Source: Gemmobacter serpentinus | GTDB taxonomy: Bacteria; Pseudomonadota; Alphaproteobacteria; Rhodobacterales; Rhodobacteraceae | Direction: 5' to 3' | Length of the DNA stretch: 64,000 nucleotides | Assembly: GCF_008973825.1 (NCBI RefSeq) | Contig: NZ_WCHR01000018.1 | Coordinates: forward strand, 186,001 to 250,000 | In this document: positions 1-64,000 of the stretch, piece after piece | How the letters are laid out: each line of letters starts with the position of its first letter | Numbering within the stretch: the stretch's first letter is position 1 | Notes under the pieces: model-generated | Databases searched by the model: none | What the model was told of the DNA's origin: nothing | The model's input: the letters and a program-made list of their open reading frames with translations, nothing else | Translations under genes and position numbers: made by a program

Positions 1-642
1 AAGCGCATTGCCCATCAGCAGACGCGTTCCGCGCTTGTGTCGTAGCCGGTCGCGGAAATAGGGCAGCACCACGCGCATCGTGGTCTTGAAATTGGCAAGG
101 CTGGCAAAGGGCTTCAGCAAGGCGCCAAGTTCGGCCCGGCCAACCATCATGCCACCCAGCCCCATGAAGACGGCATGGGGCGGGCGGACACGCGCGAAAT
201 CATTGCCAAGCAGGCGGCCGTCGAATTCCACCGGCGACAGCGCCCGCCCGCCATAGCCCGAACCGGGTCCATCCAGGTAATCGGGATGGGCGGCGGCGGG
301 GGCAAAGCGCACCTCGGAATGTGCCACCAGATCCGAAATCGCGGCATCGCCCGAGGCCAGGAACGCGGCCCTGACCGTATCGCCACCGCGATTGCCGACG
401 ACATGCTGCAGAAAGCGCGCGGCATCCTCGGCACTGTCATCCAGGCCGGCGGCGCGGGCAAGGCTGGTGCCCGGCACCCATGTCGTGCCGCCCGAGGTGG
501 AGGTGGTGCCGCCAACCATATCGGTCTTCTCGCAAAGCAGCACCTTCAGCCCCGCGATCGCGCCGGAGAGTGCCGCGGTCATGCCGCCCGCGCCCGCGCC
601 GAAGACCAGAAGGTCCACCTCTTCGTCGAATGCTGCGCCCAT
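1..642 (-). CDS. FAD-dependent oxidoreductase, KstD/fumarate-reductase-like (3' part outside window)
   Basis: The gene starts at an ATG (640-642) and reads without a stop to the window edge, giving the first 214 residues. The N-terminus has a Rossmann FAD motif (GAGAGG, about residues 16-21), an acidic end of beta-2 (CEK), and the GGTTSTSGG stretch typical of the FAD_binding_2 superfamily. This family includes 3-ketosteroid Delta1-dehydrogenases, fumarate reductases and cyclic-ketone desaturases. It is clearly related to the flavoproteins at 6565-8247 and 17740-19485; for instance it shares the LARAAG and GNAL segments with the latter. It is divergent from the dehydrogenase at 764, and a candidate operator lies between them. 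Substrate is unknown. A ring desaturase is inferred from the neighbourhood; the C-terminal catalytic region is not visible. Confidence 0.85.
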   Translation of the reverse strand, partial: MGAAFDEEVDLLVFGAGAGGMTAALSGAIAGLKVLLCEKTDMVGGTTSTSGGTTWVPGTSLARAAGLDDSAEDAARFLQHVVGNRGGDTVRAAFLASGDAAISDLVAHSEVRFAPAAAHPDYLDGPGSGYGGRALSPVEFDGRLLGNDFARVRPPHAVFMGLGGMMVGRAELGALLKPFASLANFKTTMRVVLPYFRDRLRHKRGTRLLMGNAL

Positions 643-717
643 GGCCTGCCCATCCCCTGCTGCCTGTCTGGATTCTGCGCGGAAACTTGCACAGAATGCA
701 GATAAATGGAAGATGTT

Positions 718-745
718 TTGAAAGTTGAATGATATTCAGCATAAT
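718..745 (+). promoter_or_regulatory. Candidate sigma-70-type promoter with embedded operator
   Basis: TTGAAA (718-723) and CATAAT (740-745) are separated by 16 nt and each matches the consensus at 5 of 6 positions. The spacer is almost exactly filled by the inverted motif GTTGAA-TGATA-TTCAGC (724-740), a layout expected for a repressor-controlled promoter. The predicted start would be only about 12 nt before the ATG at 764. Confidence 0.5.
724..740. promoter_or_regulatory. Operator candidate, GTTGAA-N5-TTCAGC
   Basis: This inverted repeat with 6-nt arms and a 5-nt spacer has one mismatch to the exact GCTGAA-N5-TTCAGC found at 15419-15435 and 16832-16848. It lies between the divergent genes starting at 642 (-) and 764 (+). 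I infer a shared regulator, most simply the IclR-family protein encoded at 16865-17695. Confidence 0.5.
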
Positions 746-763
746 GTGGCAAAGGGGGATGAC

Positions 764-1639
764 ATGGCGACGATTCTGGTTGTGGGGGGCACGGGATTCA
801 TCGGGCGCCGCGTGGTGGTGCAACTGATCGCGGCGGGCGCGGTGCCGCGCGTCTTCGATCTGCCGCAGGCGATTGCGCGCTATCAGGCCCCTGCGGGTTG
901 CGACGTGGTCTTGGGCGACGCGGTGCAGGCTGATGACATTGCCCGGGCCGCAGAAGGCTGCGCCGGGATCGTGCATCTTGCCGGGATCATGACCGTCGAT
1001 TGCGCCGCCAATCCGGCGCGGGCCATCGATGTGAACCTTGTGACCAGCCTGAACGTCTTGCAGGCGGCGGCAAGGTGGAAGATCCCCGTGGCCTATCTGG
1101 GCACTGCCGGTGTCTTTGGTCCTGACAGTGCGACGCATCCCAAACCGATGACGGTCTATGGCGTGACCAAGCTTGCCGTCGAAGGGCTGGCGCGGGTCTT
1201 TGCCGCCGATCATGGCGTCAGCAGTCTGGGGTTGCGGCCCTATATCGTCTACGGCCCCGGCATCAGCAGCGGCATTGCCGCTGGGCCGTCGATCGCACTT
1301 GCGGCCTCGGTCACGCGTGAAGCGGCGATGATCCGGTTTTCGGGCCGGGTGGGCTTTGTCCACGTTGATGATGTGGCGCGCTTGCTGGTTGCGGGGGCCT
1401 TGCATCCAGCCCCCGGCGCGCATGTGCTGACCATGGCGGGCGATACGCAGGAGATGACGGATTTCGTGGCGGAACTTGCCCGTCAAAGCGGCTGGGATGG
1501 CATCGGCATCGAGGGGCCGCCGCTGCGCATCCCCGCTGATCTGGCCAGCGACCCGGTGCCCGCAGATTATGGCTCGCAGCCGGTGACCCGGCTGGCAGAG
1601 GGGATCGCCGCGACGCTGGCCGAGTTGCGGGCCAAGTAG
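764..1639 (+). CDS. NAD-dependent epimerase/dehydratase-family (extended SDR) protein
   Basis: This 291-residue protein begins MATILVVGGTGFIG, the GxxGxxG dinucleotide motif of extended short-chain dehydrogenases. It also has a catalytic YGVTK (Tyr-x3-Lys) near residue 130 and a substrate region typical of UDP-sugar-epimerase relatives. I chose the ATG at 764 because AAAGGGGG lies 5 nt upstream. A TTG at 725 in the same frame would add 13 residues but lacks a ribosome binding site. The gene is divergent from the flavoprotein at 1-642 and convergent with quiC. In this neighbourhood it probably oxidises or reduces a hydroxyl of a cyclic acid or its derivative; the family alone does not show the substrate. 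Confidence 0.8.
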   Translation: MATILVVGGTGFIGRRVVVQLIAAGAVPRVFDLPQAIARYQAPAGCDVVLGDAVQADDIARAAEGCAGIVHLAGIMTVDCAANPARAIDVNLVTSLNVLQAAARWKIPVAYLGTAGVFGPDSATHPKPMTVYGVTKLAVEGLARVFAADHGVSSLGLRPYIVYGPGISSGIAAGPSIALAASVTREAAMIRFSGRVGFVHVDDVARLLVAGALHPAPGAHVLTMAGDTQEMTDFVAELARQSGWDGIGIEGPPLRIPADLASDPVPADYGSQPVTRLAEGIAATLAELRAK

Positions 1640-1705
1640 CCAGGGCGCCCGCAATCATGGGCTTCCAGTCATCGGCCCGGAGATCAAGGGCCAGTCACTG
1701 ACGCA

Positions 1706-3592
1706 TCAGTAGCTCGGCATTCCGGCAGGGCGGGCATCGCGCTTTTGCGCGGCAATGCGGAAGGGCGCATTGGGGGCACCATAACCCGCATAGCGGCCCT
1801 GCCGCTGCACCACCTCCAGAAACAGCCCGCCCGGCTGGGCCTGACAGTAGAATTGCAGAAAGCCGCCAGTCGCATCCTCGTCATACATGATGTTGCGGGC
1901 GCGCAGGGCAGCGGTCAGGTCGGGATCAAGGCCAAAGCGCGCCTCCATATCGGCATAGTAATTCGCGCCGATCTGCAACAAGGGGAAGCCGCGCGCCGCC
2001 ATCGCATCGGCGCTGGCCAGAATATCGCGGCTCGCAAAGGCGATATGCTGGACCGAAGCGCCGAAAGTATCCTCGATGAACCGCCCGGCCAGCGTGCGTC
2101 GCGCCTCGGCCCCGTTCAGGGTGACGCGCAACCCGCCGCTTTCCACCGCCTGACTGCGCACCAGCCCGTCGGGGTCGATCACATCGACCATCGGGGTTTT
2201 CGCCGCATCGAAGATTGTGGTGTAAAACAGGCTCCAGCTCAGCATTTCGTCATAGGCCATGGTCTGGCCCAGATGGTCGATGCCGGTCAGGCCCGCGCCC
2301 TCGGGGGCATCCGTCCCCGGGGCAAGATCAAAGTCAACCTCCCAGATCCGGGCGAGATCGGAGCGGCGATCCAGAAAGCGGATCACACTGCCGCCGACAC
2401 CGCGAATGCCGGGGATCGACAGTTCCGACGGACCATGAGGGGCCTGATGCGGCTGCGCCCCAAGCGCGAGGGCACGGGCCTGCGCGGCCTGGGCATCCGG
2501 CACCAGCAGGCCCACTTCGGATACCCCGGTGCCATGCGTGGCCCATGCCTTATGGGCAAAGCCCTCTTCCTCGGCATTGACCAGCACATTGGCGCCGCCC
2601 TGGCGCCAGAGCGTGACACGCTTGCTGCGGTGCTGGCCTGCGCGGGCAAAGCCTGCGGCCCCCAGCAGGGCCTCCAGGGGGGCTGCCTCTTTCGCGCTGG
2701 TGGCAAATTCGATGAACTCGACCCGATCCACCTTTTGCGGGGCAGGGAAGGCAGGCAAGGCCGGTTCCAGTGCGGGTTCGGTCCGGCGCACGCGGTCCAT
2801 CAGGGCGACAAGGCTGCGATGCCCGTCGCGCGCCACCTGCCGGGGCAGACCGGCGCGGAACTGATCGTTGAAAATCTCAAGGCTCAGCGGCCCGCGATAA
2901 CCGGTGGCCAGCACGGCGCGGGTAAAGGCTGTGACATCCAGATCGCCCTCGCCCGGCATATTGCGGAAGTGCCGCGACCAATAGAGCAAATCCATCTCGA
3001 TGGCGGGCGCATCGGCCAACTGCACGAAGAATACCTTGTCGCCGGGAATGCGCCGGATCGTTTCGGGGTCGAGCTTGCGGCCAAGCGTGTGGAAACTGTC
3101 CAGGATCAGCCCGATATTGGGGTGATCGGCGCGGCGCACCACCTCCCATGCGTCGCGGTGATCGTTCACATGGCGCCCCCAGCACAACGCCTCATAGCCG
3201 ACACGGATGCCATAGCCTGCGGCGATCTCACCCAGTTCCCGGAAATCGGCGGCGGCGCGGTCGATTCCGCCCATGGCCTGCGGATGTGTGGAGGAGCAGA
3301 ACAGCACCAGATCGGTGCCAAGTTCCGTCATCAGGTCGAACTTGCGGCGGGCGCGGGCAAAGGCGCGGCTGCGTTGCGGCTCGGGCAGCCCTTCAAAATC
3401 GCGGAAGGGCTGGAACAGCGTGATTTCCAACTCGTGATCGCGCACCATGCGCCCGACCTCGCGGGGGGTGAAGTCCGAGGCCAGGAAATCCTGCTCGAAG
3501 ATCTCGATCCCGTCAAAGCCCGCCTGCTGGATCGCGGCGAGCTTTTCGGTGAATGTGCCGGAAATCGATACGGTGGCAATCGAGGTTTTCAT
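1706..3592 (-). CDS. quiC: 3-dehydroshikimate dehydratase, two-domain bacterial type
   Basis: It converts 3-dehydroshikimate to protocatechuate, the entry of quinate and shikimate into the beta-ketoadipate pathway. The 628-residue protein is a fusion. Residues 1 to about 270 are an AP-endonuclease-2-type TIM barrel carrying the expected metal ligands Glu134, Asp165, Gln191 and Glu239, seen in the YEAL, ILDSFHT, FVQLADA and SLEIFND segments. Residues from about 285 to the end are a 4-hydroxyphenylpyruvate-dioxygenase-like vicinal oxygen chelate module. This architecture and length match the QuiC1-type enzymes of Pseudomonas. It lies downstream of pobA on the same strand after a 96-nt gap. The neighbouring pcaHG supplies the next enzyme. 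The assignment is firm from architecture and ligands. Confidence 0.93.
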   Translation of the reverse strand: MKTSIATVSISGTFTEKLAAIQQAGFDGIEIFEQDFLASDFTPREVGRMVRDHELEITLFQPFRDFEGLPEPQRSRAFARARRKFDLMTELGTDLVLFCSSTHPQAMGGIDRAAADFRELGEIAAGYGIRVGYEALCWGRHVNDHRDAWEVVRRADHPNIGLILDSFHTLGRKLDPETIRRIPGDKVFFVQLADAPAIEMDLLYWSRHFRNMPGEGDLDVTAFTRAVLATGYRGPLSLEIFNDQFRAGLPRQVARDGHRSLVALMDRVRRTEPALEPALPAFPAPQKVDRVEFIEFATSAKEAAPLEALLGAAGFARAGQHRSKRVTLWRQGGANVLVNAEEEGFAHKAWATHGTGVSEVGLLVPDAQAAQARALALGAQPHQAPHGPSELSIPGIRGVGGSVIRFLDRRSDLARIWEVDFDLAPGTDAPEGAGLTGIDHLGQTMAYDEMLSWSLFYTTIFDAAKTPMVDVIDPDGLVRSQAVESGGLRVTLNGAEARRTLAGRFIEDTFGASVQHIAFASRDILASADAMAARGFPLLQIGANYYADMEARFGLDPDLTAALRARNIMYDEDATGGFLQFYCQAQPGGLFLEVVQRQGRYAGYGAPNAPFRIAAQKRDARPAGMPSY

Positions 3593-3688
3593 GCGCCCCT
3601 CCCATCAAGGATGGGCGCATGATCGTTGATTTCATGAATAACGCCTAATGCCGATACATCGACCATCGGAACATCAGGTTAATCATGG

Positions 3689-5445
<1,757 letters not shown>

Positions 5446-5534
5446 CGCCATCCTCCCTCTGGCCCCTGCATGGCCGAAGGCGGGGCATCCGGGAAATGGA
5501 CCGGGCGTCGGAAAGATTGGACGATTCCCGGACC

Positions 5535-6443
5535 TCAGCCCTCTGGCTGGGCTTGCTTGCGGAAATTGCCCGGCGAGAGGCCGACCCGCTGGGTGAAGAA
5601 GCGGTTGAAATAGGCGGGATCATCAAAGCCGGTCAGATGCGCCACCTGCGCCACGCTGCTTTCGGTATAGATCAGATAGCGCTTTGCCTCGGTGATGAGG
5701 CGGGCATAAAGCAGCTCTGACGCGGTCTTGTCGGCCCGCGCCTTGCAGGCGGCGTTCAGACGGGCCGGAGTTACGGCAAGTTCGCCCGCATAGAAGGACA
5801 GCGCGCGCTCTTGGCGGAAATGCTGTTCCAGCAGCGCGCGGTAGCGCATCACAAGATCATGGTCGCGGTCCGGCAGGGCGGTGGCCTGATCCTGTTCGGT
5901 GATCGACAGCCGCAGCAGGATCACCAGAACGCGCATGAACTGCGCCATGATCGCGGTGCGCCGCCCCGGCGAGGACCAGATGAATTCCTGATGCAGCCAG
6001 TCGAAGGTGTCGATGACGGCATCGAGGTTCAGCCCGGACCCCGCCACCGGATAGACGGCGGGGCGCGCGGCCACCTCGGCCAGACGCGGGTCGGTCGCGG
6101 TGGCGGCGCGCAGGCAACCAAGTGCTGCCGTCACCACATAGCCATCGGTGCCGGGCTGAAAATCGATCTGATGCACGATCCCTGCCGGGATACAGAGCAG
6201 CACGGGGGCCGTGAAATCCTGCTGGCGTTCCTCCATCCTGATGGTGCCGCCACCGTCGCGCAGCAGCAGGACCTGCATGTGATCGGGATGGGAATGGGGA
6301 CGAATCCTCCAATCATTCGGGCCGGAGCGGTCGCGGATCGGTTCGATATGCAGCAGGTCCAGTTCGACATCCGCGCCCTGATCGCCATAAAGATAATAGC
6401 GCGGGATGGCCCTTGGCCCGGTCGCGCCCCGTGATGCCGCCAT
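5535..6443 (-). CDS. AraC-family transcriptional regulator, PobR-like
   Basis: The 302-residue protein has an N-terminal cupin-like sensing domain (PHSHPDHMQVLLL, about residues 45-60) and a C-terminal AraC double helix-turn-helix ending in the signature TGFDDPAYFNRFFTQRVGLSPGNFR split across residues 270-295. The ATG at 6443 is chosen because GAGAGGGGGG lies about 7 nt upstream; longer in-frame starts would run into the divergent gene's leader. It lies upstream of NIPSNAP-pobA on the same strand and is divergent from the flavoprotein at 6565. AraC-type PobR proteins activate pobA in response to 4-hydroxybenzoate in many proteobacteria, so this is a good PobR candidate. Control of the divergent flavoprotein operon is equally possible. 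Confidence 0.85.
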   Translation of the reverse strand: MAASRGATGPRAIPRYYLYGDQGADVELDLLHIEPIRDRSGPNDWRIRPHSHPDHMQVLLLRDGGGTIRMEERQQDFTAPVLLCIPAGIVHQIDFQPGTDGYVVTAALGCLRAATATDPRLAEVAARPAVYPVAGSGLNLDAVIDTFDWLHQEFIWSSPGRRTAIMAQFMRVLVILLRLSITEQDQATALPDRDHDLVMRYRALLEQHFRQERALSFYAGELAVTPARLNAACKARADKTASELLYARLITEAKRYLIYTESSVAQVAHLTGFDDPAYFNRFFTQRVGLSPGNFRKQAQPEG

Positions 6444-6471
6444 GCTGCCCCCCTCTCGCAATACGCCTGAC

Positions 6472-6488
6472 GAATTGTGCAAGAATTG
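6472..6488. promoter_or_regulatory. Direct repeat GAATTG x2, possible AraC-type site
   Basis: GAATTG occurs at 6472-6477 and 6483-6488, an 11-nt period that places both copies on the same face of the helix. It lies in the 121-nt gap between the AraC gene and the divergent flavoprotein operon. Tandem direct half-sites suit AraC-family dimers; nothing else supports it. Confidence 0.25.
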
Positions 6489-6564
6489 GCGGGCAGCGTC
6501 CATTGGTTCCGCCCCATCCACCCGGCTAGTCAGGGTGCAGCGAAACAGGAAGGGGGGCCGCGCC

Positions 6565-8247
6565 ATGGAACGCAGCTATGATGTGCTGGTCGTGGGGTCA
6601 GGGGCCGGGGGGCTGGCCACCGCGATCACCGCCAAGAAGCACGGGCTTTCGGTGCTGGTTATCGAGAAAGAGCCGGTCTTTGGCGGAACCACCGCCTTCT
6701 CCGGCGGGGTCTTGTGGATCCCCGGCAACCGGCATGGGCGGGTGAATAACCCGGGTGACAGCCGCGCGGCCGCGCGCAGCTATCTTCAGGCCGAGACCGG
6801 AAATTTCTACCAGCCCGAGGCGGTGGAGGCCTTTCTGGAGGCGGGCCCCCGGATGCTCGATTGGTTCGAGCGCGAGACGGCGGTGAAATTCGTGCCGACG
6901 CTTTATCCCGACTATCACCCGACAGTCACCGGCGGCGTGGATGTCGGGCGGTCGGTGCTGGCCGCGCCCTTTGACAGCAGCAGCCTTGGCCCGAACCTGA
7001 AACGGCTGCGTCCGCCGCTTTCGACCATCACCTTCATGGGGATGATGTTCAATTCATCAAATGCTGACATCAAGCATTTCTTCAATGCCACCAAATCGCT
7101 GGTCTCGTTTGGCTATGTCGCGAAACGCCTTGCCGCCCATGCGCTGGAGGTGGCACGGCACGGGCGCGGGGTGCAGGTCACATCGGGCAATGCGCTGGCG
7201 GCGCGGTTGGCCCAGACCTGTTTTGATCTTGGCATCGAGATCCAGACCGACACGCCCGCGCTGCGGCTGTTGCAGGCCGACGGGCGGGTGACCGGGGTCG
7301 AGACGCCCAAGGGCGCGATCACCGCAAGCCGGGGCGTGGTGCTGGCCTGCGGTGGCTATGCGCAGGATCTGGCGCGCCGCGCCGGGGTCTATGCCCATCT
7401 GAAGGCGGGCGGCACCCATCACAGCCCGGTGCCTTCCGGCAATACTGGTGACGGGATCCGGCTGGCCGAGGCGGTGGGCGGATCGTTTGACGCCGAATTT
7501 GCCGAGCCAGCGGCCTGGATGCCGGTCAGCCTTGTGCCGGGGCAGGGGGTGTTCCCGCATCTGCTGGACCGCTACAAGCCCGGCATGATCGCGGTGGGGG
7601 CGGATGGGCACCGCTTCACCAATGAAAGCGAAAGCTATCATGATGTGGGCGCGGCGATGGTGGCGCAGCGACAGGCGGGGGGCGATGCCTCATGCTGGCT
7701 GATCTGCGATCATCGCACCATCCGCAAATACGGGCTGGGGCACGCCAAGCCCGCGCCGATGCCGCTCTGGCTCTGGACGCGGAATGGCTATCTGAAAAAG
7801 GGCCGGACGCTGGCCGATCTGGCCCGCGTCTGCGGTCTGCCCGCAGCGGGGCTGGTAGCCACGGTGGCCGCCTATAATCGCAATGCGGTGCAGGGGCGTG
7901 ATCCGGCCTTCCATCGGGGCGAAACCAGCTTCAACCGCTATCTGGCCGATCCCGATCACAAGCCCAACCCTTGTGTGGCACCCCTGGAAAAGGGGCCGTT
8001 CTATGCGGTGAAGATGGAAATGGGCGATCTGGGCACCTTTGACGGGTTGAAGACCACGGTGGAGGGCGCGGTGACCGACCGCGCTGGCACGCCGATTGCC
8101 GGGCTTTTCGCCGTGGGCAATGACCGCGCCAGCATCATGGGCGGCAATTACCCCGGCGCGGGTATCACGCTTGGCCCGGCCATGACCTTTGGCTGGATCA
8201 CCGGGCGGCACCTTGCGGGCATCAACGAGATGGGAGAACAGGCATGA
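6565..8247 (+). CDS. FAD-dependent oxidoreductase, KstD-like ring desaturase candidate
   Basis: This 560-residue flavoprotein has the N-terminal GSGAGG FAD motif (residues 11-16), GGTTAFSGG (about 41-49), a second FAD segment near the C-terminus and the ending GNYPGAGITLGPAMTFG. In 3-ketosteroid Delta1-dehydrogenases, a C-terminal Tyr and a Gly four residues later polarise the substrate ketone. The NYPGAG segment preserves this Tyr-x3-Gly spacing. The ATG at 6565 is preceded by AGGAAGGGGGG. It starts an operon with two SDR genes (overlaps of 4 and 8 nt). I infer Delta-dehydrogenation of a cyclic ketone or keto acid, as in 4-oxocyclohexanecarboxylate desaturases. A urocanate- or fumarate-reductase-type role is the alternative. 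Confidence 0.85.
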   Translation: MERSYDVLVVGSGAGGLATAITAKKHGLSVLVIEKEPVFGGTTAFSGGVLWIPGNRHGRVNNPGDSRAAARSYLQAETGNFYQPEAVEAFLEAGPRMLDWFERETAVKFVPTLYPDYHPTVTGGVDVGRSVLAAPFDSSSLGPNLKRLRPPLSTITFMGMMFNSSNADIKHFFNATKSLVSFGYVAKRLAAHALEVARHGRGVQVTSGNALAARLAQTCFDLGIEIQTDTPALRLLQADGRVTGVETPKGAITASRGVVLACGGYAQDLARRAGVYAHLKAGGTHHSPVPSGNTGDGIRLAEAVGGSFDAEFAEPAAWMPVSLVPGQGVFPHLLDRYKPGMIAVGADGHRFTNESESYHDVGAAMVAQRQAGGDASCWLICDHRTIRKYGLGHAKPAPMPLWLWTRNGYLKKGRTLADLARVCGLPAAGLVATVAAYNRNAVQGRDPAFHRGETSFNRYLADPDHKPNPCVAPLEKGPFYAVKMEMGDLGTFDGLKTTVEGAVTDRAGTPIAGLFAVGNDRASIMGGNYPGAGITLGPAMTFGWITGRHLAGINEMGEQA

Positions 8248-9017
8248 GCTGGCTGCAACTGACGGGCAAGACCACGGTTATCACCGGGGCGGGCGGCGGC
8301 ATCGGACAGGCGCTTGCCCGCGCCTTTGCGGTTGAAGGCGCGCGCGTGGTGCTGCTGGACCGTGATATCGAACGGTCCGGCCCGCTGGCGGCCGAACTGG
8401 GCGGGATCGCGCTTTGCTGCGATCTGGCGGATGGCGACAGCGTGGCGGCGGCGGCGGCGGCGGTCGAGGCCGAGGGCGGCGCCGATGTGCTGGTGAATGC
8501 GGCGGCAATCCTGCGCCCCGGCGCGCTGGAATCTGTGGCGACCGCCGATTGGGCGGCGATGCTGGCGGTGAACCTGACCGGCTATCTGGCGGCGGCGCAG
8601 GCCTTTGGACGCGGGATGCTCGCGCGTGGGCGCGGCAGTCTGGTTCATATTGCCAGCATCGCGGGCAGCCAGCCGCAACCGGCCTCGGGTGCCTATTCGG
8701 CCTCAAAAGCCGCGACCCTGATGATGTCGCGCCAGCTTGCTGCCGAATGGGGCCCGCGCGGGGTGCGGTCGAACTGCGTCAGTCCGGGCCTGGTGATGAC
8801 GCCGATGTCGGCGGCCTTTTATGCCGACCCGGATGTGAAGGCGCGGCGCGAGGCGATGGTGCCGCTGCATCGGATTGCCACACCGCAGGACATGGCGGAT
8901 GTGGCGCTGTTTCTGGCTTCGGACCGTGCGGGCTATGTCACCGGGCAGGATATTGTCGTAGATGGCGGGTTGTCGCAAACCCTGATGGGCCTTGTCCCCC
9001 GGCCCGGCTATGCGTGA
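8244..9017 (+). CDS. Short-chain dehydrogenase/reductase (SDR), NAD type
   Basis: A classical SDR of 257 residues. It shows the cofactor motif TGAGGGIG (about residues 14-21), an acidic residue after beta-2 (LLDRD) that favours NAD(H), the NAA motif (VNAAAI), the catalytic Ser in the HIASIAG segment and the YSASK catalytic pair near 155-159. The C-terminal DIVVDGG is typical. Its ATG overlaps the flavoprotein stop as ATGA, indicating translational coupling. A plausible role is alcohol-to-ketone oxidation on the ring, which would create the ketone that a KstD-like enzyme needs. The substrate is inferred from context only. Confidence 0.9.
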   Translation: MSWLQLTGKTTVITGAGGGIGQALARAFAVEGARVVLLDRDIERSGPLAAELGGIALCCDLADGDSVAAAAAAVEAEGGADVLVNAAAILRPGALESVATADWAAMLAVNLTGYLAAAQAFGRGMLARGRGSLVHIASIAGSQPQPASGAYSASKAATLMMSRQLAAEWGPRGVRSNCVSPGLVMTPMSAAFYADPDVKARREAMVPLHRIATPQDMADVALFLASDRAGYVTGQDIVVDGGLSQTLMGLVPRPGYA

Positions 9018-9768
9018 GGCCCCCCTTCGCGAGGCTCTGGTCACCGGCGGGGCCGAGGGGATCGGGCTTGCCATCGCAGAGCGGCTGGCGGCACAGGGCT
9101 GTCGCGTGACCATCGCCGATCTGGATGGCGACAAGGCCAGGGCCCGCGCGGCAGGGCTTGGCCCCGACCATCGCGGCATTGGCTGTGATATCACCGATGA
9201 AGCGCAGGTGCAGGCTTTAGTCCGCACCGCGCCTTTCGACATTCTGGTGAACAATGCCGGGATCGGTGACAGCCATCTGCCGACGCTGGAGCAGGATCTT
9301 GCCGCCTTCCGTCAGGTGCTGGAGGTGCATCTGGCGGGCACCTTCCTGATGACGCGCGAGGTGGCGCGCGGCATGATCGCGCGGGGGCGCGGTGCCGTGG
9401 TCAACCTGTCCTCCATCGCCGGGCTGACCGGCCTGCCCAAGCGCAATGCCTATGGTGCGGCCAAGGCCGGGATCGTGGCAATGACCCGGGCCATGGCCTG
9501 TGAATGGGCGGGGCAGGGGGTGCGGGTCAATGCGGTCGCCCCGGCCTTTGTCGAAACTGCGCTGGTGCGCAAGCTGGCCGATGCCGGGCGTATTGACCTT
9601 CCCACCATCGCGCGGCGCACGCCACTCGGGCGACTGATCGCGGCGGAGGAGGTGGCGCAGGCCGTGGGCTTTCTGGCATCCGACGCGGCCAGTGGCATCA
9701 CCGGCATCGTGCTGCCGGTCGATGGCGGCTGGACCGCCTTTGGTGATTTCGGCGACGCCTCGGGCTGA
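9010..9768 (+). CDS. Short-chain dehydrogenase/reductase (SDR), second in operon
   Basis: A 252-residue classical SDR with cofactor motif TGGAEGIG (about 13-20), acidic beta-2 end (IADLD, NAD preference), NNAGI, catalytic Ser in NLSSIAG and the YGAAK catalytic pair near 147-151. I use the ATG at 9010, which overlaps the preceding SDR by 8 nt; a TTG at 8992 in the same frame is possible. It is distinct from its neighbour (different active-site surroundings and C-terminus), so the two probably act on different hydroxyls or stereoisomers. It is the last gene of the flavoprotein-SDR-SDR operon and is followed by a strong terminator. Confidence 0.9.
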   Translation: MREAPLREALVTGGAEGIGLAIAERLAAQGCRVTIADLDGDKARARAAGLGPDHRGIGCDITDEAQVQALVRTAPFDILVNNAGIGDSHLPTLEQDLAAFRQVLEVHLAGTFLMTREVARGMIARGRGAVVNLSSIAGLTGLPKRNAYGAAKAGIVAMTRAMACEWAGQGVRVNAVAPAFVETALVRKLADAGRIDLPTIARRTPLGRLIAAEEVAQAVGFLASDAASGITGIVLPVDGGWTAFGDFGDASG

Positions 9769-9785
9769 AGGCCATACAGCAAGGC

Positions 9786-9819
9786 AAAAGGCCCGGCGGA
9801 GCGATCCGCCGGGCCTTTT
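9786..9819. terminator. Bidirectional intrinsic terminator
   Basis: A perfect 15-bp stem (9786-9800 with 9805-9819) has a GCGA tetraloop, with four A's at the left base and four T's at the right. It serves the convergent SDR (+) and livF (-) genes. Confidence 0.9.
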
Positions 9820-9841
9820 CTCATGCGGGGTGATGCGGCGC

Positions 9842-10564
9842 TCAGGCCGCATCCTCGATATGGCCGCCCAGGAACAGCTGGCCCACACGCGGATCGGCCA
9901 GCAGCTTGTCGGCGCGGTCGAACATCCGGGTCTGGCCCAGTTCCAGCACCAGCCCGAGATCGGACATGGCAAGTGCTGCCTTGGCATTCTGTTCCACCAT
10001 CAGGATGGTCACGCCCTGGTCACGCAGCCGGATCAGGGTCTGGAACACCTCTTGCACCAGATTGGGCGACAGTCCGATAGAAGGCTCGTCGATCAGGATC
10101 AGCTTGGGGTCGAGAAGCAGCGCGCGTGCGATTTCCAGCTGTTTCTGCTGGCCGCCCGACAGCTCGATCGCCTTCTGGTCCTTGCGCTGGCGCAGCATGG
10201 GGAACTGGTCCATGACCTCTTCCATGCGGCGCTTCACCTTGGTCTGATCCTTGGCGGTGATGCCGCCCAGTTCCAGATTGTGCAGCACCGACAGTTGCGG
10301 CACCACATTGCGGCCCTGCGGCACATAGGTGACGCCGCGCGCGATCATCTCGGCCGGGCGCTTTTTGGTGACATCCTCGCCATCCAGCAGGATCTGGCCG
10401 GAATGGATGTTCAGCAGCCCGAAGATCGCCTTGAAGACGGTGGATTTGCCCGCCCCGTTCGGCCCGATCACCGTGGTGATCGACGCCTTGGGAACCTCGA
10501 AACTGGTGCCGTTCAGGATGGTGATCCGGCCATAGCCGCCGGTGACGTTCTTGAGTTCCAGCAT
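9842..10564 (-). CDS. livF: Branched-chain-amino-acid-type ABC transporter ATPase (LivF)
   Basis: A 240-residue ABC ATPase with Walker A GPNGAGKST (about 34-42), the signature LSGGQQKQLEIARAL (near 140) and Walker B LILIDEPSIGL. The compact size and the QGRNVVPQLSV segment are typical of LivF. It is the last gene of livK-H-M-G-F, separated from livG by one nucleotide. The system sits between catabolic gene sets and next to the shikimate dehydrogenase gene. It therefore probably imports the aromatic or alicyclic acid substrate rather than branched-chain amino acids, as many HAAT-family transporters in such islands do. That substrate is inference. Confidence 0.92.
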   Translation of the reverse strand: MLELKNVTGGYGRITILNGTSFEVPKASITTVIGPNGAGKSTVFKAIFGLLNIHSGQILLDGEDVTKKRPAEMIARGVTYVPQGRNVVPQLSVLHNLELGGITAKDQTKVKRRMEEVMDQFPMLRQRKDQKAIELSGGQQKQLEIARALLLDPKLILIDEPSIGLSPNLVQEVFQTLIRLRDQGVTILMVEQNAKAALAMSDLGLVLELGQTRMFDRADKLLADPRVGQLFLGGHIEDAA

Positions 10565-10565
10565 G

Positions 10566-11312
10566 TCAGCCCCCCAGATACGCGTCGATCACCATCTGGT
10601 TCGACCGGATTTCATCCGGGGAACCTTCGGCGATGATCTCGCCCTGCGCCAGCACGATGATGCGCGTGCACAGCGACATGACGAATTCCATATTGTGCTC
10701 GATCACGACGAAGGTGGTGCCGTGATCGCGATTATAGGTCATCAGGCGGTCCTTCAGATGCGCCAGCATCGTCAGGTTCACGCCGCCTGCGGGTTCGTCC
10801 AGCAGGACGATGCCGGGGCCCGCCATGAAGGCCATCGCCGCATCGACCAGCTTTTGCTGGCCATAGGACAGCGAGCCTGCCTCGGTATCGAGATAGGGCG
10901 TCAGGCGGAAGAACTCGATCAGCTGCTTGGCCTTGTCGGTCAGGCCGGCATCGGACTTGCCAAAGAGGCGCGACAGCATCGTGCCCTCATGTTCCTGACC
11001 GGCGAGAATGACGTTGTCGAGCACCGACATCTTCGGAAAGACCGAAAGCTGCTGGAAGGTGCGGCCCACACCCATCAGCGACAGATCGGCCGGGCGCACG
11101 CCATCGGTGGATTTGCCGTTGATCTCGCAATGGCCCTCGGTTGGCTTCAGCTGGCCGAGGATGCAGTTGAACAGGGTCGACTTGCCGGAGCCATTCGGCC
11201 CGATCAGCCCAAGGATTTCGCCCTTGCGGACATCGAAGCTGACATTGTTCACGGCGCGGATGCCGCCGAACTGTTTGCTGATGTTGCGGACAGACAGGAT
11301 GGGGGCGTTCAC
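10566..11312 (-). CDS. livG: Branched-chain-amino-acid-type ABC transporter ATPase (LivG)
   Basis: A 248-residue ATPase with Walker A GPNGSGKST, the variant signature LSYGQQKLVDAAMAF and Walker B IVLLDEPAGGV, followed by the LivG-type C-terminal extension ending VIDAYLGG. It overlaps livM by 4 nt and pairs with LivF as the cytoplasmic nucleotide-binding heterodimer of the importer. Confidence 0.93.
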   Translation of the reverse strand: MNAPILSVRNISKQFGGIRAVNNVSFDVRKGEILGLIGPNGSGKSTLFNCILGQLKPTEGHCEINGKSTDGVRPADLSLMGVGRTFQQLSVFPKMSVLDNVILAGQEHEGTMLSRLFGKSDAGLTDKAKQLIEFFRLTPYLDTEAGSLSYGQQKLVDAAMAFMAGPGIVLLDEPAGGVNLTMLAHLKDRLMTYNRDHGTTFVVIEHNMEFVMSLCTRIIVLAQGEIIAEGSPDEIRSNQMVIDAYLGG

Positions 11313-12283
11313 AGCTGGAACCCTTTCTGCATGTCACGGCGCTCTTCGTGTTTGGGACGGAACTTGGTCCAGATCTTCTGACCGGCACCGATCAGGCCGT
11401 TCGGCGAGAAGACCATCAGCACGATGACGAGGGCCGAGTAGATGATGAGGTAATAGCCTTCGGTGAAGCGCAGCACTTCGGGCAGCAGGATGACAACTGC
11501 GGCACCCAGCATCGGGCCATAGAAGTAGCCGGAACCACCCACCACGACCATGAGCAGGATCTTCAGCGAATGGACCAGGGCGAAGCTGCCCGGCTCGATG
11601 AACTGCACCAGCGGTGCCTGCATCGCGCCTGCCAGACCGCCGAAGGCAGAGCCGATGGCGAAAGCCAGCAGGGTCTGGCGGCGGATCTTCAGGCCAAGGG
11701 ATTCCGCGCGGATCGGGTTTTCGCGCAGGGCCTTGAACGACCGGCCCCAGGGCGAACGCAGGATCCACCACATGACGGCAACGGCGGTCAGGAAGCAGGC
11801 CAGGCTGAAGTAGTAGAAGGCGAGGTTGGAATTGGTCGAGATGCCGAAGAACGAGGGGCGCGGCATCCCGACAAGACCGAAGGAGCCCCCCGTGATCTCT
11901 TCCTCATTGCGCAGCACAAGGAAGAGCAGCGTGTTGAAGGCCAATGTCACGAAGGCAAGGAAATGGTGCTGCACGCGCAAGGCGGGATAACCCAGCAGCA
12001 GGCCGACCGCGAAACAGGTGCTGATCGAGACCCCGGCCGCGACGATCCAGTGGATGCCTGCCAGCGTCATCAGCGCGGTGATATAGGCACCGATCCCCAT
12101 GAAGCCCGCCTGCGCCAGCGAGACCTGACCGGCATAGCCCAGCGTGAGGTTCAGCCCCATGGCCGAGATCGAGAACAGCAGCCAGGAGCAGAGCGTATAG
12201 ATGATGTAATTGCCCTGTCCGATAGGTGCCACGACCAGCGCGCCGATGGCCAGCGAAAGGAGGAGAAGTTTGAGATGTTTCAT
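11309..12283 (-). CDS. livM: Branched-chain-amino-acid-type ABC transporter permease (LivM)
   Basis: A 324-residue, strongly hydrophobic membrane protein with roughly nine to ten predicted helices. The LivM-type central segment GRSFKALRENPIRAESLGL (about residues 195-213) is the coupling loop that contacts the ATPases. It overlaps both livH (4 nt) and livG (4 nt), so the transporter genes form one tightly coupled transcript. Confidence 0.92.
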   Translation of the reverse strand: MKHLKLLLLSLAIGALVVAPIGQGNYIIYTLCSWLLFSISAMGLNLTLGYAGQVSLAQAGFMGIGAYITALMTLAGIHWIVAAGVSISTCFAVGLLLGYPALRVQHHFLAFVTLAFNTLLFLVLRNEEEITGGSFGLVGMPRPSFFGISTNSNLAFYYFSLACFLTAVAVMWWILRSPWGRSFKALRENPIRAESLGLKIRRQTLLAFAIGSAFGGLAGAMQAPLVQFIEPGSFALVHSLKILLMVVVGGSGYFYGPMLGAAVVILLPEVLRFTEGYYLIIYSALVIVLMVFSPNGLIGAGQKIWTKFRPKHEERRDMQKGFQL

Positions 12284-13158
12284 ACCGAACGGCCCTCCTT
12301 GGTGCCGAGCAGGCCCTGCGGACGCAGCAGGATGATTGCAATAAGAAGCAACAGCGGCATCGCGGCGCGGTATTCGGCCGAGATATAGACGGCCGACAGG
12401 TTGTCGATCACCCCGATCAGCAGGCCGCCGACAAGCGCGCCGCGGATCTGATTGAAGCCGCCGACGATGGCCGCGATGAAGGCGACAAGGCCCAGCGTCT
12501 CACCGTTGGAGAATTTCGCGAGATAGATCGGCGAGATCAGCACCGAAGCGATGGTCGCCAGCGCCGCGTTGATCAGGAAGGTGTAGAGCACCATGCGCTT
12601 GACGTTGACGCCGAGGATCTCCGCCACGGCGGGGTTCTGTGCCGAAGCCTGCATACAACGCCCGGTGCGGGTGCGGCTGAGGAACAGTTGCAGTCCACCG
12701 ATGGCCAGCATGGAGACGGCGAGGTTGCAGATATCTTGCAGCGAAACGCTGGCGCCCATCACGTTATAGACGGTCTGCGGGAAGATCGCCGGGAAGGGCT
12801 GCGCGGTCGCGCCGTAAAATTCCTTGACGCTTTCCTTCAGCAGAAGGCCAAGCGCGATGGTCGCGATGACCAGCGGCAGGGTGCCATGCGGCAGCATCGG
12901 TTCCACGATCAGGCGCTTGAAGGCAACGCCCAGGATCAGCAGCGACAGCAGCAGGCCAAAGAAAATCGCGGGCCAGAGCGGCAGCCCGAGGAAATGCACA
13001 CCGACCAGCACGAAGAAGGCCGGAAGCATGACGAACTCGCCCTGTGCGAAGTTGATCGTCTGCGAAGCCTGCCACAGCAGGGTAAAGCCGACGGCGGCAA
13101 GGGCGTAAATCGAACCGGCGGCAAGGCCGGATACCAGAATCTGAATAAGCTCGGCCAC
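12280..13158 (-). CDS. livH: Branched-chain-amino-acid-type ABC transporter permease (LivH)
   Basis: A 292-residue membrane protein with the LivH opening (ILVSGLAAGSIYALAAVGFTL, split across helix 1), the GEFVMLPAF segment and the coupling-loop motif CMQASAQNPAVAEILGVN near residue 165. It starts at GTG (13158), preceded by GAGG at 8 nt. A hairpin in the 153-nt gap separates it from livK, a common arrangement that lets the binding protein be made in excess over the membrane parts. Confidence 0.92.
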   Translation of the reverse strand: MAELIQILVSGLAAGSIYALAAVGFTLLWQASQTINFAQGEFVMLPAFFVLVGVHFLGLPLWPAIFFGLLLSLLILGVAFKRLIVEPMLPHGTLPLVIATIALGLLLKESVKEFYGATAQPFPAIFPQTVYNVMGASVSLQDICNLAVSMLAIGGLQLFLSRTRTGRCMQASAQNPAVAEILGVNVKRMVLYTFLINAALATIASVLISPIYLAKFSNGETLGLVAFIAAIVGGFNQIRGALVGGLLIGVIDNLSAVYISAEYRAAMPLLLLIAIILLRPQGLLGTKEGRSV

Positions 13159-13276
13159 GGGAGTATCCTCACAGCACGTTGGTCGGCCTGACGATGTCAG
13201 GATGAAAGGCGGGCGGGCGCGGGAGCGACACCCGCCCGGGAGAGATCGGCGCGCCGGTCAGGCCGGCACCCGTCTG

Positions 13277-13299
13277 GGTCCGGCCCCTGGGGCCGGACC
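13277..13299 (-). terminator. Hairpin in livK-livH gap (possible attenuator)
   Basis: GGTCCGGCCCC and its complement are separated by a single base, so a 9- to 10-bp GC-only stem can form. On the minus (transcribed) strand no U-run follows, so partial termination or mRNA end protection of livK is more likely than full termination. A second GC hairpin (13211-13217 with 13231-13237) lies just downstream. Confidence 0.45.
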
Positions 13300-13311
13300 T
13301 TTTGGTTCAGA

Positions 13312-14439
13312 TCAGTTCGGGGGCAGCACGGCCTTGATGGTCTGCTTGCCGTCCTGCACTTCGACGAAGAAGCTCTCGCGCGACATCTCGCCGGTTTCGT
13401 CCCAGCTCACATCCATCAGCACACCGGGGCATTCCGCCACGGTCAGTTTCAAGCCATGCATCGCATCGGCGAGCGCCTGGCTGTCGACCTTGCCGTTCTT
13501 CTCGGTCACGCATTTGATCGCATAGGCGGCGGTATAGCCTTTGATCGCATTGTGATCGGGGGTGTATTTGAACTGGGCTGTAAAGCGGGCCACCATATCG
13601 GTCATTGCCGGGATATCGGCATCGGCAGTCAGGCCGACATGGCCCATCGCGCCATTGGCGGCGTCCCCGGCAAGCTCGATCACCTTGGCACCGATCAGCG
13701 TGGTTTCACCGATCATCGGCAGGCCGATGGATTGCTTTTGTGCTTCGCGCAGGAAGCGGGCGCTTTCCTCTTCGGTCAGGTAGACGAAGACCGCATCCGC
13801 ACCGGAATTCTTGGCCTTCAGCACGTCAGCCGAGAAATCGGTCTGCGCCTGTTCGGTCGGGATGTCGGCGATGATTTCGATGCCGTGATTGCCGACCTCA
13901 TCGACGAAGGCCGAATGGCCGCCCTTGCCGAATTCGGTGTTGGCCCAGACCACGGCCACCTTCTTGATGCCCATCTCCTCGGCCATGTATTTGGTCATCT
14001 TGGGGATGCCCTTCTGCGAGCCAAAGGCCGTGCGGAAGATGTAGGGATTGTTCATCTGGGTGATTTTCGGCGCCTCGGAGCCGGTGAATTGCGGGATACC
14101 CGCCTGCTGGGCTACCAGCATGTTCACGATGGTCGAGGACGAGAAGACGGTGCCGGTGATCGCATAGACACCGTCATCGATGGCCTTCTGGACCATGGCG
14201 CGGCTGACCTGCGGATCGGTCTGGCTGTCATATTCGGTGATCGAGACCTGCTCGCCCAGGATCCCGCCGGCGGCGTTGATCTCTTCGAAGGCCATATGCA
14301 CGCCGTCGCGGAAATTGGTGCCCGCCGCCGCGCCTGCGCCCGACAGTTCGACAATGGAGCCGATCTTCACTTCGGCCAGTGCCGAGGTGGCGCTCAGGGC
14401 CAGCGCGACAGCAGCGGTGCTGCACAAAGTCTTGAACAT
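13312..14439 (-). CDS. ABC transporter periplasmic substrate-binding protein (LivK-like)
   Basis: A 375-residue type I periplasmic binding protein of the leucine/isoleucine/valine-binding family. Residues 1-22 form a signal peptide ending SALA before EVK. The opening IGSIVELSGAGAAAG and the INAAGGILG segment are family hallmarks. The region around residues 95-125 (FTGSEAPKITQMNNPYIFRTA) matches the ligand-contact stretch of this family, but the usual amino-acid-binding pattern is not evident. Together with its place beside aroE this favours an organic-acid ligand. The ribosome binding site GGGAGG lies 5 nt before the ATG. It is the first gene of the transporter set, 154 nt after the aroE homologue on the same strand. 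Confidence 0.9.
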   Translation of the reverse strand: MFKTLCSTAAVALALSATSALAEVKIGSIVELSGAGAAAGTNFRDGVHMAFEEINAAGGILGEQVSITEYDSQTDPQVSRAMVQKAIDDGVYAITGTVFSSSTIVNMLVAQQAGIPQFTGSEAPKITQMNNPYIFRTAFGSQKGIPKMTKYMAEEMGIKKVAVVWANTEFGKGGHSAFVDEVGNHGIEIIADIPTEQAQTDFSADVLKAKNSGADAVFVYLTEEESARFLREAQKQSIGLPMIGETTLIGAKVIELAGDAANGAMGHVGLTADADIPAMTDMVARFTAQFKYTPDHNAIKGYTAAYAIKCVTEKNGKVDSQALADAMHGLKLTVAECPGVLMDVSWDETGEMSRESFFVEVQDGKQTIKAVLPPN

Positions 14440-14593
14440 TCGTTCCTCCCGTTTCGCCGGATTGTTTCAGTAGACCGCGCAGCTATCCGGCAACCGCATC
14501 GACCGTGGCGACGACGGCCTTTCCGTCATCCCCCCTCCTCCTGTTGCGGCGCAATCGCGGGTCTGCCGCCCGCGCCGCGAAACTGATACGCGA

Positions 14594-15406
14594 TCAGGCG
14601 TCGATCTTGCGGGAACCCATCAAGAGTTCGGCAAGAAGCACGGCCTGCGCGTTGAACATCCCTGATCCGGGCATGGTTGCACAACCCTTCGCGCGCGCAG
14701 CCGCAATCAGCGGCGGCACGGCGGGGCGGGTCACCACATCGGCGACAAACTGGTCCGCGGTCAGAAGATCCGCCTGCACTGGCAACGGATCGCCCTCGCG
14801 CATCCCCAGGGGCGTCGCATTGGCCACCAGCGCAAAGCCGCGCGGATCGGTGCTGCCGACCCGGACCCGGCCGGGGAAAGCCGCATCCAGACGCGCCAGC
14901 AGGGCGTCGCGCCGGGGGGTATCGATATCGTGCAGCGCCAGTTCGGATGCGCCGCGCGCCAGAATTTCATAGGCGATGGCCGACCCGGCCCCGCCGGTGC
15001 CGATCAGCAGCGCGGGCTTGCCCGCCACGTCAAAGCCTTCGGCCGCGATGCCATCCAGATAGCCATGGCCATCGGTTGCATCGCCGATCCAGCTGTCGCC
15101 TTCACGGATCATGATGTTCACGGCCCCCGAAGCCTGGGCGCGGGCCGTGACCCGGGTGCAGAAGGCGAGGCACGGCACCTTATGCGGCACCGTCACCACG
15201 ATGCCGTCGCAATTGCGCAGGCTGGTCGCCTGTTCCAGCCAGGCATTCAGATCTTCGGGCAGGATATGCGCCGGCACGACCATGCCGTTGAAGCCGCGAT
15301 CCGCCATGATCTGGCTCAGCGAGGTCGGCGATTTCACCTGTCCGATCGGGTGGCCCACGATGGGGAACAGCCGGGTCTCGCCATCGATGCGCAGGGGGGC
15401 GTTCAT
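14594..15406 (-). CDS. Shikimate/quinate dehydrogenase homologue, NAD-type, catabolic
   Basis: A 270-residue AroE-superfamily enzyme interconverting 3-dehydroshikimate and shikimate, or the quinate pair. Visible features are the substrate segment KSPTS (residues 25-29), the catalytic Lys76 in VTVPHK, Asp112 in ATDGHG and the dinucleotide loop GTGGAG (136-141). Beta-2 ends in HDIDTPRR with acidic residues where NADP-dependent AroE has an Asn-Arg-Thr-type motif, so NAD preference and a degradative direction are likely. I choose ATG 15406 (GGAG 6 nt upstream) over ATG 15418, which would fall at the edge of the operator at 15419-15435. Its product feeds quiC. A biosynthetic AroE would be a separate gene elsewhere. 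Confidence 0.88.
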   Translation of the reverse strand: MNAPLRIDGETRLFPIVGHPIGQVKSPTSLSQIMADRGFNGMVVPAHILPEDLNAWLEQATSLRNCDGIVVTVPHKVPCLAFCTRVTARAQASGAVNIMIREGDSWIGDATDGHGYLDGIAAEGFDVAGKPALLIGTGGAGSAIAYEILARGASELALHDIDTPRRDALLARLDAAFPGRVRVGSTDPRGFALVANATPLGMREGDPLPVQADLLTADQFVADVVTRPAVPPLIAAARAKGCATMPGSGMFNAQAVLLAELLMGSRKIDA

Positions 15407-15418
15407 GCCTTGCTCCAT

Positions 15419-15435
15419 GCTGAAAGAGATTCAGC
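15419..15435. promoter_or_regulatory. Operator candidate, GCTGAA-N5-TTCAGC
   Basis: An exact inverted repeat (6-nt arms, AGAGA spacer) lies 13 nt before the chosen aroE start. The same 6+6 arms recur exactly at 16832-16848 and with one mismatch at 724-740. Its position next to the start codon suits repression. Confidence 0.6.
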
Positions 15436-15462
15436 GCAGACGCATTGCCCCGCGATCCACGG

Positions 15463-15476
15463 TGACCGTTCGGTCA
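15463..15476. promoter_or_regulatory. Palindrome TGACCG-TT-CGGTCA
   Basis: Perfect 6-bp arms around a TT centre lie about 57 nt upstream of the aroE start, in the 362-nt divergent regulatory region. A binding site for a dimeric regulator is likely; which one is unknown. Confidence 0.4.
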
Positions 15477-15641
15477 GAGAAATCTGGATGTGATGGGTCA
15501 TGCTGTCCTCGCTCCGACAATAAGCTGCCACACCCAAATTGATATTGATAATGCAAAGTTCACCGAAAACGATAGCCTGTTGGTTATGGTTTGACCCGAA
15601 GATCGTGCCTATCTGCGGTTGATCTGGCGTCGGGCCGTTGG

Positions 15642-15657
15642 ATGATTGCGCAATCAT
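15642..15657. promoter_or_regulatory. 16-bp perfect palindrome ATGATTGCGCAATCAT
   Basis: This uninterrupted 16-bp palindrome sits midway between the divergent aroE and Gfo/Idh/MocA genes, about 110 nt before the latter. Its symmetry and AT content against the GC-rich background mark it as a likely protein-binding site distinct from the GCTGAA-N5-TTCAGC set. Confidence 0.5.
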
Positions 15658-15687
15658 TCGGCTGGCCGTCGCAGGTGGCAAAAATAT

Positions 15688-15700
15688 GGAATAGTATTCA
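15688..15700. promoter_or_regulatory. GAATA-G-TATTC inverted repeat
   Basis: The 11-bp inverted repeat at 15689-15699 lies within GGAATAGTATTCA. It resembles the TGGAA...TTCCA-style sites of IclR-family proteins and lies 69 nt upstream of the Gfo/Idh/MocA start. The resemblance is loose. Confidence 0.3.
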
Positions 15701-15712
15701 ACAATAAAATTG

Positions 15713-15729
15713 CATTCTTGATATTCAGC
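15713..15729. promoter_or_regulatory. Half-operator TGATATTCAGC
   Basis: The right half and spacer (TGATATTCAGC, 15719-15729) are identical to the site at 730-740; the left arm is degenerate. It lies in the spacer of a weak promoter candidate, TTGCAT (15710-15715) with TTATGC (15733-15738), ahead of the gene at 15769. Confidence 0.35.
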
Positions 15730-15768
15730 CTGTTATGCAGAGGCATCCGCAAGCCATGGGAGGGGTGG

Positions 15769-16836
15769 ATGCCTGTCAGTATCGGAATCGCCGTGATCGG
15801 TGCCGGAGCCATCGGGCGCACCCATATCGAGACGCTTGCCCGGATGCAGGGGCTGCATCTTGCGGCCATTGTCGATCCGATGCCGGCGGCGCAGGCGCTG
15901 GCCGAATCGCTGAATGTGCCCTGTCTGCCCGATATTGCCAGCCTGATCGATTCGGGTTTGGCCCGCGGGGCGGTGGTTGCCACCCCGAATGAAACGCATG
16001 AGCCGGTCAGTTCTGCGCTGCTGCGCGCGGGCCTGCCGGTATTGCTGGAAAAGCCGATCGCTGAAAGCCTTGAGGCGGCGCTGCGCCTGATCGCGGTCGG
16101 GGACGAGACCGGGATCCCGCTGCTGATTGGCCATCACCGCCGCCATAACCCGATCATCCGGGCCGCGCATGATGCGATCAAGGCGGGGGCCATCGGCGAT
16201 CTGGTCATGGCAACCGTGACCTGCAGCCTTGCGAAACCCGATAGCTATTTCGAGGCCGCGTGGCGCCGCACACCCGGTGCGGGCGGCCCGCTTCTGATCA
16301 ATCTTGTGCATGAGATCGATCTTTTGCGCCATTTCTTCGGCGAGATCGCGGTGGTGCAGGCCATATCCAGCCGCGACCGTCGCAGCTTTGCGGTGGAAGA
16401 TACCGCCGCCGTCTGCCTGCGCTTTGTCGGGGGCGGTCTTGCCACGCTGTGCATCTCGGATGCGGCGGTCGGGCCATGGGCCTGGGATCTGTCGGCGGGC
16501 GAGAACCCCGCACGTTTCCCTGCGCATCTGGTGACGCCGCATCTTTATGCAGGCAGCCGCGCCGGGCTCTCATTGCCCGATCTTGCCTTGTGGCAGCCGC
16601 CGGGCAACCCCGACTGGACGGTGGAATTGCAGCCACAGCGTTTGCCCGTCACGCTGGCTGATCCCTATGAGGCGCAGCTTGCGCATTTCGTCGATCTGAT
16701 CCGCGATGGCGGCACGCCGCGCGTTTCGGCCCGGGATGCGACGGCGAACCTGATCCTGCTGGATGCGATCCGGCTTGCGGCGGAAACCGGGCAACAGGTC
16801 GCAGTTGACCTTTCGCCCTTGGGCACCGAAAGCTGA
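15769..16836 (+). CDS. Gfo/Idh/MocA-family dehydrogenase
   Basis: A 355-residue NAD(P)-dependent oxidoreductase. The N-terminal Rossmann domain starts IGIAVIGAGAIGRTH (residues 4-18). The EKPI motif with its catalytic Lys is near residue 96, and a C-terminal alpha/beta domain begins with GHHRRHNP, followed by NLVHEIDLLRHFFG. The start at 15769 has GGGAGGGG 5 nt upstream. Family members oxidise hydroxyls of sugars and inositols, and some act on quinate or shikimate. Divergence from the shikimate dehydrogenase gene and co-orientation with iclR suggest a hydroxylated cyclic acid as substrate. It could equally reduce a keto intermediate. Confidence 0.85.
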   Translation: MPVSIGIAVIGAGAIGRTHIETLARMQGLHLAAIVDPMPAAQALAESLNVPCLPDIASLIDSGLARGAVVATPNETHEPVSSALLRAGLPVLLEKPIAESLEAALRLIAVGDETGIPLLIGHHRRHNPIIRAAHDAIKAGAIGDLVMATVTCSLAKPDSYFEAAWRRTPGAGGPLLINLVHEIDLLRHFFGEIAVVQAISSRDRRSFAVEDTAAVCLRFVGGGLATLCISDAAVGPWAWDLSAGENPARFPAHLVTPHLYAGSRAGLSLPDLALWQPPGNPDWTVELQPQRLPVTLADPYEAQLAHFVDLIRDGGTPRVSARDATANLILLDAIRLAAETGQQVAVDLSPLGTES

Positions 16837-16848
16837 AGCAGGTTCAGC
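16832..16848. promoter_or_regulatory. Operator candidate, GCTGAA-N5-TTCAGC
   Basis: An exact inverted repeat (GCAGG spacer) overlaps the stop codon of the Gfo/Idh/MocA gene and ends 16 nt before the iclR start codon. The position suggests autoregulation of the IclR-type gene. Confidence 0.6.
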
Positions 16849-16864
16849 AACGGAAAACAGTGCC

Positions 16865-17695
16865 ATGAGCAGCGTCCTTGAAAAATCCCTCGCCATTGTC
16901 GAGCTTCTGGTCGGGCACCCGGCCGGGTTGCCGGTTTCGGCCATCGCGGCGGCAACGGATCAACCGGCCTCCGGGGTGCATCGCACCCTGCAGGAGCTGG
17001 CGCGGCTGGGTTATGTGCGACAGCTGCAAAGCCAGGGCGATTACGCGCTGACCATCCGGCTGCCGGCCCTGGGCCTGGGCTTCCTGGGCCGCGCGGGCAT
17101 CACCGATGTGGCGCAGCCGGTGCTGGATCAACTGGCGCATGACAGTGGCGAGCTGATCCGCATGTCGGTGATCGATGGCGACAACCTGACATGGGTTGCG
17201 GTGGCGCAAGGGGCAACGCGCGGCCTGCGCTATGATCCCGGTCAGGAACAGGGCGTGGTGGTTCACCTTGCCAGTTCGGCCGGGGGCAAGGCCTGGCTTG
17301 CCTCGATGAGCGATGAAGAGGCGCTGGTGCGCGTCGGTGCGCAGGGTTTGATGCGGCAGGCAGATGGGCAGGGCCAGAACGCGCCGCGCAGCCTTGCGCT
17401 GCTGCTGGAGCAACTGGCCGAGGCACGGGCGCGCGGCTATGCGACCGCCGTCGACAGCTATATCGCCGGGATGGCCGCGATGGCGGTGCCGGTGCGGTAT
17501 CACGGCGATGGGGCGGTGCTGGGGTGCCTCTCCATTGCCGGGCCTGCCGTGCGGATGACGGCAGAGCGGATGTCGGAGCTTGCGCCCCGTCTGCAACAGG
17601 CGGCGCAGGAATTGGGGGCCACGGCACCCGGATCGAAATTCTTTCAGGCGAATGTGCGGGCATTGGATGCCCTGCCGGAGCGGAAACGCGCCTGA
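16865..17695 (+). CDS. IclR-family transcriptional regulator
   Basis: A 276-residue regulator. The N-terminal winged helix (residues 1-65) includes SAIAAATDQPASGVHRTLQEL as its recognition region, split over two helices. The C-terminal IclR effector domain (about 75-250) includes the LASSAGGKAWLA segment and the family hallmark ARARGYATAVDSYIAGMAAMAVPV. IclR proteins such as PcaU, PobR and PcaR control aromatic and quinate pathways. GGAAA precedes the ATG, and the GCTGAA-N5-TTCAGC site lies just upstream. It heads the flavoprotein-NIPSNAP-TIM-barrel-LysR gene set at 17740-21927 and is the best candidate owner of the shared operator. Confidence 0.9.
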   Translation: MSSVLEKSLAIVELLVGHPAGLPVSAIAAATDQPASGVHRTLQELARLGYVRQLQSQGDYALTIRLPALGLGFLGRAGITDVAQPVLDQLAHDSGELIRMSVIDGDNLTWVAVAQGATRGLRYDPGQEQGVVVHLASSAGGKAWLASMSDEEALVRVGAQGLMRQADGQGQNAPRSLALLLEQLAEARARGYATAVDSYIAGMAAMAVPVRYHGDGAVLGCLSIAGPAVRMTAERMSELAPRLQQAAQELGATAPGSKFFQANVRALDALPERKRA

Positions 17696-17739
17696 GGGCG
17701 CGGCCGATCCTGCGGGGGCCCGCCCGGAAGTGAGGGCGA

Positions 17740-19485
17740 ATGAAGCGGCAGGACGGCCAAGTCTCGCAAAGTCATGTCACGCAATGTGATGTGCTGGTGA
17801 TCGGATCGGGGGCGGCGGGGCTGACCGCCGCCGTCACCGCCGCGCATTTCGGCCTGAAGGTGATCGTGGCGGAAAAGGCCGCGGTCTTTGGCGGCACCAC
17901 CGCCTGGTCGGGCGGCTGGCTCTGGATCCCGCGCAATCCGCTGGCGCGCGCGGCGGGGATTGATGAGCCCGCTGAGGAACCGATGCGCTATCTGCAAGGT
18001 GAGTTGGGCAATCGCGCGGGCGATCCGCGCCTGCCGGTCTTTCTGCAAAACGGCCCTGAAATGGTGCAGTTCCTGCAAGACCATGCCGGGATGCGCTGGA
18101 TCGATGGCAACAAGGTGCCCGATTTCCACGAAACGCCGGGGGCGGGCAAAGGTGGGCGCTCGGTTTCGGCCTTGCCCTATGACGGGCGCGCATTGGGGGC
18201 ATGGATCCACAAGCTGCGCCCGCCGCTGGATGTGGCAAGCCTCTGGGGTTCTGGCCTTGGTCCGGCGGTCGATATGCGGCATTTCTTCGATGCAACGCGC
18301 AAGCCCGCCTCGGCCCTGCATGTGGTGAAGCGGGTGCTTGGCATCTGGCATGACCGGCTGCGCTATGGCCGCCCGATGCGGCTGGCCAATGGCAATGCGC
18401 TGGTGGCGCGGCTTATGCGGGCGGCGCTTGATCTTGGCGTGACGCTGATCGACAGCGCGCCAGCAACGGGGCTGATCCGCGAAGGTGGCCGTGTCACCGG
18501 CGCACGGCTTTCGACACCTTCAGGCGAGACGGTGATCTATGCCGCGCGCGGCGTGGTGCTGGCCTCGGGCGGGTTTCCCCATGACCCCGACCGGCTGGAG
18601 GATTGGGCCGCCAATGCGGGCGGACGGGCGCATCATTCGGCGGCACCCGACACCAATCGTGGCGACGGGCTTCGCATGGCCGAAGCCGCTGGGGCCGCCA
18701 GCGATGGCAGCCTTGCCTGGAATGTCGCCATGGCCCCGGTCAGCCGGGTGCCGCGCGGCGATGGAACATTTGCCAATTTCCCGCATCTGATCGAGCGCGC
18801 CAAACCCGGCATCATCGCTGTATTGCCCGATGGCAGACGCTTTGTGTCCGAGGCCGACAGCTATCACGGCTTCATGCAGGCGTTGATCGAGGCGACGCCC
18901 AAGGGCCAGTATCCGACCTGCTGGCTGATTGCCGATCACAAGGCGCAACGCCGTTGGGGCCTTGGCTGGACCAAGCCCTTTCCCTTCCCGCTGGGGAGGG
19001 CGGTGCAGTCGGGCTATCTTAAATGGGGACGGAGCGTGGCCGATCTGGCCCGCGCCTGCGATATCGCGCCCGCAGCCCTTGAGGCGACGATTGCCCGCTT
19101 CAACGATGGTGCCGCGCAGGGCCATGACCCCGAGTTTCACCGGGGCGAGAGCGCCTATAACCGCGTGCAGGGCGATTTCGACCATGGGCCGAACCCCTCG
19201 CTCGCGCCGCTGAAGCGCGGGCCGTTCTATGCGGTGCAGATCGTGCCCGGCAGCCTTGGCACTTTTGGCGGTTTGAAAACCGACACGGCCGCGCGGGTGC
19301 TGGATGTCAGCGGCGCGCCGATCCCCGGTCTGTTCGCGGTGGGGGCCGACATGGCCTCCATCATGGGGGGCAACTATCCCGCCGGGGGCATCACGCTTGG
19401 CCCCGGCATGACGTTTGGCCATATCGCCGGTCGCATTCTGGCCGGCCAGCCCGTTTCGGGCGTGACACAGGAGGAAAATCCATGA
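17740..19485 (+). CDS. FAD-dependent oxidoreductase, KstD-like ring desaturase candidate
   Basis: A 581-residue flavoprotein with the FAD motif GSGAAG (about 22-27), GGTTAWSGG and GGNYPAGGITLGPGMTFG near the C-terminus. As in the paralogue at 6565, a Tyr is followed four residues later by Gly, matching the ketone-polarising pair of 3-ketosteroid Delta1-dehydrogenases. The middle segment (KLRPPL, HFFDATR, GNALVARL) aligns with that paralogue. The ATG has GAGGGCGA upstream. Its stop overlaps the NIPSNAP start. Cyclohexanecarboxylate aromatisation in Gram-positives needs two such desaturases plus an SDR, so a pair acting in sequence is plausible here. The exact substrate is unknown. Confidence 0.85.
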   Translation: MKRQDGQVSQSHVTQCDVLVIGSGAAGLTAAVTAAHFGLKVIVAEKAAVFGGTTAWSGGWLWIPRNPLARAAGIDEPAEEPMRYLQGELGNRAGDPRLPVFLQNGPEMVQFLQDHAGMRWIDGNKVPDFHETPGAGKGGRSVSALPYDGRALGAWIHKLRPPLDVASLWGSGLGPAVDMRHFFDATRKPASALHVVKRVLGIWHDRLRYGRPMRLANGNALVARLMRAALDLGVTLIDSAPATGLIREGGRVTGARLSTPSGETVIYAARGVVLASGGFPHDPDRLEDWAANAGGRAHHSAAPDTNRGDGLRMAEAAGAASDGSLAWNVAMAPVSRVPRGDGTFANFPHLIERAKPGIIAVLPDGRRFVSEADSYHGFMQALIEATPKGQYPTCWLIADHKAQRRWGLGWTKPFPFPLGRAVQSGYLKWGRSVADLARACDIAPAALEATIARFNDGAAQGHDPEFHRGESAYNRVQGDFDHGPNPSLAPLKRGPFYAVQIVPGSLGTFGGLKTDTAARVLDVSGAPIPGLFAVGADMASIMGGNYPAGGITLGPGMTFGHIAGRILAGQPVSGVTQEENP

Positions 19486-20093
19486 CCTATTACGAGATCG
19501 CCACACTGGACACGGTGATCTTCGGCGCGGGCAAGGCCGCGGCGGGGATCGAGGCCTGGGTGGGCGCGGGCAGGGGCCGGCTGCTGGGTGCCTTTGGCAC
19601 AGATATCGGCACGCTGAACCGCGTCTTCATCCTGCGCGGCTTTGACAGCCTGACGGAGATGTATGAAGAGCGCGAGCGCGCGCTGCGCAGCGACGATCCC
19701 TTTGGCTGCACCGAACATCTGGTGAAGCTGAATATGGAAAGCTATCGCGCCTTCGACTTCCTGCCCCCCGTTGAGGTCGGCGTGCAGGGCCCGGTCTATG
19801 AGTTCCGCACCTACAAGACCCGCATCAATGGCATCATGCCGACCATGGGCAAATGGGCCGATGCCGTCCCCCCGCGTGAGGCCTATTCGAAACTGACGGT
19901 GGCGATGTATGGCCTTGATGGCGAACCGCGCGTGACGCAGATCTGGCCCTATGCCAGCCTTGCCGCCCGGTCCGAGGCGCGGGCGAAATCGGTGGCGGAT
20001 GGCAAATGGCCGCCGAAGGGCGGGCCGGACTGGCTGTCGCCCGACATGACCAGCCAGATCGCCATGCCGCTTGCCTTCTCGCCGTTGAAGTAA
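19482..20093 (+). CDS. NIPSNAP-family protein, two-domain
   Basis: A 203-residue protein with two NIPSNAP-like halves: MTYYEIATLDTVIFG at the start and VYEFRTYKTRINGIMPTMGKW near residues 105-125, each the first strand and helix of a dimeric alpha-beta barrel unit. The C-terminal LAFSPLK matches the end of the NIPSNAP protein at 4870-5445. Its start overlaps the flavoprotein stop as ATGA, so synthesis of the two is coupled. Function is unknown. A chaperone-like, isomerase or accessory role for the flavoprotein is inference from the repeated pairing. Confidence 0.8.
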   Translation: MTYYEIATLDTVIFGAGKAAAGIEAWVGAGRGRLLGAFGTDIGTLNRVFILRGFDSLTEMYEERERALRSDDPFGCTEHLVKLNMESYRAFDFLPPVEVGVQGPVYEFRTYKTRINGIMPTMGKWADAVPPREAYSKLTVAMYGLDGEPRVTQIWPYASLAARSEARAKSVADGKWPPKGGPDWLSPDMTSQIAMPLAFSPLK

Positions 20094-20098
20094 GCGCC

Positions 20099-20923
20099 AT
20101 GGCACATCCGCTTTCGCTTGCCTTCCTGACCACCTTTGAGGTCAGCCCTGTCGACGCCGTGAAGATCGCGGCCGAGACCGGCTATCAGATGGTCGGTCTG
20201 CGCATCCTGCCCGCCGCTGCCAGTGGCGAGCCGGACTATTCCCTGCTGACCAACGACCGCGAATTGGCCGAGGTGCAGGCCGTGTTGCGCGATACCGGGG
20301 TCACAGTGGGGGATGTGGAGATCATCCGCCTGAAGCCAGAGAATGACTGGGATCTGTTCGCCCGCTTCTGCGCCAGATGCGAGGCGCTGTTGGCACGGCA
20401 TATCCTTGTCGCGGGGGATGATCCCGATCACGCCCGGCTGACCGACAGTTTCGCGCGGTTTTGCGAGATCGCGGCACGCCACCGCCTGACGGCGGATCTG
20501 GAGTTCATGCCCTGGACGGCGGTGCCGGATCTGACGGCGGCGCTGCAGATCGTGCAGGCGGCAGGGGCCGGGAATGGCGGCGTGCTGGTCGATGCGCTGC
20601 ATTACGACCGGTCCACCACCACGCTGGAACAGATCGCGGCCCTGCCCGCAGATCGCGTGAACTATGTGCAGTTCTGTGATGGCACCGTGCCCTATGACCC
20701 GAGCGATGAGGGGCTGATCCGCATCGCGCGGGGCGAGCGGCTGTTCCCGGGGCAGGGCGGGATCGATCTGATCGGGTTGGCGCGCGTCATTCCCGAAGGC
20801 GTGACCATCAGCGTCGAGGTGCCGCATCGCCCGTTGGCCACCAAGATCGATGCCCGTGCCCGCGCCGAAATGGCGATTGCCGCGACCCGTGGCATCCTGC
20901 GGGCTGCCGGACGCACCGCCTGA
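20099..20923 (+). CDS. TIM-barrel protein of sugar-phosphate isomerase/AP-endonuclease-2 family
   Basis: A 274-residue xylose-isomerase-like barrel. Candidate metal ligands appear at strand ends: Glu in DLEFMPW, Asp in VLVDALHYDRS, Gln in VQFCDG and Glu in ISVEVPH. This Glu/Asp/Gln/Glu order is the one seen in the N-terminal half of QuiC. The protein could be an isomerase, epimerase or dehydratase of a hydroxylated cyclic acid, possibly a single-domain dehydroshikimate-dehydratase-like enzyme. It begins 5 nt after the NIPSNAP gene, and its stop touches the longer possible start of the following LysR gene. No substrate can be read from sequence. Confidence 0.75.
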   Translation: MAHPLSLAFLTTFEVSPVDAVKIAAETGYQMVGLRILPAAASGEPDYSLLTNDRELAEVQAVLRDTGVTVGDVEIIRLKPENDWDLFARFCARCEALLARHILVAGDDPDHARLTDSFARFCEIAARHRLTADLEFMPWTAVPDLTAALQIVQAAGAGNGGVLVDALHYDRSTTTLEQIAALPADRVNYVQFCDGTVPYDPSDEGLIRIARGERLFPGQGGIDLIGLARVIPEGVTISVEVPHRPLATKIDARARAEMAIAATRGILRAAGRTA

Positions 20924-20982
20924 TGCAGAAAACTGCGCGCGCGGGGCTGGCCGTCGCGCGCGCTTTGCGCATAGGGTCGGGC

Positions 20983-21927
20983 ATGACCGAACTGACGCTG
21001 CGACAGGTGGAAGTGATCCGCGCCGTGATGCTGGCCGGGACGATTCAGGGGGCGGCCACGCTGCTGAACGTCTCGGCCCCCGGCATTTCGCGGCTGGTGA
21101 AACATACCGAAGACCTGCTGGGGATCCGCCTGTTCGAGCGCAAGGCGGGCCTGTTCCTGCCTGCCGCCGAGGCGCACGCGATCTTCGAGATGATCCATCA
21201 GGTGCATCATCAGATCGGCAACCTGAACCTTGCGGTCGCGGCGCTGCAAAAGGGCGAAGGGATGCGGCTGTCTTTTGCATCCGCCCCCTCCATCGCACAA
21301 TTCATCGCGGCCCGTGCCATTCGCGGCATCCGCAAACGCTTTCCCGATCTGTTCATCGATCTGAACATCCTGAAGATCGAGGAGACCACGGATTATCTGC
21401 TGCTGGAGCGCGGCGAGTTTGTGGTGATGAGTTCGGCCATCGACAACCCGGGCTTTGACTGTGCGCCGCTGGCGCGCGGGAGGCTGGTGGCGATCTTGCC
21501 CGAGGGGCATCGGCTTGCGGCGCAGGCCGATATTTCGGTGCATGATCTGGCACAGGAAGATTTCGTGGGCGTGGATCCCGGCGACCCCTACGGCGAGATT
21601 CTGGCGCGCCCCTTTACCGAGGCCGGCATCACCCCGCGCCACGCGCTGCGCGGGCGCTTCGCGCAAACCGTGGTCAGTCTGGTGCGGCACGGTCTGGGCG
21701 TTGCGATCATCGACGAATTTTCGGTCGCCGAAGTCTATATGCCCGGCCTTGTGCGCCGCCCGCTGCGCGAGCCGTCGGAGATTTCGGCCTGGGTGGTGAC
21801 GAAACGCGGGCGCGAACTGTCAAGTTTTGCCGAATTTGCCATTGGCCGCTTTCGGCGCGAGCTGGCGCAGGTGGTTGCGGGATCCGACACGCGGGCAGGC
21901 GATCAGGGGCTTGGCGGCGGCATCTGA
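20983..21927 (+). CDS. LysR-family transcriptional regulator
   Basis: A 314-residue LysR protein. The helix-turn-helix lies at residues 5-60 (LRQVEVIRAVMLAGTIQGAATLLNVSAPGISRLVKHTE, in two helices), followed by an effector-binding domain (about 90-295) of the periplasmic-binding-protein type. I prefer ATG 20983 (AGGG 8 nt upstream); an ATG at 20923 overlapping the previous stop is also in frame. It is the last gene of the iclR-flavoprotein set and overlaps convergent pcaQ by 25 bp at the 3' ends. Targets are unknown; the flavoprotein/NIPSNAP genes are plausible. Confidence 0.87.
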   Translation: MTELTLRQVEVIRAVMLAGTIQGAATLLNVSAPGISRLVKHTEDLLGIRLFERKAGLFLPAAEAHAIFEMIHQVHHQIGNLNLAVAALQKGEGMRLSFASAPSIAQFIAARAIRGIRKRFPDLFIDLNILKIEETTDYLLLERGEFVVMSSAIDNPGFDCAPLARGRLVAILPEGHRLAAQADISVHDLAQEDFVGVDPGDPYGEILARPFTEAGITPRHALRGRFAQTVVSLVRHGLGVAIIDEFSVAEVYMPGLVRRPLREPSEISAWVVTKRGRELSSFAEFAIGRFRRELAQVVAGSDTRAGDQGLGGGI

Positions 21928-22832
21928 GCCGCGATCTCGCGCGCGACCTCTTCCAGCGTGGCCAGACCGGGCGCAGAGGCGCTTTGGCGCCGGGTGATAC
22001 CGACCGCGCCGGACAGGAAGCGCGCGCCGACCGGCAGTTCCTGCATCAGCCCGTGTTCCAGTTCCTCTGCGATCACCCCGCGCGAGATGAACCAGAGCGC
22101 ATCCGAGGCAAGACAGATGCCGCGCCCGACCGCCAAAGAGACCGTCTCGACCGCCGGGACGACCCCGATCAGGCCAAGCGAGGCAAGGTAATCATCGACA
22201 GGGCGGCGGATCAGCGCCGTCCGTGGCGGCAGGATCAGCGGTACATTGGCCAAGGCCTCGGCCACGGGGCGCGCGCCCAGCGGGTGACCGGCGCGCCCGA
22301 CCAGAACCACGTCTTCTTCATAAAGGTGCTCAAAGCTCAGACCCGGCATTTCCGACACATCCGGCAGGCGGCCAATCATCAGATCAATGCCGCCCTCGCG
22401 CAGCTGGCGGATCAGATGGTGATGTGGACCGGTCTCGACCGACAGCAGGATCTCGGGGCGCAATTCGCGAAAGCGCAGCACCACCGCGGGAAAGACCCGC
22501 GTCGCGGCGGTCGGCAACACGCCCACCTGCAACGAGCCGCCGCTGCCGGGGCGCAACGCCGCCGCCCCCGCCTCCAGCGATTCTACTGCCAAAGCGGCAT
22601 GACGGCGGAAGATGCGCCCGCCTTCCGTCAGCACCAGCCGCCGCCCTTGCCGCAGGAACAAGGGTTGACCCAGCAAATCCTCAAGCTCTGCCAGCGTGCG
22701 CGACAGCGCGGGCTGGGTGATGCCCTGCGCCCGCGCCACAATCGACAGCCCGCCTTCGGCCGCGATATCCAGAAACGCCCTGATATGGCGCAGCTTCACC
22801 CCTGGGTGCATAACTGAACGTTTATCCATCAT
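21903..22832 (-). CDS. pcaQ: LysR-family regulator of the pca genes
   Basis: A 309-residue LysR protein divergent from pcaD, the classical pcaQ position in alphaproteobacteria. The N-terminal region VKLRHIRAFLDIAAEGGLSIVARAQ continues into the recognition helix GITQPALSRTLAELE, a PcaQ/GbpR-type opening; the remainder is the substrate-sensing domain. In the family, PcaQ activates pcaDCHGB in response to beta-carboxymuconate or its lactone. Tandem ATG codons at 22832 and 22829 are both possible starts. A candidate LysR box lies at 22845-22860. Its 3' end overlaps the convergent LysR gene. Confidence 0.88.
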   Translation of the reverse strand: MMDKRSVMHPGVKLRHIRAFLDIAAEGGLSIVARAQGITQPALSRTLAELEDLLGQPLFLRQGRRLVLTEGGRIFRRHAALAVESLEAGAAALRPGSGGSLQVGVLPTAATRVFPAVVLRFRELRPEILLSVETGPHHHLIRQLREGGIDLMIGRLPDVSEMPGLSFEHLYEEDVVLVGRAGHPLGARPVAEALANVPLILPPRTALIRRPVDDYLASLGLIGVVPAVETVSLAVGRGICLASDALWFISRGVIAEELEHGLMQELPVGARFLSGAVGITRRQSASAPGLATLEEVAREIAAQMPPPSP

Positions 22833-22844
22833 CGCAAGCTTTGC

Positions 22845-22860
22845 ATTATCCAAACCAAAT
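22845..22860. promoter_or_regulatory. LysR-type box ATT-N10-AAT between pcaQ and pcaD
   Basis: ATTATCCAAACCAAAT has dyad ends and fits the T-N11-A rule. It is in the 63-nt pcaQ-pcaD gap. It does not match the ATAACC-N4-GGTT site described for rhizobial PcaQ well, so it is only a candidate. Confidence 0.35.
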
Positions 22861-22895
22861 TTGTCGTGGCAGATTATGGAAGAGTGGAGGATGCC

Positions 22896-23675
22896 ATGCA
22901 AGTTCTGAGCCGCCCCTGGGGGGCGATGCACTACCGTTTGGACGGGCCCGAGGGCGGCGTTCCGGTGGTTTTCGCCAATTCTCTGGGCACCGATCTGCGA
23001 TTGTGGGATGCGGTTCTGCCGCTGCTGCCCGGCATCCGCGCGATCCGTTTCGACAAACGCGGGCACGGGCTGTCGGATCTGTCCGGGCCGCATGAGATCC
23101 ACGATCTGGCCGAGGATGTGGCGGCGCTGATCGCGGCTGTGGCGGATGGCCCGGTGATCTTCGTGGGCCTTTCTGTCGGGGGTGGGATCGGGCAGGCACT
23201 GGCCGCGCGACGCCCGGAATTGCTGCGCGCCATGGTCCTGTCCAATACTGCGGCGAAGATGGGTCATGCCGAGGGGTGGCAGGCGCGGATTGCCGCGATC
23301 CGTGCGGGCGGGCTTGCCGCCATTACCGATGCGGTGATGGAACGCTGGTTCGCACCTGCCTTCCGCGCGAGCCCCGCACTTGCCCCTTGGCGCAATATGT
23401 TCGAACGCACTGATGCGGCGGGCTATATCGCCACCTGCGAGGTGTTGGCCGCCTGCGATCTGACCGCAAGCGCCGCCGGTTTGAGGTTGCCGGTGCAAGT
23501 GATCGCCGGGGGTGCGGATGGTGCCTCGCCGCCCGATCTGGTCGCCGCGACCGCCGCCCTGATCCGGGGTGCCAAATATCATGTGATTCCCGAGGCAGGC
23601 CATTTGCCCTGCGTCGAAACCCCCGAAGCCTGGGCGGCCATCGTGTCGCCCTTCCTCCAGGAACATGCCCGATGA
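22896..23675 (+). CDS. pcaD: 3-oxoadipate enol-lactonase
   Basis: A 259-residue alpha/beta hydrolase that hydrolyses beta-ketoadipate enol-lactone to beta-ketoadipate. The nucleophile is in GLSVGGGIGQ (Ser near residue 93), the acid lies in the AGGADGAS region and the catalytic His is in EAGHLPCVE. The oxyanion region VVFANSLGTDLRLWD is characteristic. ATG 22896 is set by GGAGG 5 nt upstream; a GTG at 22866 lacks one. Its stop overlaps the pcaC start (ATGA). First gene of pcaDCHG-DUF849-pcaB. Confidence 0.95.
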   Translation: MQVLSRPWGAMHYRLDGPEGGVPVVFANSLGTDLRLWDAVLPLLPGIRAIRFDKRGHGLSDLSGPHEIHDLAEDVAALIAAVADGPVIFVGLSVGGGIGQALAARRPELLRAMVLSNTAAKMGHAEGWQARIAAIRAGGLAAITDAVMERWFAPAFRASPALAPWRNMFERTDAAGYIATCEVLAACDLTASAAGLRLPVQVIAGGADGASPPDLVAATAALIRGAKYHVIPEAGHLPCVETPEAWAAIVSPFLQEHAR

Positions 23676-24064
23676 CCGATACCTATTCTGCCGGAATGGC
23701 GACCCGCCGCAAAGTCCTGGGTGCGGCCCATGTCGACCGGGCCGAGGCCGACAAGACCGAATTCGACAGCCCTTATCAGGCGCTGATCACCGAGGCCGCC
23801 TGGGGCCATGTGTGGTCGCGCAAGACCATATCGCCGCGTGAACGTTCCATGCTGACCATCGCCCTGCTGGCGGGTCTGGGCAACGATCACGAACTGGCCA
23901 TGCACATCCGCGCCACCGTGAATACAGGCGCGTCCCCGGATGATATCCTTGAGGTGATGTTGCATGTTGCCATCTATGCTGGCGTCCCCCGCGCGAACCA
24001 TGCCATCAAGATAGCCAAGGAGACGTTCGCAATGATGAACGCCGAGAAAGAGGGGGGTAAATGA
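23672..24064 (+). CDS. pcaC: 4-carboxymuconolactone decarboxylase
   Basis: A 130-residue carboxymuconolactone decarboxylase-family protein that decarboxylates gamma-carboxymuconolactone to the enol-lactone used by PcaD. The segments [31 protein letters not shown] and [17 protein letters not shown] are family-defining, with Glu and His residues of the active site visible. It overlaps pcaD and pcaH by 4 nt each. The standalone form (no fusion to PcaD) is the usual proteobacterial arrangement. Confidence 0.96.
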
Positions 24065-24798
24065 CCCTCAGCAATTCCGTCGATCGCGGGCCCTTGTTTT
24101 TCCGCGACCGCGACTGGCACCCGGCGGCCTATACGCCGGGCTACAAGACCTCGATGACGCGCGCGCCGCAGCGCGCGTTGGTCGCCCTTGGATCGACCCT
24201 GTCGGAAGAGACCGGCCCCGCCTTCGGGCAATCGATGATCGGTGCGCTGGACAACAATCTGGTGATGAACTTCACCGGGCAGCCTGCGGTCGGCGAACGC
24301 ATCATCATGCATGGTCGGGTTCTCGACGAGCAGGGCCGGGGCGTGCCCAATGTGTTGGTCGAGATGTGGCAGGCCAATGCGGGCGGGCGCTACCGCCACA
24401 AGAAGGACGGCTATCTTGCGCCGCTGGACCCCAATTTCGGGGGCTGTGGTCGCACGCTGACCGGGCCGGATGGCAGCTATGAATTTCTGACCATCCGCCC
24501 TGGTGCCTATCCTTGGCCGAACCATGTGAACAACTGGCGGCCGATGCATATCCACTGGTCGGTCTTCGGATCCGGCTTCGGCCAGCGGCTGATTACCCAG
24601 AACTATTTCCAGGGTGATCCGCTGATCGATCTGTGCCCGATCGTGAACACCATCGGCAAGAAAGAGGCGATCGATATGCTGGTGGCTGCGCTGGACATGA
24701 ACCGGGCGATCCCGATGGATTGTCTGGCCTACAAGTTCGACATTGTGCTGCGCGGTCGCCGCCAGTCCTTCTTTGAAAACCGCAAGGAGGGGATGTGA
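24061..24798 (+). CDS. pcaH: Protocatechuate 3,4-dioxygenase beta subunit
   Basis: This is the iron-bearing subunit of the intradiol enzyme that opens protocatechuate to beta-carboxy-cis,cis-muconate. In the 245-residue protein the four ferric ligands can be placed as Tyr in GGRYRHK, Tyr in GAYPWPN and the two His of [10 protein letters not shown]. The flanking [10 protein letters not shown] segment is conserved. It overlaps pcaC by 4 nt and pcaG by 1 nt and forms the alpha/beta complex with PcaG. Confidence 0.97.
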
Positions 24799-25412
24799 TG
24801 GTGCAGCGTCTGGATTACCTCAAGGAAACCCCGTCGCAGACCGCAGGGCCCTATGTCCATATCGGCCTGACGCCCAATGCGCTTGGCAATCCCGGCATCT
24901 ACCCCGAGGATCTGGGCCGGTCGCCGATCCGCGACGGTGCCAAGGGCGAGCGGATCGTGATCACCGGCCGCGTCATCGATGGTGCCGGGATGATCCTGCG
25001 CGATGCGCTGTTCGAAAGCTGGCAGGCCGATGCCGATGGCATCTATCCCGCCAATGATCCGCGGGGTCAGGCTGACCCTGCGGTCACTGGCTGGGCCCGG
25101 GTGGCCGCCGATTTCGACAGCGGCATCTGGCGGCTGGAGACCATCAAGCCGGGCCGCGTGCCCTTTCCCGACGGCCGCCTGATGGCACCCCATATCGCGA
25201 TCTGGCTGGTGGCGCGTGGCATAAATCTCGGCCTGCAGACCCGGATCTATTTCGAGGATGAGGCCGAGGCCAATGCCGTCTGTCCGGTGCTGAACCGCAT
25301 CGAACATGTGGAACGCCGTCTGACGCTTCTGGCCCGCAAGACCGCACCGGGCACCTATAGCCTTGATTTCCGGCTGCAGGGCGAGGGCGAGACCGTCTTC
25401 TTCGATATGTGA
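24798..25412 (+). CDS. pcaG: Protocatechuate 3,4-dioxygenase alpha subunit
   Basis: A 204-residue intradiol-fold subunit lacking the iron ligands, as expected for PcaG. TPSQTAGPYVHIGL at the N-terminus and DFDSGIWRLETIKPGRV with APHIAIWLVARGINLGLQTRIYF (in two parts) toward the end are typical. ATG 24798 overlaps the pcaH stop (TGATG), with AAGGAGGGG just upstream. The following DUF849 gene begins 6 nt after its stop. Confidence 0.96.
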   Translation: MVQRLDYLKETPSQTAGPYVHIGLTPNALGNPGIYPEDLGRSPIRDGAKGERIVITGRVIDGAGMILRDALFESWQADADGIYPANDPRGQADPAVTGWARVAADFDSGIWRLETIKPGRVPFPDGRLMAPHIAIWLVARGINLGLQTRIYFEDEAEANAVCPVLNRIEHVERRLTLLARKTAPGTYSLDFRLQGEGETVFFDM

Positions 25413-25418
25413 GTGACC

Positions 25419-26255
25419 ATGACCAACCCTTGCATCCTCTGCGTGGCGATCACCGGCTCTCTGCCGACCAAGGCCAACAATCCGGCGGTGCCGATCTCGA
25501 TCTCGGAACAGATCGAGTCGACGCAGGAGGCTTTCGAGGCCGGGGCCAGCATCGCGCATTGCCATGTGCGCGATGATGCCGGCGCGCCATCCTCGGACCC
25601 GGAGCGATTTGCGCGGTTGATGGAAGGGTTGAAAACCCATTGCCCGGGCCTGATCATCCAGCTTTCCACTGGTGGACGGTCCGGCGCGGGCCGCACGAGG
25701 GGCGGTATGCTGCCCCTCGCGCCGGACATGGCCTCGCTTTCGGTGGGGTCAAACAATTTCCCGACGCGGGTCTATGAGAACCCGCCCGATCTGGTGGATT
25801 GGCTGGCCTCCGAAATGCTGACCTATGCGGTCAAGCCCGAGATCGAGGCCTTCGATCTTTCGCATATCGTGCAGGCCGCCACGATGCAGCGCGACGGGCG
25901 GCTGAAGGGGCCGCTTTATGTGCAATTCGTGATGGGCGTGAAGAATGCGATGCCCGCGGATGAGCCGATCCTGGATTTCTATATCGAGACGCTGAAGCGG
26001 CTGGCCCCCGATGCCCAATGGTGCGCGGCGGGGATCGGGGCGGCACAGGTGACGGTAAATGAATGGGCGATCCGCAAGGGCGGCCATACCCGCACTGGCA
26101 TGGAAGACAATGTGCGACTGGATCGCGACCGGCTTGCGCCCTCCAATGCGGCGCTGGTGCGCCGCGCGGCCGACCTCTGCACGCAATATGCGCGCCCGGT
26201 TGCCACCTGGCAGCAGGCGCGCCAGATCCTGGGTCTGGCCATGCCTGCGGTCTGA
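25419..26255 (+). CDS. Beta-keto acid cleavage enzyme (BKACE, DUF849) in pca operon
   Basis: This 278-residue TIM-barrel protein is of the family that reacts a beta-keto acid with acetyl-CoA to give acetoacetate and a shortened acyl-CoA. The zinc-binding HxH appears as HCHVRDDAG near residue 46. LIIQLSTGGRSGAG and the late GGHTRTGMEDNV segment are conserved family motifs. It sits between pcaG and pcaB, 6 nt after pcaG. No pcaI, pcaJ or pcaF is in the window. The simplest inference is that it cleaves beta-ketoadipate to succinyl-CoA plus acetoacetate, replacing the CoA-transferase and thiolase. A DUF849 gene in this place is, to my recollection, recurrent in Rhodobacterales pca clusters. Confidence 0.85.
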   Translation: MTNPCILCVAITGSLPTKANNPAVPISISEQIESTQEAFEAGASIAHCHVRDDAGAPSSDPERFARLMEGLKTHCPGLIIQLSTGGRSGAGRTRGGMLPLAPDMASLSVGSNNFPTRVYENPPDLVDWLASEMLTYAVKPEIEAFDLSHIVQAATMQRDGRLKGPLYVQFVMGVKNAMPADEPILDFYIETLKRLAPDAQWCAAGIGAAQVTVNEWAIRKGGHTRTGMEDNVRLDRDRLAPSNAALVRRAADLCTQYARPVATWQQARQILGLAMPAV

Positions 26256-26328
26256 CCGCTGGCTTTACCGACCGCCTTGACGCATGGCATATCCTGCCGC
26301 GCCCGCCCATTCCAAAAAAGGCCCCGCC

Positions 26329-27657
26329 ATGCCCGCATCCGCCGCCGACAGCGCGCTTTATCGTCGCCTGTTTTCCGATGACGAAACTGCTGCCCTGTTC
26401 ACCGACAGCGCCGAGATCCGCGCCATGCTGCTGGTTGAAGGTGCCTTGGCGCGCGTGCAGGGGGAGATCGGGCTGATCCCGGCCGAGGCTGCGGCCTTTA
26501 TCGATCGCTCATCTCGCGAGGTGCAGATCGATCCTTCGGCTCTGGCGCTGGAAACCGCCACCAATGGCGTGCCGGTGCCGGCCCTCGTCACCGCCTTCCG
26601 CAAGGCGATGGAAGCCCCGGATCAGGCGCAGTATCTGCATTGGGGGGCCACCTCGCAGGATATCATGGATACCGCGTTGGCGCTGCGGCTGCGCCGGGTG
26701 ACTGCTTTGTGGGAGGCCCGGCTTGTCGCGCTGCTGCAGGCGCTTGGGCGGTTGGCTGCAGATCACGCAGAGCTGCCGATGGCCGCGCGCACCTATGGCC
26801 AGGCCGCGACCCCCACCAGTTTCGGCGCGGTCGTGGCGGGCTGGGGCCAGCCCTTGCTGCGCCACCGTGCGCGGCTGGCAGAACTGGCACCGGGGCTTGC
26901 GACCGTCTCGCTGGGGGGGGCGGCGGGGACACTGGCCGCGATGGGACCGGAGGGGCCTGCGGTGCGCGCGGCCTTGGCAAAGGCGCTGGATCTGGCCGAT
27001 CCCGGCCAGTCCTGGCATAGTGAGCGGGACCGGATCGCGGGCTTTGCCGCATGGATGGCGGGGCTCTGCGGCAGCCTTGGCAAGATCGGCGAGGATCTGA
27101 TCCTGATGGCGCAATCCGGCATCGGCGAGGTTGCGATTGCCGGGGCAGGGGGGTCATCCACCATGCCGCAGAAACAGAACCCGGTTGGCCCTTCGGTTCT
27201 GGTGGCGCTGGCGCATCAGACCGCCGGGCTTTCGGCCATGATGCAGGGCGCGATGCTGCATCGTCAGCAGCGCGACGGGGCGGCCTGGTTCACAGAATGG
27301 CTGACCCTGCCGCAGCTGTGCATCTCTACCGGCCGGGCCCTGGCACTGGCGCTGGATCTGGCCGGGCGCATCGCGCCGGTGCCGCAGGCCATGGCGCACG
27401 GGCTGAAGGACGGTTATGGCCTGATCCATGCCGAGGCGCTGTCCTTCGCATTGGCCCGCCACCTGCCGCGCCCCGAGGCGCAGGCCCGCATCAAGGCGCT
27501 GTGTTCCGAGGCCGCCGCGACCCAAACGCCGCTGCCCGTGCTGTTCGCGCGCGATTTCCCGGATCTGGATGCAAATGGCACCGCGAGCCTTGGCACGGCG
27601 CCAGCCGATGCACGGGCCTTTGCGGCATTGGCCCTTGCCATCTCGGCAGGTGCCTAG
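26329..27657 (+). CDS. pcaB: 3-carboxy-cis,cis-muconate cycloisomerase
   Basis: A 442-residue member of the fumarase/aspartase superfamily that lactonises beta-carboxymuconate to gamma-carboxymuconolactone. It shows HWGATSQDIMDTA (about residues 105-117) and the superfamily signature GGSSTMPQKQNPVGP (about 280-294), the flexible catalytic loop with its serine. I use ATG 26329 with AAGG upstream; an ATG at 26284 would add 15 unconserved residues. It is the last pca gene, followed by a GC hairpin (27663-27691) without a U-run. Confidence 0.95.
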   Translation: MPASAADSALYRRLFSDDETAALFTDSAEIRAMLLVEGALARVQGEIGLIPAEAAAFIDRSSREVQIDPSALALETATNGVPVPALVTAFRKAMEAPDQAQYLHWGATSQDIMDTALALRLRRVTALWEARLVALLQALGRLAADHAELPMAARTYGQAATPTSFGAVVAGWGQPLLRHRARLAELAPGLATVSLGGAAGTLAAMGPEGPAVRAALAKALDLADPGQSWHSERDRIAGFAAWMAGLCGSLGKIGEDLILMAQSGIGEVAIAGAGGSSTMPQKQNPVGPSVLVALAHQTAGLSAMMQGAMLHRQQRDGAAWFTEWLTLPQLCISTGRALALALDLAGRIAPVPQAMAHGLKDGYGLIHAEALSFALARHLPRPEAQARIKALCSEAAATQTPLPVLFARDFPDLDANGTASLGTAPADARAFAALALAISAGA

Positions 27658-27728
27658 CCGCGGCGAGGCCATGCCATGAAAGGGGCCTCGCTATGACAGG
27701 GGGCCGCTGACAGGGGCCGCGCCGCGCC

Positions 27729-28601
27729 CTAGAACCACTGGCCGGGCTCCATCAGCCCCAGATCCATCAACTGTTGGCTGTGCCACAGAAATTCCGTGCT
27801 GTTATGCCAGCGGAAATTGTGGATGTCATAGCGCGAGCCGGGGTTGGTGGTCAGCGCCTTGGCGACGCGGAAGCTGCAGATGCAGGCTGTCAGGTTGTGG
27901 TGCCAGGGGCAGGCATAGGTGTTGTATTCTTCATTGTTGAAGGTGAAATCGGGCCGCAGCAAAAGGCCCGGCGCGCTTCTGAACAGCGAGATGCGGTCGA
28001 TCTTGCGCTTTGTCCAGGTGACATGCTCCTCGAAGCGCCAGCGCAACCCGCCAAAGAAGTCCAGCTGGCGCTCGCGCGGTTCCCAGTCACGGTCGGGGTC
28101 CTTGCGGGTCAGCGCGTAATAGCCGGAACGATCCAGATGCGCATCTTCAAGCGACACGGCATTGCGGTGGCGGCTCAGATCGCCGGCATAGAGGTCGATT
28201 ACATAGCTCAGCATCGCGTCGCGGCGTTCTTCCGTGTGGAAGGCCAGCAGATCGCGCACCGTCCGTGTCTCGCAGAACGGGAAGAACAGGTATTCGGCAT
28301 TGTAGCAGTAATACAGCCATGTGCCGGGCGGGGCTGCGGCATTGATCGTATTGACCGCGTTGTTCAGCGCATCGTCCTGATGGGCGTCATGGCGGATGCG
28401 GTGCAGCCGCGCCTCCAGTTCGGCCGGGATGACCAGATCGGCATCGGCAAACAGCAGCAGCGTCGGAAAGCCGCTGTCGAGGTGATGGCGGATCGTGGTG
28501 TCGACTTCCACATGATCTTCGACGAAGATCATGGCCACCGGCCCCTTGGCCAGCACATCACGCCCCTGCGTGGTGAATTCGGCCAGTCCATCATAGCGCA
28601 T
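27729..28601 (-). CDS. Conserved protein of unknown function, distantly glycosyltransferase-2-like
   Basis: A 290-residue protein divergent from miaB. The start VAMIFVEDHVEVDTTIRHHLDSGFP (two segments near residues 22-46) resembles the first strand and helix of family 2-type glycosyltransferases of the Glyco_tranf_2_4 group. The expected Asp-x-Asp is replaced by YNAEYLFFPF, so catalytic competence is unclear. The rest is rich in aromatic and charged residues (YACPWHHNLTACIC near 250). I chose ATG 28601; an upstream in-frame start would run through the long hairpin at 28637-28687. Location beside miaB is unlikely to be functional. Function unassigned. Confidence 0.75.
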   Translation of the reverse strand: MRYDGLAEFTTQGRDVLAKGPVAMIFVEDHVEVDTTIRHHLDSGFPTLLLFADADLVIPAELEARLHRIRHDAHQDDALNNAVNTINAAAPPGTWLYYCYNAEYLFFPFCETRTVRDLLAFHTEERRDAMLSYVIDLYAGDLSRHRNAVSLEDAHLDRSGYYALTRKDPDRDWEPRERQLDFFGGLRWRFEEHVTWTKRKIDRISLFRSAPGLLLRPDFTFNNEEYNTYACPWHHNLTACICSFRVAKALTTNPGSRYDIHNFRWHNSTEFLWHSQQLMDLGLMEPGQWF

Positions 28602-28636
28602 CGTGATCTTGCCTGCTTTCGTTTGTCCCGCAGCAT

Positions 28637-28687
28637 TGGGCATGGCGGGGCGGTTTGCAAGCCACCCAAACCGCCCCGCCATGCCCA
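28637..28687. repeat. Perfect 21-bp inverted repeat (long hairpin) in divergent promoter region
   Basis: Arms 28637-28657 and 28667-28687 are perfectly complementary around a 9-nt loop. The stem is GC-rich (GGGCATGGCGGGGCGG core) and has no U-run on either side. It lies between the starts of the unknown gene (28601, -) and miaB (28778, +). It may be a transcription-limiting hairpin, an mRNA-stabilising leader element or a dispersed intergenic repeat. Confidence 0.85.
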
Positions 28688-28777
28688 GGCATCTGCAAAC
28701 CAGCAGTAATGCCTGTCCGGTTGCGGGCAAAGCGGGTTTTCGCTAAAACGCCCGCTTAGCCAAAGGGGCCGCCATCG

Positions 28778-30103
28778 ATGACCGACATCACCCAAACGCC
28801 GAAAAAGCTGTTCATCAAGACCTATGGGTGCCAGATGAACGTCTATGACAGCGAGCGCATGGCCGAGGCCCTGGGCACCAAGGGCTATGTCACCACCGAA
28901 AATGCCGATGAGGCGGATATGGTGTTGCTGAATACCTGTCATATCCGGGAAAAGGCGGCGGAAAAGGTCTATTCCGATCTGGGGCGGCTGCGGCCGCTGA
29001 AACAGGCCAAGCCGGATCTGAAGATCGGGGTGGCGGGCTGTGTGGCGCAGGCCGAAGGGGCCGAGATCCTGCGGCGGATGCCGCTGGTCGATCTGGTCGT
29101 CGGGCCGCAAAGCTATCACCGTCTGCCCGAAATGGTCGAAGCCGACGGCAAGGTGATCGACACCGACTTTCCCGAAGAAGACAAGTTTGAACATCTGCCG
29201 GCGCGCAAGGCGCTGCGCGGCCCGACCGCCTTTCTGACGGTGCAGGAAGGCTGCGACAAGTTCTGCGCCTTCTGCGTGGTGCCCTATACGCGCGGAGCCG
29301 AGGTCAGCCGCCCGGTGAAGCGCCTGCTGACCGAGGCACGCGACCTGGTTTCGCGCGGGGTGCGCGAGATCACGCTGCTGGGTCAGAACGTCAACGGCTA
29401 TCACGGCGAGGGCGAGGGGGGCGGCTGGACCCTGGGCCGTCTGATCCGGGAAATGGCCGAGATCGACGGGCTGGAGCGGCTGCGCTATACGACCAGTCAC
29501 CCTAATGACATGGATGACGATCTGATCGCCGCGCATGGCGATGTGCCGCAGTTGATGCCCTATCTGCACCTGCCGGTGCAATCGGGGTCAGACCGCATCC
29601 TGAAAGCGATGAACCGCAAGCACACGGCAGAGCAATATCTGCGTCTGATCGAGCGGATCCGTGCCGCGCGGCCCGATATCCTGCTGTCCTCGGATTTCAT
29701 CGTGGCCTTCCCCGGTGAGACCGATCAGGACTTTGCCGATACCATGGCGCTCATCCGCGAAGTGCATTACGGCGCGGCCTTCAGCTTCAAATATTCCGCC
29801 CGCCCCGGCACGCCTGCGGCGGAAAAGCCCGAACTGCCTGGCGAGGTGGGCGATGCCCGCCTGCAGGAATTGCAGGCGCTGATCACCAGCCAGCAGCGCG
29901 CATCCCAAGAGGCGATGGTCGGGCGTGAGGTGGGCGTGCTTTATGAAAAGCCCGGTCGCTTGCCCGGTCAGATGGTCGGCAAATCCGACCATCTTCATGC
30001 GGTGCATGTGCATGACCCGGCTGGCAAGGCGGGCGATCTGGTGCGTGTCCGCATCACGGCCTCGTCGACGAATTCGCTCGCGGGGGAGAGAATCAGCGGC
30101 TGA
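28778..30103 (+). CDS. miaB: tRNA-2-methylthio-N6-dimethylallyladenosine synthase
   Basis: This radical-SAM methylthiotransferase modifies i6A37 of tRNAs. The 441-residue protein has the N-terminal UPF0004 domain with three cluster cysteines (YGCQMN, NTCHIRE, AGCVAQ). The radical-SAM CxxxCxxC is in [17 protein letters not shown] (about 163-175), and the [20 protein letters not shown] segment follows. A C-terminal TRAM domain runs from about residue 375. Length and motif order are standard. It appears monocistronic. Confidence 0.97.
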
Positions 30104-30217
30104 GCGGCTGTTTCCAATTTTCAACCAAAGGCAGGTTTCTTGCTGACTTTGGCGTCGCCACGCAACAATTGGTGGGTCCAGTCATCCGGGCCCCATATAT
30201 TTTGCTTTACATCATAA

Positions 30218-30246
30218 TTGAGTGACGTCATTGCTCATTCTAATAA
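30218..30246 (+). promoter_or_regulatory. Promoter candidate TTGAGT-N17-TAATAA
   Basis: This lies in the AT-rich part of the miaB-OmpA gap, 38 nt before the GTG at 30284. The spacer contains the palindrome TGACGTCA (30223-30230), a possible regulator site. The -35 match is only 4 of 6. Confidence 0.35.
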
Positions 30247-30283
30247 TATCAAGTCACTTGGGTGAGATAGAGGGAGCTGCGAC

Positions 30284-30847
30284 GTGGAACGTTTTTCCAA
30301 AGCAGTGCGGGTAATGGTCGGGGGGCTTGCAATTGCGGTCGGGCTTGCGGGCGCTGCCAGCGCGCAAAACGCCCCAGAGATTGCCGGTCGCATCGACTGG
30401 GGCGTCTGGGTCGATGACGATGGCTGTATGCACTGGTGGGCTGATGGCGGGGTCGAAGGCTATATGCTGGACCGCGTGAACCCGAAGACCGGCAAGCCAG
30501 TCTGCCTGAAGCGCAATACCTGCCTTGTGCAAAATACCGATACGCTGTTCGCGACCGACAGCCACAAGCTGACCGCCTCGGGCCGCTCTTACCTGCAGCA
30601 GTTCTTCAGCCAGGCGGGGGCCTTCGGATATGCCGTTTACGGCCATACCGACAGCCGTGCCTCGGATGAATACAACATGAAGCTGTCGCAGCGCCGCGCC
30701 AAGGCCGTGGCCGATGTGGCCCGTTCGGTCGGTGCCATGGTCGAGCGTGAGATCGGCTTTGGTGAGCGTGAGCCGATCGCGTCGAACAGCACTGCCGCAG
30801 GTATGCAGCAGAATCGTCGCGTCGAAGTCGTCTGCTACCGGTGGTGA
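30284..30847 (+). CDS. OmpA-domain periplasmic/outer-membrane protein
   Basis: A 187-residue secreted protein. Residues 1-27 form a signal peptide ending ASAQ. A short Cys/Trp-rich module follows (about 36-75: DDDGCMHWWADGGVEGY, then PKTGKPVC). A C-terminal OmpA/MotB peptidoglycan-binding domain includes YGHTDSRASDEYNMKLSQRRA. The start is GTG with AGGGAG upstream. The Cys-rich module recurs in the lipoprotein encoded immediately downstream, which suggests that the two interact or arose by module sharing. Probably cell-envelope anchoring to peptidoglycan; specific role unknown. Confidence 0.85.
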   Translation: MERFSKAVRVMVGGLAIAVGLAGAASAQNAPEIAGRIDWGVWVDDDGCMHWWADGGVEGYMLDRVNPKTGKPVCLKRNTCLVQNTDTLFATDSHKLTASGRSYLQQFFSQAGAFGYAVYGHTDSRASDEYNMKLSQRRAKAVADVARSVGAMVEREIGFGEREPIASNSTAAGMQQNRRVEVVCYRW

Positions 30848-30852
30848 TCAAC

Positions 30853-31212
30853 ATGATGAAATTCATTCCGGGCCTTGCCCTTCTGTCCGTCACCGTTCTG
30901 GCAGGCTGCGTCGAAGGGGTCACCCCCTATGTGCAAAGCCCTGACACCGTGATCGCCACTGCGCATGACCGCGGCTGGGACAACAAGGCGCTCGCGCCGG
31001 GGGGCGGCGGGATTGCCTATGACCCCGATGGCTGCCAGGGCTGGATCATCGATGATGGTGTCGAAGGCTATTCGGGCCGCCGCTTCGATCCGGTCTCGGG
31101 TCTGCCGGTCTGCAACAACCATTACCCGCCGGGGACGGTGCTGCGGAACTACCAGACCATGGATGCGGGCATCCGGGACTATGTGCCCCATGCGGGCAAA
31201 CGCACCCGCTGA
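30853..31212 (+). CDS. Small lipoprotein sharing the DGC-DGVEGY module
   Basis: A 119-residue lipoprotein. The lipobox LAGC places the lipidated Cys near residue 18. The mature part has YDPDGCQGWIIDDGVEGYSGRR followed by the PVSGLPVC segment, the same pattern as in the upstream OmpA-domain protein. Its start lies 5 nt after that gene's stop, so the two are an operon. GTG codons at 30841 and 30844 are alternative starts; ATG 30853 or 30856 seems likelier. Function unknown; an envelope partner of the upstream protein is inferred. Confidence 0.8.
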   Translation: MMKFIPGLALLSVTVLAGCVEGVTPYVQSPDTVIATAHDRGWDNKALAPGGGGIAYDPDGCQGWIIDDGVEGYSGRRFDPVSGLPVCNNHYPPGTVLRNYQTMDAGIRDYVPHAGKRTR

Positions 31213-31239
31213 TCTGGTCAGATCGCGCAAAGTTTACGC

Positions 31240-31266
31240 AAAGGCCGCGCATCGTCGCGGCCTTTT
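31240..31266 (+). terminator. Intrinsic terminator after the lipoprotein gene
   Basis: A 10-bp stem (31240-31249 with 31256-31265) ends in CCTTTT on the plus strand, 28 nt after the stop codon. Confidence 0.85.
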
Positions 31267-31451
31267 GCTTTCATGATGTGGTGTGACCTGCCTTCGCGTG
31301 ATCGATATCTTGTGGGTCGCTGTGACCTATTTGTCCATTCTTTGGGCAATGACGCGAAAATACCTGCCGAGCGTGCAGCTTTGTCTTGTTTCCTTAACCA
31401 TCCAGGCGCAGATTCAAAGGTAGAAGCCCTCCAGCCGCAAAGGAAATCCCC

Positions 31452-32468
31452 TTGGGCATCAGTGCGCTGACCCCCCCGACCCGTTCCGAGGATGTCGTTG
31501 AAACTCTGCTGGAATTTCCCGACAATCGCCTTCTGATCGATCTGTGTGGCGAATATGACCGCAATCTTGCGCAGATCGAGCATCAGATGGGTGTCCATAT
31601 CCTGCGGCGTGGCAACCGATTGGCGGTCATTGGCGACAAGGGCACCCGAGAGCAGGCCGCAGCCGTATTGCGCGCGCTTTATGCCCGGCTTGAGGCCGGA
31701 CGCGCGGTGAATGCAGGCGATATCGAAGGCGCAATCCGCATGGGAACCCCGATGCCGGACCTGTCCCGCGCTGGCGGAGAGCAGATCGAGATGTTCACCC
31801 CGGGCAGCGTGGAATTGCGCACCCGCAAGAAGCCGATCGAACCCCGGACCGAGGCGCAGAAGGCCTATGTGGCCAATCTCTTCGCCAATGAGCTGGGTTT
31901 TGGCATCGGGCCTGCGGGCACCGGCAAGACCTATCTGGCGGTGGCGGTCGGTGTGACCATGTTCATCGGTGGCATGGTGGAACGCATCATCCTGTCGCGC
32001 CCGGCTGTTGAGGCGGGCGAACGTCTGGGCTTCCTGCCCGGCGATATGAAGGAAAAAGTCGATCCCTATATGCAGCCGCTTTATGATGCGCTGAACGACT
32101 TCCTGCCGGCGAAACAGGTGCAGAAGCTCATGGAGGAAAAGCGCATCGAGATCGCGCCGCTGGCCTTCATGCGTGGGCGCACGCTGTCCAACGCATTCGT
32201 CGTGCTGGACGAGGCGCAGAACGCCACGACCATGCAGATGAAGATGTTCCTGACCCGTCTGGGTGAGGGATCGCGTATGGTCATTACCGGCGACCGCACG
32301 CAGGTCGACCTGCCGCGCGGCGTGCCGAGCGGCTTGCAGGATGCCGAACGCATTCTGGCCGGGGTGAAAGGCGTCAGCTTCAACTACTTCACCTCGAAAG
32401 ATGTGGTGCGCCATCCGCTGGTCGCCCGCGTCATCGAGGCCTATGAGCGCGACGAGGCCAAGGGCTGA
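31452..32468 (+). CDS. phoH: PhoH-family ATPase (YbeZ-like)
   Basis: A 338-residue PhoH protein with an N-terminal KH-like extension (to about 130). The P-loop domain has Walker A GIGPAGTGKT (near 155) and Walker B FVVLDEAQN (near 250), then the TGDRTQVDLP sensor segment. It starts at TTG 31452 with AAAGGA upstream; no better ATG exists. It stands before ybeY and corC, the usual ybeZ-ybeY-ybeX-lnt order. In that set it is thought to act with the YbeY endoribonuclease in rRNA and RNA metabolism. Confidence 0.93.
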   Translation: MGISALTPPTRSEDVVETLLEFPDNRLLIDLCGEYDRNLAQIEHQMGVHILRRGNRLAVIGDKGTREQAAAVLRALYARLEAGRAVNAGDIEGAIRMGTPMPDLSRAGGEQIEMFTPGSVELRTRKKPIEPRTEAQKAYVANLFANELGFGIGPAGTGKTYLAVAVGVTMFIGGMVERIILSRPAVEAGERLGFLPGDMKEKVDPYMQPLYDALNDFLPAKQVQKLMEEKRIEIAPLAFMRGRTLSNAFVVLDEAQNATTMQMKMFLTRLGEGSRMVITGDRTQVDLPRGVPSGLQDAERILAGVKGVSFNYFTSKDVVRHPLVARVIEAYERDEAKG

Positions 32469-32546
32469 ACGCGGTGCGGGGGCGGTTTGCACGCCCCCGC
32501 ATTTTCGTCATTTGCGCGGGGGGCACCTTGGCGCTATGACGCTGGC

Positions 32547-33077
32547 ATGAGCGACATATTGGACATCGTGATCGAAGACGACCGCTGGCAGGCCTTTGGT
32601 CTGGAGGCTGTTGCGATGCGCGCCGTATCCGCGACCCTGCCGCATCTTGGGCTGGATCCTGCGCTGTTCCAGATCGTGGTCATGGGCTGTGATGATGCCC
32701 GCATCACTGAGCTGAACGGCAATTTTCGCGACAAGGCCAAGCCCACAAATGTTCTCAGCTGGCCATCCGAGGAACGCGGTGCCGAATATGTTGGCGAGGT
32801 GCCAGAGCCACCGGAGCCGGGCAGCCCGGACGACCCCGCCCCCTTGGGCGATATCGCCATCGCCTGGGAGACCTGTGCGCGGGAAGCCGCCGAACAGGAT
32901 AAATCCGTTAACGACCATGTCACACATCTTCTGATACATGCGATTCTGCATCTGCTCGGCTATGACCATATCGAAGACGAGGATGCGGAGCTGATGGAAG
33001 CGACCGAGCGACAAATCCTTGCATCGCTTGGCATTGCGGACCCATATGGGGATGATCCCCAGAATGGGATGATTTGA
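32547..33077 (+). CDS. ybeY: Endoribonuclease YbeY (16S rRNA maturation)
   Basis: A 176-residue metalloprotein with the zinc motif HLLIHAILHLLGYDH (HxxxHxxxxxH, near 135-150) and the upstream segment LNGNFRDKAKPTNVLSWP. The insert EVPEPPEPGSPDDPAP before LGDIAIA is longer than in enterobacterial YbeY, a feature I associate with alphaproteobacteria. The start at 32547 begins the conserved core; an earlier in-frame ATG (32487) lies just after the phoH stop. Co-directional with phoH and corC. Confidence 0.95.
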   Translation: MSDILDIVIEDDRWQAFGLEAVAMRAVSATLPHLGLDPALFQIVVMGCDDARITELNGNFRDKAKPTNVLSWPSEERGAEYVGEVPEPPEPGSPDDPAPLGDIAIAWETCAREAAEQDKSVNDHVTHLLIHAILHLLGYDHIEDEDAELMEATERQILASLGIADPYGDDPQNGMI

Positions 33078-33098
33078 GAGGCTTGGGTAGAAGGACCG

Positions 33099-34031
33099 AT
33101 GGGCAGTAGTTTCGAAGGATCGTCAGAGGCGCAACCGGCATCTTCGGGGGCAAATACGGAAGAGGGAGACTCTCCCGAGGCGGAGCAGAAAGGGTTTTTC
33201 GGGCGCATCCTTTCCGCCTTTTCCGCCGCAGATCCACCCGCCCCATCGGAGCCGGAGGCGCGCCCCGCTGCCGCTCTGCCGCAGCTTCCGGGCCTTGCCA
33301 ATCTTCGCAAGCTGCGCGTCGATGACGTTGCCTTGCCCAAGGTCGATATCGCGGCGGTGCCGCTCGATATCGGCAAGGACGAGCTGGTCGAGGTGTTCCG
33401 CGCCCAGGGGTTTTCCCGTCTGCCGGTCTACAAGGGCACGCTGGACCATCCGCAGGGCCTTGTGCTGCTGAAGGATCTGGCGCTGCAGCACGGGTTTGGT
33501 GCGGGTGGGCGGTTCAGCCTGAAGCGCCTGTTGCGACCCATCCTTTATGTGCCGCCGTCGATGCCGCTGCATGTGCTACTGCAGAAGATGCAGAAGGAGC
33601 GTGTGCATATGGCCCTTGTCATTGATGAATATGGCGGCGTTGACGGACTGGTGACCATCGAGGACCTGATCGAGACGGTAATCGGCGAGATCGACGACGA
33701 ACATGACGACGACACCGACGCGCTGTGGAAGCTGGAGGCACCGGGCGTCTGGCTGATCCAGTCCACCGCGCCGCTGGATGAGGTCGAGGCCGAAATCGGT
33801 GTGAAACTGCGCACCGGCGAAGATGACGAGGATATCGACACGCTGGGCGGGCTGGTTTTTCTGCGCACCGGCCGGGTGCCCGGGCGCGGCGAGATCGTGC
33901 CGCATGAAAGCGGCGCCGAGTTCGAAATCGTCGATGCCGATCCGCGTCGTATCAAGAAGCTGCGGCTGCGACTGGCCCCGGCGCGCGACACTGTCGCGGA
34001 AGAACTGGCTGACGGGGCCGGAACGGAGTGA
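33099..34031 (+). CDS. CorC/HlyC-type CBS-domain protein
   Basis: A 310-residue protein without membrane helices. It has a disordered N-terminus (Ser/Glu/Pro-rich, 1-70), paired CBS domains (about 85-205, including ERVHMALVIDEYGGVDGLVTIEDLIE in two strands) and a C-terminal CorC_HlyC transporter-associated domain (225-300). It is the YbeX/CorC homologue, proposed in enterobacteria to affect magnesium or cobalt handling and ribosome function. It lies between ybeY and lnt and overlaps the lnt start by one base. Confidence 0.88.
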   Translation: MGSSFEGSSEAQPASSGANTEEGDSPEAEQKGFFGRILSAFSAADPPAPSEPEARPAAALPQLPGLANLRKLRVDDVALPKVDIAAVPLDIGKDELVEVFRAQGFSRLPVYKGTLDHPQGLVLLKDLALQHGFGAGGRFSLKRLLRPILYVPPSMPLHVLLQKMQKERVHMALVIDEYGGVDGLVTIEDLIETVIGEIDDEHDDDTDALWKLEAPGVWLIQSTAPLDEVEAEIGVKLRTGEDDEDIDTLGGLVFLRTGRVPGRGEIVPHESGAEFEIVDADPRRIKKLRLRLAPARDTVAEELADGAGTE

Positions 34032-35494
34032 TGCGCCGCCTGATCCGCGATCTTGGCCCCGCCTTCGGGCTGGGCCTGCTCGCGGCGGCGGGGCAGGCCC
34101 CGCTCAGCCTGTGGTGGATTGCTTTGCCTGCCTTTGCCGGGATCATCGCGCAGATTGCGGCCGCGGATCGCGCGCGAAAGGCAGGCTGGCGGGCATGGGC
34201 GGCGGGCGCCGGCTACTTTGGTGCGAGCCTCAGCTGGATTGTGCAGCCTTTTCTGGTGGAACCCGAGGTCTATGGCTGGATGGTGCCCTTTGCGCTGATC
34301 GGCATGGCGGGCGGGCTTGCCCTGTTCTGGGCCTTGGCCGGATGGCTTGCGCAGCGCCTGCATGGCGGGGCCCTGGGCTTTGCTGCCGCCCTCACCGCGT
34401 TGGAGGCCCTGCGTGGTGAGGTGCTGACCGGCTTTCCCTGGGCGCAACCCGGCCATATCTGGATCGACAGCCCGGTGGGGCAGGCCGCGGCCTTTGTCGG
34501 TGCCAATGGCCTGACCCTGCTGACGCTGTTCGCGGCAGCCCTTCCGGTGGTCTGGCATGGGCGCGGCATCGCCCAGATGGCGCTGCTGATTGCCGCGGTC
34601 TATTTGGGCGGTGCGCTGCGGTTGGCGGAGCCGAACCCCGCGCCGACCGGGCTGACCTTCCGGCTGGTGCAGCCCAATGCTGAACAGCATCTGAAATGGG
34701 ACCCCGATCAGGCCGAACGTCTCTATCAGCTGCTGACACTGCGCACAGCCGAGGCCCCGCGTCCCGATCTGGTGATCTGGCCGGAAACCTCGTTGCCCTA
34801 TCTCTATGATCCGCAGGGCCAGGCGATTTCGGGCGTCGCCTATGCGGCGGCCGGGGTGCCGGTTGCGATGGGGGTGCAGCGGCTGGAAGGAGAGGCTGCC
34901 TTCAACAGCCTTGCGGTGATGGGCGCGGATGGGCGCGAATCTGCGCTTTATGACAAGGCGCATCTGGTGCCCTTTGGCGAATACATGCCCTTCGGCGAGG
35001 TTTTGCATGAATGGTTCGGCCTGCGGGCTTTTGCCGCAAGGCAGGGCTTTGGCTATGCCGCAGGGCCCGGGCCGCGTGTGCTCGACCTCGGGCACCTTGG
35101 CCGCGTCCTGCCCCTGATCTGCTATGAGGCCGTCTTCCCGCGCGAGGTGAACGCGGTGGCAGAACGCCCCGACTGGCTGCTGCATGTCACCAATGACGCT
35201 TGGTTCGGCACGCTGACCGGGCCGTTCCAGCACGCGGCACAGGCCAGGCTTCGGGCCGTGGAACAAGGGCTTCCACTGGTGCGGGTGGCCAATACCGGCG
35301 TCACGCAGATGGTGGATGCGCGCGGTCAGATCACCGCTGCCCTGCCCTTTGGCGCTGAGGGCGCGCTGGATGCGGCGCTGCCCGGTGCCCTGCCGCCGAC
35401 CCCCTATCATCGCTTCGGCGAGACGGCTTTTCTCTTGTTGCTTGCGGGCCTCGTATTGTTGACGATTTGGCAACAAAGATTGCGGCAGGCTTGA
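34031..35494 (+). CDS. lnt: Apolipoprotein N-acyltransferase
   Basis: An inner-membrane enzyme that adds the third acyl chain to lipoproteins. The 487-residue protein has about six N-terminal helices (1-200), a periplasmic nitrilase-type domain (about 215-455) and a final helix. The catalytic triad is visible as Glu in IWPETSLPY, Lys in YDKAHLVPFGEYMP and Cys in LICYEAVFP. ATG 34031 follows GGAG and overlaps the corC stop. The lipoprotein encoded at 30853 would be one of its clients. Confidence 0.96.
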   Translation: MRRLIRDLGPAFGLGLLAAAGQAPLSLWWIALPAFAGIIAQIAAADRARKAGWRAWAAGAGYFGASLSWIVQPFLVEPEVYGWMVPFALIGMAGGLALFWALAGWLAQRLHGGALGFAAALTALEALRGEVLTGFPWAQPGHIWIDSPVGQAAAFVGANGLTLLTLFAAALPVVWHGRGIAQMALLIAAVYLGGALRLAEPNPAPTGLTFRLVQPNAEQHLKWDPDQAERLYQLLTLRTAEAPRPDLVIWPETSLPYLYDPQGQAISGVAYAAAGVPVAMGVQRLEGEAAFNSLAVMGADGRESALYDKAHLVPFGEYMPFGEVLHEWFGLRAFAARQGFGYAAGPGPRVLDLGHLGRVLPLICYEAVFPREVNAVAERPDWLLHVTNDAWFGTLTGPFQHAAQARLRAVEQGLPLVRVANTGVTQMVDARGQITAALPFGAEGALDAALPGALPPTPYHRFGETAFLLLLAGLVLLTIWQQRLRQA

Positions 35495-35532
35495 CGCATC
35501 GCCGAACGCGGCGTAACCCCGATTTCATCGAA

Positions 35533-35577
35533 CCGTCACAACGGCTTCCTGGCGTGACGGGGATAAACAACGGAGCA
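35533..35577 (+). ncRNA. SAM/SAH riboswitch controlling metK
   Basis: Stem CCGTCAC (35533-35539) pairs with GTGACGG (35554-35560) around the loop AACGGCTTCCTGGC. The downstream GGAGCA (35572-35577), which contains the metK ribosome binding site, can pair with the loop GCTTCC as a pseudoknot. This stem, loop and Shine-Dalgarno-sequestering layout match the SAM/SAH riboswitch class found upstream of metK in Rhodobacterales. Ligand binding would hide the ribosome binding site and lower MetK synthesis. Confidence 0.9.
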
Positions 35578-35584
35578 CTTCCCA

Positions 35585-36751
35585 ATGAGCAGACTTGATT
35601 ATGTATTCACCTCGGAATCCGTCTCCGAGGGGCACCCCGACAAGGTGTGCGACCGCATTTCCGATGCCGTTCTTGATGCCTTCCTGACCGTCGAACCCAA
35701 TGCGCGCGTGGCCTGCGAAACCTTCGCCACCACCAACCGTGTGGTTGTCGGCGGTGAGGTCGGCCTGTCCGACAAGAAGGAACTGCGCGAGATGCTCGGC
35801 AGCGTCGAACAGATCGTGCGCGATTGCGTGAAGGATATCGGCTACGAGCAGGACGAGTTCCACTGGAACACGCTGAAGGTGAAGAACCACCTGCACAAGC
35901 AATCTGCCCATATCGCGCAGGGCGTGGACCGTGACGGGGCGGGCGACCAGGGCATCATGTTCGGCTATGCTTGCCGCGAGACGCCGGAACTGATGCCGGC
36001 ACCGATCCAGTATAGCCATGCCATCCTGCGCCGTCTGGCCGAGGTGCGCAAATCCGGCCAGGAGCCGACGCTGCGCCCTGATGCCAAGTCGCAACTGTCG
36101 CTGCGCTATGAAGGCGGCAAGCCGGTCGAGGTGACCTCGATCGTGCTCTCGACCCAGCATGAAAGCGAAAGCCAGAGCTCGGACGATATCCGCGCCATCG
36201 TGGAACCCTATATCCGCGAAGTGCTGCCCTCGGGCTGGATCACCGATAAGACCGAATGGTGGGTCAACCCGACCGGCACTTTCGTGATCGGCGGCCCCGA
36301 TGGCGATGCAGGCCTGACCGGCCGCAAGATCATCGTGGACACCTATGGTGGCGCGGCTCCGCATGGCGGGGGTGCCTTCTCGGGCAAGGACCCAACCAAG
36401 GTGGACCGATCGGCCGCCTATGCCGCGCGCTATCTGGCTAAGAATGTGGTGGCCGCAGGCCTCGCGGATCGCTGCACGCTGCAGGTCAGCTATGCCATTG
36501 GTGTGGCCAAGCCGCTGTCGATCTATGTCGATACCCATGGCACCGGACAGGTGGATGAGGCGACGATTGAACGCGCTGTCGCAGAGGTCATGGACCTGAC
36601 GCCGCGCGGCATCCGCGAACATCTGCAACTGAACCGCCCGATCTATGCCCGCACCTCGGCCTATGGCCATTTCGGTCGCGCGCCGGAGGCCGACGGCGGC
36701 TTCAGCTGGGAAAAGACCGATCTGATCGAGGCGCTGAAAAAAGCGATCTGA
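35585..36751 (+). CDS. metK: S-adenosylmethionine synthase
   Basis: A 388-residue enzyme making SAM from methionine and ATP. It shows EGHPDKVCD (about 14-22), the signature [12 protein letters not shown] (about 118-129) and [19 protein letters not shown] (about 260-278), which forms the P-loop-like and metal sites. It starts 7 nt after the riboswitch's GGAGCA. A clear terminator follows, so it is monocistronic; trmB does not follow it here. Confidence 0.98.
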
Positions 36752-36811
36752 TCAGGGGGGCCTTTGTCGAGGGCATCGAACCCCCGCCAAAGGCGTTGCC
36801 ACGGACAGCTG

Positions 36812-36838
36812 AGGCCCGGTCGCGATGACCGGGCCTTT
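36812..36838 (+). terminator. Intrinsic terminator after metK
   Basis: AGGCCCGGTC and GACCGGGCCT form a 10-bp stem with a 5-nt loop followed by TT, 60 nt after the metK stop. Confidence 0.85.
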
Positions 36839-36860
36839 GCATTTGCGGCGGTGGTAGAAT

Positions 36861-36883
36861 GAGTATTTGGGCAAGCAGCAAAG
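36861..36883 (+). repeat. GAGTATTT-type intergenic repeat, copy 1
   Basis: GAGTATTTGGGCAAGCAGCA with its next three bases is repeated in inverted orientation at 37036-37058 with 21 of 23 identities. The GAGTATTT tail downstream of genes is something I associate with Rhodobacteraceae intergenic repeats. This copy follows metK. Confidence 0.6.
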
Positions 36884-36944
36884 CGGTAACGGATTGCTAA
36901 CCCTTCTGTGTCAGGGTTGTCCTGCGGAACAGGGGGGAGCCCCG

Positions 36945-36983
36945 ATGACCGTCAAGCAGCAAAGCCGCCCCGGCGCCGTGTGA
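36945..36983 (+). other. Possible 12-codon ORF with strong ribosome binding site
   Basis: ATG (36945) is preceded by AGGGGGGAG at 5 nt and encodes MTVKQQSRPGAV before TGA. Its codons and stop lie inside a foldable region. An 8-bp pairing (36957-36964 with 37036-37043) encloses a 10-bp stem (36966-36975 with 37017-37026) and smaller hairpins (36979-36983 with 36989-36993). No plus-strand gene follows within reach, so a classical leader peptide is doubtful. The rest of the metK-betC gap (36752-37168) holds the terminator and the repeats listed; I see no other gene. Confidence 0.3.
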
Positions 36984-37035
36984 AGCGCTCACATGGGTTG
37001 AAACAAGACCCCGTGCCGCCGGGGCGCATCCCTGT

Positions 37036-37128
37036 CTTTGCTGATTGCACAAATACTCCCGCCGGAGGCATCCCGAGACATGGCGCTTTGCGCCATGTCG
37101 AGAGGAAAATCTTGCGCCGCAGGCGCAC
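37036..37128 (-). repeat. Composite intergenic repeat with two hairpins, copy 2
   Basis: Read on the minus strand just after betC, it contains a TGCGCC/GGCGCA hairpin (37113-37127), a 10-bp GACATGGCGC hairpin with a 3-nt loop (37077-37099), the CCTCCGGCGGGAG segment and a GAGTATTT tail (37036-37058). The tail is an inverted copy of 36861-36883. It may act as the betC transcript end and looks like a dispersed repeat. Confidence 0.55.
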
Positions 37129-37168
37129 CTTATACCTGGTCCTGCAAGCCGTGGATCTGCTGGCCGCG

Positions 37169-38677
37169 CTATTCGCCGCGTGGAAAGCGTTTGCTGTCTT
37201 CCAGCACGTTCAGGTCCATATGGTTGCGCATATAGCGTTCCGATGCTGCGCGCAGGGGCTGATAGTCCCATGGGAAATAGCTGCCATTGCGCAGCGCCTC
37301 GTAGACCACCCAGCGGCGGGCCTGGCTTTCGCGCACCTCGGCATCATAGCGCGCCAGATCCCAGCGGGCATCAGACATGGCGCGGAAGCGGGCAAGCGTT
37401 GCGGCATGGGCGGGAGCGGTAGCGAGATTCACCCGCTCTTCCTGGTCGGCCTCAAGATCGAACAGCTGCTCCGGGTCGGCAAGGCAGCGGGTATATTTCC
37501 AGCGGCCTTCCCGCAGGCAGACCAGCGGGGTGATGCTGCCCTCAGCCGCATATTCCATCGCGACGGGGCTGGTGCGGTCAAAGCCCTTCGCCAGCGGCAC
37601 GAGGCTTTCGCCATCGGTCCAGGGCAGCACCTCGGCCATCGAGACCCCCGCCAGATCGCAAAGCGTGGGCGTCACATCAATGGTGCAGACCGGGGTTTCC
37701 ACCAGCCCGGGTTCCAGCCCCGGCGCCGCGATCATCAGCGGCACGCGAGCCGAACCTTCGAAGAAGTTCATCTTGAACCAGAGGCCGCGTCGCCCCAGCA
37801 TCTCGCCATGGTCGGAAACGAAGAGGATGATCGCCTCTTGCCGTGTGGCGTCCAGCGTCGCCAGAATCTCGCCGATCTTGTCATCGACATAGGAGATGTT
37901 GGCGAAATAGCCCTGCCTTGCGCGGCGGATATGCTCCGGCGTGACCTCCAGCCCGCGCCAGTCGCAGGCATCCATCAGGCGCTTTGAGTGCGGATCCATC
38001 GCCTCATAATCCAGCGCCTCGGGGGGCTCCAGATGGGCGCAATCCGCGTAAAGATCCCAATATTTGCGCCGCGCCACGAATGGGTCATGCGGATGGGTGA
38101 AGCTGGCGCACAGCGCCCAGGGCCTTGCATCGCCGCCGCGTGACAGATCGTAAAGTTTCTGCACCGTCTGGAAGCAGACATCGTCGTCATATTCCAGTTG
38201 ATTGGTGATCTCGGCCATGCCCGCGCCGGTGACCGAGCCGAGATTGTGATACCACCAGTCGATCCGCTCTCCCGGTTTGCGGTAATCCGGGGTCCAGCCA
38301 AAATCGGCCGGGTAGATATCGGTGGTCAGGCGTTGCTCAAACCCGTGCAACTGGTCGGGTCCGACGAAATGCATCTTGCCTGAAAGGGCCGTCTGATACC
38401 CGGCGCGGCGCAGGTGATGGGCAAAGGTCGGGATGTCGGAGGTGAATTCGGCGGCATTGTCATAGACGCGGGTGCGGCGCGGCAACTGCCCGGACATGAA
38501 GCTGGCGCGGGCCGGGGCACAAAGTGGCGAGGCGGTATAGGCATTGGCAAAGCGCACCGACCGCGCGGCCAGCCGCTTCAGATTGGGCGCGTGCAGCCAG
38601 TCGGCAGGGCCATCCGGGAACAGGGTTCCGGTCAGCTGATCCACCATCAGGATGAGAATATTGGGCCGATCCGTCAT
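37169..38677 (-). CDS. betC: Choline-sulfatase
   Basis: It hydrolyses choline-O-sulfate to choline, providing a glycine-betaine precursor, sulfur and carbon. The 502-residue type I sulfatase has the formylglycine-forming motif CAPARAS with Cys53, metal ligands in ILMVDQLTG (N-terminal Asp) and VSDHGEMLG, and the choline-sulfatase C-terminus MRNHMDLN...RFPRGE that completes the oligomer interface. ATG 38677 (AGG upstream) is preferred to the adjacent GTG. It is divergent from a LysR gene, as usual for betC. No betA, betB or choline-sulfate transporter gene is adjacent. Confidence 0.93.
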   Translation of the reverse strand: MTDRPNILILMVDQLTGTLFPDGPADWLHAPNLKRLAARSVRFANAYTASPLCAPARASFMSGQLPRRTRVYDNAAEFTSDIPTFAHHLRRAGYQTALSGKMHFVGPDQLHGFEQRLTTDIYPADFGWTPDYRKPGERIDWWYHNLGSVTGAGMAEITNQLEYDDDVCFQTVQKLYDLSRGGDARPWALCASFTHPHDPFVARRKYWDLYADCAHLEPPEALDYEAMDPHSKRLMDACDWRGLEVTPEHIRRARQGYFANISYVDDKIGEILATLDATRQEAIILFVSDHGEMLGRRGLWFKMNFFEGSARVPLMIAAPGLEPGLVETPVCTIDVTPTLCDLAGVSMAEVLPWTDGESLVPLAKGFDRTSPVAMEYAAEGSITPLVCLREGRWKYTRCLADPEQLFDLEADQEERVNLATAPAHAATLARFRAMSDARWDLARYDAEVRESQARRWVVYEALRNGSYFPWDYQPLRAASERYMRNHMDLNVLEDSKRFPRGE

Positions 38678-38753
38678 CACCTGCCGCCTTTCGCTTCACC
38701 CAGTATTGAAAACCGATATGGTGTTCATAGAAAAGACGGGGATTTTCGATGTT

Positions 38754-38776
38754 TTGCATCAGTTCTGTTTATGCAA
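38754..38776. promoter_or_regulatory. LysR operator candidate TTGCAT-N11-ATGCAA
   Basis: A perfect inverted repeat spaced by 11 nt overlaps the start codon of the LysR gene (38771) and lies 77 nt upstream of betC. Autoregulation plus control of betC is the likely purpose. Confidence 0.5.
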
Positions 38777-39640
38777 CTTGATCCGGCGGCCTTGCGGGTG
38801 ATCGAGGCGGTGGCACGCCATGGCACGCTGACACGGGCTGGCGCGGCGCTTGGCCTCAGCCAGCCTGCGATCAGCTATCAGTTGCGCCGGGCCGAAGATT
38901 ACCTTGGCGTTGTCCTGTTCACCCGTTCGCGGGCGGGGTGTCAGCCTACGCCTGCGGGCGAAGTGCTGCTGCGCGATCTGCTGCCTGCATTGGCGCAGAT
39001 CGATGCGGCCTTGGCCGAGGTGCAGGCGATGGCGCGGGCACCTGCGCTGCGCATCCTGACCGATTTCGGCTTTGCCGGGCTGTGGCTGATGCCGCGTCTG
39101 GCGCGATTCCGGGCGCTTCACCCGGAAATCGAGGTGCAGATCACGGCCGCCCAGGACAGCCGCAATCCGCGCCCGGGCGAGGTTGCGATCCGCTTTGCCC
39201 GAACCGGCGATCTGCAAGGCTGGCTCTGGATGCCGGAACGGGTGGTGCCGGTCTGCGCACCCGACTGTGCGCCGGGCCTTGCGGGGGATCCGCGGCCCGA
39301 GGCGCTGGCCCAGGCGGTGCTGTTGCACATCGACGCGCCGCCGGAGGTGCGTTGGCTGACATGGCCGGGGTGGTTTGCCCGCCATGGGTTGTCGCGGCCG
39401 CGCCGTGCGGCGGAGCTTGGGTTGAACACCTACGAATTCGTGGTGCAGGCGGTGCTGGCGGGGCAGGGCGTGGCGCTTGGCTGGCGACCGCTGATCGATC
39501 CGCATCTGGCCAGCGGCGCGCTGATCGCCCTGGGTGATGAGATCACCACCGAGGGCACCGGCTACTGGATCGAGGCCCCGGGGCCGGAAACCCCGGCCCA
39601 TCGGATCCTGTTCGACTGGCTGCGCCGCGAACTGGCCTGA
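38771..39640 (+). CDS. LysR-family regulator, probable choline-sulfate-utilisation type
   Basis: A 289-residue LysR protein. The helix-turn-helix lies in residues 3-60 (LRVIEAVARHGTLTRAGAALGLSQPAISYQLRRAE in two helices), with a GcvA-like effector domain to the C-terminus. Divergence from betC is the arrangement of the putative choline-sulfate-utilisation transcription factor family. It starts at ATG 38771, inside its own candidate operator. Downstream is the CocE-type hydrolase (80 nt gap), which it might also control. Confidence 0.87.
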   Translation: MQLDPAALRVIEAVARHGTLTRAGAALGLSQPAISYQLRRAEDYLGVVLFTRSRAGCQPTPAGEVLLRDLLPALAQIDAALAEVQAMARAPALRILTDFGFAGLWLMPRLARFRALHPEIEVQITAAQDSRNPRPGEVAIRFARTGDLQGWLWMPERVVPVCAPDCAPGLAGDPRPEALAQAVLLHIDAPPEVRWLTWPGWFARHGLSRPRRAAELGLNTYEFVVQAVLAGQGVALGWRPLIDPHLASGALIALGDEITTEGTGYWIEAPGPETPAHRILFDWLRRELA

Positions 39641-39720
39641 TCGCGTCACATCCTGTCGCATCACGGCAAGCCGGGCGGGGCGAAGGGCGTAGCCTCTTGG
39701 GGTTCAAGCCAGAGGCCGCC

Positions 39721-41694
39721 ATGACCGTAACCCGCACAGATTTCCCCCATAAGTTGATCGAGATCGAGGATCTGCGCATCCCGATGCCGGATGGCGTCAC
39801 CCTGTCCGCCCGGGTCTGGATGCCCGAGGATGCGAACCGCCATCCGGTGCCCGCGGTGCTGGAATATATCCCTTATCGCAAACGCGATGGCACCACGCCG
39901 CGCGATGAGCTGATGCACCCCTATGTGGCGGGCCATGGCTATGCCTGTGTGCGCGTCGATATCCGCGGCAATGGCGATAGCGCGGGCCTGATGCTGGACG
40001 AATACAGCCAGCAGGAAATGGACGATGCGCTGGAGGTGATCGGCTTTCTCGCCGCGCAGCCATGGTGCAGCGGCGCGGTGGGGATGATGGGCAAGAGCTG
40101 GGGCGGCTTCAACTGCCTGCAAGCGGCCTTCAACGGCCATCCGGCGCTGAAGGCGGTGATCTCGGTCTGCTCGACGTCGGATCGATTTGCCGATGATATC
40201 CATTTCAAGGGCGGGTGCCTGCTGGGCGAAAATCTGGGCTGGGGCGCGGTGATGCTGTCGTTTTCGTCGCGCCCTGCCGACCCGCTGCTGCGCCCGGATT
40301 GGCGGGCGGATTGGCTGGCCCGGCTGGAGGCGGAGCCATTCCTTGCCCCGGCATGGGCACGCCATCAAAGCCGGGATGCCTATTGGAAACATGGCTCGAT
40401 CTGCGAGGATTGGGCGCGCATGACCATCCCGGTCCTGAACTTTGGCGGCTGGGCAGACAGTTACCTGAACACGCTGGGTCATGTGATGACCAACCACCCC
40501 GGGCTGGGGCAGGGCATCATGGGGCCGTGGGTTCATCAATACCCGCATACGGCGGTGCCGGGGCCGCAGATCGGCTTTCTGCAAGAAGCCGTGCGCTGGT
40601 GGGATTGCTGGCTGAAGGGGCACAGCAATGGCGTGGCAGAGGCACCGCGCTACCGCGCCTACATGCTGCATTCGCAGCCGGTTTCGGCGGCTCCAGTTTT
40701 CCGCGCCGGTCATTGGGTGGCGGAAGGTGCCTGGCCCAGCCCGCGTGTGACCCCGCAGGTTCACGATCTGGGGGCATTGACCGGGCAGAAAATCTGCACG
40801 CCGCAGCATCTGGGCCTGCACGCCGGGGAGTTCTTCCCGATGGGGATGAGTGCGGAACTGCCGGGCGATCAGCGCGGCGAGGATGCGATGTCGGTCTGTC
40901 TTGATTTCGATTTGCCCGAGGGGATCGATCTGCTGGGGCGGGCGCGGGTGGAATTGCGCCTGACTTGCGACCAACCCTTCGCGCATCTGATCGCCCGGCT
41001 GTGCGATGTGGCACCGGATGGGTCTTCGACCCGGATCAGCCACGGAATGCTCAACCTGCGCCATCGCGACAGCATGGAGCACCCGACCCCCGTGCCGGTG
41101 GGCGAGGCGGTCTCGATCAGCCTCGATCTGGACGAGATGGGCTATCGGCTGGCAGCGGGGCATCGGCTGCGGCTGGCGCTGTCGACCACCTATTGGCCCT
41201 TCGTCTGGCCCGCCCCGGTTGCCGTGACGCTGACGGTGCAGGGCGGTCGACTGACGCTGCCGCGTCATCAGGGCAGCACGGGCGATGAATGGCAGCCACC
41301 CGCCGCAGAGACCGCCCCGGGCTGGAAGCACCGGATGCTGCGACCGGGAAGGTCCATCCGCCGCATCACGCAGGATCTGCTGAGCGGCGAGTGGCTGCTG
41401 GAGGTCGAGGAGGATACCGGCGATGCCGAGAACCTGACCCATGGGCTGGTTTCGGGCGAGACGGTGCGCGAGCTGTGGCGCATTCATCCCGATGACCCGC
41501 TCTCGGCCCGGGTGGAGATCCGCTATGAACAGCGCCTGTCGCGGGGCGATTGGCAGGTGCGGACCGAGGCGGTTTCAACCCTCGAATCAGCCCCGACGGA
41601 ATTGCGGCACCATGCCCGGCTGACAGCCTGGGAAGGAGAGACTCAGGCCCTTACGCGCGAGTTTTTCGACAACACCCCGCGCGACCATGTTTAG
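39721..41694 (+). CDS. CocE/NonD-family hydrolase (X-Pro dipeptidyl-peptidase S15-like)
   Basis: A 657-residue serine hydrolase. The alpha/beta domain (about 20-310) has the nucleophile in MMGKSWGGFNCLQA (Ser near 130) and VRVDIRGNGDSAG. A C-terminal jelly-roll domain (330-560) is typical of CocE and S15 enzymes, followed by an extra C-terminal region of about 90 residues. Family members hydrolyse esters or amides such as cocaine, acyl amino acids or X-Pro peptides. The peptide-type ABC importer directly downstream suggests that an imported peptide, amide or conjugate is its substrate. ATG 39721 has GAGG upstream. Confidence 0.85.
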   Translation: MTVTRTDFPHKLIEIEDLRIPMPDGVTLSARVWMPEDANRHPVPAVLEYIPYRKRDGTTPRDELMHPYVAGHGYACVRVDIRGNGDSAGLMLDEYSQQEMDDALEVIGFLAAQPWCSGAVGMMGKSWGGFNCLQAAFNGHPALKAVISVCSTSDRFADDIHFKGGCLLGENLGWGAVMLSFSSRPADPLLRPDWRADWLARLEAEPFLAPAWARHQSRDAYWKHGSICEDWARMTIPVLNFGGWADSYLNTLGHVMTNHPGLGQGIMGPWVHQYPHTAVPGPQIGFLQEAVRWWDCWLKGHSNGVAEAPRYRAYMLHSQPVSAAPVFRAGHWVAEGAWPSPRVTPQVHDLGALTGQKICTPQHLGLHAGEFFPMGMSAELPGDQRGEDAMSVCLDFDLPEGIDLLGRARVELRLTCDQPFAHLIARLCDVAPDGSSTRISHGMLNLRHRDSMEHPTPVPVGEAVSISLDLDEMGYRLAAGHRLRLALSTTYWPFVWPAPVAVTLTVQGGRLTLPRHQGSTGDEWQPPAAETAPGWKHRMLRPGRSIRRITQDLLSGEWLLEVEEDTGDAENLTHGLVSGETVRELWRIHPDDPLSARVEIRYEQRLSRGDWQVRTEAVSTLESAPTELRHHARLTAWEGETQALTREFFDNTPRDHV

Positions 41695-41795
41695 GAATAT
41701 TGCGACATGGCGGGCCGAATTTAGCAGTTTACGCAAGCCGCCTTCTGGTCCCATGCTAACGCAAACAGCCAAAGAGCTAGCAGGGAGACGGAAAT

Positions 41796-43382
41796 ATGAA
41801 GGACGATCTTGCCAGATTGATCGACTGGATCGACGCCGGCGGCATGAGCCGCCGCGGCTTTCTGGGGCGCGCTTCGGCCTTTGGTCTCGCGGCAGCCCTT
41901 GGCAGCGCGGTCCTGCCCGGACAGGCCCGCGCCGAGGAACCGAAGAAGGGGGGGATCCTGAAAATCGGCCTTGGCGGTGGCGAAAGCACTGATGCGCTGG
42001 ACCCGGGGCTGGCCGATGGTCCGGCGGCTTTCAACGTGAACCGGCAATGGGGCGATTGCATCATCGATGTGTCGGCCGAGAAAGAGTTGCAGCCGCGTCT
42101 GGCTGAAAGTTTCGACAGCAACGAGGACAGCACGGTCTGGACCTTCAAGATCCGTAAGGGCGTGAAGTTCCATGACGGATCCGAGATGACCGTCGATGAC
42201 GTGGTGGCCACCTTCAAGCGCCATTCCGACGAGAATGCGAAATCCGGGGCCTATGGCATCATGCAGGGCATCAAGGAGATTTCTGGCGATGGCGAGAATG
42301 TCGTTTTCACGCTGTCGACCCCCAATGCCGATCTGCCCTATCTGCTGGCGGACTACCACCTGATCGTGCAGCCTAAGGGCGGTGTCGACAACCCGAATGC
42401 CGGCATCGGCACCGGCCCCTACAAGGTGAAGTCCGCCGAGCCTGGTGTGCGTTATGTATTTGAAAAGAATGCGGATGATTGGGATGCCACCCGTGGCCAT
42501 TATGACGGGGTGGAATTCCTGATCATCAATGACACCACGGCACGGACCGCCGCCCTGCAATCCGGTCAGGTCCATGCGATCAACCGGGTTGATCCCAAGG
42601 TCGCAAAATTGCTGTCGCGTGCGCCGGGCGTGCAGGTAAAAAGCGTGGCTGGCCCCGGCCATTACGTCTTCATCATGCATTGCGACAAGGCGCCGTTTGA
42701 CAATAACGATCTGCGGCTTGCGCTGAAATACGCGATCAACCGGCAGGAACTTGTCGACAAGATTCTGGATGGTTTCGGCTCGGTCGGGAATGACGTGCCG
42801 ATCAACAGCTCCTACCCGCTGTTCGACGAGGCCCTGCCGCAGCGCGAGTTCTCGCTGGAAAAAGCGGCGGAGCATTACAAGAAATCCGGCCATGACGGCA
42901 GCCCGATCGAGCTGATCGTGGCGGATGGTGCCTTCCCCGGCGCGGTGGATGCGGCGGCGCTGTTCCAGGCCTCGGCCACGCAGGCAGGCATTCCGCTGGT
43001 CATCAAGCGGGTGCCCGATGATGGCTACTGGTCGGATGTCTGGAACGTCAAACCCTTCTGCGCCAGCTATTGGGGCGGGCGTCCGGTGCAGGATCAGATG
43101 TATTCGACGGCTTACCTCTCGACCGCAGACTGGAACGACACCAAGTTCAAGAATGCGGAATTTGACGAGTTGATCCTGGCGGCGCGCGGCGAAACCGATG
43201 AGGCCAAGCGCAAGGAAATGTATGCCAAAGCCACCACCATCCTGTGGGAAACCGGCGGTGTGATCTGCCCGATGTTCAACGATTTCGTCGATGGCGTGTC
43301 GGAAACCATCGTGGGTTGGGTCGACGATCCGAACCTTGAACTGATGAACGGCTTCATCTCCTCCAAGACCTGGTTCGCCTGA
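41796..43382 (+). CDS. Peptide/nickel-type ABC transporter substrate-binding protein, Tat-exported
   Basis: A 528-residue family 5 solute-binding protein. The N-terminus has a twin-arginine signal (SRRGFLGRASA, residues 18-28) ending AARAE-type near 46. The mature protein has KGGILKIG and the motif SVWTFKIRKGVKFHDG-like stretch near 115 that defines the SBP_bac_5 family. It carries no lipobox. Export of a folded protein through Tat is common for this family in Rhodobacterales. It is followed after 3 nt by the permease genes. Ligand unknown. Confidence 0.92.
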   Translation: MKDDLARLIDWIDAGGMSRRGFLGRASAFGLAAALGSAVLPGQARAEEPKKGGILKIGLGGGESTDALDPGLADGPAAFNVNRQWGDCIIDVSAEKELQPRLAESFDSNEDSTVWTFKIRKGVKFHDGSEMTVDDVVATFKRHSDENAKSGAYGIMQGIKEISGDGENVVFTLSTPNADLPYLLADYHLIVQPKGGVDNPNAGIGTGPYKVKSAEPGVRYVFEKNADDWDATRGHYDGVEFLIINDTTARTAALQSGQVHAINRVDPKVAKLLSRAPGVQVKSVAGPGHYVFIMHCDKAPFDNNDLRLALKYAINRQELVDKILDGFGSVGNDVPINSSYPLFDEALPQREFSLEKAAEHYKKSGHDGSPIELIVADGAFPGAVDAAALFQASATQAGIPLVIKRVPDDGYWSDVWNVKPFCASYWGGRPVQDQMYSTAYLSTADWNDTKFKNAEFDELILAARGETDEAKRKEMYAKATTILWETGGVICPMFNDFVDGVSETIVGWVDDPNLELMNGFISSKTWFA

Positions 43383-43385
43383 CCG

Positions 43386-44345
43386 ATGGCGCACCCCGTC
43401 CTGACACTGGTTGCCCAACGCGTTGCGTTGGGCCTCCTGCTGCTTCTCGCGGCCTCTGTCCTGATCTTCGTCGGCACCCAGATCCTGCCCGGCGATGTGG
43501 CGCAGGCCATTCTGGGCCAGTCTGCCACGCCCGAGACACTGGCCAATCTGCGGCAGGAGCTGGGCCTGAATGAGCCGGTGGTCAGCCGCTATTTCGGCTG
43601 GCTGTTCGGCGTCTTGCAGGGCGATCTGGGCACGGCCCTGTCCAATGGCCAACCCATCGCCCCCGCGCTTGGCACGCGGCTCGGCAATACGCTGTTTCTG
43701 GCGGCAACGGCTGCGGTGATCGCGGTGCCGCTTGCGGTGCTGCTGGGGCTGGTTTCTGTGCGCTATCGCAACCGCTGGCCCGATAAGGTGATTTCGGCGG
43801 TGACGCTGGCCACCATCTCGGTGCCGGAATTTCTGCTGGGCTATATCGTGATCTTCTTCTTTGCGGTGCAGTATCGCCTGCTGCCCTCGCTTTCGACGGT
43901 CTATGACGGCATGACGATGGGCGAACGGCTCTATGCCATCGGCCTGCCTGTCATCGTGCTGGTGCTGGCGGTTCTGGGCCATATGATGCGCATGACGCGC
44001 GCCGCGATCCTGAACGTGATGCAATCGGCCTATGTCGAAACTGCCGAGTTGAAGGGCCTGCGTCCCTTCACCATCATCGCCAAACACGCCTTCCCCAATG
44101 CCATCGCGCCGGTGGTGAATGTGGTGATGATCAACCTTGCCTATCTGGTGGTCGGTGTCGTCGTGGTCGAGGTGGTCTTCGTCTATCCCGGCATGGGGCA
44201 ATATCTGGTCGATCACGTCGCCAAACGCGATGTGCCGGTGGTGCAGGCCTGCGGGCTTGTCTTTGCCGGGGTCTATATCGGGCTGAACCTGATTGCCGAC
44301 CTTGTCTCGATTCTGGCCAACCCGCGACTGAGGCACCCGAAATGA
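43386..44345 (+). CDS. Peptide-type ABC transporter permease (DppB-like)
   Basis: A 319-residue inner-membrane protein with about six helices. The N-terminal segment LTLVAQRVALGLLLLLAASVLIF is followed by a periplasmic loop, and the permease coupling motif EAA-like TAELKGLRPFTIIAKHAFPNAIAPV lies around residues 220-245. It pairs with the next permease (4-nt overlap) to form the channel. Confidence 0.93.
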   Translation: MAHPVLTLVAQRVALGLLLLLAASVLIFVGTQILPGDVAQAILGQSATPETLANLRQELGLNEPVVSRYFGWLFGVLQGDLGTALSNGQPIAPALGTRLGNTLFLAATAAVIAVPLAVLLGLVSVRYRNRWPDKVISAVTLATISVPEFLLGYIVIFFFAVQYRLLPSLSTVYDGMTMGERLYAIGLPVIVLVLAVLGHMMRMTRAAILNVMQSAYVETAELKGLRPFTIIAKHAFPNAIAPVVNVVMINLAYLVVGVVVVEVVFVYPGMGQYLVDHVAKRDVPVVQACGLVFAGVYIGLNLIADLVSILANPRLRHPK

Positions 44346-45152
44346 CCCGTTTGCCCATTTCCGCATTGATCGGGCTGGCCTTTACGACCGCCTATTTCGC
44401 CGCTGCGCTGTTTGCGCCGCTGATCGCCCCCTATGGTCTGGCCGAGGTTGTCGGTGACAGTTGGGAGCCCGCCTCAAGCCAGTTCTGGCTTGGCACCGAT
44501 TCCATCGGACGGGATCTGCTGTCACGCATGATCTGGGGCGGACGCACCACGATTTTCGTCGCAACCTGCGCCACGATCCTGGCCTTTGGGCTTGGGTCCG
44601 TGCTGGGCTTTCTGGCGGCGGTCTGCGGTGGCTGGGTGGATCAGGTGCTGTCGCGGCTGGTCGATCTGATGATGTCGATCCCGGCGCTGATTTCGGCGCT
44701 GGTGGTCCTGTCGGTGATGGAGGTGACGCTGACCACGCTGATCCTTGTCATGGGCATTCTGGAAAGCACGCGGGTCTTCCGTCTGGCCCGCGCCGTGGCC
44801 GTCGATATCGCGGTGATGGATTATGTCGAGGCCGCGCGCCTGCGCGGTGAGAAACTCGGCTGGATCATCTTCCGCGAGATCCTGCCCAATGCCTTGTCGC
44901 CGCTGGTCGCCGAGATGGGGCTGCGCTTCATCTTTGCGGTGCTGTTCATCTCGACCCTGTCTTTCCTGGGGCTTGGCGTGCAGCCGCCGATGGCGGATTG
45001 GGGGGGCATCGTGAAGGAGAACAAGGAGGGCATCGTCTACGGCATCCCTGCCGCGCTGATCCCGGCCTTTGCCATCGCGACGCTGGCGATTTCGGTGAAC
45101 CTTGTTGCCGACTGGGTGCTGAACCGCACCTCCAGCCTGAAAGGAGGCCGCG

Positions 45153-45160
<8 letters not shown>
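44342..45160 (+). CDS. Peptide-type ABC transporter permease (DppC-like)
   Basis: A 272-residue permease with the DppC-typical cytoplasm-proximal segment WLGTDSIGRDLLSRMIWGGRTT (near 45-65) and the coupling loop VEAARLRGEKLGWIIFREILPNALSP (near 160-185). It overlaps dppB-like by 4 nt and the ATPase gene by 8 nt, so the import operon is contiguous. Confidence 0.93.
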
Positions 45161-46808
<1,648 letters not shown>

Positions 46809-46813
46809 GATCA

Positions 46814-46836
46814 GGGGCGGGGGATGACCCCGCCCC
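46814..46836. terminator. GC-rich hairpin between convergent genes
   Basis: GGGGCGGGG pairs with CCCCGCCCC around a 5-nt loop, between the ATPase stop (46808) and the esterase stop (46842). Followed by GATCTTTATG on the plus strand, so an imperfect U-run. Confidence 0.6.
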
Positions 46837-46841
46837 GATCT

Positions 46842-47741
46842 TTATGCGCCGCCGGTCATCGTCTTCAACCTGTCCAGCAACCGCGCAAAAGCGGCCTCTG
46901 CGCGTGGCACCGAATGGCGGGCGCGCAGCCAGCCATGGACCAGACCTTCATCCAGCAGCCATTCGGCGCGGCCCCCGGCGGCGATGATCCGTTCGGCATA
47001 GACGTGTCCGTCATCCGCCAGCGGATCGCATTCGGCGCTGGCGACCACCACCGGCGGCAGGCCGCTGAAATCGAGATCATGCAGCGTGCCGACCGTGACA
47101 TCGGGTTCCTCGGGTTCCTGCCCGCCATGGCGCGCCTGCGCATACCAGATCACATCCGCCGTGCTCAGCATCGGGGCATGGGCATGGCTGACATAGCTGC
47201 CCTGGCTGCGGTCGCCGCCAAGGGCGGGATAGATCAGCAGCAACCCGCGCAGATCTGCCCGCCCGCGCAGCCCATGCGCGGCGGATGCGACCAGCGCGGC
47301 CCCCGCAGAATCCCCTGCCAGCACCAGCGGGCCGGACAGGGCATGGGCCACCGCCATCACGTCCTCATAGGCGGCGGGGTGCAGATGTTCCGGCACCAGC
47401 CGATAATCGACGCTGATGACCTGCACGCCGGTCGCCACTGCCATCTCGGCGCAGACATCATCATGACTATCGAGATTGCCGACCACGAAGCCACCGCCAT
47501 GGGCATAGAGGATGTGGGTGTCAGAGGCCGCGCCATAGATGCGGCAGGGCACGCCCGCAATCGCCCGATCCTCCACCAGCAGCCCGGCGGGGCGCGGCGC
47601 GCGAAAGGCCGCGCACATCCGGTCATAGACCGCGCGTTGTTCGGGAATCGTCAGATTGACCGCATCGGGCGGGTAGAAACTGTCGGTGCGGGCGATGAAG
47701 GCGCGTGTGGCATTGTCCATCAAACGGTCATAATCGCCCAT
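46842..47741 (-). CDS. Alpha/beta-hydrolase esterase, HSL family
   Basis: A 299-residue hormone-sensitive-lipase-type esterase. The oxyanion motif is AHGGGFVVG (near 80), the nucleophile elbow GDSAGAAL (Ser near 145), and the acid and His lie in AECDPLADDG and the GLVHGWLRA segment. Start 47741 is fixed by GGAGG 7 nt upstream; a longer frame to 47867 is unsupported. Convergent with the ABC transporter operon. Substrates are probably short-chain esters; no pathway link is visible. Confidence 0.88.
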   Translation of the reverse strand: MGDYDRLMDNATRAFIARTDSFYPPDAVNLTIPEQRAVYDRMCAAFRAPRPAGLLVEDRAIAGVPCRIYGAASDTHILYAHGGGFVVGNLDSHDDVCAEMAVATGVQVISVDYRLVPEHLHPAAYEDVMAVAHALSGPLVLAGDSAGAALVASAAHGLRGRADLRGLLLIYPALGGDRSQGSYVSHAHAPMLSTADVIWYAQARHGGQEPEEPDVTVGTLHDLDFSGLPPVVVASAECDPLADDGHVYAERIIAAGGRAEWLLDEGLVHGWLRARHSVPRAEAAFARLLDRLKTMTGGA

Positions 47742-47888
47742 GCCAAACCTCCGGTTCATGGCTGTTTTGCCCAGATTGCCATTAACCATTGTGGTCAGCG
47801 CGCTCAAAACGCCCCGACTAGCCCACATTCTCGACACGATTTGATGCCAGATTCGAAACTGAGCCACGCAAATTAGATCGGATGCCCC

Positions 47889-48326
47889 ATGCAGATCTTC
47901 CGCGCAGACAGTGATGAGGCTGAGTTAGTGGGTTTTGGTGTTCGCATTCTTCTTTTGTCGCATCCCGGCGGGCCGGGAACGGCGACGGCCATGACCCGGC
48001 TTGCCGGTCTTGGCGGCCAGATCGATCATCAGGAGGAACTTTTTGCGGGCCTTGAGGCGATGATCGAGGACCCGCAGGGCTATGGCCTGTTCGTCATGCT
48101 CTGTGATGATTTCGGCGGGCTTGAGGCCGGGCAACGCGCGCTTTCGCTGCTGCGCGGGGCGGGCTGTTCGCTGCCGGTCATGTTGGTCGCCGCAGCGGTG
48201 GCCCAACAGATCTTCCCCGAGGATCGCAGCGAGGCCGTATTGCTGCGGGCCCCGCTCTCCGCAGTCTCCCTGCGGGTCGGATTTGAACATGCGCTGCGCG
48301 AACGCCTGATCTGGCGCGCCGCCTGA
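47889..48326 (+). CDS. Small protein of unknown function, possibly degenerate receiver-like
   Basis: A 145-residue protein. Alternating hydrophobic strands (VRILLLSHPG, YGLFVMLCDDFGG, SLPVMLVAAAV, EAVLLRAPLS) suggest a flavodoxin/receiver-like fold. It has an acidic pair (CDD) in the middle strand and no clear phospho-acceptor Asp or conserved Lys arrangement. It may be a pseudo-receiver adaptor. It is divergent from the esterase and followed by a strong terminator. I do not recognise an ortholog name. Confidence 0.65.
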   Translation: MQIFRADSDEAELVGFGVRILLLSHPGGPGTATAMTRLAGLGGQIDHQEELFAGLEAMIEDPQGYGLFVMLCDDFGGLEAGQRALSLLRGAGCSLPVMLVAAAVAQQIFPEDRSEAVLLRAPLSAVSLRVGFEHALRERLIWRAA

Positions 48327-48378
48327 TCGGATCTTCGGATCGGAATGCCCTGAGCTGCGCGCATGGTCGCAGACATGA

Positions 48379-48407
48379 AAAAAGGCGGGCCAGCGGCCCG
48401 CCTTTTT
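48379..48407. terminator. Bidirectional intrinsic terminator
   Basis: A perfect 13-bp stem (48379-48391 with 48395-48407) has an AGC loop and flanking A5 and T5 tracts. It serves the gene ending at 48326 (+) and cspA ending at 48430 (-). Confidence 0.92.
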
Positions 48408-48429
48408 CTTTGCCCGAAGGCAAATGAAA

Positions 48430-48636
48430 TCAAGCCAGCGACAGGTTGGTCGCCGACTCACGGCCGTCACGGCCAGCTTCGATGTCGAAGGTCACCGCCT
48501 GGCCGTCAGCCAGCGAGCGGATGCCAGCGCGCTCCAGCGCGGTGATGTGGACGAACACGTCCTTCTTGCCGCCTTCCGGGGCGATGAAGCCGAAGCCCTT
48601 GGTAGCATTGAACCATTTCACGGTGCCCTTGGCCAT
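48430..48636 (-). CDS. cspA: Cold-shock protein, CspA family
   Basis: A 68-residue single-domain cold-shock RNA chaperone. RNP1 is KGFGFI and RNP2 is VFVHI, with the usual KGTVKWFN start. AGGAG lies 8 nt before ATG 48636. The upstream region (48637-48861) has no gene. A long, possibly structured 5' leader as in other csp genes is plausible, but I found no specific motif. Confidence 0.96.
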
Positions 48637-48861
48637 CGTGATCACTCCTGTTTGATCTGCCGCCCGCAAAATCGCGGCGGCTCGGCATCGTCAGCGCAGT
48701 CGAGCTGTGGCCGGAGATCGGAGACAGGGGTCGAAAAGAGATAACGTCGCAGGCGAATATATGGGGGTGATTTCGCGCGAAAACAAGCCAAATCGGTGGC
48801 GCGGTCATTGTCCTGCCATTGATGGGGGCGTAAGGCGCTGGAAACCGGGAAAGGGACGACG

Positions 48862-49383
48862 ATGACAGAGGCCGAAGTGATGGCGCGGGCGGGCGGTACC
48901 TGCGAGTTTTGCGGGGCAGCGGATGCGTTGCAGCCCGTGGCTTTCGCCCCGGCAGGGGCCGTTGCCCTGTGCCCGGCCTGCCGGGGCGAGACCGACACCG
49001 GCCCCGATCATTTCCGTTGTCTTGAGGGCGCGGCCTGGTCGGGGGAACCTGTGGTGCAATTCGCGGTCTGGCAAAGACTTGGCACGATCGAGGCGCCTTG
49101 GGCCAGCGAAACCCGCGCCGGGATGGCGCTGTCGCCCGAGGCCGAGGCCTGGGCCAACGCGCCGCAGGCGGTGACCCATCGTGACAGCAATGGCGCGATC
49201 CTTGCAAATGGCGATACCGTGACACTGATCAAGGACCTGCCGGTCAAGGGGGCGGGCTTCACCGCCAAGCGCGGCACGGCGGTGCGCGGGATCACCTTGG
49301 TGCCCGACAATGCCGCCCATATCGAAGGCCGGGTCGAGGGGCAGCGAATCGTCATCCTGACGGAATTCGTGAAAAAACGCTGA
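48862..49383 (+). CDS. PhnA-domain zinc-ribbon protein
   Basis: A 173-residue protein. The N-terminal zinc ribbon has Cys pairs at CEFC (near 14-17) and CPAC (near 37-40). The C-terminal PhnA domain (about 105-173) contains DSNGAILANGDTVTLIKDLPVKG and ends VILTEFVKKR. E. coli YjdM/PhnA is of this family; despite the name it is not needed for phosphonate use and its role is unclear. The spacer between the two parts is longer than in E. coli. Convergent with uvrC. Confidence 0.88.
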   Translation: MTEAEVMARAGGTCEFCGAADALQPVAFAPAGAVALCPACRGETDTGPDHFRCLEGAAWSGEPVVQFAVWQRLGTIEAPWASETRAGMALSPEAEAWANAPQAVTHRDSNGAILANGDTVTLIKDLPVKGAGFTAKRGTAVRGITLVPDNAAHIEGRVEGQRIVILTEFVKKR

Positions 49384-49413
49384 TTGCTGCGGCGTAGGGG
49401 CGATTCCGCCAGA

Positions 49414-51300
49414 TCATCCCTTGTCGTGGAAAAAGTCGTGGATCTGCTGGGCCAGCGATTCCGAAATGCCGGTGACCGCCATCAGATCCTCGACCGCCGC
49501 GCGGCTGACCGCCTTGGCGCTGCCGAAATGCGCCAGAAGCGCGCGCTTGCGACTGGCACCGATGCCGGGCACCTCGTCCAGCGGGGTGGCGGTGGTGGCT
49601 TTCGCGCGTTTGGCGCGGTGCGCGCCAATGGCCCAACGGTGCGCCTCATCGCGCAGGCGCTGGATGAAATACAGCACCGGGTCATTCATCCGTAGCGCAA
49701 AAGGTGCCTCGCCGGGGCGGTGGAACTCTTCCTTGCCATGGTCGCGGTCAATGCCCTTGGCCACCCCGATAAAGGGCACATCATCCACCCCAAGCTCTGC
49801 CATGATCTCGGCCACGGCCGAAATTTGACCGGCACCGCCGTCGATCAGCAGCAGATCGGGCCAGAGGTCGGTCTTGCGCTCAGGGTCTTCCTTCAACAGC
49901 TTTTCAAAGCGGCGCGTCAGCACCTCTTTCATCATGCCGAAATCGTCGCCCTGCGCGCCAGCCTCGCCCTTGATGTTGAACTTGCGATATTGCGATTTCA
50001 GGAAGCCATCTACCCCGGCCACGATCATGCCGCCGACGGCATGGGCACCCTGGATATGCGAGTTGTCATAGACCTCGATCCGCTTCGGCGCGGCTTCCAG
50101 ATCAAAGGCATCGGCCAACCCTTGCAACAGCCGGTTCTGCGTCGTGCTTTCGGCCATGCGGCGGGCCAGGCTTTCGCGGGCATTGCGATGGGCGTTTTCC
50201 ACCAGTTCGGCCTTTTCGCCACGCTGGGGCACCGCGATTTCGACCTTGCGACCCGCGCGCTCTGACAGAAGATCGCTCACCAGATCCTCATTCGCCACAG
50301 GATGCGAAAGCAGGACCAGACGCGGCGGTTCCTTCCCGTCATAGAACTGGCTCAGGAAGGCTTCGAGGATTTCTGGCTCATCGGCATCCGCGGGGGTCTT
50401 GGGATAGAAATCCCGGTTGCCCCAGCTTTGATGGCCGCGGATGAAGAAGACCTGCACGCAGGCCTGCCCGCCCTCCAGATGCAGCGCCACCACATCCGCC
50501 TCGGACACGCCGCGAGGGTTGATCCCCTGCACCGATTGCACCGCCGTCAGCGCCTTGATGCGGTCGCGCAGCGCGGCGGCGCGCTCATATTCCATCGCTT
50601 CGGCAGCCTCGGTCATGGCCTTCGCCAGATCGGCCTGCACCGAGGTCGATTTGCCTTCCAGAAACCGCGTCGCATCATCGACTAGGTCGCTGTAATCCGC
50701 CTCGCTGATGCGGCCGACACAGGGCCCGGAGCAGCGCTTGATCTGAAACAGCAAGCAGGGGCGCGATCGATTTGAGAACACGTTGTCAGCGCAGGTGCGC
50801 AGCAGGAACACCCGTTGCAGCTGGTTCAGCGTGCGGTTCACCGCGCCCGCACTGGCGAAGGGGCCGAAATAGCGCCCCTTCTCGCCGCGTTTGCCCCGAT
50901 GTTTGCGGATCATCGGAAAGGGGTGCCCGGTCGGGATGACGATATTTGGAAAACTCTTATCGTCGCGCAGCAGCACGTTGTAGCGCGGCTTCAACTGCTT
51001 GATGAGGTTCTGTTCCAGCAGCAGCGCCTCGGTCTCGGTGCGCGTGGTCAGGAACATCATCGACACGGTTTCAGCGATCATCCGCGCGATGCGCCCGGAA
51101 TGGCCCGAGGGGCGGGCATAGTTCGACACCCGCGCCCGCAGGTTGCGCGCCTTGCCGACGTAAAGCACCTCATTCGCGGCATTCAGCATCCGGTAAACCC
51201 CGGGCGAGCCGTCAAGCCTGCGCAAATAGTCCTGAATGACCGCATGGCCCGCTTTCGGCGGGGTGGTCTGATCCGGGCTGGGCTGTGCCTCATCCATCAT
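49414..51300 (-). CDS. uvrC: UvrABC excinuclease subunit C
   Basis: A 628-residue nucleotide-excision-repair nuclease. The GIY-YIG domain (about 30-110, [28 protein letters not shown] in two parts) makes the 3' incision. A Cys-rich stretch ([18 protein letters not shown]) and the UVR motif follow, then the endonuclease-V-like domain ([22 protein letters not shown]). Tandem helix-hairpin-helix motifs ([25 protein letters not shown], split) finish the protein. Full length and intact. Starts at ATG 51300. Confidence 0.97.
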
Positions 51301-51390
51301 GGGCAGACCTCGCTTTTCCTCTCACCGATTCCCCCTCTCTCGCTGCAACAGGCCAGAGCTAAGGACAAGGGTAAAGCTGTCCCCAGTTTC

Positions 51391-51399
51391 TGTGGATAA
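51391..51399 (-). other. Single perfect DnaA-box sequence
   Basis: TGTGGATAA is the reverse complement of TTATCCACA, upstream of uvrC. It stands alone apart from a two-mismatch copy near 51580, so it is probably a regulatory or chance site rather than an origin. Confidence 0.35.
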
Positions 51400-51432
51400 G
51401 TTTGCGGAGAAAATTCAGAACGGCGCATTTTT

Positions 51433-51548
51433 CCCTTGTTTTCAGCCTGCTTCCCTGCCTTGCTTAAAAAATAGGCAAATATGCAAGGCACTGATTTTGC
51501 GTGAGAAATTTTTCTTACAGGGGCAAGCGGCTGAAAAGTCAGGGTTTT
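51433..51548 (+). ncRNA. Candidate structured RNA with three-way junction and 3' U-run
   Basis: In the AT-rich uvrC-SDR gap the plus strand folds as follows. CCCT (51433-51436) pairs with AGGG (51541-51544). A main stem of 51439-51455 with 51521-51537 has 16 pairs and two single bulges. It encloses hairpin 51456-51463 with 51483-51490 (8 bp) and hairpin 51501-51508 with 51511-51518 (8 bp, one G-U). TTTT then CTTT follow at 51545-51552, terminator-like on the plus strand only. No protein frame explains this symmetry. It matches no RNA family I recognise. The rest of 51301-51611 holds only the DnaA-box sequence. Confidence 0.5.
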
Positions 51549-51611
51549 CTTTACAAGTTCGTGAACAATAGATGAAAAGTGGACAACTTCCCTCGCGACA
51601 CTTTCTTGCGC

Positions 51612-52403
51612 CTATTCCACGCCCAGCACATCCGGGGTCTTCCAGCCCAGATGTTGCCCCCCATCGACGCAAAGCAATTGCCCCGTCACACCGGGTGCAT
51701 CAAGGAAATATCCCAGGGCTGCGGTAATGTCGGCGGGGTTGGAACCGCGCCCCAGAATGGTTGCCGCGCGTTGGGCGGCGAAATGCGTCTCGCTTTGCCG
51801 TTCGCCACGCAGGGTGGGGCCGGGGCCGATGGCATTCACCCGGATCGCGGGGGCCAGGCCCTGTGCGGCGGTCTGGGTCAGCGCCCAAAGGCCCATCTTG
51901 GCCAGCGTATAGGTCGAAAATTCCGGCGTCAGCTTGCGCACGCGCTGGTCGATCATATTGACGATCAGGCTGCGCGCCAGCGGCTCGCCCGCCGCATCGC
52001 GCCCGGCCTCGGGCGCCTGGGCCGCAAAGGCCTGCATCAGCACGAAAGGCGCGCGCAGATTGCTTTCAAAATGCCGGTCCCAGCTTTGCCGGGTCGCACT
52101 TTGCAGCGTGTCATATTCAAAGATCGAGGCGTTGTTGACCAACACCGTGAACGGCCCGCCAAGTGCCGCCACCGCGCGCGGCAGCAGGGCTGCGGTCTGC
52201 GCCTCATCCAAAAGGTCGGCTTGCAACGCTACTGCGCGCCGTCCCATGGCGGTGATCTGCGCCACGGTCTCGGCGGCACCTGCCTCGGATCCGGCGTAAT
52301 GCACCGCTACGTCATGGCCACGCCCGGCCAGATAGATCGCCATCGCCTGACCCAGACGCTTGCCCGCCCCGGTCACCAATGCAAGAGGAGCCTGCGCCAT
52401 CAT
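51612..52403 (-). CDS. Short-chain dehydrogenase, FolM/pteridine-reductase-like
   Basis: A 263-residue SDR with the cofactor motif TGAGKRLGQAMA, which has Lys-Arg in place of the usual Gly-Ile, as in FolM and pteridine reductases (dihydromonapterin/dihydrofolate reductases). The catalytic Tyr and Lys are in YTLAKMGLW. The usual Ser region reads SLIVNMIDQRV, lacking the Ser of classical SDRs and again resembling pteridine reductases. NNASIFEYD is conserved. ATG 52403 overlaps the stop of the upstream gene as ATGA. Placement beside molybdopterin and formate genes is suggestive for a pterin role but not proof. Confidence 0.82.
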   Translation of the reverse strand: MMAQAPLALVTGAGKRLGQAMAIYLAGRGHDVAVHYAGSEAGAAETVAQITAMGRRAVALQADLLDEAQTAALLPRAVAALGGPFTVLVNNASIFEYDTLQSATRQSWDRHFESNLRAPFVLMQAFAAQAPEAGRDAAGEPLARSLIVNMIDQRVRKLTPEFSTYTLAKMGLWALTQTAAQGLAPAIRVNAIGPGPTLRGERQSETHFAAQRAATILGRGSNPADITAALGYFLDAPGVTGQLLCVDGGQHLGWKTPDVLGVE

Positions 52404-52567
52404 TTGCCCTTTCCGCCGCAGGGGCAGGGGGATGCGCCGATGCGTGGTCTGCCGCAGGCGCTGCAATAGCGGGCGGTCACCCGTTTTTTCTTGTGGCCGA
52501 ATTTCTCATAGATGATCGCGCCGATCACGATGGCGACAATCACGAAGGTGACGGCCTTGACCATCAT
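52400..52567 (-). CDS. Small membrane protein with C-terminal zinc ribbon
   Basis: A 55-residue protein with one transmembrane helix (about residues 4-19, AVTFVIVAIVIGAIIYE), a basic linker (HKKKR) and a cysteine cluster (CSACGRP...CPCGG) that looks like a truncated zinc ribbon. It lies between the protease and the SDR with a 1-nt gap and a 4-nt overlap, so the three genes form an operon. Function unknown. It may tether or recruit the SppA-like protease or the SDR at the membrane. Confidence 0.7.
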   Translation of the reverse strand: MMVKAVTFVIVAIVIGAIIYEKFGHKKKRVTARYCSACGRPRIGASPCPCGGKGK

Positions 52568-52568
52568 G

Positions 52569-53369
52569 TCAGAGCCCGAACCGGGCGAAAGCCGCGCGGT
52601 CCTCGATCTCGGCCAGAACATCGCTCATGGCGCGCCCGGTCAGTCGGGACATCAGCCCGCGTTTCTGCCCCATCGGCACGAGCCGGGCCTTGTCGCCGTA
52701 AAGCGCCTTCAGCTTGGGCACCAGATGCGCCACCCCGTCGGCCAGACCCAGATCGACAGCCTGCGCGCCGACCCAGACATCGGCATTGAACAGATCGGCT
52801 TCGGGCTTCAGCTTTGCGCCGCGCCGGGCTTTCACATGGTTGATGAAGGCCTGGTGGATCGGCTCCTGCAAGGCCAGCAGTCTTGCGGTATCTTCGGGTT
52901 TCACGGGCTGGAACGGATCGGCCAGCGATTTCGACCGGCCCGAGGTGACAACCCGCCGCTCGATCCCGTGGCGGGTGATGAAATCGGCAAATCCGAAACC
53001 TGCCGAGATCACCCCGATTGAACCCAGGATGGAGCTGTCATCGACCCAGATATCGTCGCCGGCACAGGCCAGCCAGTAGCCGCCGGATGCTGCCACATCT
53101 TCGACAAAGACATGGACCTTCACGCCCTTCTCAGAGGCCAGCCGCCGGATGCGGGCGGCAATCAGGCTGGATTGCACCGGCGATCCGCCCGGCGAATTGA
53201 TCGCCAGCGCCACCGCGGCGGGTTTCATGCGAAAGGCCTTTTCGATCAGCGGTGCCAGGGCCGCGTCGTTCAGCCCGGCACCAAAGCGGCCACCTGTGCC
53301 GATGGCGCCTTGCAGGCGGATCACCGGCACGACCGGCAGCTTCTTGCGGAAAGGGATGCGGAACTTCAT
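52569..53369 (-). CDS. S49-family signal-peptide-peptidase-like protease (SppA/SohB type)
   Basis: A 266-residue single-domain S49 protease. The Clp/crotonase-fold core includes VALAINSPGGSPVQS and the nucleophile in ASGGYWLACAGD (Ser near residue 110). ILGSIGVIS follows, and the catalytic Lys is probable in GRSKSLADPFQP (near 165). Short length is like SohB-type or archaeal-type SppA. A basic N-terminus without an obvious transmembrane helix suggests a cytoplasmic-side or membrane-associated location. First gene of a three-gene minus-strand operon. Confidence 0.87.
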   Translation of the reverse strand: MKFRIPFRKKLPVVPVIRLQGAIGTGGRFGAGLNDAALAPLIEKAFRMKPAAVALAINSPGGSPVQSSLIAARIRRLASEKGVKVHVFVEDVAASGGYWLACAGDDIWVDDSSILGSIGVISAGFGFADFITRHGIERRVVTSGRSKSLADPFQPVKPEDTARLLALQEPIHQAFINHVKARRGAKLKPEADLFNADVWVGAQAVDLGLADGVAHLVPKLKALYGDKARLVPMGQKRGLMSRLTGRAMSDVLAEIEDRAAFARFGL

Positions 53370-53461
53370 GAAACGGATGTAGAGAGGACGGGGCGATGCG
53401 GCAAGGCCCGCCTGGTGCCGGGCTGTAGGAATTGCCGGATTTGCGGTGGGGGGACGGGGCC

Positions 53462-54346
53462 ATGATCGACCGGCTGGAGATGTTCATAGCCCTCGCCAAT
53501 GAAGGGCATTTCGGGCGCGCCGCGCAGGTCTGCGGCGTGACGCAGCCCACATTGTCTTCAGCGATCAAGCAGTTGGAGGATCAGCTTGGGGTGCAGCTGG
53601 TCTGGCGCGGATCGCGCTTTCAGGGGCTGACGCCCGAAGGGCAGCGCGTGCTGGACCGCGCCCGCCGCATCGTGGCTGATGCGCGCGCCCTGCGCGATGA
53701 GATGCGCAGCCTGCATCATGGGCTGGCGGGCCATCTGCGCATCGGGGTGATCCCGACCGCGCTGCCGATGGTCGCCGATCTGACCACGCCCTTCACCCGC
53801 CGCCACCCCAATGTCCGGGTCACGTTGTTGTCGCGCACCTCGGTCGAGATCCTGACCGGGATCGAACGCCTCGATCTTGATGCGGGTGTCACCTATCTTG
53901 ACAATGAACCCCTGGGCCGCGTCACGCAGGTGCCACTTTACGCCGAATTTTACCGCCTGCTCTGCGCGCCATCGCATCCGCTGGCCGGGCGGGCGCAGGT
54001 GACATGGGCGGAGTTGCGTGACCTCCCGCTATGCCTGCTGACCGGCGACATGCAGAACCGCCGCATCGTCAACCAGCATTTGACCGAAGCCGGGATCGGC
54101 GCGGCGCCGATGGTCGAATCAAATTCCACCATCGCGCTGATGGCCCATGTGCTGAGCGGCGAATGGGTGTCGATCCTGCCGAAAAAGCTGGCCGAACTGT
54201 TCGCCCAGGGCGGCGGGATTGTCGCCGTGCCCATCGTCGGGCCAGAGGTGGAGCATCTGGTCGGGCTGATTGCGACCCATCGCGTTCCGCCAACGCCATT
54301 GATCGCCGCCTTGCTGGACTCGGCCCGCCGCATCGCTGAGGTTTGA
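53462..54346 (+). CDS. fdsR: LysR-family regulator of the formate dehydrogenase operon
   Basis: A 294-residue LysR regulator. The helix-turn-helix spans residues 2-58 (MFIALANEGHFGRAAQVCGVTQPTLSSAIKQLE in two helices), followed by a CbbR/CysB-like effector domain. It sits immediately upstream of and co-directional with fdsG, matching FdsR of other NAD-dependent formate dehydrogenase loci. GGGGGG lies near 8 nt upstream of ATG 53462. Its stop codon is inside the operator cluster at 54343-54396. Function by position and family; the inducer is presumably formate. Confidence 0.85.
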   Translation: MIDRLEMFIALANEGHFGRAAQVCGVTQPTLSSAIKQLEDQLGVQLVWRGSRFQGLTPEGQRVLDRARRIVADARALRDEMRSLHHGLAGHLRIGVIPTALPMVADLTTPFTRRHPNVRVTLLSRTSVEILTGIERLDLDAGVTYLDNEPLGRVTQVPLYAEFYRLLCAPSHPLAGRAQVTWAELRDLPLCLLTGDMQNRRIVNQHLTEAGIGAAPMVESNSTIALMAHVLSGEWVSILPKKLAELFAQGGGIVAVPIVGPEVEHLVGLIATHRVPPTPLIAALLDSARRIAEV

Positions 54347-54396
54347 TAGATAAATCCTATCAAGCAACGGCATATCAATATTGATTTGGCTATCAA
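54343..54396. promoter_or_regulatory. Cluster of TATCAA sites before fdsG
   Basis: TATCAA occurs at 54358, 54373 and 54391, and inverted as TTGATA at 54343. TGATAG-N7-CTATCA (54344-54362) and ATCAATATTGAT (54374-54385) are dyads formed by these units. The clustering in 54 bp next to a LysR gene suggests a multi-site FdsR operator/activation region. Confidence 0.55.
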
Positions 54397-54437
54397 CCGC
54401 GCCCATTCTGGCTGTCAGCTAACGGGAGGTCAGCCAA

Positions 54438-54905
54438 ATGCCGGATCAGGCCGCAATGCTTGCGCGGGTCAAAGAGATCATTTCCGCGCATGACGGGATC
54501 GAGGGGCCCTTGCTGCCGATCCTTCACGCGGTGCAGGCGGCCTTCGGTCATGTGCCACAGGCGGCCTTGCCGGTGATCGCGCAAAGCCTGTCGCTGTCGC
54601 GCGCCGAGGTGCATGGCGTGATGACCTTCTATCATGATTTCCGTGCAGAGCCCGCCGGGCGGCATGTGCTGAAACTGTGCCGGGCGGAAAGCTGTCAATC
54701 GGTGGGGGCGGATCAGGTGGCACAGCAGGCCATGGCGCAGCTGGGGCTGGACTGGCACGAGACCACGCCCGATGGCCGCGTGACGCTGGAGCCCGTTTTC
54801 TGCCTTGGCCTTTGCGCCTGTGGCCCGGCCGCCATGGTCGATGGTCGTGTGGTCGGGCGCGTCGATGCCGACAGGCTCGCCGATCTGATTGCGGAGGTGC
54901 GCTGA
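54438..54905 (+). CDS. fdsG: NAD-dependent formate dehydrogenase gamma subunit
   Basis: A 155-residue NuoE-like [2Fe-2S] subunit that relays electrons in the cytosolic FdsABG complex. The cluster ligands are the Cys of LCRAESCQS and FCLGLCACGPA. HGVMTFYHDFRAEP is family-typical. GGGAGG precedes ATG 54438. Its stop overlaps the fdsB start (TGATG). Confidence 0.95.
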   Translation: MPDQAAMLARVKEIISAHDGIEGPLLPILHAVQAAFGHVPQAALPVIAQSLSLSRAEVHGVMTFYHDFRAEPAGRHVLKLCRAESCQSVGADQVAQQAMAQLGLDWHETTPDGRVTLEPVFCLGLCACGPAAMVDGRVVGRVDADRLADLIAEVR

Positions 54906-56425
54906 TGCGGATCTATATTCCCCGTGATGCGGCCGCCAAGGCACTGGGCGCAGATGCCGTTGCCAGGGCCATTCAGGCCGAGGCGGCGCGGCGCGGGCTG
55001 GAAGTAACCATCATCCGCAACGGATCGCGCGGCATGGTCTGGCTGGAGCCGCTGGTCGAGGTGGAAACGCCCGAGGGCCGCATTGCCTTTGGCCCGATGG
55101 TGCCGGGGCAGGTGGCCCAGGTCTTTGATGGCGGTCCGCTGGCCTTGGGTCTGACCGAGGATCTGCCCTGGATGAAGGGCCAGACCAGATTGACCTTTGC
55201 CCGTTGCGGCGTGATCGATCCGCTGGATCTGGCGGATTTCCGTGCCCATGGCGGGTTCAAGGGGCTGGAACGCGCGATCACCCTGTCGGGGGCCGCGATT
55301 GTCGATGAGGTCACCAGATCCGGCTTGCGCGGGCGCGGCGGGGCGGGCTTTCCGACCGGGATCAAATGGAAGACGGTGCATGATGCGCCGGGGCCGCAGA
55401 AATACATCGTGGCCAATGCCGATGAGGGTGATAGCGGCACCTTTGCCGACCGTATGATCATGGAAGGCGACCCCTTCACCCTGATCGAAGGCATGACCAT
55501 TGCCGGGCTGGCGGTCGGGGCCACCAAGGGCTTCATCTATTCGCGGTCGGAATACCCCGATGCCAATGCCACGCTGGCCGAGGCGCTGCGCCTGGCGCGG
55601 GCGGGCGGCGTGCTGGGCGCATCGGTTCTGGGCTCTGGTCGGGCCTTTGATATCGAGCTGCGCGTGGGGGCAGGCGCCTATGTCTGCGGCGAGGAAACCG
55701 CGCTGCTGAACAGTCTTGAGGGTAAGCGCGGCACTGTGCGCGCCAAGCCGCCGCTGCCCGCGCTGCAAGGTTTCATGGGGCGGCCCACGGTCGTCAACAA
55801 CGTGATCTCGCTGGCCACGGTGCCGGTGATCCTTGACCGCGGGGCGGAGTTCTATGCGGGTTTCGGTCTGGGCCGGTCGCGCGGCACCATCCCCTTGCAG
55901 ATCGCGGGCAATGTGAAGCAGGGCGGGCTTTACGAGATCGCCTTCGGCCTGAGCCTGCGCGAGATTGTCGAAGGGATCGGCGGCGGCACGGCCTCGGGGC
56001 GTCCGGTCAAGGCAGTGCAGGTGGGCGGCCCGCTGGGGGCCTATCTTGCGCCGCACCAGTTTGAAACCCCCTTCGGCTATGAGGAATATTCCGGCCAGAA
56101 CGCGCTGATCGGCCATGCCGGGCTGACCGTCTTTGACGACAGCGCGGATATGCTGAAACTCGCGCGGTTCGCGATGGAATTCTGCGCCATTGAATCCTGC
56201 GGCAAATGCACGCCCTGCCGCATCGGCGCGGTGCGCGGGGTGGAAACGCTGGACCGCATCGCCCGCGGCGATGACGGGGCGATCCCGCTGCTGACCGACC
56301 TGTGTGAAACCATGAAGGCGGGCTCGCTTTGTGCGCTTGGCGGCTTTACCCCCTATCCGGTGATGTCGGCGCTGACGCATTTCCCCGATGATTTCACCAG
56401 CACGCACAAGGAGGCCGCCGAATGA
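54905..56425 (+). CDS. fdsB: NAD-dependent formate dehydrogenase beta subunit
   Basis: A 506-residue NuoF-like subunit with an N-terminal thioredoxin-like region, the FMN/NAD domain (GLRGRGGAGFPTGIKWK and NADEGDSGTFADR, about 137-180) and the [4Fe-4S] motif ESCGKCTPCRIG (near 430). It receives electrons from FdsA and reduces NAD+. Overlaps fdsG by one base and the DUF4287 gene by 4 nt. Confidence 0.96.
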   Translation: MRIYIPRDAAAKALGADAVARAIQAEAARRGLEVTIIRNGSRGMVWLEPLVEVETPEGRIAFGPMVPGQVAQVFDGGPLALGLTEDLPWMKGQTRLTFARCGVIDPLDLADFRAHGGFKGLERAITLSGAAIVDEVTRSGLRGRGGAGFPTGIKWKTVHDAPGPQKYIVANADEGDSGTFADRMIMEGDPFTLIEGMTIAGLAVGATKGFIYSRSEYPDANATLAEALRLARAGGVLGASVLGSGRAFDIELRVGAGAYVCGEETALLNSLEGKRGTVRAKPPLPALQGFMGRPTVVNNVISLATVPVILDRGAEFYAGFGLGRSRGTIPLQIAGNVKQGGLYEIAFGLSLREIVEGIGGGTASGRPVKAVQVGGPLGAYLAPHQFETPFGYEEYSGQNALIGHAGLTVFDDSADMLKLARFAMEFCAIESCGKCTPCRIGAVRGVETLDRIARGDDGAIPLLTDLCETMKAGSLCALGGFTPYPVMSALTHFPDDFTSTHKEAAE

Positions 56426-56634
56426 ACGACAAGGTTCAGGGCCCGGCCTCCTACTTTCCTTCCATTGAACAGGAATACGGCCAGCCGATGCAGCACTGGT
56501 TCGACCTGATCGGGCCACGTCTGTCGGAGCCGCATATGCAGATCGTGCGCTTCCTGAAGGAAGATCATGGTCTGGGTCACGGCCATGCCAATGCCATCGT
56601 GGCGCATCAGCTTGCCCAACGGAAAGGGGCCTGA
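56422..56634 (+). CDS. DUF4287-domain small protein inside the fds operon
   Basis: A 70-residue protein spanning essentially one DUF4287 domain (YFPSIEQEYGQPMQHWFDLI and the C-terminal LKEDHGLGHGHANAIVAHQLA). It overlaps fdsB by 4 nt and ends 1 nt before fdsA, so it is translated as part of the operon. DUF4287 proteins have no established function, and this gene is not part of the canonical fdsGBACD set. It could help assembly or sense a nucleotide or cofactor; that is speculation. Confidence 0.82.
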   Translation: MNDKVQGPASYFPSIEQEYGQPMQHWFDLIGPRLSEPHMQIVRFLKEDHGLGHGHANAIVAHQLAQRKGA

Positions 56635-56635
56635 G

Positions 56636-59527
56636 ATGAAAGATTTCATCATCCCGGATCGCGATTTCGGCACCCCCGCCGCCAAATCGAAAACCATGGT
56701 GACGCTCAGCATCGACGGGTTTGACGTGACCGTGCCCGAGGGCACCAGCATCATGCGCGCGGCGGCCGAGATCGGCATTTCCGTGCCCAAGCTGTGCGCC
56801 ACCGACAGTCTGGATGCCTTCGGGTCCTGCCGGTTGTGTCTGGTGGAGGTGGAGGGGCGCAATGGCACGCCCGCCTCCTGCACCACGCCGGTGGCACCGG
56901 GCATCAAGGTCCATACCCAGACCGGCAAGCTGAAACAGCTGCGGCGCGGCGTGATGGAGCTGTATATTTCGGATCACCCGCTGGATTGCCTGACCTGCGC
57001 GGCCAATGGCGATTGCGAATTGCAGGATATGGCGGGGGCCGTGGGTCTGCGCGATGTGCGCTATGAGGCGCCCGAAAACGGAAAGATGGAAACCCATTTC
57101 CGCGCCAAGGACACCTCAGGTGCTGCCAATCCGCAATGGCTGCCGAAAGACGACAGCAACCCCTATTTCAGCTATGATCCCAGCAAATGCATCGTTTGCA
57201 ATCGCTGCGTCCGCGCCTGCGAAGAGGTGCAGGGCACCTTCGCGCTGACCATCGAAGGTCGGGGCTGGGACAGCCGGGTTCATGCCGGGCTGAAAGAGGA
57301 TACGTTCCTGTCCTCTGATTGCGTGTCCTGCGGGGCTTGCGTGCAGGCCTGCCCGACTGCCACGCTGGTTGAAAAATCCATCATCGACATCGGCACGCCC
57401 GATCGCGGCATCGTCACCACCTGCGCCTATTGCGGCGTCGGCTGCCAGTTCAAGGCCGAGATGCGCGGCGATGAGCTGGTGCGTATGGTGCCCTACAAGC
57501 ACGGCAAGGCCAATCGCGGCCATAGCTGCGTGAAGGGTCGCTTTGCCTATGGCTATGCCAGCCACAAAGATCGCATCCTGTCGCCGATGATCCGCGACAG
57601 CATCAATGACCCCTGGAAAGAGGTCAGCTGGGCCGAGGCGATGGCGTTTGCCGCAAACCGCATGAAGGCCATTCAGGATCAATATGGCCGCCAGTCGGTC
57701 GGTGTCATCACCTCGTCACGCTGCACCAATGAAGAAGCCTATCTGGTGCAAAAGCTGACCCGCGCGGTGTTTTTGAACAACAACACCGATACTTGCGCCC
57801 GGGTCTGCCATTCGCCCACCGGCTATGGTCTCGGCCAGACCTTCGGCACCTCGGCGGGCACGCAGGATTTCGACTCGGTCGAGGATTGCGATGTGGCGCT
57901 GGTGATCGGGGCCAACCCGCATTCCGGCCACCCGGTCTTTGCCAGCCGCCTGAAAAAGCGTCTGCGCCAGGGGGCAAAGCTGATCCTTGTCGATCCGCGC
58001 CGCACCGAGATGTTCGAGGGGCCGCATTACCGCGCCGCCCACCATCTGGCGCTGAAGCCCGGCACCAATGTCGCCGTCGTCTCGGCCATGGCGCATGTCA
58101 TCGTGACCGAGGGGCTTTATGATGAGGAATTCATCCGCACCCGTTGCGACTGGGACGAGTTCCAGGATTACGCGGCCTTCATCAGCGAACCGCAACACGC
58201 GCCCGAGGCGATTGAACTTCTGACCGGGGTACCCGCAGCCGAACTGCGCGGGGCGGCACGGCTTTATGCCACAGGCGGCAATGCCGCGATCTATTACGGT
58301 CTGGGTGTGACGGAACACAGCCAAGGCTCCACCACCGTCATCGCCATCGCCAATCTCGCCATGCTGACCGGCAATATCGGCCGCCCCGGCGTGGGGGTGA
58401 ACCCGCTGCGCGGCCAGAACAACGTGCAGGGCAGCTGCGACATGGGGTCTTTCCCGCATGAGCTGCCGGGCTATCGCCATGTGAAAGGCCCCGAGGTTCG
58501 CGCGATTTACGAGGCGGCATGGGGCGTGCCGATCGATCCGGAGCCGGGCCTGCGCATCCCCAATATGCTGGATGCGGCGGTGGAAGGCAGCTTCAAGGGG
58601 CTTTACTGTCAGGGCGAAGACATCCTGCAATCCGACCCCGATACCAAACATGTCGCGGCCGGCCTTGCGGCGATGGAATGCGTGATCGTCCATGACCTGT
58701 TCCTGAACGAAACCGCGAATTATGCCCATGTCTTCTTCCCCGGCTCGTCCTTCCTTGAGAAAGACGGCACCTTCACCAATGCCGAACGCCGCATCAACCG
58801 CGTGCGCAAGGTGATGGCCCCGAAGCAGGGCTATGCCGATTGGGAAGTGACGCAGCTTTTCGCCCGCGCCATGGGGGCGGATTGGAACTACACCCATCCG
58901 GCGCAGATCATGGAAGAGATCGCGCTGACCACGCCCAGCTTTGCCGGTGTCAGCTATGACCGGCTGGAAGAACTGGGCTCGGTCCAGTGGCCCTGCAACG
59001 AGGCCGCGCCCGAGGGCACGCCCCTGATGCATATCGACGGTTTCGTGCGCGGGCGCGGCAAGTTCATCCGCACCGAATATGTCGCCACCGATGAACGCAG
59101 CGGCCCGCGCTTCCCGCTGTTGCTGACCACCGGGCGGATCCTCAGCCAGTATAATGTGGGGGCGCAGACAAGGCGCACCGAGAACGTAGTCTGGCACCCG
59201 GAGGATGTGCTGGAGATCCACCCGCATGACGCCGAAAATCGTGGCATCCGCGAAGGCGACTGGGTGCGCCTTGCCAGCCGGGCTGGGGAAACCACGCTGC
59301 GCGCCACGGTGACCGATACCGTTTCGCCGGGCGTGGTCTATACGACCTTCCACCATCCGGTGACTCAGGCCAATGTCATCACCACCGATTTCAGCGACTG
59401 GGCGACCAATTGCCCGGAATACAAGGTGACGGCGGTGCAGGTCAGCCCCTCCAACGGGCCCAGCGAATGGCAAGAGGAATACGAGGCGCAGGCGGCGCTG
59501 TCGCGCCGGATTGCGGCGGCCGAATGA
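56636..59527 (+). CDS. fdsA: NAD-dependent formate dehydrogenase alpha subunit (molybdenum)
   Basis: The catalytic subunit of 963 residues oxidises formate to CO2 at a bis-MGD molybdenum centre. An N-terminal [2Fe-2S] domain (residues 20-100, Cys in FGSCRLC and PASCTTP) is followed by a His/Cys-ligated [4Fe-4S] motif. Two ferredoxin-type [4Fe-4S] clusters come next (CIVCNRCVRACEE, CVSCGACVQACP). The proximal [4Fe-4S] is in TCAYCGVGCQF. The molybdenum ligand Cys followed by His lies in ARVCHSPTG (near 388). Starts at ATG 56636 behind GGAAAGGGG. Non-selenium type: a Cys codon stands at the metal-ligand position. Confidence 0.97.
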   Translation: MKDFIIPDRDFGTPAAKSKTMVTLSIDGFDVTVPEGTSIMRAAAEIGISVPKLCATDSLDAFGSCRLCLVEVEGRNGTPASCTTPVAPGIKVHTQTGKLKQLRRGVMELYISDHPLDCLTCAANGDCELQDMAGAVGLRDVRYEAPENGKMETHFRAKDTSGAANPQWLPKDDSNPYFSYDPSKCIVCNRCVRACEEVQGTFALTIEGRGWDSRVHAGLKEDTFLSSDCVSCGACVQACPTATLVEKSIIDIGTPDRGIVTTCAYCGVGCQFKAEMRGDELVRMVPYKHGKANRGHSCVKGRFAYGYASHKDRILSPMIRDSINDPWKEVSWAEAMAFAANRMKAIQDQYGRQSVGVITSSRCTNEEAYLVQKLTRAVFLNNNTDTCARVCHSPTGYGLGQTFGTSAGTQDFDSVEDCDVALVIGANPHSGHPVFASRLKKRLRQGAKLILVDPRRTEMFEGPHYRAAHHLALKPGTNVAVVSAMAHVIVTEGLYDEEFIRTRCDWDEFQDYAAFISEPQHAPEAIELLTGVPAAELRGAARLYATGGNAAIYYGLGVTEHSQGSTTVIAIANLAMLTGNIGRPGVGVNPLRGQNNVQGSCDMGSFPHELPGYRHVKGPEVRAIYEAAWGVPIDPEPGLRIPNMLDAAVEGSFKGLYCQGEDILQSDPDTKHVAAGLAAMECVIVHDLFLNETANYAHVFFPGSSFLEKDGTFTNAERRINRVRKVMAPKQGYADWEVTQLFARAMGADWNYTHPAQIMEEIALTTPSFAGVSYDRLEELGSVQWPCNEAAPEGTPLMHIDGFVRGRGKFIRTEYVATDERSGPRFPLLLTTGRILSQYNVGAQTRRTENVVWHPEDVLEIHPHDAENRGIREGDWVRLASRAGETTLRATVTDTVSPGVVYTTFHHPVTQANVITTDFSDWATNCPEYKVTAVQVSPSNGPSEWQEEYEAQAALSRRIAAAE

Positions 59528-60327
59528 TGGAGACGCGCGCGCCTGTGCCGCGTCGGGCGGTCCGGGCCGGGGGGATGAGCCCGGGCACCCGGATGCTGCC
59601 CGCCGAGGTGGCGGTGGCGCTTTCCTATAATGGATCCACCCATGCGGTGATGATGGCGACACCCGCAGATCTGGAGGATTTCGCGCGCGGCTTCACCCTG
59701 ACCGAAGGCATTGCCAGCCTTGCCGAAATCGAAAGCATCGAGCCGCAGGAAACCCCGCGCGGCATTGATCTGCAAATCTGGCTGGGCTCGGATGCGGCCG
59801 AGCGGCAGGCCAGACGGCGGCGCAGCATGGCCGGGCCGGTCGGCTGCGGGCTGTGTGGCATCGACAGTCTGGAAGAGGCGGTCCGCCGCCCGCGCCCGCT
59901 GCCGCCTGACGGTTTCACCATGACGGCAGGTCAAGTACAGGCCGCGATGGCGGAGTTGGAGGCGCATCAGCCGCTGCATGACGCAACCCGCGCTGCCCAT
60001 TGCGCCGCCCTTTGGCGGCCCGGCGGCATCTTGGCCGCACGCGAGGATGTTGGCCGCCACAATGCGCTGGACAAGCTGATCGGCGCGGTCGGGCCGCGCA
60101 ATGACGGCGCGGTGATCCTGACCTGCCGGGTCTCCATCGACATGGTGCAAAAGGCCTGCGCCGCGGGATTTCCGGTCATGATCGCGGTCTCGGCCCCCAC
60201 GGCTGCGGCGGTCGCCATGGCCGATGCCGCCGGGCTGACCCTGATCGGGCTGGCGCGGCCCGACAGTTTCGAGATTTTCACCCATCCTGACCGGATCCCG
60301 CCTGAGGAGGCCGCCAATGTCGCATGA
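59524..60327 (+). CDS. fdsC: Formate dehydrogenase accessory sulfurtransferase (FdhD/FdsC)
   Basis: A 267-residue FdhD-family protein. It binds bis-MGD and delivers sulfur to the molybdenum cofactor of FdsA. The conserved cysteine pair appears as CGLCGI (near 104-109), and GGILAAREDVGRHNALDKLIG is family-defining. It overlaps fdsA by 4 nt and fdsD by 11 nt. Confidence 0.94.
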   Translation: MMETRAPVPRRAVRAGGMSPGTRMLPAEVAVALSYNGSTHAVMMATPADLEDFARGFTLTEGIASLAEIESIEPQETPRGIDLQIWLGSDAAERQARRRRSMAGPVGCGLCGIDSLEEAVRRPRPLPPDGFTMTAGQVQAAMAELEAHQPLHDATRAAHCAALWRPGGILAAREDVGRHNALDKLIGAVGPRNDGAVILTCRVSIDMVQKACAAGFPVMIAVSAPTAAAVAMADAAGLTLIGLARPDSFEIFTHPDRIPPEEAANVA

Positions 60328-60550
60328 TAATGCCGTGCAGACCAAGCTGATCACCATGGCAAACCAGATCGCGCGCTTCATGGAAAGCAAGCCGCATGAT
60401 GAAGGCGTCAGCGGCTTGGCGAGCCATATCAACGATTATTGGGAACCCCGGATGCGCCGCCAACTGTTCGAGCTGATCGACAAGGGCGGCGCGGGATTTC
60501 GCCCGCTGGTGCTGGAAGCCGCGCCGCAAATCCGCCGCCCCGCTGCCTGA
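60317..60550 (+). CDS. fdsD: Formate dehydrogenase delta subunit
   Basis: A 77-residue FdsD protein (MANQIARFMESKP and the NDYWEPRMRRQLFELID segment), needed for active formate dehydrogenase in related bacteria and thought to assist cofactor insertion. Last gene of the fds operon, overlapping fdsC by 11 nt. Confidence 0.92.
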   Translation: MSHDNAVQTKLITMANQIARFMESKPHDEGVSGLASHINDYWEPRMRRQLFELIDKGGAGFRPLVLEAAPQIRRPAA

Positions 60551-60652
60551 AACCCGCGGTGCCTGTCGTTGCCGCGCCGGTGTGTGGGCCTGTGGGCGGC
60601 TGGGACTCGCGGCATCGCAATGGCTTGCCACGCACCGCGCCATTCATCTGTT

Positions 60653-60697
60653 CCCAAATATCCTCTGGGGGTCCGGGGGGCGAAGCGCCCCCGGCGG
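60653..60697 (-). repeat. Intergenic repeat with GC hairpin, ATATTTGGG tail type
   Basis: On the minus strand a GC hairpin (CCGGGGG arms around the CGAAGCG centre) is followed by a stretch ending GGATATTTGGG, resembling the GAGTATTTGGG tail at 36861. It lies between the ends of fdsD and the Hsp70-like gene. The remainder of the 177-nt gap shows no gene. Confidence 0.45.
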
Positions 60698-60727
60698 CAT
60701 TCGCCAGATCCCCGTCGAAAGGCCATC

Positions 60728-61963
60728 TCACCCGAAGCGCCGCCGCGCCTCCAGCGCGAGGCCGGTGCCGACGCTGCCCAGATCGTCGCCGCGATCCTGC
60801 CGTGCGCCCGGCAACATCTGTGCCAGCAACTGCTGCAACACGGGCAGACGGCTGGATCCCCCGGTCAGGAAGACGGTCTGCACCTGATCGGGTTTGACGC
60901 CCCCTTGCGCCAGAACACGGGCAATCAGATCGGCCAGACGGGTCAGGGGCGCAGCCATCGCGCCTTCCAGCATCTCGCGCCGCACCACCGGGTTCGGTGC
61001 CCCGCATAGCGGTGACAGCATCAGGCGCGCTGCCTCATCGTGGCTGAGCGCAATCTTCACCCGCTCCACCTCCATGGCAAGGGCATGGCCGTGATGCCCG
61101 TCGATCAAACGCAGGAAGCGGTCGATCAGTTCAGGCTGGTCGATCTCGTGGCGCAACGCCTTCAGGTCGGTCAGCGTCTGGCGGCTGTAGATCACGTTGA
61201 TCCGGTGCCAGGTCGCCAGATCCAGATAGTAATGCCGTGGCATGGTGCCCGCCCCGCCCTTGGTCGCCGCGCCAAACCCCAGATGAGGCAGGGCGGCCGT
61301 CAGGCTCAGCAGCCGGTCGAAATCGGTGCCGCCTAGCCGGATACCGTCATTGCCAAGAATGTCACCCGCGCGGTCAGCCAGCCGGGCGCGATCCGGCCCC
61401 ACCCGCACCAGCGACACGTCCGATGTGCCGCCGCCGATATCGACGATCAGCACCAGCTCCTCGCGGGTAAGACGGCTCTCATAATCCAAGGCGGCGGCGA
61501 TGGGCTCGAACTGGAAGGACACCTGTTCAAACCCGATCTCGCGCGCGATCTCGGCCAGCACAGATTCGGCCTGAGCATCGCCCGCGGGATCGTCATCGAT
61601 GAAATGCACCGGCCGCCCCAGCACCACGGCCGAGACCGGCGCGGGCAGACGGGCGCGGATGCTGGCCAGAAACCGGGCCAGCACCTCGCGGAAGCTGACA
61701 TTGCGGGTGCCGACGCGGGTGCGCTCAGAAATCAGGCCCGATCCAAGGGTGGATTTCAGACCGCGCATCAGGCGGCCTTCCTCGCCCTCCAGATAGGCGT
61801 TGATCCCCGCGCGCCCCATCAAGGGCGGGCCATCCTCGGCCCAGAACACCGCAGAGGGCAGGGTGGCCTCGTTCTCTTCCAGCGGCAACAGGCGCGCGCC
61901 ATCCGCATCCGCCATGCCGAGGGTGGAATTCGAGGTGCCGAAATCGATGCCGCAGGATGCCAT
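60728..61963 (-). CDS. yegD: Hsp70-family protein, YegD-like
   Basis: A 411-residue protein consisting of the Hsp70/actin-like ATPase domain without a full substrate-binding domain. Phosphate motifs are GIDFGTSNSTLG (near 5-16) and LIVDIGGGTSDVSLV (near 185), and the adenosine motif is VFLTGGSSRLPVLQ (near 370). YegD-type proteins are atypical DnaK relatives of unknown client range. It is convergent with the fds operon and divergent from pgsA. Confidence 0.9.
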   Translation of the reverse strand: MASCGIDFGTSNSTLGMADADGARLLPLEENEATLPSAVFWAEDGPPLMGRAGINAYLEGEEGRLMRGLKSTLGSGLISERTRVGTRNVSFREVLARFLASIRARLPAPVSAVVLGRPVHFIDDDPAGDAQAESVLAEIAREIGFEQVSFQFEPIAAALDYESRLTREELVLIVDIGGGTSDVSLVRVGPDRARLADRAGDILGNDGIRLGGTDFDRLLSLTAALPHLGFGAATKGGAGTMPRHYYLDLATWHRINVIYSRQTLTDLKALRHEIDQPELIDRFLRLIDGHHGHALAMEVERVKIALSHDEAARLMLSPLCGAPNPVVRREMLEGAMAAPLTRLADLIARVLAQGGVKPDQVQTVFLTGGSSRLPVLQQLLAQMLPGARQDRGDDLGSVGTGLALEARRRFG

Positions 61964-62114
61964 GGGTCCGATGCCTGTCGCTTGGGAAAGGCGGCTGACC
62001 TAGCGCCCTGAACCGGGCCTGTAAAGCGGCGCATAGCCGATTGCGCGCTATGGTTGTATCTGCAGGTCACGCGCCCCCTTCCCCCGCTGCAAGGCTTGGG
62101 CTACGACTGTCGCC

Positions 62115-62777
62115 ATGACGTGGAATATCCCGAATATCCTGACGCTGTTGCGTCTTCTGGCCGCGCCCGGTGTCGCGGTGATGTTCCTTTACTTCCACCG
62201 CCCCTGGGCGGATTGGCTGGCGCTGGCGCTGTTTGTCGGCGCGGCCGTCACCGATTGGTTCGATGGCTATCTGGCGCGGCTGTGGAAGCAGGAATCCAAA
62301 TTCGGGGCCATGCTGGATCCGATTGCCGACAAGGCGATGGTGCTGATCGCGATCATGGTCATCACGGGCTATTCCGGCATGAATCCGTGGTTGATCCTGC
62401 CCGCGACGGTGATCTTCTTCCGCGAGGTCTGTGTGTCTGGCCTGCGCGAGTTTCTGGGCAGCGTTGCGGGGCAGCTGAAGGTCACCAAACTGGCCAAGTG
62501 GAAGACCACCGCGCAGATGGTGGCCATCGCGGTGCTGTTTCTGGGCACCGGGCTGGAATATATGGAAGGCATTACCATGCGCGGCATGACGCCGGAGCAG
62601 TATGCCGATGCCATTGCCGCAGGTATCGCCGATCCGATCCGCACCTGCGGCGGGCGCGATTGCGCGACCTATGCCACCAATATCGGCCTTGTGCTGATCT
62701 GGATCGCGGCCATCCTGACACTGATCACCGGGCTTGATTACTTCCGCAAGGCGCTGCCCTTCCTGAAGGACAAGTAG
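62115..62777 (+). CDS. pgsA: CDP-diacylglycerol--glycerol-3-phosphate 3-phosphatidyltransferase
   Basis: A 220-residue membrane enzyme making phosphatidylglycerophosphate. The CDP-alcohol phosphotransferase signature DG-x2-AR-x8-G-x3-D-x3-D is complete in DGYLARLWKQ...GAMLDPIAD (about 55-77). An insert before the last helix contains paired cysteines (IRTCGGRDCATYA), unusual for E. coli PgsA. It is followed by moaD after 1 nt, so pgsA-moaD-moaE are co-transcribed. Confidence 0.95.
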   Translation: MTWNIPNILTLLRLLAAPGVAVMFLYFHRPWADWLALALFVGAAVTDWFDGYLARLWKQESKFGAMLDPIADKAMVLIAIMVITGYSGMNPWLILPATVIFFREVCVSGLREFLGSVAGQLKVTKLAKWKTTAQMVAIAVLFLGTGLEYMEGITMRGMTPEQYADAIAAGIADPIRTCGGRDCATYATNIGLVLIWIAAILTLITGLDYFRKALPFLKDK

Positions 62778-62778
62778 G

Positions 62779-63030
62779 ATGCGGCTGCGGGTGCTTTACT
62801 TCGCCTGGCTGCGCGAACGCATCGGGGCCGCGCAGGAGGAGCTGGAGACTTCTGCGGCAACGCTTGCCGATCTGGTGACCGAGCTGCGCGGGCGCAGCGA
62901 TGGCCATGCCCTTGCCTTTGCCGATCTGAAGGGCCTGCGGGCCGCCATCGATCAGGAATTGGTTTCCTTTGACGCGGCCCTGGGTGACGCGCGCGAGGTT
63001 GCATTCTTTCCGCCGATGACGGGGGGCTAG
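62779..63030 (+). CDS. moaD: Molybdopterin synthase sulfur-carrier subunit
   Basis: An 83-residue ubiquitin-like protein opening MRLRVLYFAWLRERIG and ending in the essential Gly-Gly (PPMTGG), which carries the thiocarboxylate. It starts one base after pgsA and is followed by moaE after 3 nt. Confidence 0.95.
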   Translation: MRLRVLYFAWLRERIGAAQEELETSAATLADLVTELRGRSDGHALAFADLKGLRAAIDQELVSFDAALGDAREVAFFPPMTGG

Positions 63031-63033
63031 CCG

Positions 63034-63498
63034 ATGCCAGAGCGACGGCCAGAGCACGAGCGTGTGCGGGTGCAGGCCGCAGCCTTCGATCCCGGGCAGG
63101 AGGTCAGTGCCTTTACCGCCGCGCTGTCGGCCTCGGGCGCGGTGGTCAGCTTCACCGGCCTTGTGCGCGACGGTGCCACGCCTCTGACCGCGATGGAAAT
63201 CGAGCACTACCCCGGCATGACCGAACGGGCAATTGCCGCCATGGTGGCGGATGCCATGGCGCGTTTCGGACTGGAGGATGCGCGGGTGATCCATCGCTAT
63301 GGGCGGCTCAGCTTGCGCGATCCGATCATGATGGTTGCAACCGCCGCCCGTCACCGCGCCGATGCCTTTGCCGCGGCGGAGTTTCTGATGGATTACCTGA
63401 AATCCCGCGCACCGTTCTGGAAGAAGGAAATCACCGCGGATGGCGCGGCCTGGGTTGCGGCGCGCGATCAGGATGAAGATGCGCTGCGGCGGTGGTGA
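63034..63498 (+). CDS. moaE: Molybdopterin synthase catalytic subunit
   Basis: A 154-residue MoaE that forms the dithiolene of molybdopterin with MoaD. Conserved segments are GAVVSFTGLVRD, LEIEHYPGMTE-like (MEIEHYPGMTE), and KSRAPFWKKE with the active-site Lys. Its product is needed by FdsA encoded about 4 kb upstream. Confidence 0.95.
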   Translation: MPERRPEHERVRVQAAAFDPGQEVSAFTAALSASGAVVSFTGLVRDGATPLTAMEIEHYPGMTERAIAAMVADAMARFGLEDARVIHRYGRLSLRDPIMMVATAARHRADAFAAAEFLMDYLKSRAPFWKKEITADGAAWVAARDQDEDALRRW

Positions 63499-64000
63499 CA
63501 CCTGCCTGCATCTCACGGCACCGTTGACGCATTGCGCGAAAAACACCGTCCTGTCGACGCGCGCCGATGCGGCGGCACCTTCGGCATAGTTCTGGCTGCC
63601 GGGCAATCGCGGGGCGCTCGCCTTTGCGACCATTGACACCAAGGCCGGACATGGATCTGCCCCGCGCGCAGGTCGGGGCCTTTACCACTTTGGCATTGCT
63701 GCTGGGCCTGCCCGTGCGGGGTGGGGAGGCATCCGCCCCGCTGCCCGATCCGGCCTCGGGTGGCTTGCGCGGCGTGCGGCTGGGGGCGGCATGACGCAGT
63801 CAGAGGTCGCACCCACGCTGTCGCAGTCGGTGCGGCAGGAACCGCATGACGGGATTTGTTGTGGCTTGCGGGCTTTAGGGGTTGACCCCGCGTCGCTCCG
63901 GCCCTCTGTTCGTCTGATCTGTCTTCGTCCCTGTGCGATTCCCGCTAAACAAACGGCTGCCACCGATGTTGAAAACAATTCTGCTCAAATTCACCGCCCT
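63499..64000. other. Terminal region without a supportable gene
   Basis: About 500 bases after moaE hold short open frames on both strands, but none has a recognisable domain, a good ribosome binding site or a conserved-looking start. The composition changes from GC-rich to more AT-rich near 63900. A degraded gene is possible: the minus strand opens with VAKASAPRLPGSQNYAEGAA-like text (about 63570-63640) without continuation. Confidence 0.4.
63966..64000 (+). CDS. Possible start of a gene running off the window
   Basis: ATG at 63966 followed by LKTILLKFTA reads open to the window end. The basic-hydrophobic start looks like a membrane or exported protein, but no ribosome binding site is clear and only 11 codons are visible. 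Confidence 0.25.
   Translation, partial: MLKTILLKFTA

Follow-up and report, generated by a model that had tools for sequence, protein, structure and literature searches.

A gene island common to several genera that looks like a route from saturated ring acids to aromatic acids

What are flavoproteins resembling the KstD steroid dehydrogenases doing among genes for the degradation of protocatechuate? In the window, a stretch of 64,000 nucleotides from Gemmobacter serpentinus, three such flavoproteins (FP1-3) are clustered with dehydrogenases, two NIPSNAP proteins, a HAAT importer, QuiC, PobA and pcaDCHGB. This island, which is common to several genera, looks like a route from saturated ring acids, either plant acids of the quinate type or cyclohexane-type ones, to aromatic acids. 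Judging from the sequence, we consider it reasonably probable that it serves to take up saturated cyclohexane carboxylic acids bearing ring oxygen and to make them aromatic, with two branches leading into protocatechuate.

Gene content of the island

The genes listed in the initial annotation (flavoproteins, SDRs, Gfo/Idh/MocA dehydrogenase, pobA, quiC, an AroE homologue, the importer and pcaDCHGB) are all present. The 5′ part of FP1 (1..642, minus strand; PF00890; 672 of 758 bits for the PRK12843 family) lies at the left edge; only 214 of the 559 amino acids of its full ORF fall within the window, the remainder being to the left, and the whole gene is found at L009:8963-10642, about C12:184963-186642 on the island contig. 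It is followed by SDRx, an extended SDR (764..1639, plus; PF01370) that in relatives adjoins FP1 or sits inside the core, and by a two-domain, QuiC-type 3-dehydroshikimate dehydratase (1706..3592, minus). The latter carries both expected domains, AP_endonuc_2 and an HPPD-like half (Glyoxalase_5), and is the sole match to QuiC in its genome (E 1e-60); it falls below the NF042435 cut-off (648 of 1200 bits) with a match over nearly the full length, and the QuiC of Paracoccus pantotrophus scores 645 bits on the same model. PobA, 4-hydroxybenzoate 3-monooxygenase (3689..4855, minus), exceeds its NCBIfam cut-off (TIGR02360; 646 vs 538.7 bits).

Next come NIPSNAP-a of the FP2 unit (4870..5451, minus; PF07978), a divergent AraC-type regulator kept beside FP2 in relatives (5535..6566, minus; PF12833), FP2 itself (6562..8247, plus), SDR1 (8244..9017, plus; PF13561), which is also downstream of FP2 in relatives, and SDR2 (8992..9768, plus, read from 9016). 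LivF, LivG, LivM and LivH of the HAAT importer (9842..13158, minus) were recognized as ORFs with relatives in syntenic islands that are 72-94% identical; the substrate-binding protein (13312..14439, minus) was recognized by profile match and is kept in the islands. The AroE-like dehydrogenase (14594..15418, minus) has an N-domain above the PF08501 cut-off and scores under all listed NCBIfam AroE and quinate dehydrogenase cut-offs (best 134.7 of 235 bits); its nearest solved structure is 4k28.

On the plus strand follow a Gfo/Idh/MocA dehydrogenase (15766..16836; PF01408), an IclR-type regulator (16856..17695; PF01614, PF09339), FP3 (17740..19485; PRK06134 family, 760.4 vs 747 bits), NIPSNAP-b (19482..20093; PF07978), a TIM-barrel protein (20096..20923; PF01261; 36 bits on the QuiC model) and a LysR regulator (20983..21927) that shares 64-78% identity with the LysR diverging from the flavoprotein-TIM pair in QuiC clusters. 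A PcaQ-like LysR regulator (21903..22847, minus; 274 of 303.8 bits) precedes pcaD, pcaC, pcaH and pcaG (22866..25412, plus), with pcaC identified from its CMD domain and pcaH and pcaG as ORFs with PcaH relatives. BKACE of the 3-oxoadipate:acetyl-CoA type (25413..26255, plus; NF053568, 489 vs 350 bits) and pcaB (26284..27657, plus; TIGR02426, 358.8 vs 355.75 bits) complete the set; both exceed equivalog cut-offs, as does PcaD (TIGR02427, 279 vs 255.9 bits). Three genes in this part had gone unremarked in the initial annotation: the single-domain TIM barrel related to QuiC, the LysR gene with relatives in QuiC clusters, and BKACE, sited between pcaG and pcaB.

Conservation of the gene order

The core gene order recurs in Paracoccus, Rhizobium, Aureimonas and further genomes of the window's family. 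In Paracoccus sp. MA the order from QuiC through LysR is identical (18 genes mapped, 68-92% identity), and pPAN3 of P. pantotrophus has the same order at 66-92% identity, with an extra AroE-like copy at 40%. Because the order recurs in these and other genomes, the grouping is more than chance. The occurrence of such sets elsewhere without any aromatic genes had been named in advance as evidence against the proposal, and it is partly borne out: the core set of Paracoccus methylovorus lies beside phenylacetate and urease genes with no adjacent QuiC, PobA or protocatechuate genes, and those of Limimaricola and Paraburkholderia likewise have none as neighbors, while other sets do have them.

The flavoproteins

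The best solved relative of FP1-3 is 7p18, a "3-oxosteroid 1-dehydrogenase" (E 2.4e-80 to 3.6e-90). In the KstD mechanism, Tyr487 and Gly491 enolise the ketone, Tyr119 and Tyr318 take the proton, and FAD takes the hydride (PMC5348764). FP1-3 retain the equivalents of Tyr318, Tyr487 and Gly491. In an alignment of 96 sequences that takes in KstD1 and AcmB, the Tyr318 equivalent is present in all 96 and Tyr487 and Gly491 in 95, the exception being a truncated sequence. At the Tyr119 position FP1 and FP2 have Tyr and FP3 has Phe; F, T, I or M stands there in 50 of the 96, exactly the 50 members of the FP3 group. By sequence, then, FP1-3 have the residues of a ketone desaturase.

The same family membership raises the alternative that these proteins are steroid or terpenoid ketone desaturases whose position by the pca genes is incidental, and such genes are sometimes annotated as 3-oxosteroid dehydrogenases. 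We regard this as very improbable, since all three proteins are well below the KstD equivalog cut-offs (e.g., FP2, 442 of 789 bits), the flavoprotein groups conserve one His and one Lys that KstD1 and AcmB lack at the corresponding positions, the neighbors are shikimate dehydrogenase, QuiC, PobA and AliA/AliB/BadI, and no steroid gene cluster was noticed on reading through the loci. In the tree, whose outgroup was KstD1 and AcmB only, fumarate reductase and ChcC sequences not being included, FP1-3 and their relatives form a group apart with 100% support; the FP2 clade has support of 1.0 in one tree and 100 in another. Firm clustering with steroid-specific or fumarate-reducing enzymes, which the initial annotation had considered fatal to its reading, was thus not seen in this tree, and the scores on the flavocytochrome c/fumarate reductase model TIGR01813 (FP1, 147; FP2, 141; FP3, 157 bits) lie below its cut-off of 285.45 bits.

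FP2, PobA and cyclohexanecarboxylate genes

NIPSNAP lies beside FP2 in 16 of 17 members of the FP2 clade, the window included; the remaining locus is cut. PobA occurs in 5/17 FP2 loci vs 1/39 other flavoprotein loci (p 0.008; 0.02 leaving out the window): Haematobacter has pobA-NIPSNAP-AraC|FP2 in the order of the window, PobA is near FP2 in Cupriavidus necator N-1 and C. metallidurans, and in Salipiger it is at about 22 kb. AliA, AliB and BadI, all above equivalog cut-offs, lie about 12 kb or less from FP2 in Salipiger and in genome G137, and in G097 PcaR, CoA-transferase (PcaIJ-type) and PcaF-like genes adjoin FP2. In eight of the 17 loci the stretch covered contains no PobA, QuiC, pca or ali/bad gene; one of these, that of Rhizobium, is truncated immediately to the left of FP2, and another has benC annotated. 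The FP2 clade is linked to PobA and aliA-aliB-badI, marking a 4-hydroxybenzoate/cyclohexanecarboxylate branch.

The bad-ali route is CoA-dependent and has no aromatic intermediate, in which it differs from the proposed one, and the window's genome has no BadI above cut-off, its best match scoring 141 of 467.6 bits. Another parallel is the chc pathway of Sinomonas and Corynebacterium cyclohexanicum, described as taking cyclohexanecarboxylate via a ring ketone and desaturation to 4-hydroxybenzoate and protocatechuate; the same report gives cyclohexanecarboxylate as the substrate of the bad-ali cyclohexanecarboxyl-CoA pathway of Aromatoleum and Rhodopseudomonas (PMC9795900). The chc desaturases are KstD-like, since FP1-3 match their models, below cut-off: on ChcC2 (NF053677, 900 bits) FP2 scores 546, FP3 462 and FP1 403, and on ChcC1 (NF053676, 1000 bits) 320, 334 and 286, respectively. 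ChcB2, the third-best model for SDR2, gives 215 of 350 bits. Unlike the chc pathway, the island is Gram-negative, is joined to a QuiC branch, and has NIPSNAPs and a HAAT importer. As the initial annotation had it, there is also no P450: PF00067 matches in the genome are on contigs C22 and C11 only, not on C12.

FP3, the TIM barrel and QuiC

An FP3-type gene and a TIM-barrel gene recur next to QuiC, the flavoprotein being within 20 kb in 14 of the 26 family genomes having both. In tests that ignore genome kinship, QuiC is present in 27/34 family genomes with a flavoprotein vs 57/261 without (Fisher 6e-11) and, in the phylum sample, in 21/25 vs 50/373 (p 9e-14); the two are no more than 20 kb apart in only 6 of those 21. 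In Antarctobacter, Gemmobacter and Marinovum the pair stands by QuiC, LysR, shikimate dehydrogenase and a tripartite transporter, the Gemmobacter cluster additionally having pcaGHCD and that of Marinovum a type II dehydroquinase. QuiC also adjoins FP3-type genes in three Pseudomonas, three Novosphingobium, one Billgrantia, Aureimonas and Azomonas (QuiC end only). The FP3 group is thus linked to QuiC, the dehydroshikimate branch, and each branch has its own flavoprotein. Annotation in these clusters goes no further than "FAD-dependent oxidoreductase" or a fumarate reductase type for the flavoprotein, and "TIM barrel" or a sugar isomerase for its partner.

Other company is kept as well. In G036 a NIPSNAP adjoins an FP3-like gene, yet the genome has no QuiC match, and flavoprotein and nearby TIM genes are found alongside iron-type ABC, sugar-type ABC or MFS transporters, with no QuiC in the stretches read, in Bosea (where an intradiol dioxygenase gene is 12 kb away), Phyllobacterium and Rhodococcus. 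These loci, together with the resemblance of Gfo plus an IolI-like TIM barrel to inositol catabolism and the presence of IolI among the barrel's solved relatives, would fit plain quinate/shikimate and 4-hydroxybenzoate catabolism beside a separate cyclitol or amino-cyclitol route, whose proteins FP3, TIM, Gfo and NIPSNAP would work on rings of the inositol type without ever producing an aromatic. We consider this unlikely, as linkage of the pair with QuiC recurs in Pseudomonas, in Novosphingobium and among Rhodobacterales both inside and outside the window's family, and the barrel also matches the solved QuiC-type chain 5hmq and keeps residues common to the QuiC N-domain. Structure models of the barrel and FP3 have pLDDT of 94.3 and 85.5, respectively. 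A second QuiC-like barrel has no explanation if QuiC already dehydrates the product.

The adjacency of QuiC to FP3-type genes could also mean that FP3 oxidises 3-dehydroshikimate at C4-C5 to gallate, forming a side exit beside QuiC, instead of making 3-dehydroshikimate. A KstD-type reaction on that ketone would be chemically fitting; protocatechuate 3,4-cleavage genes are nearby in Gemmobacter and the window, however, and no gallate pathway gene was noticed on inspection, which leaves this reading with hardly any probability.

Two-domain QuiC, the shikimate-dehydrogenase-like gene and the 3,4-cleavage genes are shared with quinate/shikimate catabolism via QuiC1/QsuB, two-domain enzymes with N-terminal dehydratase activity (PMC7442255); the island adds the KstD-like flavoprotein, TIM barrel, Gfo and NIPSNAP. 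Among the matches listed, no open-access title or abstract opening placed a KstD-like flavoprotein in a quinate cluster.

PcaH is not clearly enriched with the flavoproteins (26/34 family genomes vs 155/261 others; p 0.06). Of the eight flavoprotein genomes without a PcaH match seven have LigA, and so a protocatechuate-type sink is likely in these too.

A proposed route

In the reading that we prefer, aromatisation through two branches, the HAAT system would import the acid, and an SDR, the AroE-like enzyme or the Gfo enzyme would oxidise a ring hydroxyl to a ketone. In the KstD-type flavoprotein a conserved Tyr would take the proton from the carbon beside the ketone and FAD the hydride from the following carbon. 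In the first branch (FP3, TIM, QuiC) a 3-oxo ring would be desaturated to 3-dehydroshikimate or a stereo- or regio-isomer, which QuiC or the QuiC-like barrel would dehydrate to protocatechuate. In the second (FP2, probably with FP1, SDR1/SDR2 and NIPSNAP-a) a 4-oxo ring would be desaturated to 4-hydroxybenzoate, which PobA would convert to protocatechuate. PcaGH, PcaB, PcaC and PcaD would carry this to 3-oxoadipate, to be cleaved by BKACE with acetyl-CoA. We infer every substrate, including dihydroshikimate and hydroxycyclohexanecarboxylates, from the enzyme types; the assignment of dehydrogenases to branches is likewise putative, as are the parts played by NIPSNAP, SDRx and TIM.

A two-branch hydroaromatic/alicyclic route, as first suggested, is likely in view of the desaturase residues and the links of FP3 to QuiC and of FP2 to PobA and ali/bad genes; weighing on the other side are the scores below the ChcC, KstD and QuiC cut-offs and the cores with no adjacent aromatic genes. 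More tentatively, a widespread, undescribed proteobacterial pathway may aromatise saturated hydroxylated cyclohexanecarboxylates without a ring oxygenase, using a ring-alcohol dehydrogenase, a KstD-type desaturase and a metal-dependent dehydratase: FP3-TIM might convert dihydroshikimate-like acids to dehydroshikimate-type intermediates and FP2 4-oxo rings to 4-hydroxybenzoate, sometimes beside CoA-dependent cyclohexanecarboxylate genes.

If true, this would account for the recurrence of the flavoprotein-TIM pair in quinate-type clusters and bring the catabolism of quinate and that of naphthenic-type acids under a shared enzymatic scheme. Reduced products of quinate would also gain a sink; dihydroshikimic acid may be formed from chlorogenic acid by lactic acid bacteria (PMC7427622). 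Desaturases for turning alicyclic acids into aromatics would then be available.

Gene content and order

The window (C12:186001-250000) lies within a genome of 4.26 Mb, G000, whose family is taken to be Rhodobacteraceae since the closest named relatives encountered are Xinfangfangia and Paracoccus. The island genes named in the initial annotation were borne out by reading frames and profile scans of the window. To the left of a first divergence point are the flavoprotein FP1 (L009:8963-10642 in the leftward extension, mostly outside the window), an extended SDR (SDRx), QuiC, PobA, NIPSNAP-a and an AraC regulator. Between this point and a second one lie FP2, SDR1, SDR2, the HAAT importer (Liv) and an AroE-like protein, followed on the right by the Gfo/Idh/MocA dehydrogenase (Gfo), IclR, FP3, NIPSNAP-b, a TIM-barrel protein (TIM; 20096-20923) and LysR. 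Across the divide a PcaQ-like gene is followed by pcaD, pcaC, pcaH, pcaG, the BKACE gene and pcaB. PobA, PcaD, PcaB and BKACE pass their curated cut-offs, and QuiC, PcaQ and the AroE-like protein miss theirs.

The BKACE gene is found at 25413-26255. Because its product scores above the cut-off of the 3-oxoadipate:acetyl-CoA model and the gene sits between pcaG and pcaB, the sequence suggests that 3-oxoadipate could be cleaved by CoA transfer, replacing PcaIJ and PcaF. A BKACE gene also adjoins the FP-TIM pair of a sampled genome, G217. The window's genome has a further shikimate dehydrogenase gene at C10:195698, in a stretch that matches the island proteins weakly.

Conservation of the island

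Window proteins were mapped onto the DNA of other organisms. Paracoccus sp. MA keeps the window's gene order from QuiC to LysR, as does plasmid pPAN3 of P. pantotrophus for BKACE-pcaB, FP1-SDRx-QuiC-NIPSNAP-AraC, divergent FP2-SDR1-SDR2-Liv-AroE and divergent Gfo-IclR-FP3-NIPSNAP. Close versions occur in Rhizobium ACO-34A, Aureimonas sp. ME7, two genomes of the family (G097 and G153), P. shandongensis (FP2 block absent from the stretch) and Xinfangfangia pollutisoli (pca genes 80-94%, no LysR or BKACE matches). The islands of Paracoccus sp. MA, P. pantotrophus and Aureimonas include QuiC, like that of the window; several further loci end too early to show it. PobA is next to the FP2 unit in Haematobacter as in the window, and lies a few kb from FP2 in two Cupriavidus. 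The flavoproteins, dehydrogenases, NIPSNAP and importer are thus the constant part and the aromatic genes the variable part.

Core modules also occur with no QuiC, PobA or protocatechuate gene next to them in Limimaricola, in Paraburkholderia and in Paracoccus methylovorus, where phenylacetate and urease genes are the neighbours, and FP and TIM genes keep other company in Bosea, Phyllobacterium and Rhodococcus. PcaH is not clearly enriched with FP in the family (26/34 versus 155/261, p 0.06). A PcaH match at 1e-60 is missing from eight FP genomes of the family; as seven of these have LigA above the cut-off, G274 alone is without both.

On a plasmid of Neorhizobium petrolearium (L115) the FP2-NIPSNAP-SDR-importer unit may be mobile, because its flanks carry IS66, IS21 and IS4 as well as a gene of a group II intron. 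Extra TIM-barrel gene copies are found near islands at L081:16411-17235 and at L082:19460-20320 and 20388-21185.

The flavoproteins

As described in passages of PMC5348764, Tyr487 and Gly491 of Rhodococcus erythropolis KstD1 enolise the ketone, Tyr119 and Tyr318 take the alpha proton, and FAD receives the beta hydride. In our alignment of 96 distinct sequences, KstD1 and AcmB among them (95 in the ultrafast-bootstrap tree), Tyr318 is kept in all 96, and Tyr487 and Gly491 in 95, the exception being truncated. Nineteen FP places fall outside the 96-sequence tree: nine from loci L070-L079, and the rest, including the FP3 of L041 and one L085 copy, shortened or stop-containing as extracted. The Tyr119 position is Tyr in 46 sequences; the other 50, with F, T, I or M, are exactly the FP3 group, itself weakly supported (ultrafast bootstrap 40; FastTree 0.36 and 0.68 for subgroups). 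Within that group, NIPSNAP-linked sequences mostly have Phe, those from Rhodobacterales genomes with linked QuiC (the window's family and others) have Thr, and Pseudomonas- and Novosphingobium-type sequences have Ile; the residue may track substrate.

A PH(3-5)RxKPG stretch is present in 48/50 FP3-group, 17/17 FP2 and 13/13 FP1 sequences and is not found in KstD1 or AcmB, which is consistent with a small acidic substrate. FP1 seems to form a separate lineage by sequence: the Rhizobium FP1 scores above PRK12843 (822.7 versus 758), with those of the window (672) and Paraburkholderia (695) below. Two Rhodococcus FPs exceed the PRK12839 cut-off.

In profile scans the scores stayed below the ChcC, ChcB2, KstD and QuiC cut-offs. 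A steroid-enzyme reading was rejected as the best account, given the KstD scores below cut-off and the neighbouring genes, and a fumarate-reductase reading was rejected on a best flavocytochrome c score of 157 of 285 bits. We found no better chemistry than the desaturation of ring ketones proposed in the initial annotation. A KstD-type step on 3-oxo-4,5-dihydroxycyclohexanecarboxylate would give 3-dehydroshikimate directly, and two such steps would convert 4-oxocyclohexanecarboxylate to 4-hydroxybenzoate, a conversion by two desaturations that passages of PMC9795900 describe for the chc pathway.

FP3, TIM and QuiC

The proposed branch through dehydroshikimate to protocatechuate involves FP3, TIM and QuiC. 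Many family genomes carry an FP3-type gene with the TIM barrel after it, divergent from a LysR 64-78% identical to the window's (in some, IclR lies between), and QuiC ~7-9 kb from the pair. Where annotated or scanned (G217, Antarctobacter, Gemmobacter, Marinovum), a tripartite transporter and shikimate dehydrogenase occupy the interval; Marinovum carries a type II dehydroquinase in addition. In P. putida 17522 and Pseudomonas chlororaphis a single stretch comprises QuiC, TIM, Gfo, IclR and an FP3-type gene, together with PcaGH in P. chlororaphis.

An FP match (E 1e-100) occurs in 34 of the 295 family genomes and a QuiC match (E 1e-60) in 84; 27 genomes have both (Fisher 6e-11), one of them with a partial QuiC. 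Of the 398 phylum genomes, 25 have FP, 71 QuiC and 21 both (9e-14). FP and QuiC are at most 20 kb apart in 14/26 family genomes with both, the window's included, and in 6/21 of the phylum sample, the samples overlapping in G000 and G205 among linked genomes. The family count took in all 50 FP places and 63/87 QuiC places, the weakest being omitted, which among FP-bearing genomes cost only the partial G234 match. QuiC is present in 22/39 non-FP2 loci, ten of the 22 (L070-L079) having been selected for a nearby QuiC match, and in 12/29 without these; plasmid loci were hand-picked from listings. Of 18 genome-contig loci chosen irrespective of QuiC, nine carry it, one as the QuiC end only.

NIPSNAP adjoins an FP3-like gene in five other family genomes (G036, G097, G153, G216, G219), four with QuiC; G036 gave no match in the family QuiC search, and its NIPSNAP-adjoining FP falls outside the FP3 group. 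In Azomonas agilis (L085) an 8-kb stretch contains three FP homologues, with an AroE-like gene and the terminal part of a QuiC gene next to them.

TIM and the N-domain of the window's QuiC share aligned Glu136, Asp166, His169, Asp195, Arg212/Arg215, PGxG and Glu241, which presumably include the metal site. The predicted TIM model is confident (pLDDT 94.3), and profile matches among solved chains are 2g0w (Lmo2234), 1i60 (IolI), 3u0h and 5hmq. The last of these has 637 residues and is labelled 4-hydroxyphenylpyruvate dioxygenase; we take it to be P. putida QuiC1. TIM may be a second dehydratase, or an isomerase.

FP2 and PobA

The proposed branch through 4-hydroxybenzoate to protocatechuate involves FP2 and PobA. 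The FP2 clade, made up of FP2 and relatives at least 60% identical to it, has 17 members (FastTree support 1.0; ultrafast bootstrap 100), with NIPSNAP within ~2.5 kb in 16, the remaining one, from Rhizobium, being cut by the locus end. These NIPSNAP proteins have two forms, of ~190 and ~112 residues. Other members of this barrel type act as isomerases or cyclases; by analogy, NIPSNAP could conceivably be a tautomerase.

PobA is present in 5/17 FP2 loci versus 1/39 other FP loci, counting loci of at least 15 kb (L095 omitted) and FP matches >400 aa; the Xinfangfangia FP2 (87%; L080), cut at 393 aa, is hence among the 39, and its reassignment gives 5/18 versus 1/38. One of the five, from C. metallidurans, is above PRK08243 and below TIGR02360, and another, from Salipiger, lies ~22 kb from FP2. 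In the stretches covered, 8/17 FP2 loci contain neither PobA nor QuiC, nor any pca or ali/bad gene; L041, L042, L045 and L046 end close to FP2 on one side.

Haematobacter massiliensis has pobA-NIPSNAP-AraC divergent from FP2, arranged as in the window, and an aromatic acid symporter close by. Plasmid pPABY2 of Salipiger abyssi carries, within 27 kb, pobA, beta-oxidation-type genes, aliA, aliB and badI, then TRAP-SDR-NIPSNAP-AraC and divergent FP2-SDR; AliA, AliB, BadI and PobA are above their cut-offs and a BadH-like SDR is below. Another genome, G137, has aliA-aliB-badI, above cut-offs, ~12 kb or less from FP2. CoA ring-opening was rejected as the route of G000 itself, where BadI is below the cut-off. 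In G097 NIPSNAP is followed by an acyl-CoA dehydrogenase gene, PcaR (324 versus 284.75), CoA-transferase genes (PcaJ-type 300.7 versus 243.55) and a PcaF-like gene.

Implications

Among the papers listed from the open-access literature, none by title or abstract start tied a KstD-like flavoprotein to quinate/shikimate clusters. Passages of PMC8706239 seem to use "dihydroshikimate" loosely where dehydroshikimate is meant. The island joins ordinary parts (PobA, QuiC, Pca) to a conserved desaturation module, as far as we found uncharacterised in the literature, whose two flavoprotein types, with substrates that are putative, each tend to follow one aromatic branch.
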